From: Sialis fuliginosa
Lineage: Eukaryota; Arthropoda; Insecta; Megaloptera; Sialidae
Direction of reading: 5' to 3'
NCBI GenBank assembly: GCA_961205875.1
Contig: OY540813.1
Coordinates: 14,913,001 to 14,977,000, forward strand
DNA: 64,000 nt
In this document: positions 1-64,000 of the stretch, in pieces
Numbering within the stretch: the stretch's first letter is position 1
How the letters are laid out: every line of letters begins with the position of its first letter
Translations under genes and position numbers: made by a program
The notes under the pieces: model-generated
Database searches by the model: none
Told to the model about the DNA's origin: nothing
What the model saw: only the letters and a program-made list of their open reading frames with translations

Positions 1-560
1 GTATCATTTTTATAGTTTTTAGGATTTCGTAGAAAAATAGGAACCTTTATTTATAGTTTCACTCTGTCCGTCCGTTCGTCTATATAAATTTTATACCGAT
101 TTAGATGAAATTTGGTATACGGACGTAGATTGATAATCCAAAAACAAAAATGATGAGATTTTTGAAAAAAAAAATTTTTTTTGGACTCCCAATAGACTGA
201 AAAGTAAATTCAAATGTTTTTTTTCACTTACCTCATTGAGTGTGGTGTCTTTTGATAGGTCTTTTAAAATGTAACAAAAAATGTTAAATGATCTTTTGAT
301 TTTCACCCTTCAGTTACGATATATTTACTTTTCAATGTGGTTATCAGAAAAAAATCTGAGAAAATTTCGGAATGTAGTTTTTAATTAGTATTTTCGATGA
401 AAATTATAACGAACATTATAGCAAAAATAGTTTATTTATAAATCGTATAGTGAGAATTACTACGGAAATCTATCATGTGTGTGCCCAATACGCACTTGGC
501 CGTTTTATTTTTTTTTCGTATTTCCTACTGAAATCGGAAAACGGAACTCTTATGGAATGA
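1..560. repeat. Transposon remnant related to the 18070-19436 element
   Basis: No gene is visible. The block around 215-310 (Ts, then cttacctcattgagtg, then ggtgtcttttgataggtct) and the block around 355-420 (an aatgtagttttt-attagta stretch followed by gaaaattataacgaacatt) match the interior of the hAT-like element at 18070-19436, where the same phrases occur. The flanking text with ctgtccgtccgttcgtc and ctgtccgtctgtctgtcac is the kind of tract seen inside other repeats of this window. Ends are not visible, so this is a degenerate or truncated copy. Confidence 0.55.
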
Positions 561-1140
561 ACACTGTGTCCGTCTGTCTGTCACTGCTTTCTAACTTTTA
601 CAATTGAACCGTTTGAGTTACAATTAGAAAATTGAGATTTGGTACAATTATAGTAAATAATAGACCAATAATAAATCTAACGTATTTAAATTAATCCAGA
701 TCCCCCTTCCGTCATCGATGAATAAACGTTTCGCCGCGCCGCTTAAATTATTTTTAATAATACGATCAATAAATATGTGTTAAAAATATATGGGTAAAAA
801 ACGTAATTTTTTTAAAGACAATAATGAAAAGAGTAGTTTGTCATTTATCAAATCCATATATTTAGTGGGCGTGGCACTACAAAATATATAACAAGATTTT
901 ACGGGTCAACAATCAGCTCTTGGGAAATAAAAAAGTTGAAAACATATAATAATAAAATGTGTGAAGGTTTCTTCCAAATATTTGTTCTACTTTAAAATTC
1001 TAATTTTGTTAGCAAATATATTTGTATTTATTTGTTGAACGGCCGCGTGCAGATCGATTTTTGATTGAGATTTAATCCATAATTGTACCTTAGAATACGA
1101 AATAGTAAATAAAAATATATGATTGAATTTAATTTTATAA
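561..1140. other. Gene-free AT-rich stretch
   Basis: I see no exon, RNA gene or clear element ends here. Short ORFs on either strand have no recognisable domain and AT-driven composition. Confidence 0.5.
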
Positions 1141-1145
1141 TTATT

Positions 1146-1480
1146 AACTTCCCAGCATAGGGAAGTTATTGTAATGGGTCCAAAAACAGAAATAAAAAAT
1201 TTCAACATATCGATACCTAAATATTTGTCTGTTACAAGTCCACTTTTGAAAAATATTGAGATAAGCAGAGAAAATTAATTTTTAATAAAAACTATTAAAA
1301 TGGTGACAAAAAGTAAGATTACATTACATATCACCAATAATTGTTTATATTAAGTCCGTTTATCTATAAATATTTGGTGTACAAACTTTCAAAGTTCGTT
1401 TACCACAAAAATGATTTTGTGGACTTGTACAAACAAATATTCAGGTGTCGATATTTTTATGTTTCACGGTCACGAAGGGG
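1146..1480. repeat. Dispersed repeat with aacttccc/gggaagtt hairpin start
   Basis: The stretch opens with AACTTCCC, six bases, then GGGAAGTT, followed by attgtaatgggtcc and a run ending in aaaaaatttcaacatat. A second copy of this opening lies at about 3518-3600 (ctccctagcataaggaa then ttgtaatggatcc then aaaaaattttaacatat). The shared order of motifs shows a repeat family. The class is not determined. Confidence 0.5.
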
Positions 1481-1880
1481 TAATTAAGAGGATTAATTGA
1501 CTATTCTTGGGGTAATTTTCAGAAACTACAACTGCTTACCTTTCAAATATGACTGACTACATTAAAATTGGTTGAAAATTGGCTTGAAACGAAATTCCCC
1601 CCCCCCCCCCTCCCGTTACTACGCCTCTGGTACAACTCCACTAATATAAGTCAAATTATAAAACATCTGCCAAGTAAATGCACAGTGCTTCCTCGTGCTA
1701 AATTCACTAAAACCGATAGTGTTCAGATAAATTGCCTGGCATTGGTTAACCATTTAATTTTTACACAAATTTTACTAAAAAATCTTAGTTCGAATTTTTT
1801 CTTAAAACGCACCTGAATATTTTTTCATATATTTTTAATTTTTTGACAATTTCAATCTAAATCTAAATTTATGCAAATGT

Positions 1881-1955
1881 CAAAATGACATTTAAAACGT
1901 CAAAGTGACATTTAAAACGCCAAAGTGACATTTAAAACGTCAAAATGACACTTAA
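1881..1955 (+). repeat. 20-bp tandem repeat, about 3.75 copies
   Basis: Three full and one partial copy of a 20-bp unit, caaaRtgacatttaaaacgY, follow each other with an exact 20-bp period. The inverted relative of this repeat family near 29700-29760 has only a divergent single-copy version (ttaaatgtcattttgagg), so the array was expanded in this copy. Confidence 0.85.
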
Positions 1956-2299
1956 TATATCCAATCAAATATCAATTTAGAAAAACAAAACACGAATTTT
2001 TAAAATTAATTTAGATAAATCTTTGTAAGGGAATATTTTACAACAAACATAGTAGACCCATATTATAGGAAATTTAATTATCTATAAAAAATATTCTATA
2101 AAATTTTCTCGTAACATGTGTCGTTCTTGAGATATCTTGAAAAAAGAAATATTTTGGGGTGTCACCCCTCCCCCTTACACACGATTTTGATGATTTTGAA
2201 ATGGGACCGTCCTCAAACCAAACCCAACCATCCGACCAAGTTTCAATAATATCGGTTCAGTGGTTCATGAGTTATGCGTGTGACAAGGATTCAGGGGAC

Positions 2300-2365
2300 A
2301 GACGGACGGACGGACGGACGGACGGACGGACGGACGGACGGACGGACGGACGGACGGACGGACAG
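2300..2365 (+). repeat. (ACGG)n microsatellite grading into (ACAG)n
   Basis: A run of gacggacg... tetranucleotides about 60 bp long ends in cagacagacagacac. The copy at 32215-32255 has a much shorter version, so this is a microsatellite seeded inside a dispersed repeat. Confidence 0.9.
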
Positions 2366-2699
2366 ACAGACAGACACGGAACGAAAAGTGTTTGTCTTGA
2401 CGTGAAATGGATAAATAAATTTAAAATTTTGAAATTGGCGAACTTTTTTTTTGTCTCAATCTGAAACGATCACATAGCTTCTCGTATCTTCGATATTGCG
2501 AGGAAGCAATAAAGATACAACACATTTTATTCATTATTGTATAAAAATCACAATTGCCATGAAAAACTAAAATATGTTTGCCAAAATTATAACAATCACT
2601 CAAGTGCAATATTAAATTCAAGTCAAGTAAGAATGGTTGATGTTTGAAATTTTTATATTTAATATTAAACTTTTTTGCTAATGTATTTTGTTAATGTAA

Positions 2700-5190
2700 C
2701 ATTAATGCCGACTTTAGAGAGGGAGACTGGGCGGCCGCTCGGGGTGCCAGTTCAGAAGGGGCGGCGCACGGCCACATGGAAAAAAACTTACAATAAGCTT
2801 AAATTCTAGTAGAATTTTTTTCTCTTTAAAAAACGATCGAAAAGCTTCTCGTATCTTCCATATGACGAAGAAACAAAATTAACAATTTCAAGTTATTGTT
2901 ATCAATAAATTACAATTAGTGTGCGATGATGAAAAATTACATCAATTTATAATATGTATTCTCTAAATGCATTATGACGTTTGACTGACGCAACATGTTT
3001 TTTTCTTTTCAAACATTATGACAGGTTAGTACAGATTATTGTAAAACAAATCAATTGATGCGATAAATAACAACAGTACGCAATGCACGGCGCGGCGGGC
3101 GTATCGAAACGATGTATAGATACTCAAGACTCAAATGATACCTGTTCAAAGCACACAGTGTATATTATTTCATTATCTAAACACACAGATTCCTGGCTAC
3201 ATATTTTAATTGTCACGATCTCCTGGTGTTATGCAACGCGTGTATAATGTATATACAATATATTTACGTATAATTGTGAAGTAATGCAGTTGCCCACACA
3301 CAGTAAAGCCTTTCTTTGAATCAGATGAAAGTATGGTTCGTGAGCGGCTGCGATGATAGGCCGCTGCCATGGTCCGGTGACCACGAAACGTATTTTTGTT
3401 TCAAAATTGTATATTACTGACCAGTGCAGATTTATTCATAAAGCGTAATAGACAACAATAGCGCGTTATGATAGTCGGGGGCTTCGGGCAAAAAAAGTCC
3501 CACTCCGCCCTTTTTAACTCCCTAGCATAAGGAAATTTTTGTAATGGATCCGAAAATCGAAATAAAAAATTTTAACATATTTTTATGTTTCAAGGTCAAT
3601 TAAGTATTTTTACACTATTTTCAAAAAGATGTATGTGTGTACGTACTACGTGCGTGTCATTTTTTTCCTGCACGAAATCTCGCAAACAAAAAATGATCTG
3701 AAAGAAGTTTAATGAAATTCGGCCCAGTCGTTTTTTTGTTAGAACAAAAAGACTGAAAAAATAGATTTCAGAATTTCTTAAAAAATATTTATCATCTAAT
3801 TTTGTTTTGGTGGCAATCGATACTTTGAAATACTTTGAAACTTTGAATAAAATAATAATAATAGTTTGGGGTAGAATTTTTTTCTCTTTAAAAAACGACC
3901 ACAAAGCTCTCGTATTTTCGATATGACGAGGAAGAAAAATTAATAATTTCGAATAAGTAAGTGGAGAATATATCGGAGTAATTTGGAAGCAATAAATACC
4001 GAAGATATGAAAAGCTTTGTGATCGTTTTTTTTAAAAAAGTTCTCCGATTTCAAAATTTTCACTTCAACTTTCCGTTTCAGGTCATTTTTTAAATTTTTG
4101 TTCCATTTCTGCAGAACTCATTGTAATATAGTTATGACATTTGATAATCGGTTTAGTATTAATACATGTTATCAATTTCCAATTATTTAGACCAAGAAAA
4201 TATGAGGCCAGTGGGCCCTTTGATTTTTATCTAGAATTTTTTTGTTTTTAATTTTTTTCCTATGTTTGGAACTTTTATAAGGTCATATGTCACAAGCCCA
4301 TAAAATACACAGAAATATACTTTGTTAATTTGTCATTAGATCAACCGTTTACGAAAAATACGACAGTATAATGATTTATTATAATTATTATTTAATTGTT
4401 TCGGATACCTATGCGATATACATTCCATATATATTTTTGGTTTTGGATAATGGAGTTTTGTAACATCCCACTGGCCCTACTACTATTTATATAATTAATA
4501 AGTATATAATAATTCATATACATGTATTGCCGTATACAAAGTAAGAAATTGTTGCAATTTCATAACATTCCACTTATACCTAGCTAATGTAAATATATTT
4601 TTTTAAATTTTTTAAGCGTTGTGTTCTATGATTCTATGCTATCACATTGCAATTAATTAATTAATAATAAATACAAATACAGAATACATTTTTTAAATTC
4701 CTTCCTTTCTGTTCATTTTTCTCTATATGCTTATTTGAAAAATTGCGCTGTAAAGGTTGCAAACTTGATAAAGCTATTGACAAAATTCAATATGGTGGTA
4801 TGTACCTAACTTCATTTACGTTTTCCTTTGCAATAAAAGCAGTGACTTCTGGGCCTTCTGGGTAAAATAATTTTAATCAACGAATTATGGGTAATATTTC
4901 CCAACATTCTTTCTTTATATTGTTTAAATTTAAAATAATCGTCTTCCAATAATTGATCATTAGTACATTGTTGTATTCTAGATTCCAGTTTATTTATTTT
5001 AATGTACCTATAATCATATATTAATCAACTTTGTACTTATACAAGATTAATATATGCTGTAATATAAATATGGAAATTGATTAATATATTAATCCGCTTT
5101 TTATAAAAGAAAATTTAAATATTTATTTTATAAGATTGTAAAAAGTTGAATTTACATAATAATATCACATATTACATTTTACAATAATTT
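2700..5190. other. Repeat-rich upstream region of the ZNF143-like gene
   Basis: Near 2705-2775 there is a fragment related to the 37340-37885 element (gccgactttagagaggg, then ggggcggcgcac). A recurring phrase with aaaaaacga, aaagcttctcgtat and gatatgacgaggaag appears at about 2822-2875 and 3885-3945, and inverted at 4010-4050, so 3880-4050 is an inverted pair. It also ends the R1 copies near 2463 and 32340. The 155-codon minus-strand frame at 3596-4063 lies across these repeats and I do not accept it as a gene. An open stretch ending at 4797 before a good donor (gtatgt) has the right phase to precede the 5197 exon of the zinc-finger gene, but it lacks a start codon and homology. Confidence 0.55.
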
Positions 5191-5196
5191 TTGCAG

Positions 5197-8100
5197 AAGT
5201 TGACCAAATCCAGTATTTTCAAATAATCTCAGATGATCAACAAAATGAAAACAATATTATTTATGTGGCATACAATAATGATGAGCTTGACGTTGATGAT
5301 AGTCAAACAAGTAAAAATTTAACTGTAAAAGAAGAAGAAAATGAAACTACTTGCAATGATAAAAGTACAACTAAACGAGAACCTTCAGATTTAGAAGTTG
5401 TAACGTTGTCAGATGGCAGTACAGCATATATTTGTCGTGATATATTAGGTATAAAAATATAAACATAAATTATAAAAAATGCATACCTAATATATAATTT
5501 ATTACATTTTTTTAAGATATTAACGAATTCTTAGAAACAGGCATAGAAGATGAAATTCAAAATAATTTTGAAAATTTGCATCCTGATACTGAAGCTCATC
5601 CAGAAATTTTAGAAGATGGTAATTTATTGTATTTATAATTTAATATATATATATATATTAAATTATGAATATGTTCATCATTATATGTTATTTATGATTT
5701 GTTTTACAATTTTACTTAGATAAACACTATCAACAAGTACAACTTGAAGATGGTTCTATTGCAATATTAGAGGTAAAAGTTTTAAATACTAATCCAGAAT
5801 TATCTGAGTCAGCAAGGAACGAGTTTGAAGAAGTACCTAACGATTTTAAAAGCATTTCGGGTAGTAAAAAGAAAAAGATATATCTATGTGTATATGAAGG
5901 TTGCAATAAAGTATATACAACACATCATCATTTAAAAGTAAGTTAAATATATACAGTGCCGTAGCGTGGGGTCTGCATCTACCCGGTAAACTCTGAAAAT
6001 AGTGCCCCCTGTAATAATTGAAGACTTTTTTTTTGTTGCAGTTTTTGATGACCTTTTTTTAGTTCTCATCATGATTTTGCAGCCCTTCTTAATTTTAATT
6101 TCTGAAAACTCTTTTACTCAGCATGTCAGTTTTTAATCTTGGTAATGATTAGGTCGCCTGAATATATTCTATATCTGCATGGCTTACGGCAGTTGTATAT
6201 TTTCAATTACCCATTATTTAATCACTTTGCAGTTATGGCCCTTTAGCAGTATAAAACTACTGTCTGATCAGTTTTGAACACTGTTTCAACGTAACTCTGA
6301 GGTTTGACTACTCATTTTATCTAATTTCAGATGCCATTATTATGCTTTATTATTTTTAGGGCCAATATCAATAAAACACTCTTGTAAAACATTAATAATT
6401 AGGAATTCATAAATATATATTATACGTTTTTGTATCCTTTTAGGTCCACCACAGAACACATACTGGTTATAGGCCTTATAAATGTTCAGAAGTAGGTTGT
6501 GAGAAATTTTTCACAACTAAATCTTCACTGAAGTCACATTTTCGTACACATTCTAATGAAAAACCATATAGTTGTAGTACTTGTCCAAAATCATTTAAAA
6601 CGTCTAGTGATCTACAAAAGCATGTTCGTACACACACAGGCAAGTACTTTATTATTTAGTTTTTTACTATGAACTGATTTTTAAAATCATTTTAATTAAT
6701 TATTTTATCCAACAAGTACATATTATCATATAAACGAACCTAAATGGACAACTGGTTTTAATTTTATTGGCAAATAAAATAAATATTCTCAAATTTAAGG
6801 TATCAAAATAAAACGATTGCAATAACTATTAAAAATTCCTTAATTTTAATCACGTTTTAACTAACATTTTGTCAAAGGTAAAAATGTATATTGTAATCTT
6901 TATACTTTTTTTATAGGAGAAAGACCATTCAGATGTCTCATGGATGGATGCAGTATGTCATTTACTACGTCAAATATTCGTAAAGTTCATATGAGAACGC
7001 ATACAGGCGAACGTCCATTTCAATGCCCGGAACCTAACTGTAACAAAGCATTTGCATCACACACAAATTATAAAAATCATCTTAGAGTACACAGTGGAGA
7101 AAAACCATTTGTGTGTAAAGAACCTGTAAGTATTATTATTACCATAGACATAGAGCATGGGCCGCGCATTCTGTATTAATTAACATAATGATGTAACATT
7201 TCTTTAAAATAGTAAGAGAGATGCAGTAACTTTAGGATATATCCAGGGGTATGCTGGAGCTGGAGACGGCTCGCGCGAGCCGTTTGTTAAGATTTTTGAA
7301 AATCGGCGAGCCGATTATTAAATTATTCCACAAATAAAAGTTCAGATCATTTTTTTGTTTTCGTTTTCACGTGGTATCTATTAGTTCTGGTTCGGCTCTA
7401 CGCTCTTCTATTTTCATAGGGCATGTTTTTTTTTTTATAGCAAGCCGGTTGTTAAACATTTGGTAGCACATCCCTGGATATATCTATATCTTTTTCTAAA
7501 AAGAATGAAATAACTGGTTACACTCCTGTTTTAAATAAGGACAAGTATATCCCAAATCATATTCTATCTCTTTATTTTACACGACTCTGTTTTCAAGTCA
7601 GATACACGGTCCATGTTCTATATCTATGATTATTACCTGATTATTTTTAATGTATAGTAGTTTTTCTGAATCTTTAAATGCCTAAAAAAGAAAAAGATTA
7701 TTGTTGTGGACCTTGAAGATAATATCCAATTATTTGGCAGGTATCTTTAAGATATACAGTCTCTTCTAAGAGAACGACCGACATAACTTTTAAACTTTGT
7801 GTTATCAAAATATGAAAAAAATTACATGCATACTATTCTAAAAGTACTACGAACTATGACACTTTTAAATTAATAAGTAGTCTTTCTTTTATTAGACAGT
7901 AGACAACTTTTACATATTTTACAACGGGATTATGTTCTTGAAAAGACAGTCGTAAAACTAATCCATTTAATAATAACATTAATCACTTTTAGATGTGCCA
8001 AAAGAGATTCACAGAGTATTCATCATTATATAAACATCAAGTTGTGCACAGGAAAAATATAGAGCATGCTTGTAAAGTTTGTTATAAAACTTATCGGCAG

Positions 8101-8343
8101 TTAACGACATTGAAAACTCATATGAGAGTAGTTCATGGAATAAACATAAAAAATGAGGATACATCTACAGCTTTGTCAACAAATGAAAAAGAAGTACCTG
8201 TCAGTTTAGTGCAAGTAACAAGTGATGCTGAATTCAATAATTTATCACAAATAAAAATAAAAGATATTAGTAATAATCAATCAATAGTGAATTTTGAAAA
8301 TGATCAAAAATATGATCTAGTTTTTATGTTACAGCCACAGTAG
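5197..8343 (+). CDS. ZNF143: Zinc finger transcription factor, ZNF143/ZNF76 (Staf) orthologue; 5' end unresolved
   Basis: Coding exons are 5197-5448, 5517-5618, 5720-5937, 6444-6639, 6917-7125 and 7993-8343 (stop TAG 8341-8343). All phases agree and about 441 residues are visible. The N-terminal part has two of the family's acidic activation motifs, [11 protein letters not shown] and [11 protein letters not shown]. Seven C2H2 fingers follow: CVYEGC..., CSEVGC..., CSTCPKSF..., CLMDGC..., CPEPNC..., CKEPMC... and CKVCYK.... Diagnostic strings are [31 protein letters not shown] and [10 protein letters not shown], which are near-identical to vertebrate ZNF143. Known family role: nuclear activator binding SBS motifs at snRNA-type and many mRNA promoters. 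The first visible exon starts with two bases of a split codon (phase 1), so at least one upstream coding exon exists; I could not fix it. Fingers 1, 4 and 6 are split by or abut introns. Identification is very secure; the start is not. Confidence 0.93.
5954..6190. mobile_element. Probable hAT-like MITE in the third visible intron of ZNF143
   Basis: The intron 5938-6443 contains CAGTGCCGTAGCGTGG at its left and GGCTTACGGCAGTTG at its right, which are imperfect inverted repeats (CAGTGCCGTAGC versus CAACTGCCGTAAGC). The interior includes a GC-richer gtgccccctg stretch, unlike the surrounding intron. No convincing target-site duplication was found, so limits are approximate. Confidence 0.5.
6640..6916 (+). 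other. ZNF143: GC-AG intron in the ZNF143 finger array
   Basis: Exon 6444-6639 ends ...CAC ACA G and is followed by GCAAGT, not GTAAGT. The next exon starts after a normal ttttttatag acceptor at 6916 and restores the linker HTGERPF. The nearest GT (6644) would shift the frame. The 5' site (AG|GCAAGT) is the textbook strong context that tolerates a GC donor. Confidence 0.9.
7143..7628. mobile_element. MITE of the CATAGACATAGA family in the fifth visible intron of ZNF143
   Basis: Left end CATAGACATAGAGCATGG and right end (reverse complement) CATAGATATAGAACATGG form terminal inverted repeats of at least 18 bp with a few mismatches. It is flanked by the exact 8-bp duplication ATTATTAC (7135-7142 and 7629-7636). 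It belongs with the 808-bp element at 30200-31007. Another element is inserted inside it (7244-7476). Confidence 0.9.
7244..7476. mobile_element. Nested hAT-like MITE, 233 bp
   Basis: Ends are CAGGGGTATGCTGG and (reverse complement) CAGGGATGTGCTAC. The exact 8-bp duplication GATATATC lies at 7236-7243 and 7477-7484. The interior has gagccg/cggctc motifs. The insertion lies inside the CATAGACATAGA MITE and therefore came later. Confidence 0.9.
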
Positions 8344-8410
8344 TTCATATGCAACATTTGTATGAAGACCACGTAAATGTAAATATTTATTTATTTTCTT
8401 ATATTATTAA

Positions 8411-8988
8411 CCCTTTCGCTGCAGTATGTGTTTAGGCGTACTGGACTCCCTGTGCCGGGTTTTTCAGGCATTCGACCTATATATATAGTATCCGAAATTA
8501 ATTTACTATTCAATAACAAAAACAAATATTTTGTTTATAACTTGCGTTTCATTGATAACCATTACATAAAAGTAAAGAAAACATATTTTATTACGTTTTT
8601 TATAACTCATGCTTAGGACTTTTAATTTAAAAGCCGATTATAAAGTTAGATTTATACTGACTGGAATTATTATGGCGTTTTTAACTTGTAAACACACTAA
8701 TACAAACTATCAAGCTTAAACCTGCAAGCGAATCGTTGTTGATAACGTTGACGAACAAGTTGAATCCTGATTTATACGTTTCTTGCAATTTGAGAAAAAA
8801 ATAATGAATACATGGATATCAAGTGTTGACATGCCTATAGCATTTTTAGTAGTCTGTATCAATTATAATACTGCATATGCGTTTGTTACCCGCAGTTAGT
8901 ACTGAATTTTGCTTGCGTATTAATCCAGTTCCAGCATGCGAGACACAAAATTATTTTATAACTTTGTACGGTTCCCGCAGTGAAAGGG
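8411..8988. mobile_element. piggyBac-like MITE just downstream of ZNF143
   Basis: Left end CCCTTTCGCTGCAGTA and right end (reverse complement) CCCTTTCACTGCGGGA are inverted repeats of the CCCTTT... type used by piggyBac elements. The left flank is TTAA (8407-8410) and the right flank TTAC (8989-8992), consistent with a TTAA duplication with one later substitution. It starts 68 bp after the stop codon, so it may lie in or next to the 3' UTR. No AATAAA is seen between stop and element. The short frame inside it is not a gene. Confidence 0.8.
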
Positions 8989-9162
8989 TTACTGATGGAT
9001 CCATAAGGTTTCATTTTAATTAAAATATTAAATTAACAAAATTATAAAATATGATGTTATACACAGTCATACCCCAGAGTTTTGTCATCTTAGGTTCTAA
9101 TCTAATCCTACCCTTTGTAGGCTTTTGTGGTCGTTGTCCATATTAATTAGTTTTCCGTGTTG

Positions 9163-9291
9163 TATTCCTTCACTTCATATTTCATCTCTCGTGCCAGTCT
9201 TTTTCAAAGTGATATATGAAAGTACTAGTTTCAAAAACTCTTCTGAAGAAGACTCCAATATAAGAGTCAAAGCGTCAAGTGAAGGAATATG
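9163..9291. repeat. Short inverted-repeat element
   Basis: TATTCCTTCACTT near 9163 and AAGTGAAGGAATA ending near 9290 are perfect 13-bp inverted repeats bounding about 128 bp. The spacing suggests a small MITE; duplications are not clear. Confidence 0.5.
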
Positions 9292-9559
9292 AGCTGACAA
9301 TATTTATAATGACCATATTTTTTAGGGAAGACTATTATCCTTATTATCTTCCTTCATTCTGGATGCACCGTTGTATAGTTGCATATAAAATATGCTCATT
9401 TTGTGATGTTTGTAGTAATTTAATATTTTTTGTAATTTTTATGTATTATGTTGTTTATATAATAGTGCAATTTTTGATTTTACTTGTATATTTCATTAAA
9501 ATAAAAAGAGAGAAAAGTGAAATTTATTTAATTTACATTGTGAACTATTAGTTGACATA

Positions 9560-9775
9560 GATGTAAATTTTGAAAAAAATATATCTATGCATCTTTATTT
9601 CTTAGATCGATCAAAGTCAATTTCTGTAGATCAAATTAGATTTACGTAGATCTAGATTTTTTAAAAATTTGTCGACTACCATATTAGATCTAACAGATAG
9701 ATGCAGACCTATGGTAAACCAAGTAGATCTAAATTTTGAAGAAATTTGATCTATATAGATCAAAATTGTTATCCT
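9560..9775. repeat. Cluster of TAGATC/GATCTA motifs
   Basis: About 200 bp carry repeated agatcgatc, gtagatcaaa, gtagatctaga, ttagatctaac and gtagatctaaa strings. They end in the perfect 20-bp palindrome TTTGATCTATATAGATCAAA at 9745-9764. It looks like a degenerate short tandem or palindromic array of unknown origin. Confidence 0.6.
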
Positions 9776-10548
9776 CAGTAATATATGTACATTTATGCCC
9801 GGTATTATAAAGAATTTGCTTCAGAATGCTGCTAGGTATTAAATATAAATGACAACTCACAAATGTAGTGAATGAAATTGTATATGTGATGACCTTGATG
9901 CATGAGCATTAAATAGAAATCAGCGACGTAAAATAAGTGCTACCAAGTCTACCTCATAAAATTCATAGCATTTACATTATTATACATTTATTACCATTGC
10001 TCTAAAATCCTGAGCAAATTCATAACGATTCGACACCTTATAGATAGCATTAGCCAAAAGCTAATTAGTTTTGGTCTCATGCAAATTCTTTATGATACCA
10101 GACATAATGGTTAAAAAATTATGGAACTGAAAAGTGTTGTTATGTAGCAGATGTAAATATTTATTTATGAAATATTCAATAATAAAATTACAAATGAGAT
10201 TACATATTTTTTCAATACACTGTTTTATTTTATCACATGCTATTTTTAGAGTCATTTTTGACAAGGAATGATTCAATATTTAAAATATGTACATACAAAA
10301 TTTTATTTTTTGTTTAAATACACATATACCTATATATTCTTATTAATTCTTTTATATTCATGACTAATTCTAATTTTTAGGAATTAGGCTCAATTATTTT
10401 AATAATCTATTCGTATTTAATAATTGATATGATATATAATACTTAAAATTTATTTCATACCCCATTAAATTCCTTATACTAAAGTGTTAGTTATTTATTA
10501 TTACTTAAGTATAAATATAATACTGTACGTTTTTATATATATAAATAT
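9776..10548. other. Gene-free AT-rich stretch
   Basis: Only AT-rich sequence with short spurious frames is seen. No element ends or exons are recognised. Confidence 0.5.
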
Positions 10549-11072
10549 GGCTAGTTTTTTGCCTATCACTCATACGTTAAACGAAGTATCACCTATAAAA
10601 ATATTTTCGGTGTTATTGTACTATTGAGGATATGTCCTTTATAAACATACAAGATTTATGTTATTAATAAAAAAATAAATGGTATAAATAGAACATAAAA
10701 AAAGTTTGCCATTTTTACGCATTTTTTACCCTTTTTTTGAACTTCATACAAATAATTCAGTATATAGCGGAACTTGAACCAAGCAATATTTATATTATTA
10801 TTAAAGAATATTTTATAAATTTTTTTCTCAGCATTAGTTTATTTTAGTTTATAGTGCGCTTCTATGTAATATAAAACAAAACAGTTCAAAAAATTCGTAA
10901 AAACCGCAAACGTCCTTTTTTTGACATGCTATTTATATAATTTATTGTTTTATTAATAACATAAATCTTGTATATTTGTAAAGGACATATCCTCTATAAT
11001 ACAATAACTCCGAAAATATTCTTATACATGATACTTTGTTTTAATGCACAAGTGATAGGTGAAAAATAGGCC
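10549..11072. mobile_element. Long-TIR MITE, about 524 bp
   Basis: The left arm (about 10561-10680) and the reverse complement of the right arm (about 10940-11060) align over roughly 120 bp with few differences. Shared blocks include CCTATCACT, AAGTATCA, AATATTTTCGG, GGATATGTCCTTTA and CAAGATTTATGTTATTAATA. The element can fold into a long hairpin. Target duplication was not identified. Confidence 0.8.
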
Positions 11073-11521
11073 TTATCTACCCACCTCCTTTATATTTATA
11101 TTTTGTATAGTATATATTTATTTGTAGAATATGTTATGTTAAGGTAATCTAAAAATTGTCACGTTTTACGCTCTATAATTACAATTTATCTTGTCGTAGC
11201 TATTTTGTAATTTTATTATAGAAAATACAAATAAGAAACTAAATAAGAACATAATAACTAACATAACAATAATTAATGCTACAAAGTGTTGCATTTATAA
11301 TAAATTCCAGCATATACAATTTGGTGATAATTAATACAGCAGTAAATATAGTGTGCATTGGCAACAATTAAAGCTCATCTAGTCACATAGATATAAATGC
11401 ATTGAGTGTATTGTTTCAAATGTAATTTTAGTGCGTATATACGTGACAATTAATACCCATATGGGCCGTTACCTATGTAAATATGAAAATTAATTTAAAT
11501 TTAAATTAAATTGTATTTATA

Positions 11522-12339
11522 TCCTTAATATATATGTCTGTCTGTCCGTTTGTGCGCTTATCACTCGAGAACCACTTATCCGATTTACGTGTTTTTTTTT
11601 TTAATTCATAGGTACGTTCTCTGGCCAGGTTATAGGCTATATTTTGTTAGGTTAGGTAACATAACAACTAAGTAGTGACTATAATAGTAAATCAAGTCGG
11701 AAAAAATTTTGCCGTCGGCGCGCTGTTTTGCAATACGCTGCCTAAACCGTTCAATATAGAACAAAATAATGTATTAAAGAATTGTGTAGAATCAAAAGTT
11801 CTACAATTAAGTCCGGGACACCATATATCTAACTTTTGTATTTAAGCCACAATGACTGCTTTTATGTTACAAAGAAAATTTTAAATATTTGGGTTCTGTT
11901 TACGTGGATTTATGACCTGCAAAACATTAATCCTTATCGAAATAAATGATTTCATCGTCATAAGTACTTAATGTAGATATAATTTGCCCTTTACAGAATC
12001 CATCTTTTGGTTTAGGAAATAACGTGAAATATAAATACAATAACATATTATTCGCGGCAATTCGCGCGAACTATGATGAAGTGTCCCGGGGAGAGGGAAG
12101 ATCAGCGCTCGGTCGGCAGTTGTTTATTTTGTTTTCAATTATTAACTTTTAAATTTAAACAGAACAAAAATTATTTGTAATTTTTGTTCTGATTTGTTTT
12201 TTTTAAGTACGTTAGGTTGTGATTAGTTATTATTACGATAATAATTAATCGTGTTTGTACTTAATTCAACTATATTTTTCAAAAATCCTAAACAATAATT
12301 CCGTAGTCCAAGCGGGCGAAGCCGCGTGGGCCCAGCTAG
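11522..12339 (+). mobile_element. Non-autonomous Helitron, 818 bp
   Basis: The 3' end shows the Helitron signature: a short hairpin GCGGGCGAAGCCGC, then gtgggcccag and terminal CTAG, followed by T. The 5' end TCCTTAATATATATG is preceded by A, so the element sits between A and T without target duplication, as Helitrons do. A ctgtctgtctgtccg tract follows the 5' end, as in many insect Helitrons. No Rep/helicase coding is present. Confidence 0.75.
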
Positions 12340-12550
12340 TTAAAATATAAAGATCAAAAATGAACGAGGTAGAAATGTAAAGTAATTATATAAATTAAAA
12401 AGATGAAATTTGCAAAACAAATATCATATTTTGTATGAAGTCTAGTTATAATACTTATTGTTAAATTCAGATCTTATTAAATTTATTAATTTTTTGATTC
12501 TACTATAAACTCATTATGAATTAAGTATAAATATAAGTACTGCAAGAGTT

Positions 12551-12715
12551 CAGTGGCGTAACCAGTGGAGGGGGCCAAGAGGGCCTGACCCCCCTGCATT
12601 TTTTAAAACCGGCGAGGGGCCAGATAATGTATTTGTAAAATATATATGTTATATATCAATGGCCCTCATAGAAATATTTTACCCCTTCCCCCAAAAAAAT
12701 TTGATTATGCCACCG
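12551..12715. mobile_element. hAT-like MITE, 165 bp
   Basis: Left CAGTGGCGTAACCA and reverse-complemented right CGGTGGCATAATCA match at 11 of 14 positions. Flanks caagagtt (12543-12550) and tgagagtt (12716-12723) match at 6 of 8, an aged 8-bp duplication. It carries the gggggccaagagggcctg stretch typical of such insect MITEs and lies 240 bp downstream of the ferritin stop codon. Confidence 0.7.
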
Positions 12716-12951
12716 TGAGAGTTAGTGCAAAAATAGTGAGACATTTTTATAAAATTTAGATTTTTTTCAGAATAAATGATTTATCAAATTTTTTGAAATG
12801 CTACTATTTTTTTTACTATTCTATTTTAGGTAGCAACCGTTAAAAAAGCTGCTAAAATATTTTCACATAAATGAATATCAAAATAAAAATAATAAAGTAA
12901 ACTATATAATACAAACTATTGGATAACACAATATGCAGATTCTAAAATGAT

Positions 12952-15900
12952 TTATTCACTGTGCTCTTTTAATTCTTTATCAAAAACAAATACACCTAGA
13001 CCTTCTCCAACACGACGGAGATTTGTAACGTGATCTGCAATTTCTTTCATGGAGTCAACTTGTTCTTGTAGATATTCGCTTTCCAGGAAATCACATAAAT
13101 TAGCATCCTTGTGATCAGAAGCGATGCTATGAAGTTGAAGCAATTGCTGTAATTCAATAAATTTAAACTAATTTTTTTAATTAAAAATATGTACAGTTGT
13201 TGATAAATTAAACTTACATCATTGATCAACTTCTCTAATTCAAGAGCAGAAACCATTGCTTCTTCTGCTGTTCCCCATTCTGGTTTAGCTGGAGAAGAAA
13301 TATCTGATAAGACAATGCGTCCACCTCGTTTATTTTGATATCTCATAAACTTCATTGCGTGTTCTCTTTCATCATCTGAAGATTTTTTGAAATACCAATG
13401 TAGACCTGGTAGAGCAACATCATCTCGATCAAAATAGTATGCCTGGAAAATGAATTAAAAAATATATATTATTAGATTAGGAAATTCCAAAATGTAAAAA
13501 ACACAGGAAGTCTCTCCAGTGTACCCAACCAATTTTCCTTCTTCAAATTATGATATTTTTAAGGCCATTCATTTCAGGGCCGTAACTAAAGGCCCTGGGG
13601 CCCCGGGGCAGCAAGTGATCGAGGGGCCCTCCCCCCACATTATATGCAAAATATAAAAATTGAAGACCTTTTTTCTGTTGCTACCTCAATCTATAATTTT
13701 ACACTTGTTACTAATTTTAATGACCCTAGGGTCGGGGCCACCGCCACCGGTGGTAGTTATGGTCCTGATTTATTAAGTAGGAGACAAACGATGTATTCAC
13801 GTAAAGGAATATTATAACTACACGGAAATCTAGTTTATATGGACGACGGTCACAAAGCTTACAGAAGAAAACGATATATATGTATATGTATATTTGGGCT
13901 GTATAAAAACAAATCAAAACTGTGCGGAATTTTTAAATTTGATAATTCTGTATGAAAAAATATTTATACGGTGTCGTAATATTTTTTTTTCCCGTAACGT
14001 TTTTTTCCGTAACGGTTTTTCCCGTGTTCACACGATACACGGTCCACAAATCACATAAGTATAATATTATATGTGATTTGTGACACGGTCAACTGCCGTA
14101 TACGGTCGGCCGTGTGTCGTGTGAACAGAGCCGGATTAACAACGTAGCAGGAGTAGCAAATGCTACGGGCCCCGCGTCTCTGGGGGCCCCGCGACTTTGC
14201 GGAAAAATATCTCTTATTGGACTTACCACTTACCGTCCAATGGTTGATACGGGGTATCCAAATCTACAAAAATTAATAATTTAAATTTAGGGTTTCCGAT
14301 CTCGTTTCGATTTAATCGAAAAATCGATTTTTGAAGCTCCGATCTTTGATTTTTTTAATCGATTTTTCTAAATTTGCTCAAAAATCAAGAAAATTTTGTT
14401 TGTAAAAGTGGTGTTTTATTATACACACCTCAAAAAAATTAAATGATAATTAAAAAAAAGCAAAACAAAAAATTCAAATTTTCAAACAGTTATATTTCCG
14501 CGAAAATTAATTTAATTTACGTGTTCCAAATCACATTTAAAAGTTTGCGCTTTCTAATTTTTGAATAAAAATTTCAACAAATTTTATCATCCCTTTCCGT
14601 TTTTTGCCAAGGGTTAAAAGGGTTCAAAAAAATTTCCCTTTTTTATTAACTTATCAATTTTTTTAAGGATTGTATATTCTAAATCAAGTCAGTCAGCGGT
14701 GTGACGCCCGCTTAATGTGCAAAAAAATCCTATTGACTATTTCGGGGGGAGTGGGTGAAGCTATCGATTTACTCCCCGAGTTCCCCCCCCCCTCCCCCCC
14801 GACGCCACTGCCAAGGGCCTCTTTATAACATTTGCTACGGGCCCCGCGCTTGCTTAATCCGGCCCTGCGTGTGAATACTCTCATATGAAATGCATTGCCA
14901 TTGCTAGGCGCACGGGAAACAAACGTTACGGCGCCCGCGCCGTGTGGATGGGTTCTATATAAAGTGAACTAAAATTAAGTATTTCATATTTACAACTATA
15001 AATGGCGTTCCGCGATTTTTTATTATTATTAAATTACACTACCTAAAAATATTTGATAACTACCACCATGGGCGCCGGCAGAATTTCTTTTAGGGGGGTG
15101 CATTTAGATATATGAGATGAAAGTATATACGAAAAATTTGATGGAAGTTAACATGAGTAAAAAAAAAAAAAAAGTTTTCCAATTTGCCAGGGGGGTGCAA
15201 ATGTATTAAATTTTAAAATAACAATTGTATTTCTTAATTATTTCATTTGCCAGAGGGGTGCAAGTGCACCTCCTTGCACCCCCCTCCCGGCGCCCATGAC
15301 TACCACCTTATTAATAGAGTAAAGTTTTTGTAAAAATATAGATTCTACGCAATTGAATTAAAATTTAAAAATTTAAAAACGAAATTTTTGATAATTTCTA
15401 TCCTTATCCACAAGTTTAGCATTGTATATACCATATAGTATTTGTCTTCTAATGGTATAATAATATGTACATGTTTGCAATGGTGATCTATGAAAGTTTT
15501 AACAAAGGGCTCGTTCATAGTTAAATTAAAAAAATAATGTTAATTATATGTTAGTATATGGTTTATTTTATTATTTATAAAAATAATACATATATCGTAT
15601 ATTAAAATGGTCACCAAGAAGAACAAGGGGCTCGCAAATTATAGAATAATTTGAAACTTTGGGTATCAACCATTGGAAAAATTTCTTTATGGACTGGATA
15701 ATGAGAATTTTCACAAATAATGGAAATTATAATATTTTTTTTTTTTTGATTTTATAAATTAAAAAGTTTGGACTATACAAAAATAAAAATTCACAGAGCT
15801 TTTTTTTTTTTTTAGTCGCATTACTCATTTTTTGTTTCCCTATTTTTCCGGAAAGTCGCGGGGACCCCCAACGACGCGGGGCCCGTAGCATTTGCTACTC

Positions 15901-16820
15901 CTGCTACGTTGTTAATCCAGCCCTGGTTGCGAGCAGCAACTTTTCTCAGTCCGCCACTGGGGAAGGGTGTCACCAAAAAAAGACTAACATTTTTTTGATA
16001 ACTACTTAACTTTCTTATGATAGATTTTTACTATTTAAAAAAAAAGTCACTCTCCTCAGTACTTTCTAAAGTCAATTTTTGTAACAGTAATTTTTTTTAT
16101 CTAAATTAATAAAACTTTTTGAATATAAACAAGAGATTTACCTTTAAATACTAAAATAAAATTATGAACTAATCATTTTTATTAAAATTTTGAAGAATAC
16201 TGCGAAGAATACATTTATATAATTCATTTTTTTATTTTGATAATTACTATCCGAGGTTACCTGCGCTCAGTCAAAATATTTGCAAGAGCATTAACCTTAG
16301 ATAACCCAGGTCCAGGCATTTGAAAAAAACAATAAACAAAATTAACATTATTCGAGATCATAAATATATTCTATTACAAGTTAGAAATTATTTTTAATAC
16401 GCATTATTTTTAATATATGTACCTACGCGTAAACATATTGATTATCATGTACATAATAAAATTTAGAAAAAGTGTTCTTGTTGTGAAGGTTTTTATCAAA
16501 ACTAATTTATTATATTAGATACGCAATAATATATAGGTATTTATGCCGAAAACAAACGCCATATTGTGCAATACATTAAAAAATTAATACATTGAAGAAA
16601 TTAATTGTCTCATGAAATAATAATACTGTACATATATATTATTATAGTTAAGCGAAATTCAAATTTAAAATACAACAATCATGCATGACATCAACAATAA
16701 AAACAACAATACCATTGACAAATAAACGTAGGATGCATATAATTCTTTGTTGATTTGTTTATTTATAGCATCTTCGCAATCTTGATGAAAATTTTGTCTC
16801 ACTTGTGATATTTGCGACAT
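12952..16820 (-). CDS. Ferritin heavy-chain-like subunit (cytosolic type)
   Basis: Three exons on the minus strand: 16713-16820 (ATG at 16818-16820), 13218-13442 and 12952-13146 (TAA 12952-12954), all phase 0, giving 175 residues, the usual size of a ferritin subunit without leader. It begins [15 protein letters not shown] and continues with [30 protein letters not shown] and [19 protein letters not shown]. All H-chain ferroxidase ligands are present: E26, Y33, E61, H64, the E of LEK and the Q of EQV. Known role: 24-mer cage oxidising Fe(II) and storing iron. No signal peptide is present, unlike the secreted insect HCH/LCH pair, so a cytosolic cage is inferred. The residue equivalent to nucleation-site E67 is M66. 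No iron-responsive CAGTG loop was found just upstream. Intron 1 is 3.3 kb and full of transposons; intron 2 is 71 bp. An AATAAA overlaps the stop codon. Confidence 0.95.
13575..13767. mobile_element. hAT-like MITE in ferritin intron 1, 193 bp
   Basis: Left CAGGGCCGTAACTA and reverse-complemented right CAGGACCATAACTA match at 12 of 14. Flanks attcattt and atttatta agree at 6 of 8, suggesting an eroded 8-bp duplication. The interior is GC-rich near both ends. Confidence 0.7.
14026..14126. repeat. Palindromic element arm in ferritin intron 1
   Basis: GTTCACACGATACACGG near 14024 is mirrored by CCGTGTGTCGTGTGAAC ending at 14126, with an inner mirror CAAATCACATA / TATGTGATTTG. This forms a roughly 100-bp imperfect palindrome. 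It is interrupted at its right edge by the hAT-like element at 14126, whose target CGTGTGAA lies in the palindrome arm. Confidence 0.65.
14126..14867. mobile_element. hAT-like element, 742 bp, in ferritin intron 1
   Basis: Left CAGAGCCGGATTAA and reverse-complemented right CAGGGCCGGATTAA are 14-bp terminal inverted repeats with one mismatch. The exact 8-bp duplication CGTGTGAA is at 14118-14125 and 14868-14875. The sub-terminal gcaaatgctacgggccccgcg motif recurs at both ends. No transposase is encoded. Confidence 0.92.
15067..15298. mobile_element. CATGGGCGCCGG MITE, 232 bp, in ferritin intron 1
   Basis: The ends CATGGGCGCCGG and (reverse complement) CATGGGCGCCGG are perfect 12-bp inverted repeats. 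The exact 8-bp duplication ACTACCAC is at 15059-15066 and 15299-15306. Inside, ggggggtgcatttag and ttgccagaggggtgcaagtg are phrases shared with the relative at 61948-62420. Confidence 0.92.
15640..15925. mobile_element. Inverted partial copy of the 14126-14867 element
   Basis: Read on the minus strand from 15925, this begins CAGGGCTGGATTAACAACG and continues through agtagcaaatgctacggg and the ccgcgactttccggaaaaat stretch to caatggttgatac, matching the left half of the 14126 element. The other end is missing, so it is truncated. The two copies form an inverted pair about 1.8 kb across inside the ferritin intron. Confidence 0.8.
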
Positions 16821-18061
16821 TTTAATACAAAAATTATCTATTGCTTAACCGCACAACAATTGATAACTTAATGTGTTTCCGCGTTATCAAAACCAAGGTT
16901 GAGTAATGGTAATATAAAATGTTAGTCGATCGAACATATGCACGATTGGTGCGACGCGACGTAAGGTTTTCATATATTCATAAGATTTTAATTCTCTACG
17001 AAAATGCATTGTTTGTAATGTAATGTTTACCTTTCCAGGTGATTGAGGGTTTTGGAGTCAGAAGTTTAACAATTTTATTAGAAACCTTTTTATTATTATA
17101 TCCTTGAAATCTAGCATGTTCAAGGGTGTAGCTATTGCTAATAAAAATCTGTAAAAGCGTCCTTAATTTTGTATTTTTGGTGATCAAATACGCCACTATC
17201 GATGCCCCCTTTGACTGTTTTTTTTTACCTCATTAGGCTTAGTGGGGGTCGGTTTCGCCAACCTCTATCTACGTCTTTAGACATGCTCGTGTATGTACGT
17301 GTAGAATAAATAACATAATGTAATGTAAAAGATTAAGGGCGCTTATACAAGTTTTTGGCGGAGGCGCCACGAATCCTAGATACGCCTCTGCACATCGATA
17401 GGCCAATATTTTTGCTGTTCGATATTAAACAATACCCCAGTACACTCCGAAGCGATTGATTCGAAGGATTAGGTAGTTGCTAATTGGTTGATGAGAAGAA
17501 GGGGTGGGGGGTATGATGATCGGTGAAATGGGGGAGAAGTCCACTCACGAATACATCAGATTAAATCGTTCGTGTGTGATGGGTTGATCGGTGAAGCGGA
17601 GAAAACATTGACATGGTTGGACTGATTAAAGTTGAACATATGCCACACAAAGAAAATATATTTTTACGTACAGCTTGAAAAATTTACATTCAGTTTTTAA
17701 TAGCAAAGTCAATAGGCATTCACAATCCAATAATATAATACTAAAATGATACCAAAACAGGAGGGGGAAAGCCGAAAGCGTTAAGTGCCGCCCTGGGCAA
17801 AAGAAATTGCCGCCCTTCTTTTGTTATCCTATTTTTTTAATATGTATTCTGTATTAAACTAAAAGAAACTAAAGAATCTGCCGCCCCTCTCAAGCTTCCA
17901 CCCTAGGCCATGGCCCCAATTTTCAATCACAATTCTCCCCCCCCCCCCCGCCCCATACAATAATTTTCACTGAAAATTTCAGATAAATATAGAAAAAGAG
18001 CTTAGAGAGAGTATCAATGTCTAATATTAAACCTTTCGAAAAACTTTGCTCTGCAAGACAG
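16821..18061. other. Ferritin upstream region with transposon pieces
   Basis: The first 130 bases upstream of the ferritin ATG are unremarkable and must hold its 5' UTR and promoter; I saw no TATA box or CAGTG iron-responsive loop. At 17378-17398 an end-like sequence cctagatacgcctctg occurs (reverse complement CAGAGGCGTATCTAGG), and at 17790-17960 poly-C and gccgcccttc tracts look like decayed hAT-like pieces. No gene is seen. Confidence 0.45.
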
Positions 18062-18069
18062 GCCCAAGG

Positions 18070-19436
18070 TAGTGGCGTCACTAGGGTTGGTGTCACCCAG
18101 TGCGGTAACTAATGGTGTCACCCCCCCTTGAAAAAAAAATTAGACCCCTTCTATAAAATGAAGTGTTTTCAAAAAAATTTCACCTACCCCATTGAGTGGG
18201 GTGTCGTTAGAAAGGTCTCCTAAAATTCAACAAAACATGTAATTTGATACATGTTTTGAATTTAACCCTTCAATCACGATTTATTTACTCTTTAAAGTCA
18301 TTATAAAAGCGTCCCCTCCCCTCTATTTTCTAAGCCATCAATAAAAAAAATCTGAAAAAATTCCAGGATGTAGCTTTTAATTAGTACATTCACTGAAAAT
18401 TATAACGAACATTGTTAAAAATATTTTGGACCCTCCTTTTATAAAAAGTGAACTCACACTTTTCCCCACTTACCCCATTGAGTGGGGTGTCATTTATTGA
18501 TAGGTCTCCTAAAATACAATAAAAAATTTTGAAATAACTCTTTTTTTATAAATCGTAGTGAGAATGACTACAGAAAGTGCAGTGAGCATTAATTGCCGAT
18601 AACATTTTCACCGCAAAATGAGTGCAAAATTACTATAAGGCCGTGGTATCAATAAATAATTGATTATAAATTAAAAAACATAGGTACACCAAACTATTGC
18701 TATAAATTGACAAAATTTGAAACCACGATAAATTGCAGTTTTCCGTTTCCTGACTTTTTTCCCGATAACTTCGGAAACCGCACGTTTCTGCACCTAATTC
18801 TTATAAATGTTTAGAATGAACACCTAAGCTACAAATCTATATTAAATATAAAGCGTGGGGAAGCGTGGGTGACTGCCAAATGTCTCGGTGAACTTGAAGA
18901 ATTTTCTTTTCTCCCTTATTTTATTGTTCAATTAATTAATCGTTAACTGAACCGTATAATTAAAAACATAAAATTGTCCTAAAATCTCCATAAGATGAGC
19001 TTTTCAGAAATGTATAATACATTATACATATTCCTACAAAGTTTTATAGAAAATTAACTTTTAAAGTGATGAAGCGAACAGGTTTGAATTGAAAATCCAC
19101 AAAAATAATGAACAGTAAGGCTTCAAAAATAGTCTTTTTACATAAAATTATGTGAAATTCCTGCATTATAGTAAAGAATAAAGATTGACCATTAAACTAA
19201 TAAATAAAATTAAAATATAATGTATGTAGGGACTTTAGTAAAAAAAATTTATGATATGTTGTTGTTAATAAATTTTTCGTAGTGCGCTGGGCCGGCTGAG
19301 GTGAAACAATGCATAAGAATAATTTCATGGAGTGACAGAATCGTAGATAGTGATATTTTGCATTTGGGTGTCACCCCTTGTGATGGTGTCACCCGGTGCG
19401 GTCCGCACCCCCCGCACCCCCCTAGTGACGCCACTA
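18070..19436. mobile_element. hAT-like element with perfect ends, 1367 bp
   Basis: Left TAGTGGCGTCACTAGGG and the reverse complement of the right end are identical over at least 17 bp. The exact 8-bp duplication GCCCAAGG is at 18062-18069 and 19437-19444. Sub-terminal ggtgtcaccc repeats occur at both ends. The interior contains two copies of ccccattgagtggggtgtc (around 18188 and 18474) about 286 bp apart, so an internal duplication exists. No transposase frame is present. Related interior sequence opens the window at 1-560. Confidence 0.93.
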
Positions 19437-19702
19437 GCCCAAGGGAGTCACTAATAATTATTAATCTTGTTTTTAATTTAATATTCATAATAAGTTATCA
19501 TAATATATAATAATAATACATATATAAATAAAATTATTTTGAAATGGAAGAGCTCAAATCTATTATACTTACATATGTATTTACAAACAAATTAAAATAA
19601 TAACAAACTCTTAAAACATAGAATCTGCTGAAAAATATAAAAACTTTAAGACCATGCGCTATGCACAATCAGACTGTTGAATGAAAATACATCAATGTAA
19701 AA

Positions 19703-22700
19703 ATGTATAGACATCGGTTATGGAATTTGTTAATTTTGTTATTTGAAATATTTTTAGGAATATCTGCATCTAGACATTGGATTGTTACTGAAAATGGACA
19801 GATTCAAGCACAGGTACGTTTGAAATACTTTTAATAAAATTGATTTAGGTTATGTTAATAATTTCTTGTGTTTTTAATTTTAATTTTTAATTCTAAATAG
19901 CACAATACGAAGGCTAATATCTGGTTATTGAAATTAATGCATTTTATAATAATTAATTTAACTTTATTTATGATTCTATAATTATTAGGTTTTATTGTGT
20001 TCTTGACCCTATTATTTAAGACTATTATTTAAGACTTGTATTATGTAAATAGTGTTTTATATTTTTGATTTATGTAGGAATTGATATTTACTTAGGTATT
20101 AAATTTTCATACAATTTAAATTTATTTTTAGTTGGTTTCTCCATTTCATATGCGTCGACCATATGATCTTCTTTCGTTCTTAGATCAAGAGGTTCGTCAT
20201 GAAAAAATCAGTTCACTTCATAAAGAATTAATTTCACGAAAACCTCAGATAAATAAAAAGTGGTCTTCTCTTGATGAAGCGACGGAATCTCGTTTATATA
20301 GTCATGACAGTGAATGTTTAAGAGCTGAAAAACCTTTTAGTAATATAAATGATTTATATTCTAAATATTCTAATAGCATAACAAATGTAGGGACTAGAAT
20401 CAATATTTTTGATTATTTAAACTATGATGTACCAAGTGATGCATCTGCTGTACCTGAATGCCATAAGGTAAATATTTATTTTCTACTTGATTATCAAGAA
20501 ATATAAAAATAATATAATTTTTATTAATGTTTTTTTTAATTTTTTTATATAGATTGTGGATTTAGACTTCTCTATGTTTGCATTTGAACACCTTGTGGGT
20601 ATGGTTGGAAGAAATAATTTAACACTTTCTCCTGATCCTTCAGTAATGCAATGGATAATTCCTGAAGGTTCTTCGGTTGCTAAGTTTGGACATAAGGTAT
20701 TTAATTCAAACTTGATGATTATTTGCAAACATTAATTTAATACATGTGTTTTAGGTATATTTAGGATTGCTCAATAATGCTACATCTTGGTTACATCATA
20801 ATTTAGCTTCAATGTATTGGCGTATTCGCGGTGATGCATACAGAGCAATTGAATGTGGCAGGCGAGCCGTGCATTTTGCACCTCGGGAATATCGTGACAT
20901 TGCTTTGCTTAACTTGGCGAACATTTTCCATCTTGCAGAACAATCCAGAGAAGCAGTGATTATCATGCATGCTGCAATAGACCTTTCTCCAAACCAAGTG
21001 CTTAATCATTTTGCTTTAGGAAATGTATATGCATCACTGAGTATGTAAAATTGTTTCACATATTTTAATTTAATTTTAATTTTGAATTACCTATATATAA
21101 AAATGCAAATTAATTATCTATAACTTATAATTAATTTTGGTATCAGTTTCAGAAAGATAATTTAATTTCTTTGAAAGAAATAATATCAGTTATATTAATG
21201 ATAATAATTTTTTTTTTAATAGATATTAATATTATTTTACTTTCGAACAATGTATTTGTTTAACTATATTTAACATAGAATGTATTTTTAAAATATTATA
21301 TTATTTCTTTGCAGATGTTAAAAACTAAACATGTATTTTTAAATACGTATCTTTGACCACAAATTATCTTTAGATATTTATACTTCCTGTTTTGTAGCAT
21401 ATGGAGTATAAAATTAAGTTTTTATCTGTATAGTGGCAGACTAAGAAAGCTTGGCACCTAGGGTAGAGCAACCCTCCCCCCCACTCCTAACGCCTTCATT
21501 ATTTTTATTCTATGATGTTTTTAGTGAAAAATAGTGAAACAGAAATAAAACCCATTTATAGAAATTTGTATTTGTTGCCAAATTTGTTTGATGTATTACA
21601 AACTGTCATTTTTGTCTCTGTTTTTAAATTTGCTATCATAGATAGTATAGTTTATTTAAAAAATATGTTTATAATAATCATTTACGTCTATTATTTCAAA
21701 AATAACTGCCCATAACATAACTGCAATGTATACGCTGGGGTGACTCTGGAAAACATTAATGTTATCAATAGCTTTAATTACACCCCTAGGTGGACTGAAT
21801 CTTCTCCCCATTTTAGTCAGTCACTGTATCTACATATAATTCTTTTTATACACATTACAAAATGTTATTTTATTTCAAAATTCGTATTTAAAATGTAAAT
21901 TTTAAATTATTTTATTAAATTTTTTAGGTGCATATAATCAGTCGATAACATGTTACAATAATTGCTTGAAAATTAAACCAGATTTCGAAAATGCTATAAT
22001 AGCTAAAGATGTTGTTATGTGCCTTAAGAAATTGGAAACAGATTTAGTTGAATTAAATGACGGATTGCAAGAAATATTAAGAGAATTACATGATTATCAG
22101 ACTCGCCAAGATAATTTGCTAAGATTACATGACAGACTGATTCAGGAACAAGTTCCGTTTGAAACCAAGCTTCGTAGTTTAACTTCAGATGAATACAAAT
22201 CAGTTATATCTAGTCGTGGGCAAAACTGTAAGAACGATGATTCACTTTTAAGTTGTAAATTTAACAATGAAAATCAAATCGGATATGATTTACAAATGGA
22301 TATTACGTTAAGTCTGTTACAAAATGTTGAACTTCAAGTACATAAAATTAGTGAAAAAATGGCTAAAAACATAAACAAAGATTATTTTAATAAGATTAAA
22401 AACATAGATCTATTAGCTGTAGATTTAAAAGAAGAAGAAAATGAGATCGAGATTGTTGATGAAATGAAATTTGAAGAATTCAATAATATACCTACAGAAC
22501 AATCCAAATATCCGGCAAATATGGTTTTATCCTGGAACAGTGAATATGATGCACCAAATTGGCCTACTAAAAAACAATGTCGATCTTGGAAAATAACGAT
22601 TGATAGTAAAAAAGTATTTGGAGTATTTTTACCACCTGAGAACAAAGGGTTTCAGTAAGTTGTTTTCTTTTTCCCTAATAAAAGTTATTTGCAAGCTTTA

Positions 22701-25142
22701 AAACTTGATCTTGACTTCTGGGTGTAATTATATTTTATGGGAAAATTAAAAAAAATATACATACAAATTAAACACTCAACAAAGGAGTTTAACTTCTATC
22801 CCTCTATGGTACATCTATGCTTATAATTAAATCTTGTAGAGCTTAAATATTTTAACTATGTATATTAAGTCTTAAAAATAATAAAATCATTAACGGAATA
22901 TAAGTAACAACAATAATAATATACATATATATATATTATTAAAATCATTAATTTTACCATTATATAGATAAGAAATATAATTTTCATATATCTATTTATA
23001 AAATATGTATAAGTATATAAAATAAGTTGTACAGATTCTGTTAAGTTCTAAAAAAGTCATAAAATTTATATCAATACATTAAATGAAGCAAGCGAGTTAA
23101 ATTTTATTTTAAATATTTTATTTTCTCAAATATTAATTTTCATAATTGTGTTAAAATTGTTGAACATTCAATTTAGACTTTCATTTTCTCAATAATGCAT
23201 AAATACAAGAAGAAGATATATGATATAGTAAAATAATTTATGTAACATTGTCTGAGGGCAGTTCTTACAATTTGTTTTCGTATTGCAATGTACTTTTAAC
23301 AGAGATAAAGTATTTTTGTTTTACTTCAATCATGCAACAATAATATTATTTTACAATGATGAAACAAGTGAGAAATATTGTTATAATAATATGTAGTAAT
23401 CCCTAAATTAGCACGATTTTGATTAAGCCTAGTCAGTTTATTAGTTAATCAGACCCTGTATACTGGAGTGCAGCCAGTGTGTTTCCACTTACTTTTTGCA
23501 TGGAGATGTAATATTTTTCAAAGAAATGAAATGTTAAAAATTTTTAATACTTACTGGTAATCTTTTGATTATTAAATTATTGAAAATATTTTCACTATTT
23601 GATGAATTTATTATCCAGTTTTGTATTGACATGAATATTGTATTCGTTTAGTGCAATTGAGGGATTACTGTTATAAAAATATATACTTTTAAAATAAAAC
23701 CAATATTTAACACAATATGTTATTGTTGTAGCATTACCAGTATGTTAACTGATCTCATTGACCTACCAGCAGAAGCAGAGCATGCTTTACCTTGGTATCC
23801 ACCATTATGTGTATTAAATGGAACTGATGCAGAAGTTGGTAAATATTTTCCAACTGCAATATATAAGAAGAACTACTTAGGAGAACCTGATCCACAATTA
23901 AGAGTTCATTTACTTCAGTATGTAAATCAAGAAAAATCAGAAGAAGCTGAAGTTGGTCAAAGAATTTTAACTGCTATGCAAAAGGTAAAAAATTAATTTA
24001 TTATTTTTCCTCTTCACAGTAAAAAAAATTTGAATTAAAATTTTAGAAAGTCGGCCCTCAGTGGTTATTGGCAACATTATCTAGTTTATATTGGCGTGTA
24101 CGTTCTAATCATCGTAATGCTTTTGATTGCCTTAAAGTAGCGCTTTCAAATGTACCGTTTGATTATCGTGATACGGTATTGATATCCGTAGCTGCATTAC
24201 TTTATGAACATAACTTCCTAAACGAAGCATTGACAGTTGCTACTGAAGCTTACAATATCAATCGTATAGAACCTGCTACAAACTTTCTGCTCGCACTCAT
24301 TCACAATCTGAAACTGAACACGTTTGGAGCAATCTATCATTTGAAACGTACCGTTAGAGTTGAGTCTGATTTTAAAAATGGGGATGCTGATATATTACTT
24401 AAAAAGTGGGTTTGTGATACAAAACTAGGAAAAAAAGTAGTCGAAACAACAGAGGGCAGTAATAAAAAAGAACAGTGTCCAGAGAAAGGAGAAGTGGTTT
24501 CTGCTATTTGTTCTGCTATTAAGGATGATATCAATACGTTGAAAGAACTGAACAGTATTAAAGAACAAATAAGAGAACTGTGTGTGCGAACAGAGGATGT
24601 GGTTTCTACATTTTGTACCGCTACTAAAGGAGAACATCAAAATTTGAAAAGTAAAATATGTGAACAAGCGGAAAGTGAAGAGACAATTGGAGCAATATGC
24701 TCAGCGCTCAAAGAAGAACAAACCATTGGTGGTTTACATTTAACTGACTTGGATTTAATCAAAGAACATTTGAGAGAAGAATGTACTGAAAACAAGGAAA
24801 CAATATCTGTTCTGTGCTCTACAAACCCAGAGAAAGATCACAGTGCTGCCATACAGTGTTTCAAAGCAGAAAAGATATCAGAACAAGGAGATATTGTAAC
24901 AATACAATCAACTCATCTGAAAATATTGGAAGATGGTGAATGCGGAATGAATAAGATTGGACTGGGTAAGTTTTTTGTTATAATCTTATAACTGCATTTA
25001 TTTCTATAATAATACTTTTTCAGGTAAATCTATAATTTCAAGTTTAATAGCGGCCAATTTAAGAAATGAAGGAAATGCTGAAGGATCTGGAAATGTTGAA
25101 CCAGATCAATCTCAGTTGGAGACTTTAAATGATGCTCTATAA
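19703..25142 (+). CDS. TTC17: Tetratricopeptide repeat protein 17 (TTC17) homologue
   Basis: Eight exons: 19703-19813, 20132-20467, 20553-20696, 20755-21040, 21928-22654, 23732-23984, 24047-24965 and 25024-25142 (TAA 25140-25142). All use GT-AG and phases agree, giving 964 residues. The ATG at 19703 follows an in-frame TGA. It opens a signal-peptide-like stretch (MYRHRLWNLLILLFEIFLG), then the family's HWIVTENGQIQAQ. TPR block 1 is about residues 205-318 (LASMYWRIRG, LNLANIF, HFALGNVYA), followed by a coiled coil to about 365. The family motif FLPPENKG ends exon 5. TPR block 2 is about 624-720 (LSSLYWRVRS). A Cys/acidic repeat tail (about 762-887) precedes the end. In vertebrates TTC17 supports actin polymerisation and ciliogenesis; here that role is inferred. 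Vertebrate TTC17 has a third C-terminal TPR block, not seen here. Confidence 0.93.
21431..21826. mobile_element. hAT-like MITE in the fourth intron of TTC17, 396 bp
   Basis: Left tAGTGGCAGACTAAG and reverse-complemented right CAGTGACTGACTAAA are related ends. Flanks tatctgta (21423-21430) and tatctaca (21827-21834) match at 6 of 8. The start resembles the fragment at 63889 (CAGCGGCGGACTAAGG), so these are one family. Confidence 0.75.
22655..23731. other. Long TTC17 intron without recognised element
   Basis: This 1.08 kb AT-rich intron separates the exon ending FLPPENKGF from the ITSMLTDLIDLP exon. I see no inverted-repeat ends, exon or RNA gene in it. Confidence 0.6.
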
Positions 25143-25249
25143 AAGACAAATATTACGTATATTATCTATTTTATTGATCTGTGAAATATATTTATATAAT
25201 ATACATACAATACATACATAGATATTGGACTTGTCAATTGATATTGATT

Positions 25250-25255
25250 AATAAA
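25250..25255 (+). terminator. TTC17: Candidate TTC17 polyadenylation signal
   Basis: The hexamer AATAAA lies 108 bp after the TTC17 stop codon and is followed by a T-rich stretch, the usual layout for a cleavage and polyadenylation site. Confidence 0.6.
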
Positions 25256-25379
25256 TTTTTTTTACTATTTGTTTCCTTTACAAATTTAGTTTTTTCAATT
25301 TTTTTACAGATTTACTCGTCTTTCCTACATTATCCCTTTAACTCCATTAATTTGCAGAAAAACTTTTAAAAGTCATCTT

Positions 25380-26183
25380 GAATTAAAATAATAAGTTTTT
25401 TATTTTTTCATATAGAATCATATCCTTTTAGGAGGTTGGGGAGTAGTAAATGAAGACCCCTTTTTTATTTTATCTTATCTTTTTTATTTTTATTTTCATA
25501 AAATTTGTTACCATAATCTGCACTGTTATGTCCCCTGCTCTATTTTTTACGACCTTTTTTTTTGTCGTCATTTTTTGCAAAACCCGGAGAAATTGCATCC
25601 AAACCCTGAGACTCCGGGTCAAAACTGGAGACCTGGTCACCCTATTGTGCAGGACCAGCGGTGGGGTAGGACACAGTGTTCACTGTTGCCAAAACTAAGA
25701 CCTGTGTTTTTCTCACTTGCACTGATGTATAATTTGTCATTTTACAATGCCATGTTATGTATTAATAATGGTGTGGTTGAAACGTGTAATTTTTGTTTAA
25801 ATAATTACATAAGTGTATACTTACAATATCCTTAACTTTTAAATCAATTTTACTGTTTAAATTAATGTTTATCATTTTTCTATCTTTTAACATTCTATTT
25901 TCATCAATTGCCCTTTAACACCATGTATTACAACTGAACTTTAAAAAAAATATTTTTTAAAACGAGTTGGTCAAAAAATCTGCAATTTCAATATTTAATT
26001 TATTTTGAGATTTTGAACAATTGTAAGAAGTTTCAACTTATTCCTACTGGTTTGATTTAACTACCCAACCTTCCTAAACAAAAATATACATATAGGTTTT
26101 CATAAAAAAATCAAACTTATCATAAAGTATAAAAACACTACAAATAAAAAATATAATGCGCGCTACAAACTGAATAACCTTTG
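25380..26183. other. Gene-free region with hAT-like fragments
   Basis: Between about 25425 and 25690 there are C/T- and G-rich pieces such as ggagacctggtcaccctattg, which resembles the end of a hAT-like repeat in reverse. Overlapping short frames here (82 and 86 codons) arise from this repeat and show no domain. Confidence 0.45.
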
Positions 26184-26288
26184 CAGTAACGTAACTAGCG
26201 GTTAGCGAAACCGGCTCCCACCATTGGTGCACGGTCTTCACAAACTCAGTTTTCGCCGGGGGCGCAAAAATTTCTAGCTACGCCACTG
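26184..26288. mobile_element. Miniature hAT-like element, 105 bp
   Basis: Left CAGTAACGTAACTAG and reverse-complemented right CAGTGGCGTAGCTAG are inverted repeats. The exact 8-bp duplication AACCTTTG is at 26176-26183 and 26289-26296. It is one of the shortest elements in the window and is probably an end-to-end deletion product. Confidence 0.92.
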
Positions 26289-26296
26289 AACCTTTG

Positions 26297-27653
26297 ACAT
26301 AAACGTTTGTCTTTAATGTCCGGTATTATAAGGGCCGATTTTTTTCTCTAAAACTTCTGCATCTATGTAGGTTTTTTCCCACCTGCACCGAATCGAATAA
26401 AATCAGTTACAACCTTTCATCTGTGAAAATTAGCTTTACATTTTTTATGCTAATATATTTAAGAGTTTAGGGATGGGTGGTTAAAAGTCATTATATTATA
26501 AAATTGATTAAATAAGCTATCTATTGGCTTTTCATTTATTGCTCTATGATTATTAGTTCCGGAGATATAAGCTTTCAAAGTGTGACATATTTTCGTTACA
26601 TTCGTGTTTCCGAGCTTATTCCCTAATATTACCGGGGAAGACGTAGTTCTACTTAAAAAAAAAGAAATTGATTAGAAAAAAAATCAAAACTGGAAAATTT
26701 GAATTTAAAACAAAAATTTCTTATTTATGTGCGGCCCTCGGAAAATTTTAGCTCGTCAATGCGGCCCGCGGTGCAATTTGGGTTGGCCAGGCGTTAATTA
26801 AACAAAGATTATACGAAACTCCATTCAAAATCATGAAATGATGAACCTGTGAGCAAAGATATCGTTAAAATTAAATCAATAAAAACATTGCGGACGTAAT
26901 CCCTATACTCACAAGGTTAAATTTATTGATTTTATTTTGGCAATTTTTGCTTCGAATTGAACATATCATATTTTAGTTATGTATTTACAACATTTGAGTT
27001 TACTCGTGATATTTTTCAATTTTCCGATAAATACCCTAATATAAGTCATTTCAAATATTATTTTTCAAACGAAAGAACCCTAAAATTTATTATAAATATT
27101 CAATAAGTACCATTTCTTTTTTTAAATAAGAAGGAAATGCAACACAAATTCAACTCAAGACTGTTTTGCTGTGCTCAATCAAACCAGAGCTTTTGGTGAC
27201 CTACTTACGCTACCTTTCCATGATTCTATGACGTCATTGCCATAGCGCTTCTTGGAACAATAACATTACCTATATTATTTAAATATTAAACAAACACGTA
27301 AAAAATTTAAAGTAATATTATTATTTATTTGAATAATACATATTATAAATAATTTAAACAATATAAACAATCCTATAGAGTATTATTTATAAATAGATAC
27401 TATCATTTGATTCAAACGAATTTTTGTCAATGAATGTGAAGATTTGATTCATGTGTATACCTATACTTTATATACCTGATGTTTTAGAATTAGCGTAAAT
27501 TTCTATAGTAATAAGTTGATTTTTTTACACAATGTATTTGCGTATTGCTATTGTTGTATTCAATAGTAGAAATTTTGTAATTTTTTGATTTTAGAATATT
27601 CTATCGATAAAAATTAAATTTTAGAATAATTTGGGCTACATACACCGGTTGTT
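26297..27653. other. Gene-free region with one CRE palindrome
   Basis: A GC-rich scrap at 26730-26790 (gcggccctcgg ... gcggcccgcgg) looks like a decayed repeat. The perfect palindrome TGACGTCA lies at 27229-27236 within tctATGACGTCATtgc. No exon is recognised. Confidence 0.5.
27229..27236. promoter_or_regulatory. CRE palindrome TGACGTCA
   Basis: Perfect cAMP-response-element core, flanked as ATGACGTCATTGC. The same 13-base context recurs at 46951-46963. The site is the first of nine in the window. Function is inferred from motif only. Confidence 0.5.
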
Positions 27654-27998
27654 CAGGGCGGATTTACCCATAAGTTAAATAAACAGTTGTTTAGGGCCCC
27701 AGCTTAGTGCCCCCCCCCCCCCCTCTTCCTCCGATTCATCGAAACCTTGCGAATTTTGTAACTAAATTCGACCTAAGTTTTTAATTTAAAAAATAATAAT
27801 AATAATATGCTAATAAGTTAATTAAAGTGAAAGATATCAATTTTAATAATAAATCCAATAGTTCAATAAAAAAATGATGTAGAATTATTTAATTATCCTA
27901 TTTTAGGATTTGCTTAGTTTAGGTTGAATTATTTCTGAGGTTAAGGGCCCTTCCTATGACTACTGCTTAGGATCCTTACAAATATAAATCCGGCTCTG
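27654..27998. mobile_element. hAT-like MITE, 345 bp
   Basis: Left CAGGGCGGATTTA and reverse-complemented right CAGAGCCGGATTTA are matching ends. Flanks cggttgtt (27646-27653) and tggttgtt (27999-28006) agree at 7 of 8. A poly-C run near the left end and gggccc motifs near both ends resemble the 14126 element. Confidence 0.88.
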
Positions 27999-28419
27999 TG
28001 GTTGTTCAAAATTAAACGTTACGAATTATTATTTCAACAATTAAGCTTATACTTACAGAAAAACGTAAAAAAACAAAAAAGTAACTCAATTTAGAGGGGG
28101 TAATATGACAGTGGTTCGAAAAAAAACAAATTATACTGTAAAGTAGTTTATGCAATGTTACAGTCAATATAGATTTTCAATTTGATCTTAAAACATGTTC
28201 TATTATAATTCAATTTGAATCACAAAAGTAGTATTTGCAGTTTACTCTTAATAATATTAAATTTTGTAAAACCACGTAAAAGTCTTTAATTTTTATAAAA
28301 TAGAAGAAAATTATTACACGTTTTTGAGAAAACATTACAATCTGTACGTAAAAATAAAAAAATATGTTAAATATTTTAAAATTTAGAAAAGTTAAATTTA
28401 TTAAAGAGCTATTGCAGTA

Positions 28420-28510
28420 TGACGTCATTACTGGCACGTTCTGTCCTATTTCATGCGAATATGGGTGAAGCTTTGCGTCATTCAGTTTTCCAAAGCTCGA
28501 ACAGTAAGTT
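28420..28510 (+). promoter_or_regulatory. CRE palindrome followed by candidate first exon and donor
   Basis: TGACGTCA at 28420-28427 is followed by a locally GC-richer stretch, a TTCAGTTT initiator-like site near 28483, and a consensus donor AACA|GTAAGTTT near 28504. This is the layout of a short non-coding first exon on the plus strand, but no transcript evidence can be seen. Confidence 0.35.
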
Positions 28511-28519
28511 TGGTCCATG

Positions 28520-29435
28520 ACCTATATATACAGCTACGAAAAAGAGATGTTTATTGGAACCAGTAGGAAAGACAAAGATAACACCAGGTTTTACGATTAC
28601 TGAATATGTTTGCTGTTTTTAGTTCATGTAATACATAGACAAAGAAAATCTTATGTCTTATATATATATATATATAATATAAATATTACAATGTAGGTAA
28701 AATGCAGCATTTTGTAAATATATGTAATTATGTGTGTTGATTATCTTAATAAATAAATATATGAACCCACCATAGGGATTAAAAAACATCTCCAGTTTGG
28801 CGCCATAGTACTCGGGAACTAATTAATAATAATTATTAATAATATTAATTTCAGATTATTTTTAAATGTTTGTTATACAGTTTAAGTATATAGTTTTATG
28901 TCTTAAAATTTTGAAAAATCGTTTATATCCTGTAAATAACCGGAAAGTCAGTTGAAAATTATTATAAAAAAAAATATGTCAAAAAAAGATAGGTAAGCAA
29001 GCATCTTGCGTTTATTAAAATTATTTTTATTAGAACACAAAATAATTACAATTTAATGATTATTTTGCAAACACCTGACAATACCTTCTCGAACTTTAGG
29101 TATCAAAGGAAATATTTTTTGTAATTAAAGTACATAATTTTTAATATCATATTGATTTTGAATGTATAAATTTGAATATAGCTTAAGTATTTAAAATATA
29201 TTTTTATCTTAGGTATTATTTTTAAAACTGGTTATTTTAATTTTAATGAATAGCATATTTTCTTTTATTTATTAAATGTACTTACAGCTATTTGCCATCC
29301 TTTGTCTAAATTATAACTTAGTCCTGTGAATATTTAGGAATATATATGTACTATTATGTACATTTGTAAATATATGTGTATACAGTCGATGAAAAATATT
29401 ATAAAATTATATAACTGTTAATTAAGGCTTTTGTC
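28520..29435. other. Gene-free AT-rich stretch
   Basis: It holds a short (TA)n tract near 28657-28675 and AT-rich sequence. No exon, RNA gene or element end is recognised. Confidence 0.5.
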
Positions 29436-30000
29436 CCCCGAATCCTTGTCAGACACATAACTCATGAACCACTGAACTGATATTAATTAAACTTGGTTTA
29501 TTGGTTGGGTCTGGATAGCTCTATTCAAAAATCATCAAAATCGTGTGTAAGGTGGAGGGGCGACATCTCAAAATAGTTATCTTTTCAAGATATCTCAAGA
29601 ACAACACATGTTACGTGAAAATTTTATAGAATTTTTTTACTGTTTTTGTAGTAAAATATTCTCTTATGAATAAAAATCGTCATTTATTTCTTAAAATCGC
29701 TATTTACTTTGACATATTAAATGTCATTTTGAGGTTTTAAATATCGTTTTGACGTTTGCAGTACAGAAAAAATTAGATTTAGTTTGAAAGTGTTATAAAA
29801 TTAAAAATATACGAAAAAATAATCAGGCGTATATAATTTCGAATCATAATATTTTTATAATAAAAATGAAATGGTTAAACAATAGTAGATCATCTGAATA
29901 TTGTATCGGTGTTTTTAAAATTGTTTGGTAATTATCTACCTTTGGTGAATTTAACACGAAGCAGCAAGTAGCATTTACTTGACAAATGTTTTTTCTATAA
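29436..30000 (-). repeat. Dispersed repeat family R1, inverted copy
   Basis: Read on the minus strand this matches the R1 unit at 1640-2520: a tcctcgtg-like/aaatgctac block, the tgacatttaaa block, cgtaacatgtgttgttcttgag, a ggtggaggggcgacatct block, ccactgaac and caaggattcggggg. It lacks both the 20-bp array and the (ACGG)n tract of copy 1. Confidence 0.65.
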
Positions 30001-30199
30001 AAAATAAAAAAAACTAAATAATAACAAAACTGATCATGGTAGATTTGAAATTATTAAATACTTTTGTCGAGTGGTGACTTATTGATAACTATTACGCAGT
30101 TACCTGAAGCTGATGTCCCTGGTAATTTGCTAGTCGTGCCATCCTATACTTACGTCACTATAACCACAACAATGTACATGAATATAAATGCGGGTTAAT

Positions 30200-31007
30200 C
30201 ATAGACATAGATAATGGACCACGCATCTGACTCGAGAGCAGAGTCGTGTCAAAAGAAAGAGATGGAAACAGGTTTGGAATATACTTGTCCTTTTTTTAAA
30301 CAGGAGTGTAATTATTTAATTCTTGGCCCCGAACATTAAAAATATTCATAGATATATGTGTATAAAGAGGTTAAAAAACAAAAAATAATTAACGTTATAA
30401 AAAAAATTTATTTAAAAAAAAATTATTTATTTCTAAATAATATAAGTTTCGAATTTTTTGACCCGATTTTAATATCTTGTTCTTTCTTTTTCGTAGCTTC
30501 GTAATGTAACCTAATATCAAAAAAAATATTTAAAATTTTGTTAAGTAAATCTTGTAAGTGCTGTTTGTAAGTGCAATCCACCTCATCATTATGTTGCAAC
30601 CACATGGGAATAGATTTAAAACTATTTTTTATTAATATATATTTAATATTTTTGGTAGCAAAAATGTTATTTTCCCAGAATATCCGTTCATAATTTTGCA
30701 AATTTCTATCAGATCAATTGATGTTTTTTTTTTTTAATTTCCTCGATGAAATATGAACCATTATAGTATATTTATTGTTTATATTATTTACTTTTCTAAT
30801 AAAAACTTATTGCACAAAAATCACAAGATAGATATACAAAAATATATCTGACAGAAATACTACCCTGAACTATAGTAAGCTACCAATCAGGATCTTAGAA
30901 AAAGAGATAGATATATTCCAAACTACACTGCATCTTTCTCTCACTTTTTGAACAGATGTTACATCATTGTGTTAATACAGAAGCACTGTCCATTCTCTAT
31001 GTCTATG
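30200..31007 (-). mobile_element. CATAGACATAGA-family transposon, 808 bp, with coding remnant
   Basis: Left CATAGACATAGATAATGGAC and reverse-complemented right CATAGACATAGAGAATGGAC are near-perfect inverted repeats. The exact 8-bp duplication GGGTTAAT is at 30192-30199 and 31008-31015. The related MITE at 7143-7628 shares the ends and duplication length. A 92-codon frame lies inside on the minus strand. Eight-base duplications fit hAT and P superfamilies; the coding remnant leans towards P/THAP-type, tentatively. Confidence 0.88.
30423..30701 (-). pseudogene. Transposase C-terminal fragment (possibly P/THAP9-like)
   Basis: The 92-codon frame lies wholly within the 30200-31007 transposon. After a Met it reads ...IPMWLQHNDEVDCTYKQH, then LQDLLNKILNIFFDIRLHYE and a lysine-rich end. 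An LxxLLxxILxxFFxIRLH helix followed by a basic tail is reminiscent of the C-terminal end of P-element/THAP9-type transposases. That comparison is from memory of the family pattern, not an alignment. The catalytic core is absent, so it cannot be active. Confidence 0.4.
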
Positions 31008-31139
31008 GGGTTAATGTTAAAAATAAATTCCATTCTAATAGATGCATACGGGGAAAATAATAAAATTCATGGCAAAAACGAGAAGCAACGAGCACCAGAG
31101 ATATATGTACGTACATGCTTCAATGAAATTATAATTAGT

Positions 31140-31400
31140 GAATCGGGTGCTCTGTTTCTGTTGCGCGACCGCCTCGTGCATAGGCAACCCGGTGCACGAA
31201 GGTCTTTGACCCACACAGGTTTTCCTTCTTCACCAGCCTGACCCAGTTTCGGCCTGGTTGGCACACTTCGCAACAAGTATTGACGTGTCGCCCCGCGTCC
31301 CTCTAGAGCTACCCCTCACGCGCGAAATGACGTCAGAAGTGACGACGGCGGCGACGGCGTGCACCCCTTGAATGCAGGATTCACTGTGTGTGTGTGTGTG
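31140..31400. promoter_or_regulatory. GC-rich island with CRE palindrome
   Basis: The stretch from about 31145 to 31370 is far more GC-rich than its surroundings and contains CpGs (gcgcgaccgcc, acgacggcggcgacggcg). TGACGTCA lies at 31328-31335 with a second half-site gtgacgac just after, then a (TG)n tract at 31386-31410. Frames on both strands are open because of composition. It looks like a promoter or first exon; direction is not determined. Confidence 0.45.
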
Positions 31401-31461
31401 TATGTGTGTTTTGGTTTTGGGTCAAACGTTGATAAAATTGATGTTTTCAGAATAAGATACT

Positions 31462-31893
31462 GGCACCAGTTATGGCCGCTATAAGAGCAAGGTTTACTGT
31501 TTTTGTAATTGACAGGCTTCATTTCTTCATTCTCATGAACTCATGTTATTAATAAAACAAGTAACTCTTTATGTAATCAATTTAATTACCAAAGTCCGTA
31601 AATATAGTTTGTTTTTTAAATTATAGACTTTTATTTTGTTTATGTTTTGTCTTCAGTAATAATGGATAAAGTAAAACCAGTAATGAGTACCCAATGATGG
31701 ACACATGCTAATGATTACAAAATGATAAGTACTCCGACACAAAAGATGAAAGAATCGTCATATTTGAAAGATTGTGAAGCAGTTGCTATGATAAAATAAT
31801 AATAAATAAATAAATTATACTAATAATTGCTAATTAGTTTAAATGTCCACCATTTTCACACCTATTGGCCAATTGTCATCAAATTACGCTGTA
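31462..31893 (+). mobile_element. GGCACCAGT-family element, copy A (truncated)
   Basis: It starts GGCACCAGTTATGGCCGC and continues with taagagcaaggtttactg, and reaches the gtccaccattttcacacc and gtcatcaaattacgctgtaa blocks shared with copies at 39239-39773, 54245-54665 and 56781-57068. The right end is missing because the R1 repeat copy begins at about 31905. Confidence 0.8.
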
Positions 31894-31904
31894 ACAAAAA
31901 AAAA

Positions 31905-32400
31905 AACAAAACACGAATTTTTAAAATAAATTGAGATAAATCTTTGTAAGGGAATATTTTACAACAAACGTTGTTGACCCATATTATAGGAAATTTAATG
32001 CTCTACAAAAAATATTCTATAAAATTTTCACGTAACATGTGTCGTTCTTGAGATATTTAAAAAATATATATTTTGGGGTGTCACCCCTCCCCTTTACATA
32101 CGATTTTGATGATTTTGAAATGGGACCGTCCTCAAGTCAAACTCAACCATCCGATCAAGTTTCAATAATATCGGTTTAGTGGTTCATGAGTTGTGTGTGT
32201 GACAAGGATTCAGGGGACAGACGGACACACGGACGGACGGACAGACAGACAGACACGGAACGAAAAGTGTTTGCGTTGACGTGAAACAGATAAATCAATT
32301 TAAAATTTTGAAATCGGAGAACATTTTTTTTGTCTCAATCTGAAACGATCACAAAGCTTCTCATATTTTCGATATGCGAGGAAGCAAAAATAATTACCTA
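31905..32400 (+). repeat. Dispersed repeat family R1, copy 2
   Basis: From aaaacacgaattttta to gatatgcgaggaagcaaa this matches the right half of copy 1 (1985-2510) closely. It has a shorter (ACGG)n/(ACAG)n tract at 32217-32256. It abuts and interrupts the GGCACCAGT copy A. Confidence 0.8.
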
Positions 32401-32700
32401 TATTTTAATTTGATGCACTCGATTTTAATTATTTAAATGAGTCAGTTAACTATTCTATAACTCCATATTTATATTTTTAATTTCAGGCAGTTTTAAAAAA
32501 CTCAGACAATACGAATTCGTTATTTTAACAATGAAGCGTTGAGGATGTTTTTTTCTATAGCAATCAAATGGTCGAGTGAATTAATTAAGGTTTAAATAAT
32601 TGTGAAGACAAAAGATTTTTATGATTTATAGTTTTATAGAACATTGAAAATTTTAGTATTTATTATAAGAGGAGTCGAAAGAAACTTATATTCGAAAGGT

Positions 32701-33055
32701 ACTGTACCATAAGTGTGCACAAAAAAAATCATGTGTGTATGTTGCCGTTAAGGCAGGTAAAATAAAGTTAACATACACACATGATTTCCACTCTCGATGT
32801 TTGCTTATTTCCATTCACATCGTTCAACAGCATAGCAATACTCCTAGCGCCACCAAGCGGCAAAAATAAATAGTTTTGGATTTCTGTCAAACGTGGATAA
32901 TGCGTTTAGAGATTTTATTCGCGATCAATTGCAGTGTTTTTATTTGGAAATGTTTGTTGTAAAAACAGTTTAGGTTAGGTTAGGTTAGGTACTATGCCAC
33001 AGATGTGCACAAAAAAAATCATGAGTGTATATGTTGCCGTTAAGGCAGGTAAAAT
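32701..33055. repeat. Direct repeat pair with 18-bp hairpin
   Basis: A roughly 62-bp unit (core gtgcacaaaaaaaatcatg, then tgttgccgttaaggcagg, then taaaata) occurs at 32703-32765 and again at 32993-33054, about 290 bp apart. In the first copy AAATCATGTGTGTATGTT (32726-32743) faces its perfect reverse complement at 32770-32787 across a 26-base loop. Both copies follow an AGGTACT string. The family is not known to me. Confidence 0.75.
32970..32989 (+). repeat. Interstitial telomere repeat (TTAGG)4
   Basis: Four perfect TTAGG units stand directly before the second copy of the 62-bp direct repeat. TTAGG is the ancestral telomere unit of insects and is lost in Diptera. Confidence 0.85.
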
Positions 33056-33519
33056 ATTGGTTGAATTTCGACCATAGGCGATACTAGTAGATATTAAATT
33101 GCTACAAACCGTAGAGAGATTTCGGTTTAGTTTGATATGGTCGCGAAAAAATATAATAACGAATATTATTGTCATGTTCTTTAAGATGACCTACCTATAT
33201 ATACATAAAATACAGAAATATACATAACGAATATACCTAATATAAAAATAGATAGATTGAATAACAATTAAAAAATAATAGCACGTTTGTTTAGTCAAAA
33301 ATAAATTAAAACCGATATGCATAAGATAGGTATCACTTATCGAATAAAAATACATGTAGGTTGTAATGCGCCTCCACCATACATTATTGTGTTTATTTTT
33401 AACTAGGTGTTATGACTCGATTTTATCCGGGACATAAAAAATATGAATTAGTTACTCATGGCCACCGTCTTTTGTTTTTATTTTATAAATTATGTTTCAA
33501 CGATTTTGTTTTAATTTTT

Positions 33520-34211
33520 ACTTCCATGTTCTGAAAGAAATGGAAGTATTGTAATACCATCGAAAAATCGTGTCCGAGAAAATGACAAATTCTGATTGTA
33601 CTAACTTCAAAACGTAAAGAAAAGTTAATTTCCGCATGACGGCTGTGCGTGTGTCTGTGTCAGGATGTAGATTTTTTTTTCGTTCACGATAACTACTGTA
33701 AAAATGCACCGATCAGAATTATTTTTGGGAAAAATGTTTGTCTCAGTGAGTACTCCAGACCTTTAGATTTTGGTGCTAATCGGATTAGGGGTTTTGGAAA
33801 TATTCGAAATTTTGTAACTTTTTTCGTTTAAAAAGTGAACATTGCGTGTATTATCTCACTAATTTTGATAAGATTTGGTACATTTGCAGTTCAATTAAAT
33901 CTAAGGGACATTTATTATTTGTACGTGCCCAAACAGCCATTAAAGGGGTAAGAAACACACTTAAAATTTGAATTTTGCTTGGAAACAAATGCAACTAAAT
34001 TAAGATTGTTAAATTAGTTGTTCTACGAATGTGTATTATGTTTTTGACATTATATATTTATATACAAATGGCAATAACTGCTGTAACCGTCGTAATATGT
34101 TTTTTATGTATTACGAAATTTATATTCATAGTAGTAGATTATATTAATAAAATATTTTTCAAAAAATTGATATTTAAAAATTATTTAAAAAGATAGAAAG
34201 AACATGGAAGT
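33520..34211. mobile_element. Element bounded by ACTTCCATGTT repeats
   Basis: ACTTCCATGTT at 33520-33530 and AACATGGAAGT at 34201-34211 are perfect 11-bp inverted repeats about 690 bp apart. Just inside the left end, gaaatggaagt forms a local hairpin with the terminus. The same start phrase (cacttccatgttct) recurs near 56331. No target duplication was seen. Confidence 0.5.
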
Positions 34212-35830
34212 CATGTATGGTTCTCCATACCGATATTACTATATTTAACCATATATTAATCTAACTAGTAGATTAATATTAAGCACCTTGACGACGTATT
34301 TCGGAGGTCCATAGCTGTAAACCTTCTCGGGAAAATACCAAATATTATTTAAAAAACCTTATTCAAATCGGTTCAGTGGTTCTCTTGCTAGAAACGAACA
34401 TAGATAGATAGTTACAAAACAGAAATATTCCTTCATATTTTATATGTATTGATGAAATACAGGATGATTTATAAAGAATATAAAAGACACTAACAGTGGA
34501 TAGAGAACTTTATTTTAAGCAAAAAATTTCATATAAGCATGTGTTCGGAACTTCTTCTTGAAGAAGATTAGTTTTTATTTAATATCTGGTGAAGTTATTG
34601 TGATACTGTTATATTTGATAGTTTAATATTAATAAGTGTATCGATTTCTATTTTGTCACGCAGAATCAGATCTTTAAAACAAATACAAGTTTTCGTTTGA
34701 AAAAATTAAAGTTACCATTAAGAGGTGATCCATAAAACACGTCATGCAAAATTCACGTATTTTTGATCCCTATTACGCCGCATCACATTTTTTCAACTTC
34801 CTACCTAATACATTACAAAACCTGGACCCCCCAAATCAAAATCGATCATTTAAAACAATGCCTTTTATTTATATCGCGACTGAAAAATAAAATTTCAGTT
34901 TAAAAAATTAGGAATAAATTTGATATGGGTATTTCAAATATCGCGTCACGTCATGTGTGTTTGAACCTACTCTTCTCTCCCCGTCAAATATCATCACGCT
35001 AGGCAATTGCCCTCCTTTCCCCTTTTTACGTTTTTTTTATGGACGACCCCTAAGAACATTCAATAATAAATAATAGCATGGTATTTCCCCCTCTAAACAA
35101 AAGTTTGTTTGTAATCACCTTAATTTTCGAAATAAAAATTCATAACGTTTTAACTCGAACAGTCGGGATAACAGCAAAAAACATGGCAAATATAAATATT
35201 ACCTACTCAGGAACATGGTCTATATAAAAAAGGCCTATATAAAAAATATGCACATCATAATATATTAGGTACTATGCAAAATATTAAATACCGGGTAGAC
35301 AATAACTTTTTATTATTGTTTAATTTACTTCAATAGTCATTATTAAAATTGTTTTTTGTCGATCGATTTTCTTTGTCTCCTTTTTGAATAATTACTACAT
35401 ATTAGATTAAACGTGCCAATTAGTTTCTAATGAAGAAAGTTTATCCTATAATTATTTTATTAAATAATTATTTACCTATATAAGTAAGTATAGGTAACTG
35501 ATATGTGTTAGTTATACAATATACACGTGTATTTGAAATTATTTATAGATTAAACAAGAAGTTATAATATTTTGATGAAGTTTTAAAACTTATTATTGAT
35601 TATATTTTAAAATATTTATTATTATTATTATTGGAATACAAATAGTACATTTGATTTAAACTAATTAATAATAAAAAAACACGCTTTTGACCTATTAAAC
35701 ATAAACAAAAAACTTCAATGCAAAATATAAAATTTCATCCGCATAATTGCATCTTCACCCTCAAATATGTGCGTCTTTGTTTTACGTATTGGTAGAGCAT
35801 TATTGTTTCTGTCACGCACGCATATAAACT
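34212..35830. other. Gene-free AT-rich stretch with repeat scraps
   Basis: Around 34360-34385 aatcggttcagtggttct is the same phrase found in family R1 near the accgatat/ccactgaac block. Otherwise only AT-rich sequence is seen; no exon is recognised. Confidence 0.5.
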
Positions 35831-35849
35831 ATAGAGAGACAATCAATGT

Positions 35850-36055
35850 ACTGACGTCATAGTCTCGTGGACCAATCGCATGTGAGCTCCATTCAATGGC
35901 TGTGGATGCTAGGTTGCCACGTTTATCAGGATTCATCCCAATGTTTAGGCAGTCCCGCGTTGCACGCCAGATTGTCTGGTTGCCTATGCGGAAAGCTCTC
36001 AGATTGTAATGTGTCACATGTTCATTGTTAGTTTCGTGTTCAGTCCTTTCCAACT
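35850..36055. promoter_or_regulatory. GC-richer island with CRE and CCAAT motifs
   Basis: TGACGTCA at 35852-35859 is followed within 20 bp by ACCAATCG, an NF-Y type CCAAT box, and at about 36040 by TTCAGTCC, which fits the arthropod initiator TCAGT. A 74-codon minus-strand frame across the island has no recognisable domain. The order CRE, CCAAT, initiator suggests a plus-strand promoter; this is inference. Confidence 0.4.
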
Positions 36056-36059
36056 TAAT

Positions 36060-37330
36060 AAATATTATTTTTTATATATTATTTATGTATTTGTTTGATA
36101 AAATATATTTGTAATTTTATAATTGGCGCATTTAATTTTGTGTAATAAAATGTAATAACTGTGTTATTTTATTATTTATTAGTTTTAGTTAAAATTCCCT
36201 TTTTATATTAATTTCTTATTATTATTTGTTAATATTAAATAATTAATTTAAAAAAAGTTTTTTTTTTACTTTAAAACAGTTCAGCTAAAAATCAAAATCG
36301 CTGATATGTTATTGTATAGTATAAATAATTACTCATTTTATTATTAAATTTTTCATATTGCCTTTTGTTTGTACTGTTTTCTTATTTTTTGTTTACAGCG
36401 AGATAATCAGATATTATTAGATAAAGTACTTTTCTAAAAATATATATTTTCGAGAGTATTGAACATTTCTATGACGTCTGCTTAGAGGTAAGATAATTAT
36501 TTATTTTACTATTATTAAATATTATTTTAAGATGTATACAAAAAGGTAATTTATCTGTTGTTAATATAAGTTTTTAACTGTTCAAAAGACAAAAAACTAC
36601 AACTTCACCAAAAAAAGAAAAGTAAAAATTTCAAACAAAAAGTGTGATTTTTCAACAAACAAAGAAAGATATTTTTTGTTAAATTGTATTGTATATCAGA
36701 TTGTTCTCTGAACGAATAATAAGATAAAATGCATACACTATTGATATTTGAATACCAATAAAAAATATTTTAAAAAGTAGTTTGTAAATAGTTTTAAAAA
36801 TCGGAAAATAATGTAATAATGTAGAAGAGAGAGAGAGTTCATGAAAGAAACTATAGTTAATTAATTAATAATTAACTATAGAATCAAAACTACAAACATC
36901 ACATTTCTAAAATAACTAAAGTAACAGTTTTTCCCTTCATTTTCAATTTTTTAGACATGTAATAAAATCCTACGTTACAATGTCGTATTTACAAGTATGT
37001 ATTCAATTTTAGTTATTATAATATTACTACTATTTTTATAAGAGGGTCCTTATTTTTACTTAATTTTTAATATGGCCCTCCCACCCCCTACATATTTTTT
37101 GACTAGTAAAGTTAAAATTTGAACAAAAAAATCTTTGTTTTAATGTCTTCAGAATTTTAATATTAAATAATGCAACCCTATGCCCCCCTCTACTCCAAAA
37201 ATTAATCATTAAAACAAATCATTAAGACAATTTCAGCGAGAAAAGGTTTTTTATGTAAAAAATTAAGGTGGGCCGCATTTTAGGGTCTAACGTGCTGCAT
37301 GTGGCCCGCGGGAGGCTTGTTTGCCACCTC
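36060..37330. other. Gene-free AT-rich stretch ending in a hAT-like terminus
   Basis: A perfect palindrome-type hairpin CTATAGTTAATTA ... TAATTAACTATAG lies at about 36851-36881. At 37295-37330 the sequence gtggcccgcgggaggcttg then tttgccacctctg looks like the terminus of a hAT-like repeat (reverse complement CAGAGGTGGCAAA). Its other end was not found. Confidence 0.45.
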
Positions 37331-37339
37331 TGCTTTACA

Positions 37340-37885
37340 CAGTACCGGCTTTAGGGGGGCCAGGTCAGGTGGGGCGGCGCACAATGGAGCATAAGTAATT
37401 TTCGAGTAAACTTTTTTTTTTATCTTTAAATTTTTTTGTCGATCTGTTAAACCCGATTAAGCAAAAAATATAGCTAAATATAAACAATGTTAATTTGTAA
37501 AAAAAAACAAGAAAAAACGATTATTTGATAGCTGTTAACTAAAAAATCCTTATTCAGCAACCCAGAAAACCTTTAATAAGGTATTAGCTGAGATATTAAC
37601 TATTCAACTTATTTGTTAATTTATCAATTTTAATTTGTTCATAATAGGGGAAGGAGATCTCGATGATCTTAGGGGCATTTGATAGTCTTAAAGTTATTGA
37701 TGTAAGCTATATTTAAAAAAAAGTTGGAGTTTGTAAGATCGCGCCAAGCTGAGATATGAATTATTCAACTTATTTGTTAATTTATCAATTTTAATTGACA
37801 TTTTTGGTGATTTTTTAACATTTTTTTAGGTAGAGAGAGAGCAGAAAAATAAATCTCGGCGCCAGACTTTCTAAGGCCGGCTCTG
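37340..37885. mobile_element. hAT-like element, 546 bp
   Basis: Left CAGTACCGGCTTTAG and reverse-complemented right CAGAGCCGGCCTTAG are matching ends. The exact 8-bp duplication GCTTTACA is at 37332-37339 and 37886-37893. Inside, gagatattaactattcaac and gagatatgaattattcaac precede the same acttatttgttaatttatc phrase twice (about 37590 and 37753), an internal duplication. A fragment of this family lies near 2705. Confidence 0.92.
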
Positions 37886-37893
37886 GCTTTACA

Positions 37894-39238
37894 TTAAAAT
37901 TAATTTTAATTTGAAGTCAGATGTATTTTCTAATGGTGTTTTAAAAATTATGATTGAGCAATTACTTTCGGAGTTATAATAAGTGTTGTCAAATTGTTTT
38001 TTGAAGGGAGTAATACACTTATTATGAAATCATTGTAATATAATATATATAAATAATTTTTAATTAAATATTAATGGTCGCTCTATTAAATATTACTTGC
38101 AAATAGACTATGTAATCTTTTGAGCATCTTAGACCAATTTTGACCCTCTCCCTAAAATTCGAAAAATCTGCCTCTTAAGCTTCAATTTAAGCCAAAATAA
38201 TTTTTTGTCAACCGGCTCTGATATTGTTCACGTCCCATATGCATTAGTTCTGAAAATAAATATATGAATATTTATAATTGTCAACTCAATTTTACATGCA
38301 AACATTGCATTACTAAAAGTTATAAATCAAACGTTTCAATGAAATCATATTTTTAATAGTCGAATAAATATTTAAAAATTAAAAATTATATACTAATATG
38401 TAAACATACAATAAGTAACCTATTACATAATATCTATTGGTATTGCTAGTACAGTAAAAATTGGCTTCCCATGTAGGAAATCACAAAGGGGCCATGGTTG
38501 GTCCAGGTTTGCGTCAATGCTAGCTAACACTGGGCCAAGGTACAAATGATAACTTCATCCAAGACCCGGCCAAGGCTTGTTGACCAAGGCTTGTCGCATC
38601 AAGGCTAGCCCAGAGTTGGACTTATATTAGATTAGATGTAGCAATAAATTTTTTTTTCCACAAAATCACAACACTCATGCCGGCTAGAGTAACGACTAAA
38701 TACATCGCAAAAAGAACGTTTGTCAATAATTTGAAGAGATTGAGCTAGTACAGAATCACATGGGATGTATCATTTTACCTCGAGGGATTATTTTAGACAC
38801 TTTTCCGTTATATAAAGAATTTCCCCCCTCACATATAGATGTATTTATTTATTCTCGGAAAATAAATATTTTTGGAATGAATATACATATCAAAAATACC
38901 CCGTTCTCAGGCATCGCATCGGGCCCTGCGATTTAATTTGAAAATAAAACTTTACAAACTTTTATTTTGAAAAGTTGTTTACATAAAAAAAATCACACAA
39001 AAGTGACAGTTTGGATACGTAATATCATAATAGTGCCTTTTCCAAACTGAGTAACATATTTGTGTGGAAAGGCGACTGTATATTTACCTACCGCCGAGGT
39101 GTGAAGTTTCATGTATCGTCCCACTCTGGGTTATCTATAAATCAATATCCATATATCTTGATTGTATCCTGTTTGATAACATAGTACTCTGGATCTATAA
39201 GCCATAGGAACCAATGAATGGTTTTTAAATAAGGTACA
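37894..39238. other. Gene-free stretch with an unassigned GC-richer segment
   Basis: At 38460-38630 a GC-richer segment with repeated ggccaaggcttg / gaccaaggcttg / gggccaaggta phrases stands out but has no long frame or element ends. The rest is AT-rich. Confidence 0.45.
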
Positions 39239-39773
39239 GGCACCAGTCTTGGATATGACCCCAGTAATGGGCTATTTTTTAATTAAATGTACTGAATTAG
39301 AAATATTTGTTGATATTTGATTACTACCATTTCTGAATATTAATCTATATACATTTAACTGTCTTACAGCGTAATTTGATGACAATCGGCCAATAGGTAT
39401 CAAAATAGTGGACATTTAAACAAATTATTAGTATAATATCATCGTAGTACTTATCATTTTGTAATCATTAGCAAGTGTCCATCACTGCGTGCTCATTACT
39501 GGTTTTACTTTATCCATTATTGGAGAAAAAACATAAACAAAATAAAAGGTCAATTTAACTGGCTGAATTTGTTATCAATAAGGCCAAAAAAAAAAGAAAG
39601 GCTATAATATAATATAATATAATTAAAAAAAAAAAACAAATTATATTGTAGAATTTGGTAATTAAATTGATTAAATAAAGAGTTACTTGTTTTATTAGTA
39701 AGATGAGTTCAAGAGAATTACAAAAAGAAGCCTGTCAGTAAACCTTGCTCTTACAGCGGCCATAACTGGTGCC
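39239..39773 (-). mobile_element. GGCACCAGT-family element, copy B (full length, 535 bp)
   Basis: Read on the minus strand from 39773 it starts GGCACCAGTTATGGCCGC and ends (plus-strand left side) GGCACCAGTCTTGGATATG. The termini are therefore 9-bp inverted repeats GGCACCAGT. Blocks for gtccac(t)attttg, gccgattgtcatcaaatta and gtaagac are shared with the other copies. No clear target duplication was seen. Confidence 0.85.
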
Positions 39774-42700
39774 AGTATCTTATGTTGTGTAGTATTGAAA
39801 TTTCTAAATTAACTAAATTAATAGAAATATAAATAACTAAAACGAACGTGTCCATTAGTCATATAACAAAATGGTGTTGCTGTTATAATCTGATGAAATA
39901 TCCAATTTCTATACCATTAATTAAGAAACAAAAAAAAAAATGATATCAGTGTAATTGTTTTTAATTGAACTAATATAAACTCAATAAGAACTTGACAACA
40001 CAAACAGTTGAAATAAAAAATAGACACTAATAAATGTATCGGACATGATGATGATTTTGTTATATAAAGAACACGTGGTGCTGGACACGTGGTGGAGCCG
40101 ACGGTGGCGTGGGCGATCGCGGCCTACGTACGCCGCGTGCTCCGCCAGCTGATGCGTGGGCGACAATACGCGAGAGATACCGCTTCCTCAGAATCTACTC
40201 GCAACGAAGAATTTTTTGATTGCTTCTATTTTAATTAAATTCGTGAACCAATTGAGGATGGTGTAATTTATGTTAATGTTGTCCACTATTAATCGGAATC
40301 TATAAGTAATACGAATTAGATTGAAAATACCGGTTGTTTTAGTATATTTACTGATGTTAACATATTATAAAATATGTATGTAACTATTCAGTGGCGGATC
40401 CAGAAAAAAAATGATGATATGAGTTTAAAATTTTTTGTTAAATGCGAGTCGAGTCTCGCGTACAAGTGTCCCGATTATTTTATTTTGAATTGAACCTGTG
40501 AACACCAGCAATGATACTAGATAACACAAATTTTACAGATTTAAAAATTGTCCAGTAATCAGAAGATTTGAGCTAGAAAAAAATGACAGAGTACATTTTT
40601 TTTCCAAAAAATTGGTAGATTTTGATGTATAGAACATGGCGACAACTTTTACCTCCCTTGGAAGGAGGGTGCACAACTTTTTAGGGGCTTGCAAAGCTGT
40701 CTAACAGAAGATATTTGGGAATAACACTGGGGCTGTCAGTTTTAGGAAAAAAAAATAATTTAGCGACGTCGAGTTAGGTAGCCACGCCGCGCCGTTTGAC
40801 CGCTGTGTTTAATATGTCTTTATTGAATTTCAAAATGAAATTTTAAGTTATAATAGAGAAAAGAGTGCCCTAAATAATACTTTGTACCTAATGTCGAAAT
40901 CTCGAAAAATGTTTCTGAGTATTACAAAAATTTAAGTAAAATTATTAATGTTTTTCGACAACCACAAAGAAGACCTTCCACGCCGAATAAAATAAAATCC
41001 AGCTAGGGGTCCATTAAACATTTAATGCCCTAAGGTTTGAGAGAAGATTAGAACTTTAGATAAATTATTTTTACTATCCTATCCTTCAAATGAAATAACT
41101 AAAAAAAATATGTTTATTTGATTTCATGTTTTATGTAATAAAGGTATTTAAAACTATATTTATAAATACCTAGCTGGAAGAACTTTCAAACAATCGATAA
41201 TATAAACTGGTAATATGACTTTACTGATTCAGACAAATAATAATTTTAATTTATAACATAACAAACTAAGTTTGTGAAATAATGAATTCTATTGAATTTT
41301 TTATAATAAATATGTGTAAATAATATATTCATTATTTAATATTACATTTAAGGCAAAAAATGAAATATCATTTCCAATTTGCAAGAGTATTTGTTATAGG
41401 AACTGTACACTGTACATATTGTTTATAAAATTTAATAATATGTAAGAAATTAAATCAGAACTGAAAAATAAAAATAGTTAAATGTGTTAAAATGTAGGCT
41501 TTTTAATGCTTTAAAATCGTTTGTGTTATTTGGGAAACCAAGTTAATATAACAAATATATAAATTTATTAAAATCATATTATATTTTTGGTCTTTTCTAC
41601 CTGTTTGTGAAGGCTCTTTTATTAATTAATATTGAGGCAGTATCTATATTAGGGTGTTTTTTTTATTTTTATTTTTTCGGTCCCGCAGGCCTATGTTTTA
41701 GCTTTGAATCAAAGGTTAATTGTCCCAAAATTTCAGACTCATAGATCAAACCTGTGGGCGGCGCACACCGAGTCTTTTTCCCATTTGATTAACATAGGAA
41801 AAATTATTTTTTTACTTACGCGTGAATATCTCGTTGAAATTTATTTTTTTGAAAATTTCTCAAGGGAATATTTTGTAGAGAATTAAGTGCTCAATTCATA
41901 AATCTAATAAATTTTAAGAAATGTTTGTTTAAAAATTATCATAAAAATTGGATTTTATTTTTTATGATAATGTTTAAACGAACATAATAATATCTTTAAA
42001 AATATTCGATCTAAGAAATGAGCACTTGGGATCTTTTTTGTAAGAAATTTAATTCTCTATGATCTATATGCCACAGATCAGCAATATTTGTTAATATCGC
42101 AGGTCCTATGGGTTAACAATATCATTATAATTACAATCAGTAATCAGTCCTTAATGAATAGTTAATACCGAAAAACGTAAAAAATTATTAACCAAATTAT
42201 TTTTTTATTACATAAAAGTGTTCCGTATAGAAATCGGAAAATAGCAACACTTATTAGAGTAGTGAGAAAATTCTTAAAAATTGGAAATATGTATGCATGT
42301 ATAATGATACAGAGGTAAAAACATTATCAGCACTCACCACATATATATTTTTTCGAAAATTATTTAACTATAGTACATTTCAAACAAATCTATTAAACAT
42401 AACTATTATTTGGTTCTTAACTGCTAAAATGTAATTATTAATTTTTTGTGGAATTTATACTTAATTAATAAAGAAATATTAATATTTCTTTATTAATTAT
42501 TATTTTATATTTTTAGTATAAAAGTATTATTTTAATTTGGCGAAGTGTCATATAAAACATTAATTACTCTCTTCTTCTATAGCTCACCAATTGATTAATA
42601 AATTTTGAAAATGATTGATTCTTGCATTTTCATCGAGAATAAATATAACATATCTATACTAAATGGGTGGAAAATCGATTATAAGATTTGATCCTAACTG

Positions 42701-43060
42701 ATAAAGCAAGTTAATAAAAGTTTTGTAAAAATAAGGAAATATTCTACTTAAAGTATATACTTATGTGTTCAATAAAGTGGATCCTCGAACAAAGTAAATA
42801 TAATAAACATTTTGAAATGACAAGATTAAAATTTCTATAAATGAATTAATATTCTTATAATATCGTTTTTCCTTTCGGTAAATCTACAATATACATAATA
42901 TCGAATTCACTTGCAAGCAACTATATTAAATGAGTAACAATAAGATGTGTTTCTTTTACATCGTATTTCTCATCTCCAATGAAGGAAACAACAATTTCTA
43001 ACGAGTTATATAATTGACCTCTTTCATTTCCTCTCTAAAAAACATGTCAGTTGCAAACAC
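39774..43060. other. Gene-free region with repeat ends
   Basis: A small GC-rich spot at 40075-40170 gives a 61-codon minus frame without domain. CAGTGGCGGATCCAG at 40389 is a typical MITE terminus, but its partner was not found. Around 41905-41990 a hairpin is formed by aaatgtttgtttaaa and tgtttaaacgaacat. No exon is recognised. Confidence 0.45.
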
Positions 43061-43330
43061 AGGGCACTGGCATCAATCCGTCCAAGCAAACGTGAAATGA
43101 TTCCGATCGGGCGTCATTCCCGTGACGTCAGAGCGCGCTAGGGGGTTGAGGGTGGAGCGATCTCTTCGGTGTGGCGGAGGGTACGATTGCAGTGCGATCG
43201 GTACACTGCTCTGACGTCATAGCACCACGGAGTAACGCGCGCGCGGGGTGGCAGCTGAAGAGATTGCTAGCTCGCGGGGTGGAAACGCACACATAAATGT
43301 TATGCGGATGTTGCCAGTTTTATGCGTAAG
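43060..43330 (+). promoter_or_regulatory. CpG-rich island with two CRE palindromes and a donor site
   Basis: This is the strongest GC island of the window (gagcgcgctaggggg, aacgcgcgcgcggggtgg). TGACGTCA occurs at 43123-43130 and 43212-43219. A consensus splice donor GTAAGTGAG starts at 43326. A start-site plus non-coding first exon on the plus strand is the simplest reading; no protein frame is seen. Confidence 0.5.
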
Positions 43331-43658
43331 TGAGATGCGACATTTTTTTCTTAAGGTGACGTAATTCCAATCAAATATAAGAACAGCCGTTTTTGAAAGG
43401 TGTTCTCAATCAGTAATTAATGTAGGTATTGAACTTTAAAGTTTAGCGATGTCGTAGTTGAGTGTTTGGTAAATGTGTAATTAAGATTTATTCAGATCTG
43501 GGAATCATATTCATCTTATTACAATTTTTGATTGTAAATATTAAAAAAAATTGGTCAAAGCATAGACAATATACATAATTGTAAGATTTTATTTTTTATT
43601 TTCGCACCTATTTAATTTTTATAACTAACCAAAATCCATTTTGTGATTGTTTCTAATA

Positions 43659-44236
43659 CAGTCGAACTCGGGTATTACGGCATCAGATGTAACGACAACT
43701 CTGTTATAACGTCAGAATTATTTCTGATAAATTAATATCCCTATATAAATAATGTTATTTTTTTCGGTTACAACGTCAGCCTAACTTGGCTATAACATCA
43801 AAGTTTCAGTGATTTTAAACGATGAAAAAACCTACAAAAACGTTTTTGGTCAGTAAATACAAAACCAAAGAAGATTTCAGACTATTTCTTTTGTATTTTT
43901 TATTATTACCTTAGCCATGTAACAGTATCTGATTGTGAGTATAATGTTGCTTCGTCGTCATTTCCGATTTCAAAATTTAAACTTAAAAATGTCGAATTTT
44001 TAAATAAAATTGTAAAAAAATTAAGTGGTTAATCAATTAAAATTGTTCGATAGTTAATTAACTACCTTTTGTGAATTTATCACGAGGAAGCACTGTGTAT
44101 TTACTCGAAAGATGTTTTTTTATGAGATACAAAAATTACCCCTGGCTGGTTTTTGATTTTTTGCTCGATCTCGGTTACAACGTCACTTGGTTATAACGAC
44201 ATAAAACCTTAATGTCGCTATAACCGAGTTAGACAG
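43659..44236. mobile_element. Tc1/mariner (pogo/Tigger-like) MITE, 578 bp
   Basis: Left CAGTCGAACTCGGGTATTAC and reverse-complemented right CTGTCTAACTCGGTTATAGC are inverted repeats, with cgttataac motifs repeated inside both ends. The element is flanked by TA on both sides (43657-43658 and 44237-44238). Its interior (about 44030-44115) carries a gtgaatttatcacgaggaagc stretch also found in family R1, so the two repeat families share sequence. Confidence 0.85.
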
Positions 44237-44937
44237 TATTTAATTGAGTTTTTTTGTTAGTATTAGTCTAGTGAATATTTTTCTAACAAACAATTGCGTC
44301 AAAGGGTTTTTATTGTTTTTTATGTTTTTGGCACGTGAAAATGATAAAATCACAAAGTGCTTCTAATTCAGCTTTGCGTTTTTAAGAACGAGGTAAAACT
44401 GGTCACTTTTCAATGTTTTAAATATAACTTGAAAACTGATGAAGTTATATTTTAAAATTTATTAATTATATATATTATATTTTTTTAATAAATAACTGAT
44501 ATTAAATATAAAAAAAAACATGACCATGTTACGAAAAGTTATAACGAATTACAATAAATTAATGGCCACTTATAATAATATTGAATACTGAAAATTGAAT
44601 CTCGAACCGACCACTTCTTCTACACGACCTTCTCATCTATATTTGATCGAACCATTAATTTTTTTCTTAATACAATTTTTCCACAAAAAGATTCCTTTCA
44701 TTAACGATAGTTTTTTTAGTAACTATTTAATTTGTATTTTGAATGTTTGGTGAAGTTTTATTGTATATAATACATAAAATATATAATGTATTTTCTTACA
44801 AAGTCGTTAAAATTTATGTAATCGAATAATATGCGAGGAGCATTTGTTTCATTTTGTAATTTAAAATTATATTCAATACTTTAAAATTTAAGATATTCGT
44901 AGCCACTACTCCATTGATGTTTTTAAGGTACATAGTA
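44237..44937. other. Gene-free AT-rich stretch
   Basis: No exon, RNA gene or element end is recognised in this AT-rich interval. Confidence 0.5.
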
Positions 44938-45783
44938 GGGTGTGTCAAAAGAAGCAATATTTTTTATCTTAGCTCTTATTACGAAATAAGTTAGTTTATG
45001 ACCTAAAATAAATCCTTGCTGAAGTATTAGCCTGTAGTTCAATTTTAAGAGGTGCCACAAAGGGGGGTACTGTTTTCCATTTAAATAACATTGAAAAATT
45101 ATTATTCTTTACTACCAAAGTTAGTATTACTAATTTATGATAACTGATAAAAAAAATTAAGGACGTCATTTAGTAGAGAATAAAATTATTTTCTAATAAA
45201 GCCAGTTGTCGATTGGGTCGTTCTTTTTTCGATAGCTCAGTAGTAGGGTTATATATTATTATTAAATTGATATTTATAGAATAGTGAAAATGCTGATTTT
45301 TGTAAAAAAATATTTAAAACCCATATAAGTTTCAACTCATTGGATTGACACTTATACCTCTTTGGACTATTTTTATAGAGAATTAAATTTCCCATAAAAT
45401 TAACATTTAACTTATTTTTATAAAAACAATAGTTTAATGTGAGATACTTTTAGACGTTTTAACCAAAAAATCAGTTAGAATGTCTGTAACTTTTGATGCG
45501 TTGAATTGAGAGTCATGACTTTCAAGACATTTTTGTAGAGAATTTTATCTTCTGCAAAATGATATCCTTAAAAAATTTTCAACAGTTATCATGAGTCAGT
45601 AATACCAACTTTAGTACTAAAGAATCATTTTCCTAAAAATCATTTACCTAAATGGAAAACGGGACCCCCCTTTGCGACACCTTTTAAAATTGAACTATAG
45701 GGTAATCCTTCAGTGAGAATTTATTTTAGGTCATAAACTAACTTATATCGTAACGAGAACAAATGTTCATTTTTTGGACATAG
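44938..45783. mobile_element. Long-TIR MITE, 846 bp
   Basis: The left 200 bp and the reverse complement of the right 190 bp align through TAAGTTAGTTTATGACC, TAAAATAAA, TAGTTCAATTTTAA, GCAAAGGGGGGT, TTTTCCATTTA and ACTAAAGTTGGTATTACT (a few differences in each). The likely boundary is TA on both sides (44936-44937 and 45784-45785). It can fold into a hairpin with arms of about 200 bp. No transposase is encoded. Confidence 0.85.
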
Positions 45784-45789
45784 TACATA

Positions 45790-46930
45790 AGTACATGTAA
45801 ATTTTCTTTTATTGACTTATTTAATGTTTCCTTGTAAGTAACACTGAATAAATAAAATTATTATTAATACTTCAAGTAAAATAAATATTATACATGAAAA
45901 AGAACTTAAAGTACTTTAATTCAAGTACAATGAAATGCAGAAGTGGTCGTCCAGTTTTCATTTAAATTCGCTTCACAAACTTAGTAAGCTCCTCCCATTT
46001 GATTATTATAATAATTAAATCATTTATCCATGTAGCAAACAAAGACAGATATTTTCAAACATATTTGCTAGATAAAAAAGTACTCGTTTATAGTAAGATA
46101 CTCATATATACCTACATATATGTGCGATTAAATTATTATGTAATCTATTGATAATTGTATAGGTAAATTTTGTGGTAATAAATATTTGATATTCCGAATT
46201 TTAGTATTTAAATATATTAAACTTATAAATATATAAAATTAATTAATGAAATAGACGTATATTTGTGTCTTTATTTAAAATGACGTAATTATATAACCTT
46301 AGCTCAAGAAAAAGATAACCGATGATATTTGTCTTAATATTTTCGAATCTGTTGTAAGCGATTCTGATCTTTACAGTGGTAGATGACTTTTGAAGCTCAT
46401 AGTATAATACATAGATATTTAACAATACTTTATGTTAACTTTTACTTTCACTGATAATATGAGTACTTGTTACAGCTCTGATGATGGCAACAATTCATAT
46501 TACCCCTTATTAGCATCCTTTTTGTATAATACATACATAGGGTTTTATATACGAGACTGACCCCAAAACTGTATTTAGTGTTTGCATAACGAGATTTTTT
46601 TTGAGGTGGTACTTATATGAAATAGCAGCTTAATTTAATTTTTTATACAGGACGAGAAGATATTTACAAATACAGACCACCAACAGTCTCGTCTCGAATC
46701 AATTTTAATTGCTCCAGGCTTATATTTGAAAAACAAAACAAGATAGAGAAAAATGTTTCATACAAAATTTAGATATGAGGGCCAAATTTTTAATATCCCA
46801 AACATTAAATATAATTATTGAAGTTAATATTTAAGTATGTGAATAGGTATAAAGCGTTGTTTATACATACATTCTTGTACAGTTTAAAGTAAGAATATCA
46901 ATCCTTATTTTATTATCAAATAAAACCGAA
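45790..46930. other. Gene-free AT-rich stretch
   Basis: No exon or element ends are recognised. The 60-codon minus-strand frame at 46243-46425 has no domain. Confidence 0.5.
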
Positions 46931-46939
46931 CACTGAAAA

Positions 46940-47160
46940 CTGGCACAGCAATGACGTCATTGCGTTCTTTCTCTGCTGTTTCCCTTCTCGAAGTGGGGGA
47001 ACATATTGGTAGTGGGGTAATTCCCCTACTGTGGCTCGACTCGTAACGTGTGCCCTACATTTAATGGTTGCTAAAAATAGCGAGTCCGTGTGCTATTTAT
47101 AGAACGAAGGGGATAAATTCTATACTGGTGGGGGTAGTGGGGCAATAAACCTGCTTATTT
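46940..47160. promoter_or_regulatory. GC-richer island with CRE palindrome
   Basis: TGACGTCA at 46952-46959 sits in ATGACGTCATTGC, the same context as at 27229. It is followed by a C/T-rich stretch and repeated gtagtgggg(ta)a motifs (about 47011 and 47130). No protein frame or element ends are seen. Confidence 0.4.
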
Positions 47161-48810
47161 TGCACATAGGTACCGTCATTTGTATTTGTTTGAGTACGAA
47201 CTTATAATGTTTTTAAATTCCCACGTGTTTTATTTATTGGAGAATTAATGTATGTACTCTTATTTATCAAATTTTGACAGATTATTATTATTGCCCAAAT
47301 AATAACTTATGTATTAAAAAATAAAATGTATATAAGTTGGCTTTATATTACACCCTTCTCTTAATAAAACTAAGCAAAACCTGAAATATATAATTATGTA
47401 TTTAGTACCTATACATTTTAACAATAAAATGTATACTAAACAAAACATTATTTTTGGACAGAGATTCAATGCTAACGATATGTAGACACAATCTTAAATT
47501 ATCCAAGAAGAGTGGAGAATGACAATATTACTAATACTAGAAAGCATTGTATTTATCTTACGGGTAAAATTACCAAACGGCTATCTTAAAATATCCTTCA
47601 CTTTTCTAATAAATTATCAAATGAACTTGATACTTTTGAATTGATATATGTAGAGAAAAGTATAGGAAGTGGGATTAAAATAACAGTTGGTATTCGGCAG
47701 GTGTATATACATATGTATGTAAAAGCTCGGAATGGCAAATATTCGATCGTACATAATAAATGTACCTATATTTATTGTGCAAATAATTATTTTGTATGTG
47801 TACATTACATATATGTATAAATAGCTGTATATTTTACTGTTAATTATGTATTAGATTTACATAGGTGGATGTATAATTAAATTTTTTGTGGGATAATTGA
47901 TCAACAATTTTATCTGTACAGTGACTATCTATTATCTATAATTATGAATGTGTAATGTTCGTTAATTAAAAAATGGTTTTAGAACAAAACTTAATCAAAC
48001 GCTTTGAATTTGGTTTGTATTTAAGGGCAGTAGTAATAAAATAATACTGTGAAGCTAGGGTGTATACTACTCATAATTGCTTTTAGATCGCTGCATAGGG
48101 GGACAGAAATTTTGGTTATTTTCTAAAAATAAATTAAAATGTTTACTAGTTGTATTTTATGTTTATAACTTAAACAAACTTTTAATAATAATTACAATTT
48201 TTCACATTTTTCGCAAGTACGTATGCAAGTTCTTCTCGACGAGATATTGATCTAAAATTTGGTGTATTTATAGATCTTATTCTAGATCTATATAAGTTCA
48301 AGGTGGCGGACGAATTTTTCCATTTATATGTATAAAAAAAACGCAGTTTGGCGTAGCTGCATGAAAAAATATTAAATGATATTGTAATATATATTTTCCA
48401 ATAAGTAACATAATGGGGAAAACTTATGATTTTTCTTCTCGAAAAAAAAAGTGGTAAAAGATTATTTTTGTGACCGATTCTGCGCTGATCTTTTTTAAAT
48501 CATTAATAAATATAACACAACTGTCATTTAAATTTGATAACCTACAGAAACCGGTTGTTTAGGTTTTGGACTAGACCAAATTATTAAGGGTAAGTTAATA
48601 TTCAGTATAGACAAAATAACAATGAAGGATATTTAATACGGTGCTTTAATTAAACAGTTTTGATTTCAAATAACTAGTGCCTTACATATAGATCAATAAA
48701 ATATACATATTTTTACAAGATAATTATAACTAAATGAAAGATAAAGTGAAAACAACGCTATACATCCGAGGTTCGATTATTTCATTAAATATATCATACT
48801 TTTCTGAATG
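47161..48810. other. Gene-free AT-rich stretch
   Basis: AT-rich sequence with short tatgtatgta-type tracts is seen. No exon, RNA gene or element end is recognised. Confidence 0.5.
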
Positions 48811-48814
48811 ACCC

Positions 48815-49005
48815 ATTCATAGATGCAGCAACATTGCACCATGGTAACACAAGAGCCGCTGCTCCAGGCTCAGCGCCTCCCCCTCTATCTCTGTCTACAC
48901 GCAAGGACGCAGACTTCTCCGTTGTTGACCTACATATCCCTACTTTATGTGTGTCACTTCCCCTCACTGACCCCCACTACGCGGGTTATGAGTGAACGTG
49001 TATAG
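48815..49005. promoter_or_regulatory. GC-richer island without CRE
   Basis: About 190 bp of C-rich sequence (ctcagcgcctccccctc, cttcccctcactgaccccc) stands out from the AT-rich surroundings. The 60-codon frame through it begins at an ATG but shows no domain. It may be another distal promoter or non-coding exon; evidence is composition only. Confidence 0.3.
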
Positions 49006-49582
49006 AATGGTTAGGATGTGTTTGTATCGAAATTGGCCTTGTGATTCTACTTCTTTCAAGGATTTATATATATGTACATATGTATGTATGTTTTTGAACA
49101 AAGGAAGAACGGATAAAAAAGTATTTATAAAAATAATGTTAAATATTTGTTTGTAAATTTGTTATCTATATCCAGTTATTTGATATTACTTTTTTACTGT
49201 ATGCAGGCCCCTACTATAAGAGAGCCTCCACCAAATTGCCAATAAAATATTTTTTGTAAAAATAAAAAAATCATCAAAGAAAAACAATTTAAAAATAAAT
49301 TTTAATAGTTCATGACACTTTCAAAAACAAGTCTTTATTTTCAAATCCATTGATCACATTAGCAATAAAAATAATGAAATTTAGCAAAAAATATAATAAT
49401 AGTTAAATGAATCATACAGAAACTAAAAACTTTAAAAAACAAAATCAAGAAAATCGACCCTAACTTTGTGATTTTTAAATTACAGATACAAAAGATCAGC
49501 TATTTTATTAACAGAAATTAAATACATATATTAATTTATGAGCAAGTATTTTTTTTATAAATCTTGACGCTTTCGCGGTGAT

Positions 49583-49726
49583 GTTATCGGTCAACGTTTC
49601 GTCATACATTGCAGTGGACATCTTCAGAGGGCTCTTCTTAAAGTGCAGTAATGTTAATTACACTACACTTTTAGAAAAGCCCTGCAGATATCCAGTGTAA
49701 TGTTTGACGAAACGTTGGCCGATAAC
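49583..49726. repeat. Foldback element, 144 bp
   Basis: GTTATCGG(T)CAACGTTTCGTC on the left is mirrored by GACGAAACGTTGGCCGATAAC on the right. The inner mirror tacattgcagtgga / tccagtgtaatgt and agagggct / agccct continues to a centre near 49654. The whole segment forms an imperfect hairpin with arms of about 65-70 bp. Confidence 0.85.
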
Positions 49727-49769
49727 ACGACCAAATCGACGCGGCTTACACCCAGAAGCAAGATCCAAG

Positions 49770-50330
49770 TATTTTTTTGTTTTCTACAACATCAATCAAG
49801 TATATTGATTTAAAAAAATTAAAATCGAATAGCAGTGGTTTTTAATTGGGGTTCCCCGAAATTATAAAAACAGGAAAAAAAACAATTGTCCGTATTTATA
49901 TTATATTTAAGTAATATAATATAATTTTATTATTTTGCCAAATTTTCGAAGAATTTTTAAATTATTTTAATACGACATATTAAATCGAAAATAATCCGTA
50001 TTTGAATCAGTACTGGTTAGTATTATTATTGTCTTTATAAATATAATGTTTTTCCGGTTTTTTTGTTTTGTAATGTTTTAAAAAAATACATAAAAAATAA
50101 TAGATAAAAATGACCGTTATTTTTAAATTCTATTTATGTTATTGAGTTTGATGTTCCACGGTTTAGACATATGTGTATATGTAATTAAAAAACCCAGACA
50201 AAGAATATATAAAATCTATTAAAACTCTAAATATATATATGTAATATGTCAGGTAAATTTTGGTTCGTTACTTATATGCGAGAGTAAATATGACACAGTT
50301 ATTCGGAATGTAAACAAAACAATACATTCA
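49770..50330. other. Gene-free AT-rich stretch
   Basis: No exon or element end is recognised. Confidence 0.5.
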
Positions 50331-50334
50331 ATGT

Positions 50335-50560
50335 ATGTTTTGCGCATGCTCCGTGTATGCTGACGTCATGGATGTTTCTGCCAGGAGGGGAGAGTGAATG
50401 CTCTGACGTCACGACCTGCGACGCAGCAGTAATGGTGGTGGAGGCGGCGGCGTAAAGTTCCAGCGACCTGAATGCCTCGATAGAACTGTAACTTGCTGCG
50501 CTTTTGTTCTCGTTTGTTGTGGCTGATGTTGCTAATTTCAGATAAGTAGTAATTAATATT
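50335..50560 (+). promoter_or_regulatory. GC-rich island with two CRE palindromes
   Basis: TGACGTCA occurs at 50361-50368 and 50404-50411, 43 bp apart, with an Sp-type or purine-rich gccaggaggggagag between. A GC-rich run gtggtggaggcggcggcg and then a less biased tail follow. The arrangement resembles a CREB/ATF-controlled promoter followed by a 5' UTR. No protein frame is seen. Confidence 0.45.
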
Positions 50561-53500
50561 TAATAACTTTGTTTTATTATGGTGACAGACTGTTGTTAAA
50601 TATTCTATGTTTTAATTGATTTTATGTACTTAATGATGTTATATTGAAAATTCTCTAAATCAACCGAAATATTACGTACCTTATTAAATACTACGTGTAT
50701 AAAAACAAATGGGAATAGTTTAAAAAAATGAATGTCTTATAATTACTTATATTTTCTAAAAAAAATCATTAAAATATTCTTTTTTCCTCTAAATTTTTCA
50801 ATTTTTAATACAATTTTTTATTAATAATCCACGAAAAATTTTACTGTGTTGATTCAATGTATATTTTTCATTTTTGTGTCCATTTTCTTCCTAAGCCAAT
50901 TTTTACCAATAATGCACTAATTTTTTAAAATTGAATCTTTTTATAGTATTTTTGGCCTGACATCATTGTTAATGACTTTTTATAACTTTTTTATTTATAG
51001 TTATTTTTTGTCTTTTCTGCATTTGGTGCTTTTAAAGATCTGAACAATAATAAATTGAAAATGTTTGAAATTATTTACTTAAGATATTAGCTATTATGTT
51101 TGTTTTTTAAGTCACCCTATTTGTAAGGATGGGACATTTTGTTTAGGTATTTCTAGGATAATAAAATATTCTAAAAGTTGTGGTAGGAATATTTATTAGT
51201 AATAAATTTTGAGTTTTCTAAAGATTTTTTTAAAGGAGACATAATAATAATACTTTTATATACCTACATATAATATAAAAAATAAGGAATGTTGTGGGTA
51301 ATTGTACACCTTAATTTGTTTTCACAATATGACAAAGTATTATCAAAATATAGATATGTTTAATTTTAGAGAAAATTAAAAATAAAATATAAAGATTATT
51401 ATTATAGTAACTTAAAACACTTACCAATTTATTTTGTCAAATAAATTGTTGATGTTTCTTAAATTCCATACAGAAAAAATTCAATACATTAAGCATTCTT
51501 AAGTATAATTACCGCAACAATCAACATTGAATGATTATAATATATATAAAATTATGTATGAAAAGTACGAAAGAAATTATCAAATAATTCCTTGAAATTA
51601 TACATTAAAATAATATTTTCCACGATATTAACGTCAAAATATTTAGTTATTATGAACTCCTATATTTTGAAATATATTTTCGAGGTATACGTGTATTAAA
51701 ATTACCTTTTAAAACTGTTTGTAATTATTTGTCAGCTTTTAGATCCTCTTAATTTCGATTTGTCTGATTTTTTGCACAGAATACTTCGAACATTTAAATT
51801 TTTGAGTAATTTCGATCTGGCTACAATATTGTTCTTGTAATGTTTGTAATCAATATGTTTTTAATGATTTAAAAACTGTTTTTTACTCAAAACTGAAAAT
51901 ATTTGTTTGGAAACGGTATACGGTGTAAATTATTCTAAATAATTATATTGAAATACAAAAGCTAATTTTTTTTGGTAATAGTTTTATTTATTTTTAGTTA
52001 AACTATATTATTCATATACCTACAAATACGTTAAGTGTTATATATCTGATACCTACAATACAAATATCCTTTTTCTTTGAAAGAATAATAAAACTGTTTT
52101 GTAATAATAGAGGGGATGAATAATGTATAGAAATAATATATCTATCAAACAAAGAGAAATAATACTGCATTTAAGAAAAATACATATTTCTCAAACATTT
52201 AATAGGCACCTCTTTTTGCAGAGTATGTACTGTAATTTGAGCATGATGTTTATTCTCTTACTCTATATGTGAAGATAACTATAAGTTTGTATAGTATTAA
52301 ATAAATGACGGCAATTAATTGAAAGTACATATATATAAATATTAAAAAATATATATTATATAATATATATTATACATATATACATACATATGTATTATGT
52401 ATATAAGCGTGTTTAATTATATTATCAACTATTATTGATTTTATGGAAGCCTAGACATTGCATTGGTTTCTCTGTTATACGATATTTATAAAATACTGTA
52501 TGTATGTATATTATGAACGTACAACATATTCTATTCTTATTAGAAATGTAAAAAATTCCAATTTGTAACTATGCAGTTAAATGTTTTCTTTATACTTATG
52601 TATATGTTCTAAATATGAAAATGTATAATATTATTTCACATAAAAGCAGTCTTACTGGTATTACTAAAGTTAAATATAATACACTTTTTTTTTAAATTTT
52701 GTTACTGGTATAAAAGTTAATTAGTATTTTGTAATAAGGTGTGTTTTAAATATACCTACAAATGCTTCATAAATTGATATTTTTAATAAACAAATAAATA
52801 GACATATCTATGCTCAATTTTGTCAAATTAAAATAAAAATAGCTGAATCTCTATAAGTATATACAAATTAATGTTCAATAATTTACGGTTTCAGTATTTC
52901 ATTAATTAATTTAGGTCACTATGATCACGTCCCTTTCAAATATTTTATCGAAGAAATAGATGATTTTTGACACATGCTTACAATTAAATATTTTGAAATA
53001 TGTTGATTGAAAATTCAAATGTAAAGAAACATTTCACTTCCAAGAAAGATAAAATATCGAAATTAATTATTATGATTGTTGCTAACCTATTTATTTATTG
53101 ATTTTCAAACTTTTAAGACAAAATCTAATGTTTCCTGGGAGTTTAAGAATATAATTTTACATGATTTTCTCAAGAACTATTGCACGAACTTTTTTCCGGT
53201 CTAGGTATAGGTAAAGTTTAGGTGTATAACTTTTGTAGGTATATTTTGTGTAAATTTCATGAAATCGAAAAAAAAGTAATTCGCGGTCAATCGTGTGTTG
53301 TGAGCATGTTGGATGGACATGTTGGTGGGTATATTGGGTGGGCATGTCGGGTGGACATGATTACTTTATATTTAATTGAATTAATATCCCCGGGTAACAT
53401 CGGGTCCAATGCGATAGTAACTTATATATGATAAAGAAATTAAAATTAAGACATATTATAATTAAATTAGTTGCTTTTTAAAATTTGTTTTATGTATATG

Positions 53501-53820
53501 AATATAATTAATTAGTGTACCAAATATTGTATTTAACATATGTTTTTATATGAAGACGACTCCTCATGATTTTAAGCTTCAATGTGGTAACTGGTATAAC
53601 GTATTGGTTTGATTTATATTATTTAGGTATATTACATTATACGCTACAACTAATTTTACCGATTAAAACCATACTGGATTGCTGATCAAATATTAATATT
53701 GCTAATCAAGTCATTGTTATCGCTGATCATTTTCGGTTTACAAATATACTATATATGTATATATGTTTACATAGACGTTATTATATACACAAATTCAATA
53801 ACTATTTAACTACTTTTCAG
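50561..53820. other. Gene-free AT-rich stretch
   Basis: Over 3 kb of AT-rich sequence with small (TA)n and tatgtatgta tracts. At 53280-53355 a ggtgggtatattgggtggg run gives two overlapping opposite-strand frames without domains. No exon is recognised. Confidence 0.5.
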
Positions 53821-53835
53821 TATTGTTTAACGGTA

Positions 53836-54020
53836 GACCGGAAGAAGTGGGTAGCGGGTGTCAGTGCCGTCGTACGGCTTCTGTAATCCAGTAAGGACGG
53901 CCATCGCCGGGGTCACCCCCGCTCCTGTCACCTGTCCACCTCAGACACACATGTGTGGCCTCTCTTTGCACACGCATACGCACGGATACGCACCGCGCTA
54001 CCATCCCTTCTTCCGGTTAC
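53836..54020. other. GC-rich island bounded by inverted ETS-like sequences
   Basis: ACCGGAAGAAGtgggtagcg at the left is mirrored by the reverse complement of the right edge, ACCGGAAGAAGggatggtag. Each arm contains the ETS core CCGGAAG. Between them lies GC-rich sequence with a 68-codon frame lacking domains. A consensus donor GTAAGTA starts at 54036. It could be a promoter/first exon or a small foldback element. Confidence 0.4.
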
Positions 54021-54244
54021 GTCGTATCGCATCATGTAAGTACAGAGTTTATTCTGGTTGCTGATACTTCCTTGATTTCACGGCTAGTTTTATTAGTAAA
54101 TTAAATATATTTTTTAGTAAGTTAACATATTTTTCACACACACGTATGATGGAGGGGTGGGGGGGGGGCATTTTTAAAAGTATTGCTTGCGATTATACCG
54201 TGACTATGATTATTTTAAAATAAATATACATATAATAAGGTGAA

Positions 54245-54665
54245 GGCACCAGTTATGGCCGCTATAAGAGCAAGTTTTCGTGTTTTTGAATTAATGGGCT
54301 TGTTTTTTGTAATTCTCGTGAACTCATATTACTAAATAATAAAACAAGCAACTTTATTTAATCAATTTAATTTTCAAAGTCATCAAATATTGTCTGTTTT
54401 TTAAATTATAGCCTTTCATTTTGTTAAACTTTTTTCTCCAATAATGGCAAAGGTAAAACCAGTAATGAGCACACAGTGATGGACACTTGCTAATGATTAC
54501 AAAATGATAAGTACTACGACACAAAATATATAAAAAAAGAATCGTTAAATAAATAATTAATAAATAAATTATACTAATAATTAGTTTAAATGTCCACCAT
54601 TTTGACACCTATTGAGCGATTGTCATCAAATCACGATGTAAGATAGTTAAATGTATATAGATTAA
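54245..54665 (+). mobile_element. GGCACCAGT-family element, copy C (truncated)
   Basis: It starts GGCACCAGTTATGGCCGC and carries the taaaacaag, ggacacttgctaatgatta, gtccaccattttgacacc and gtcatcaaatcacgatgtaag blocks. It reaches aaatgtatatagattaat and then loses similarity before the expected right end. Confidence 0.8.
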
Positions 54666-54669
54666 TATC

Positions 54670-55440
54670 TTTATTCGAAAATTTTAAGGATAATACGAAA
54701 TATGTTAGAAATTTCCTTACGCTCGCAAAACGGAGAGAAATGTTGTTTGGCCCGGGCCTCATGGAAGCTTTCTCAGGCCTGAGATGAGTTTTCGTTCATA
54801 TGAGCTATTCGCACAGGTTCTACTAGTTATAAACACATTATATTAAATATTAATTTATCTGATCAAATATGCAGGATGATTTAGCTGCAGTCAGAATGTA
54901 TAATATGATTAAATGATTGTTATTATTTCTTAGTAAACGTAAATATGATTAAAAAATAATTAGGTACTCGAAATACTTCAATTTTGTGATTTCTTCGTAA
55001 AACAATTTATTTGCGTAGGTATATCGAGATATGTAGGTATTATTCATAATCTATTATTACGTTTAAATAATATTTTTAGTATGTCTCATAATCGATTGTA
55101 ATAATGTCTAATATAATTTAATTTTCACCATTTAAAAGGTTGTATGATTATTGTGCTCCTATAGACAGTATTAATTATGTTAATTCTTATTTATTTCAAT
55201 AAGTATATAATATAAATATGTAGCATTCGGATTAAAAATAAAATTAATTAATTTTTAAATATTTTCGATTTATTAAAAAGGCGGATTCTTTATTAATTCG
55301 ATTAGTCTCTTGAGAATTGAAATAAATTATTATGTATGTTGGTATAATAATAAATAACTATGTATTATGGTCCGTACAGGTTACAAAGTACACCGGTAAT
55401 GACAGAATCTGTCGGTTCATAAATAAATATATATATGTAT
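54670..55440. other. Gene-free AT-rich stretch
   Basis: No exon or element end is recognised. Confidence 0.5.
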
Positions 55441-55680
55441 GTAATATACCCACGTATGCAAGGGACGGACTTCGTAGAGGATTTTACATCGTTTGTGCGG
55501 CTTCTAAAGTCGCTGGCTGTAACTCTAGACGTCGTACGAAGCGGCATCTGCCTTTCTGTGTGTGTATGTGTAAGTCTCCGTGTCCGAATAAATCCAATAT
55601 TTGTCCACATATGTCGATTAGAAATCACGCGAACTATGTTATTTAATATATGTAAGTATAACAATGGTATATAACGTGCT
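55440..55680. other. Mixed-composition island with overlapping frames
   Basis: Three frames of 79-104 codons overlap on both strands between 55332 and 55674, which is expected from the more balanced composition here. None shows a domain. A consensus donor GTAAGTAT lies near 55652. It resembles the other islands, but lacks a CRE. Confidence 0.3.
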
Positions 55681-56780
55681 CAGGCGTGTCAGGGCCGTGG
55701 CAGAAGGAACGCGATGGGGACATGTTTGTTAACACGAATGTTTATTTCAAAATAAAGAGTCGTATCTTAAGGTCATGTAAATTTAACTTTGGCTGACCTA
55801 GTATTTTGATATAAAATGATTTTAAGGAATAATTAAAAAATTTAAAGTAATACTTTCTATTCACTAGTTTGAATTTAATTTGAAAATTATTTATTATTTA
55901 TTTCAAAATGTTTGTATTTTTACCAATGTTGACTGGTTTTTTTTAAACAGAAAATGTACTAGACCATACACATCATGATTATCAAAGTTTTCAGAAGTTA
56001 GGTTGGATATCGAAACCAAAATAATTAAATAGATCTCAAAATACAGTATATTCACAATTCTAATGATATTCCATGGAATTTTTTCTTCAAAATTTTCCTC
56101 TATCCTGTTTTTAAGTAATTAATAATTAATGATGGATTCATTTTCAGAAGCTCTTATGACGATGTACAATGGACAACACTATTGTATTTAAAATTACATA
56201 GAGCAAAGCTTATCCGAAACAAATAGGGACTCTGGGGGTGTTCGAATAACTGATTTTTCGGATAAACGATACAGTGTCTAAATCCTTGTTTTCTGCCATT
56301 TTATTTGTTTTTTGTGCAAGCTTCCATCTTCACTTCCATGTTCTACTGTATTTAATAAAATAGTATGATTGTTTTAATAAAAATTGTATCTGTTCTGTTT
56401 CAAAAATATGAATTAAAAACTTTAGAAAATCAGTAGATTTAGATGTGTAAGCAAACAGAGGTTAAACAGTCTGGCAACGCCGCATCGTTTTGACACGTAA
56501 GATGTATGTATTTGTATGGCTTCTGAACTAAGTATTATTTATGATAGAAAAAAATAACCAAATTGAAAATAATATTTTTATACAAGTTTTAATCGGCTAA
56601 TACTATTTTTTTAATACAAAAATTATTTCTGAATAGTTGGTAATGATAACTGAATTGCATGCGATCTCTTCTCACTCCATGAAGACTGTAACCAACCATC
56701 TTACCAACTCAGTATTAATAACAACTAGATTGATATTATAAGTATGCTGTTCGGATGCTTAAATAAAATGACATTATTAT
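55681..56780. other. Gene-free AT-rich stretch
   Basis: Near 56210-56270 ttatccgaa and ttcggataa face each other, perhaps an eroded element. Otherwise nothing is recognised. Confidence 0.45.
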
Positions 56781-57068
56781 AACTGGGACTAGTTATGGCC
56801 GCTATAAGAGCAAGGTTTACTGTTTTTGTAATTGGCGGGTTTCTACGATAATATTATAATTAATAAATAAATTATACTAATAATTAGTTTAAATATCCAT
56901 CATTTTGACACCTATTGGCCGATTGTGATCAAATACCGCTGTAAGACAATTAAATGTATATAGATTAATATTCAGAAATGGTTGTAATCAAATATCAACA
57001 ATTATTTATAATTCGATACATTTAATTAAAGAATAGCCATTACTGGGGTCATATCCAAAACTGGTGCC
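56781..57068 (+). mobile_element. GGCACCAGT-family element, copy D (internally deleted)
   Basis: The left end is degenerate (ctgggactagttatggccgc) and runs through taagagcaaggtttactg. It then jumps to the tattataattaataaat and catcattttgacacctattg blocks and ends ccattactggggtcatatcc ... actggtgcc. The 288-bp length against 535 bp for copy B shows an internal deletion of about 250 bp. Confidence 0.82.
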
Positions 57069-58050
57069 TGTACAATATATGATCGATTTATACTCTAATT
57101 ATATATTTTCAGCATACATTTTTTTTTACCATTCAAAATGAAACAAACTACATGTATACGTATCATTATATAAAATATTCCCTATTACAGTCTACAACAG
57201 ATCACATGTACAGGTACAAATTAAATAATCCATAGAGAGGGTGGGGGTAACAGCAGGTTGACGAACATATAAAATGATGGGGCATCCACCCCTAAGACAG
57301 TACTACCCTGACAGGACAAGAATAAGCCCCAGTGCTTATTCAACTTTGTGTTGAGTTTTATTTCCATGAATGTTTAAATTTGGAATTCAAAGTGTATTTG
57401 AAAATGTAGATAAAATAAATTTTAATGTGCATATGAAGTGTTAAATATAAAAAATTTGTAATTAAAAATAACTGATATTAGATATGTAAATTTTAATTAA
57501 TTTAATTATTAAAAAACAAAATAATAATAAAATACTGTTGTGTAAGTTTATTTTATATATTTTATGAATTTTATTAATAAAAGTAAAAAAAACAATTTCA
57601 CAAAATCAACATTAGACTTTCCCTTTAAATTTAAACAGTGCGAGTTATTCCCGTGCTTATTAAAAATTAACGATACCAATTTTCTATCAGTACTATAATT
57701 ATCTACTACATTTATGTTGAAACTCTTATTTCTGCGGTGAAAAGTTAGATACAATTATTCGAAGAGTAAATGCTTTTATATCATGCAACATTTCTTCTTT
57801 ATACATTTACAAAGTAGACAATGATACCTTTGGGCGCTACCATATTACTATGAAATATTAAAAGAACATCTGTTGATTTTCACTCTTACAAACGTTTAAC
57901 GTGCAATTACTTATCGTTTTTTTTTATTTTTGTACTTTTTGTTTTAACGGCACCGATAATCTTATTTAATTAATAATACATTTTTATTGTACTACGGAGA
58001 ACTGGATCGTTGTTAGTTTAGTTTGTGCGTGGGCAGTGAAATATATGTAT
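57069..58050. other. Gene-free AT-rich stretch
   Basis: No exon or element end is recognised. A short ggtgggggtaacagc spot near 57240 is not part of any visible feature. Confidence 0.5.
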
Positions 58051-58054
58051 ATAT

Positions 58055-58350
58055 TTTTGTAGTTTTTTTGGTATTGATTGTGTTATGAACTTTTAATTGA
58101 AAAATATATTGTTTTTCAAAAATAGTAAAAAATTGTTAAATTTTTAACATTATTTGTGTGTAGTCAAAGTTGTTGTATTTAACAAAAGTAATTTTCTTTA
58201 TTTTGTAGTTTTTTGGTATTGATTGTGTTATGAACTTTTAATTAAAAAATATATTATTATAAGAAATATTGTTTTTCAAAAATAGTAAAAAAATGTTAAA
58301 TTTTTAACATTATTTGTGTGTAGTCAAAGTCAGTTGTTGTATTTAATTTA
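58055..58350 (+). repeat. Tandem duplication, unit about 146 bp
   Basis: Two copies start at about 58055 and 58201. Shared blocks are ttttgtagttttttggtatt, gattgtgttatgaactttta, attgtttttcaaaaatagta, ttaaatttttaacattattt and gtgtgtagtcaaagt. Copy 2 has a small insertion (attataagaaatatt). Differences are few, so the duplication is recent. Confidence 0.9.
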
Positions 58351-60125
58351 ACAACTCACAGATAATATGTATTTATTGCTTTATTTAAATAGCTTTTTTT
58401 ATTCAGTACTTTAATATAAAGTATAATCAAGAGCTTATTTATTATAAAAAATAAAATTGGTATAAAAGAACAAAACTATAAATAAATTCCAATATTCTGC
58501 ATTAAATATTCACAAATCTAAGATTTTTATAGACACTTTATATGTGTAGTTCAAGTTTTAAAATATTTTATTATACAAAAAAAATATTATCTCATAATTG
58601 AAACTGTAACGTAGTTTAAAATTATATTTAGTTTTATTAACACACAATATATGGATATAGATATTAGATAAACAAGTTCATAAAATTCTAATAAAATTAT
58701 TGATATCTACATAGTAAAGATAATATAGCACAAAATTTTATGATTTCTTATTCTTAAAACTATTCCTATATTGTATATATCAACTATACTTCATACAAAA
58801 TATACATAGTCATTATAAGTAAATATATACAACAATAGTAAACAATAGTTTTTACACGATAGATAACATATATTTTAAATAAATTCGTCTGCTCATACAT
58901 TAATACATACTCTTGAGGTAAATGTGATATGATTAATAGTTATATGATGTTTTAAAAATAATTAATACGTGTATTTATAAAGAAGAAGAAGAATTAAATT
59001 AAACACACTACGTAAATATAATGTAAGTACCTACCTACATTATTTTAATTATCATTCATGAATTCGTAACAAATAATACAGTTTAATCAATATACAGAAA
59101 TACAGATAACATATTTCAGTATATGAATCATTATTGTCTATTGATATTAAAATAAAGTATATTTTTATAATTTATAATAAATTATTTTATTCCGAAGTAA
59201 GTACTTGTACAACATACTTAAATACTTATTTCTGCTTGTTTAGAATACTTTGTTAAACATTTCAATTGTCGAATGGTTTCACTAGTTTTTAAGATTGTTG
59301 GTAATATGGTATTTAAATTAAATAGTGGACTTTATAGTGTAATATTCATTTTGAATGCGTATTAATATACTTACTTTAAGAAGTGTTTATTAAGTGAATA
59401 TTTTTGTTCGGTTGGTATGGCGAGGTATGTATTAGGACTTAGAATATGGAAACTCATTGCAGCTGCTGGACACTGCTCAAGATTCGCTTAAAAACTCTTG
59501 TGCGTGTGACAGCGGCTATTGTGAGCATTCCGCATCAACTACTTCTTGTCTAATACACATATATCGCTTAAAGAATATTTCGATCATTGTTCTTCTGAGA
59601 GTCACTGATTGAGATTCGAATTTTGTATATATAATATAATTCTTATGCCGAATTTAGACCTAAAAAAAACAAACAGTAACACGGTGTTTTAAAACACTTC
59701 GTATTTAAAAATGTATAGGGTTTGTTGCACTTTTGTCAAAAATACACGATGTTGCTGTTTCGTTTTTTTCTGTCTATAAGTATGGATAAAATGTATTATT
59801 TATTTATGTATTGGACTAACTGAAATTTATGTTTAAAGAATTTTCATATCGTTCCAATAGATTAGGTGTAAAATGTTTTGATTATGTGAAATTAATAATT
59901 AAATATTGTATGTCTTGAAAGATGTGTTGAATTATAACACTATTAATACAGAATAGTGACTCTGCGAGGAGACATCCCGGTACTTTTTTCTGGGAATTCT
60001 TTGCTTTTTTGCTGTATCGAGTCTCGGCAATTTTCTGTTAAAAGTCCTGGGGCTCGAGACTTTCTGATTTAAAATGTGCGTAATACATTGTACATTTTAT
60101 TTAAAAAAATAAAATTCTTATGGTT
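58351..60125. other. Gene-free stretch with one small coding-like spot
   Basis: Between 59450 and 59620 the composition becomes coding-like. A 35-codon frame from ATG at 59447 (METHCSCWTLLKIRLK...) and another frame (LLDTAQDSLKNSCACDSGYC...) both cross it. MAR|GTATGT near 59417-59430 resembles an exon end. I cannot decide whether it is an exon, a short-ORF RNA or chance. Confidence 0.3.
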
Positions 60126-60167
60126 CAGAACCAGAAGGTTTCTCCATTAAAAACACTAAAAAACTAA

Positions 60168-61499
60168 ATGAATAATAGGTATTTTGTAAAAATCATTGCT
60201 GACGATAAAGCCAACATCGACAGTAAATCAGTGAGTATTCTCAACAGCAGCAATATTTATTACAAAAATTAGAAATATGTTATCTGATTTGTCGTTAATT
60301 TCATTGGTATTACTAAAAAGCAAAAATAAAAATATTTACTTATACTTGGAAAAATATACTGCAAGAATTAGAGTTTTTCCTGTCTATCCCGGATAGTAAG
60401 CGAAAACATACAATATTTTACTCTCTGAAACTAATAACATAATTTTAGACTTTAATGTAATATAATACTCAATATAAATTGATTGAACTGCAAACATTAC
60501 AGCCTAAAATTATATTATTACAGTTTCAGACAGTAAAATATAATATGTTTTCGCTTATTATCCGGGATAGACAGGAAATATTATAATTCTTACAGTATAT
60601 ATTTTATGGTTTTGAATGCGTTGTATTATATATTTTCATTAATAATAAATAAATGTGTTAAAAAAAATAATATAATAATATTATTATAAATGTTTTTGAT
60701 CAATAAAAAAAAGAAATAAAATGTAGGTAATATTTGTAATAAAACTTAAAAAATTTATTAGTGTTATCATTTATATTTTTCCTGAATTTCATGTAGATAA
60801 TGTTCAGAACAATGAAGACGCTACCAAATGTCTACCAGTGAAAAAGTATTACAATTATTGTAGGTATTTCGTAAATACAAAAAAACTGTATTGTTTTTTT
60901 TTAATACCTTTTTCATTGTTTAAATTCAGTTAATCTTTTGATGAGGAAAATTCCATAGGAATGAATATTTTAGCCATAAAAATAAAAGTATAATATTTAG
61001 TATGACGTTCTATAGAACATGATAATAATAATAATAAAAAGCATATTAAAAAAAATTTAGTGAAAAATAATTTTTATTTCAAAATTTCACTAAATTTAAC
61101 AAAGTTACGAACCACAGTGTCATCTGTTGGTGGACATTTCAACTACACCGACGGTACCTGTTTTCATATTGTATTTTCACTTTAAAAGGTCACTGCAGGA
61201 ATATGTGTATTGGAATATAAAACACTGTAATTCAGTTTATTCTATAAAAAATTTACATTTAACAATATGAAATTTTTTAACATTTGTATTAATTATGAGA
61301 TACCTACATAAAATAATAAATATCCTTAAATAAACATTTTTTTATGAATTCTTTTTGATGTCGACTGAGAACATATTTTTTAAAATAATTATTTATTATA
61401 TATTTTAGTTTATATTTTAAATTGGTTTTCCAGAATTATAAGGTGGAACTGTCGGATGCCGATGAGCTGGTCAAAGCAACATTACATCTAATGAATAAG
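60168..61499 (+). CDS. First two coding exons of an unidentified gene (partial)
   Basis: Exon 60168-60230 starts ATGAATAATAGG (MNNRYFVKIIADDKANID...) directly after an in-frame TAA at 60165-60167 and ends in phase 0 at a strong donor, TCA|GTGAGT. Exon 61434-61499 follows a pyrimidine-containing acceptor (ttggttttccag), is 22 codons long (NYKVELSDADELVKATLHLM...), has balanced codon use unlike its surroundings, and ends AAG|GTGACA, also phase 0. The joined reading frame stays open. I do not recognise the protein. Further exons must lie beyond the window because none is seen to 64000. The GC islands upstream (31-56 kb) could hold alternative distal promoters, which is inference. The second exon is the better supported of the two. 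Confidence 0.45.
60350..60606. repeat. Near-perfect foldback (long hairpin), about 257 bp
   Basis: The left arm (60350-60465) and the reverse complement of the right arm (60500-60606) match through ATATACTG.AAGAATTA, TCCTGTCTATCCCGGATA, TAAGCGAAAACAT, ATATTTTACT, CTGAAACT and TAATTTTAG. The central loop is only about 35 bases. It lies in the intron of the unidentified gene, so a transcript would form a hairpin of about 110 bp per arm. Confidence 0.88.
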
Positions 61500-61947
61500 G
61501 TGACATTGAAATCTAATTTAGGATCATAGGACAAGATGGTAACATAAATAGTGAAAAATAAAATGTTTTTAAATAATAATACGTAGACATTAGGTATTCT
61601 CGTCATATGCTGTCTACAGTTGTTTATACGTCAATTTCCGTTGGTGAATTATTAAATAAAAACAGGACCCAATCTCTTATAGACCGCATACGACAAGATT
61701 ATAGACGTTAGAAATAATATTGTATTTTAAATACTTAAATAAACACAAATAAAAAAAATCTGTATTTATATTATTTTAATCAAATAAACAGTCATTCCTT
61801 CAGTAATATTCAAATTAATATTTAAATTTAAATTGAAATCTAAAATTACTTTTAAACTAGGACACATAAAACGATATATGATATACCTGGACTTAATACA
61901 GGACACTAACTGCAATCTTTAATAAGACAAAGAGTATTAGTTATGAT
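61500..61947. other. Gene-free AT-rich stretch
   Basis: No further exon of the upstream gene is recognised here. Confidence 0.45.
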
Positions 61948-62420
61948 CATGGGCGCCGGGAGGGTGGTGCAAGGAGGTGCACTTGACCCCCTGTCAAAAA
62001 AGAAAAACATATGAAAAAATTAAGAAATACAATTTTTATTTTAAAATTCACTCTTTGAATAACAGTTTAAGTCACCTTGGTCGTTGTCCAAATATTAAAT
62101 GTACCATTTTGACCTTATAATACTTGATGAAAATTACGTTTTATCAAAAAATATGACGCGAATAAGAAATCTACACGCATAATACCATATACCGAAGAAT
62201 ATTTAAAAAAATAACATATCTGGACTGGATTTCCTAATAGGTGTATCATTATTATCATCATCAGACTGATGATTGATATTATCAGTCTTGAGCTTTTTGC
62301 ACAAAAATCGTCTTATGTCGTTCATTATTTAAAAAAAATTACCCACACGTATTAGATCAAGAGCTCACTGCAAAAAACTAGTCTATCGAGTAACTGAAAG
62401 AAATCCTGGCGGCGCCCATG
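61948..62420. mobile_element. CATGGGCGCCGG MITE, second copy, 473 bp
   Basis: The left end CATGGGCGCCGGGAGGG and reverse-complemented right CATGGGCGCCGCCAGG share 11-12 terminal bases with the 15067-15298 element. Flanks gttatgat (61940-61947) and gttatggt (62421-62428) agree at 7 of 8. The ggtgcaaggaggtgcacttg phrase is shared in inverted orientation with the first copy. Confidence 0.88.
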
Positions 62421-63090
62421 GTTATGGTCAAAGAATATCTAGACTATCCGCGGATTGGCCAACCAATTTGGTTAAAACCCGAAATAGATATTAGTTACGG
62501 TATTTAACTGGTATGTTTTTAGTCAATCCTAGGAGAGAATAAACCGACTGGTCAAAGATAGAAACTAAAATAATGTAGTTTGTTCTTTGACTAGTTATTC
62601 CTAGGTGTGGCTGCAATGAGGTAGTTAAATTTCAATGCCTTTCTATAATGTCTAGCTTTTGCTCTACTGATAAAATTGTTTTTTTTTAAATTTTTTACAT
62701 CTTTGTTTGGGAGGGGGGGGGGATGATTTTTTACAAATTTTGTTCAAATTTCAATGTATGTAGCTTACGATATATTTTTTTTTATTGGACGAGTATACAT
62801 ACATATGTACAATGTACATTGTACATATATATACGGACAGAGGATAAAATGAAATAAACATGATTTAAAAAAATACAATTTTGCATCTAAACCTGAAATT
62901 GAAAAAATGTTGGTTCTAAAACACAAATAGTTTTCACGTTATTGGACCAGAAGTAAAACTGAACCATAAATAAATATCTTTGCTTGTGATATATTATTTG
63001 GCAAAATAATATTATGTAAATTAAAATAGAGCTGGTTTGATTGTCGACAGAAACAACAACTCAATAATTTTCATATTGTGGTCCCGTACT
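62421..63090. other. Gene-free stretch with repeat scraps
   Basis: tggtcaaagaatatctag at 62425 and tggtcaaagatagaaac at 62550 are similar, and tatccgcgg and cctagga motifs recur, suggesting eroded repeats. A poly-G run lies at 62710-62721. No exon is recognised. Confidence 0.4.
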
Positions 63091-63324
63091 ACAGGGGTTA
63101 TTTTAAGAAAATTTTTCAACTGCAAATACTTTTTTTTTGCTCTACACTTTGTATATTTCTCTCTTATAAATTATAGTGATCTTTTTTTTGCTTTACATTT
63201 ACACTTTTTTATATATTTTTTTTATTTGCAATTTTTCAAGTACACAAATTAGCATTTACAACTGCAGTTTTCATATTTGGAACTGCAAAAACAAGGTACA
63301 ACTACATACTAAAATAACCCCTGT
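63091..63324. mobile_element. MITE with ACAGGGGTTATTTTA ends, 234 bp
   Basis: Left ACAGGGGTTATTTTA and the reverse complement of the right end are identical over 15 bp. The flanks share CGTACT on both sides (63085-63090 and 63325-63330). The 71-codon frame crossing it is T-run driven and not a gene. Confidence 0.75.
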
Positions 63325-63888
63325 CGTACTATATGTTTAAAATATCTTGTATATTCAAATTGTTGAAATCAGGAACGTAATCAGCAGAAGTAGCAAGGTG
63401 ACTCATAGTTTTATACTTAAATAAACATAAATATCGTATAACTTACGATATTTCCGTAATATGTGTATTATTGTGTATGCATTACCGAAAATAATGACTT
63501 AAATATGTTAAATGTACTTATTTATATTTCATAGCTCTGTCTAATTTAAAAAAATATGTTCGCTCGTTTGATGTACAGTTTAAACTTTAAAACATAAATA
63601 ATATTCGTTTTTATAACAAATATTTATAAAAGGGCTTCTACGAAATATTTATTATTTAACCAAAAATAGTTACATTTAAAGTTCAAGGATTGAAATACAG
63701 TAAACCGTCCAATGCCATCCTATTGGCAAAACAATAAGTCTAATAAATTACATCGTTTTGTATTCATTTCCATTAGATCATTAGCCGTTGCAAAGAATCT
63801 AGAAAGTTATAATAATAACATAGGTAGTATTTGGTAAATAATGTAATAGATTTTTATATTAACAGTAAAATTGATTATTCGATATATG
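63325..63888. other. Gene-free AT-rich stretch
   Basis: No exon or element end is recognised. Confidence 0.5.
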
Positions 63889-64000
63889 CAGCGGCGGACT
63901 AAGGAAAAATAGGGCTCTAGGCAATGTACCCATTGCGGGCTCCGTTAAAAACCAAAATACAAAATATTTGTTTTAGCTTTAATTATAAAATTCTCCGCAT
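63889..64000. mobile_element. Left end of a hAT-like element cut by the window edge
   Basis: CAGCGGCGGACTAAGG resembles the start of the 21431-21826 element (AGTGGCAGACTAAG), and both continue with a ctaggcaatgtaccc / cctagggtagagcaaccc-like phrase. The right end lies outside the window. Confidence 0.6.

Follow-up and report, generated by a model that had tools for sequence, protein, structure and literature searches.

Results

Genes around the block

The window, which is the whole 64-kb stretch of Sialis fuliginosa DNA analysed here, contains a 23.2-kb block that is rich in full CRE palindromes and is flanked by genes. Its upstream neighbour, on the same strand, is a TTC17-like gene with plus-strand exons at 19757..25136, recovered by tblastn with stretches of human TTC17 (best 98 bits) and by a codon-usage scan. 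Does this gene span the block? Across 264 kb, a human C-terminal probe strongly matched only the TPR exons at 20.77 and 24.06 kb, and tblastn with the human probes found nothing of TTC17 beyond 25.1 kb. The 24.06-kb exon, which scored 62.0 bits with the C-terminal probe versus 55.1 with the middle part, may itself be the last TPR block. Judged with the human probe, TTC17 probably has no intron that takes in the CRE-rich block.

Downstream on the same strand, 9 to 32 kb from the CRE sites, is a mir-210 microRNA precursor (59447..59542, plus strand). It scores 69.9 bits against Rfam RF00679, above the gathering score of 50 (E 2.1e-15), and has the conserved mature sequence, the honeybee miR-210 primer given in PMC4932443 matching exactly at 59498-59518. 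No mir-969 was reported in 25-64 kb, which is informative only if Rfam includes a mir-969 family. Beyond the window, an insect troponin I probe searched by tblastn placed troponin I (wupA) on the same strand as mir-210. Its coding part begins at 68.27 kb, 18 to 41 kb downstream of the CRE islands with mir-210 in between, and conserved exons follow in order on that strand at 70.08, 70.80, 80.27, 80.58 and 82.77 kb; four exon-6-like versions, at 71.60, 73.28, 75.18 and 76.03 kb, lie between the 70.80- and 80.27-kb exons.

The sequence-only reading had called the block gene-poor, which stands for protein exons, since none convincing was found in 25.2-64 kb by ORF and codon-usage scans (the best 60 listed for the latter), and fails for mir-210 at 59.45 kb. 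Coding exons within the block itself were set aside, none among the matches listed from these scans being convincing. A candidate coding exon was read from the sequence downstream of mir-210, at 61434..61499 on the plus strand (reading NYKVELSDADELVKATLHLMNK). A single peptide made by joining this candidate, at 61.4 kb, to another at 60.2 kb gave zero Pfam or PDB matches. CrebB was rejected as a neighbour, its best match across 264 kb being an unconvincing 25 bits.

Palindromes and loci

The full CRE, the 8-bp palindrome TGACGTCA, occurs in nine exact copies, all of them where the sequence-only reading had placed them, and the full 64-kb window has none beyond those nine. Within the window, the ZNF143-like, ferritin and TTC17-like genes have zero copies within or upstream of them. 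In 100 shuffles of the sequence nine copies were never reached (mean 0.32). Among window 8-mers TGACGTCA ranks tenth by over-representation (order-2 expectation 0.43, P 9e-10), and the nine words that outrank it are low-complexity or tandem-repeat words, with the sole exception of ATGACGTC, which overlaps it.

When pairs less than 450 bp apart are merged, the sites form seven loci, none of which is assigned a strand. Loci 1 and 2, with palindromes at 27229..27236 and 28420..28427, are the two outside local GC-rich islands. Locus 3 is an island of 50% G+C (31066..31495; palindrome at 31328-31335) whose right end passes into a dispersed repeat starting at 31433. The locus 4 island (35811..36055) has its palindrome at 35852-35859, and locus 5, an island of 50% G+C at 42996..43390, has two, at 43123-43130 and 43212-43219. 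In the locus 6 island (46911..47155) the palindrome at 46952-46959 is nested in a 16-bp perfect palindrome, GCAATGACGTCATTGC. The locus 7 island (50291..50560) again has two, at 50361-50368 and 50404-50411. Seven of the nine sites thus fall in GC-rich islands, as the earlier count of six to seven had it, and occupy five of the window's 27 islands.

Genome background

The sequence-only reading had expected about 0.5 copies per 64 kb, which proved too low. The whole genome has 16,213 copies of TGACGTCA in 392,097,322 bp, or 2.65 per 64 kb, about six times the composition-based prediction and 3.8 times the frequency of a reversed control word (4,311 copies). At the genome rate the window's excess is about 3.4-fold. 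The block has nine sites versus 0.96 expected (about 9-fold, P 8e-7) and seven loci versus 0.67 (P 7e-6), for block limits and a motif both picked post hoc; as in a homotypic cluster, sites of one kind exceed both local and genomic background. Within 264 kb, with two sites of a repeat-like inverted pair taken out beforehand, the clustering of sites was reached in 1 (uniform) and 2 (GC-weighted) of 10,000 simulations, and that of loci had P 0.005 to 0.006, the same post hoc choices applying. The first 1.0 Mb of contig C1, which is denser in sites, has one 23.2-kb stretch with ten copies, mostly repeat pairs; after pair merging, its fullest 23.2 kb has five loci versus seven in the block.

TGACGTCA is carried by no fewer than three of the genome's repeat families: A (L029-L037), B (L038, L044, L004) and C (L040, L042). 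A set of 20 stretches was hand-picked as pairs and singles, and the proportion of repeats in it does not estimate that of the genome. Of the first 100 sites in the list (of 16,213), 52 belong to pairs spaced 139 to 180 bp, and the inverted-arm pair taken out above, at 142164/142522 in continued window coordinates and within the 264 kb, is family B-like. The block shares the palindrome with all three families, and in B and C a CCAAT box adjoins it. These families are multi-copy; the tested block loci differ. Six of the seven loci, with eight of the nine sites, were searched against the genome (27110-27275, 31060-31420, 35780-36060, 42980-43400, 46900-47180 and 50280-50570 for loci 1 and 3 to 7), and each matched itself only, in a search that passes over very common words, with the locus 3 query stopping at 31420, short of the dispersed repeat from 31433. 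Because they match only themselves, the tested loci are not members of these repeat families. Alignment of block flanks to 28 other site-bearing loci never extended past about 21 bp through the palindrome, and between different block loci the longest site-spanning match is 14 bp, which bears out the earlier claim that no single repeat was copied to the sites. The flanks are thus neither repeated genome-wide, at the six loci tested for copy number, nor alike among sites.

Promoter features

The companion signals named earlier fared less well. CCAAT occurs beside two of nine sites versus 2.3 to 2.5 expected, and neither TCAGT initiator-like words (four sites versus 2.3 to 2.9) nor rightward GTRAGT donors within 400 bp (three sites versus 1.4) are clearly above chance, nine sites giving little power. 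The rightward donors represent two of the seven loci, one donor being common to two sites, and leftward donors on the minus strand accompany two of nine sites. We therefore do not take donors, CCAAT or initiators as promoter signs. Strand skew was likewise rejected as a sign of transcription, a minus-strand Ets-like region (named by eye) having the same sign. An NRF1-like word accompanies two of nine sites, both in one island, and was given no weight. In a vertebrate-type CRE promoter the CRE lies within about 150 bp of the transcription start. Full CREs are close to transcription starts in vertebrates, and this bias was not seen in fly, sea squirt and worm (PMC1796609).

Discussion

In mammals, mir-210 is under hypoxia/HIF control. 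Hypoxia gave no induction of miR-210 in adult flies, where it is needed for photoreceptor upkeep (PMC6343102). Fly miR-210 is brain-specific and also expressed in sensory organs (PMC6343102). The deficiency Df(1)BSC352 spans the fly miR-210 locus (PMC6343102) and has one breakpoint 545 bases 5' of wupA (PMC8011728); therefore the two genes are linked in the fly too, at 16F. Non-coding genes lie 5' of fly wupA; the excerpted literature on this region names no CRE array, and the excerpted wupA paper makes no mention of mir-210. In the locust brain a Dop1 dopamine receptor agonist increased miR-210-5p by qPCR, and RNA-seq and qPCR disagreed on miR-210-5p in the same work (PMC5864846). Bee brain miR-210 was unchanged by light exposure (PMC4932443). 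Among the matches listed for miR-210, insects and CREB, the excerpted texts contain no description of CREB acting on mir-210, and no listed title dealt with promoters in aphids.

What might the block do? Our leading but tentative reading, to which we give somewhat less than even credence, is that cis-regulatory sequence is dispersed through it, upstream of mir-210, in the form of CREB/ATF-responsive islands that would act as enhancers or alternative promoters. Dop1-type dopamine receptors increase cAMP. CREB/ATF-type bZIP dimers are predicted to bind the seven short, mostly GC-rich patches, each with one or two full palindromes, and once bound would, under active cAMP signalling in neurons or photoreceptors, increase transcription of the primary mir-210 RNA, either by enhancer looping or with the islands serving as alternative start points for a long host RNA that is non-coding. 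The sites, their crowding, the self-only matches and the same-strand neighbours are observed, whereas we infer that the sites are bound and active, which gene they serve and in which cells. The sequence-only reading had proposed a CREB/ATF region serving a gene near 60 kb, and mir-210 supplies that gene; its promoters with alternative first exons find no support. In favour of the mir-210 reading we count the excess of sites over the genome rate, their clustering in 264 kb, the six self-only loci, mir-210 downstream on the same strand, the ZNF143-like, ferritin and TTC17-like genes being free of TGACGTCA within and upstream of them, and the fly linkage, brain and sensory expression and locust Dop1 result. 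Against it we count the commonness of TGACGTCA in the genome, often inside repeats, promoter motifs not clearly above chance, a P of about 0.005 by loci, the post hoc motif and limits, the bee light result, the locust disagreement, a genome search that passes over very common words, and the 9 kb between the hairpin and the closest site.

One would think that a word this frequent might cluster by chance and be noticed only as a known motif. Its genome rate favours that view, as does the stretch of ten sites on C1, and at P 0.005 by loci some such clusters would arise over 392 Mb; the P values of 8e-7 and 7e-6 and the five merged loci on C1 versus seven here speak against it, and we regard chance as quite improbable. 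Alternatively, the islands might be degraded or low-copy insertions whose ends once bore TGACGTCA, of no present function. A perfect CRE is here frequently no more than part of a repeat, and a CRE need not mark a CREB target because the palindrome is common and often repeat-borne; the three families, the frequent close pairs and the family B-like arms within the same 264 kb all suit such an origin. We nevertheless think it unlikely, as six of the seven loci find no genome match but their own and the flanks stop aligning to other site-bearing loci so close to the palindrome.

Might the islands instead regulate troponin I, or both genes as a shared regulatory domain? The troponin I exons found with the insect probe share the strand of mir-210, and in fly, regulatory elements lie upstream of wupA and long non-coding genes flank it (PMC8011728). 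However, the fly URE and IRE are described at the gene's 5' end rather than at a distance of tens of kb, and the authors considered it unlikely that the lnc genes play a regulatory part (PMC8011728). Here mir-210 intervenes, and MEF2-like words accompany zero of nine sites versus 0.8 to 2.0 expected, which says little. A troponin I role seems rather unlikely to us.

Homotypic clusters of transcription factor sites occur in animal enhancers. Like them, the block has one binding word crowding a non-coding stretch near a gene; such a cluster makes up a single enhancer a few hundred bases long, whereas the block is seven separate patches of putative activity over 23 kb. Paired CREs are found in cAMP-inducible promoters (ICER/CREM, NR4A), and close perfect pairs occur at two of the seven loci (43123/43212 and 50361/50404). 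Those CREs sit in promoters, whereas the islands are only candidate promoters.

A further proposal, which we consider doubtful, is that insect mir-210 would be a direct CREB target, made cAMP-responsive by seven CRE islands over 23 kb and thereby open to dopamine, learning, photoperiod or morph cues. If true, this direct CREB route would differ from the mammalian control by hypoxia and HIF. miR-210 is a highly conserved microRNA, and a CRE array at its locus may be one testable answer to how it is switched on in insects.

Clustering of full CREs

The window holds nine copies of the full CRE palindrome TGACGTCA, at 27229, 28420, 31328, 35852, 43123, 43212, 46952, 50361 and 50404, and a direct count finds no others, so that the confinement described in the sequence-only reading stands. 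Dinucleotide shuffles of the window average 0.32 copies, and none of 100 reached nine. Among all 8-mers of the window TGACGTCA ranks tenth in over-representation, behind nine words that are of low-complexity or tandem-repeat character, save ATGACGTC, which overlaps TGACGTCA. Seven of the nine sites fall within five of the 27 GC-rich islands found in the window; 27229 and 28420 fall outside them. Two of the five hold a close pair each (43123/43212 and 50361/50404), which brings the nine sites down to seven loci. It is also clear, as had been claimed, that the flanks are not one repeat, the alignments across the palindrome among these loci reaching at most 14 bp.

How unusual is such a block in this genome? 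The whole assembly (392,097,322 bases in 20 contigs, with the window at C5:14913001-14977000) contains 16,213 TGACGTCA and 4,311 of the reversed word, a rate of 2.65 per 64 kb, or 0.96 per 23.2 kb, where composition predicts just 0.43 per 64 kb. The excess arises in part because repeats carry TGACGTCA. Among the first 100 sites listed of the 16,213, 52 fall in pairs 139 to 180 bp apart, and at least three repeat families bear the word. Copies of family A (L029-L037, nine hand-picked pairs) are alike across most of the ~490 bp fetched, while families B (L038, L044, L004) and C (L040, L042) carry TGACGTCA with a CCAAT box near by. A CCAAT box also accompanies one further site, in the fetched stretch L041, and this arrangement, with B and C, can be likened to a portable promoter. 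In 20 hand-picked stretches, the three families account for 24 of 32 sites. Since many TGACGTCA are repeat-borne, a perfect CRE does not on its own mark a CREB target here.

Might the block itself be repeat-borne? A genome search that skips very common words covered six of the seven block loci (the one at 27229 and the five from 31328 on; eight of nine sites), and each of the six matches itself only. Against 28 other site-bearing loci, the block flanks align across the palindrome over no more than about 21 bp. Judged by these comparisons, the block CREs are mostly outside known repeats. Downstream, a pair of inverted family B-like arms separated by 358 bp carries TGACGTCA at L016:8164 and L016:8522; four sites in all lie between 140.1 and 144.2 kb there (window numbering continued past 64 kb, as below). 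Clustering was simulated on 264 kb of contiguous sequence with 16 sites at 14 loci, the two family B-like sites being dropped. Nine sites fell in some 23.2-kb stretch in 1 of 10,000 simulations (2 of 10,000 with local-GC weighting), and seven loci did so with P 0.005 (0.006 weighted). In the first 1.0 Mb of contig C1, which is denser in sites, the fullest 23.2 kb holds five loci with pairs merged; unmerged, one such stretch has ten sites. The block is a real cluster of full CREs, strong on the local scale, at the mir-210/troponin I locus.

Genes of the locus

A mir-210 precursor, absent from the sequence-only reading, lies upstream of troponin I at 59447-59542 on the plus strand (69.9 bits, gathering score 50), and positions 59498-59518 are identical to the honeybee miR-210 primer sequence. 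Troponin I follows on the plus strand: its ATG exon, at 68266, reads MADDE, and an insect troponin I probe finds conserved exons between 70.08 and 82.85 kb, four exon-6-like versions among them. The fetched troponin I stretch (L009-L011, 68.2-88.9 kb) also has open frames rich in Pro/Ala/Glu, with a PPAEG repeat, at 85.6-88.9 kb, which resemble a heavy troponin I extension. Between mir-210 and troponin I are candidate small phase-0 coding exons at 60168-60230 and 61434-61499, whose joined peptide has zero Pfam or PDB matches. A long open frame at L012:2011-7221, in another fetched stretch, is presumably that of a Bel/Pao-like retroelement.

Upstream, the block's neighbour is a TTC17-like gene (19757-25136, plus), for which human TTC17 probes find two TPR blocks only in the window and the next 140 kb; we would expect three in TTC17, so that one may be missing here. 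Ferritin exons (12955-13454, minus; Pfam E 7e-16) and a zinc-finger gene (5163-8340, plus), which we assume to be ZNF143-like, have no TGACGTCA near by in a scan of the window. Troponin I, ferritin, the TTC17-like gene and mir-210 together indicate an insect genome.

In the fly, as here, miR-210 and wupA are linked, at least to the extent that one deficiency, Df(1)BSC352, spans the miR-210 locus (PMC6343102) and has a break 545 bases 5' of wupA, deleting lnc45605, lnc45606 and mir-969 (PMC8011728). The main text of the wupA paper does not mention mir-210 (PMC8011728).

Possible function of the block

The sequence-only reading proposed CREB/ATF promoters or enhancers, perhaps alternative first exons of a gene near 60 kb. 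The promoter claim fares poorly, as neither CCAAT and TCAGT words nor splice donors clearly exceed the chance expectation around the sites, though nine sites afford little power. In one survey, full CREs cluster at transcription starts in vertebrates, and not in fly, sea squirt or worm (PMC1796609). Taken together, these two points make it at least as likely that the block islands would act as enhancers as that they would be alternative promoters.

The site at 46952 is the centre of a 16-bp perfect palindrome, GCAATGACGTCATTGC, at 46948-46963. Its half-extended word, TGACGTCATTGC, has 50 genome copies against 19 of the reversed control; the full palindrome, recognised as TGACGTCATTGC matches on both strands four bases apart, occurs among the matches listed at two places, the one in the window and C10:13943468. 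The block has three GCTCTGACGTCA: one at 43123 on the minus strand and the others at 43212 and 50404. Such extended flanks may point to neighbouring bases that one bZIP protein prefers, or may be coincidence.

What might the cluster control? Evidence on this from outside the sequence is sparse and mixed. Fly miR-210 is brain-specific, with expression in sensory organs (PMC6343102), and a Gal4 line at its locus labels optic lobe, antennal lobe, photoreceptors and mushroom bodies (PMC6062148). In locust brain miR-210-5p rose after a Dop1 agonist by qPCR, but RNA-seq disagreed (PMC5864846), and bee brain miR-210 was unchanged by light (PMC4932443). In grain aphids miR-210 differs 1.79-fold between the winged and the wingless form (PMC5071838), which is not taken as evidence for CREB control. 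The likeliest role of the block is a predicted one: CREB/ATF proteins, acting at islands that lie 9 to 32 kb upstream of mir-210, would control the mir-210 primary transcript.
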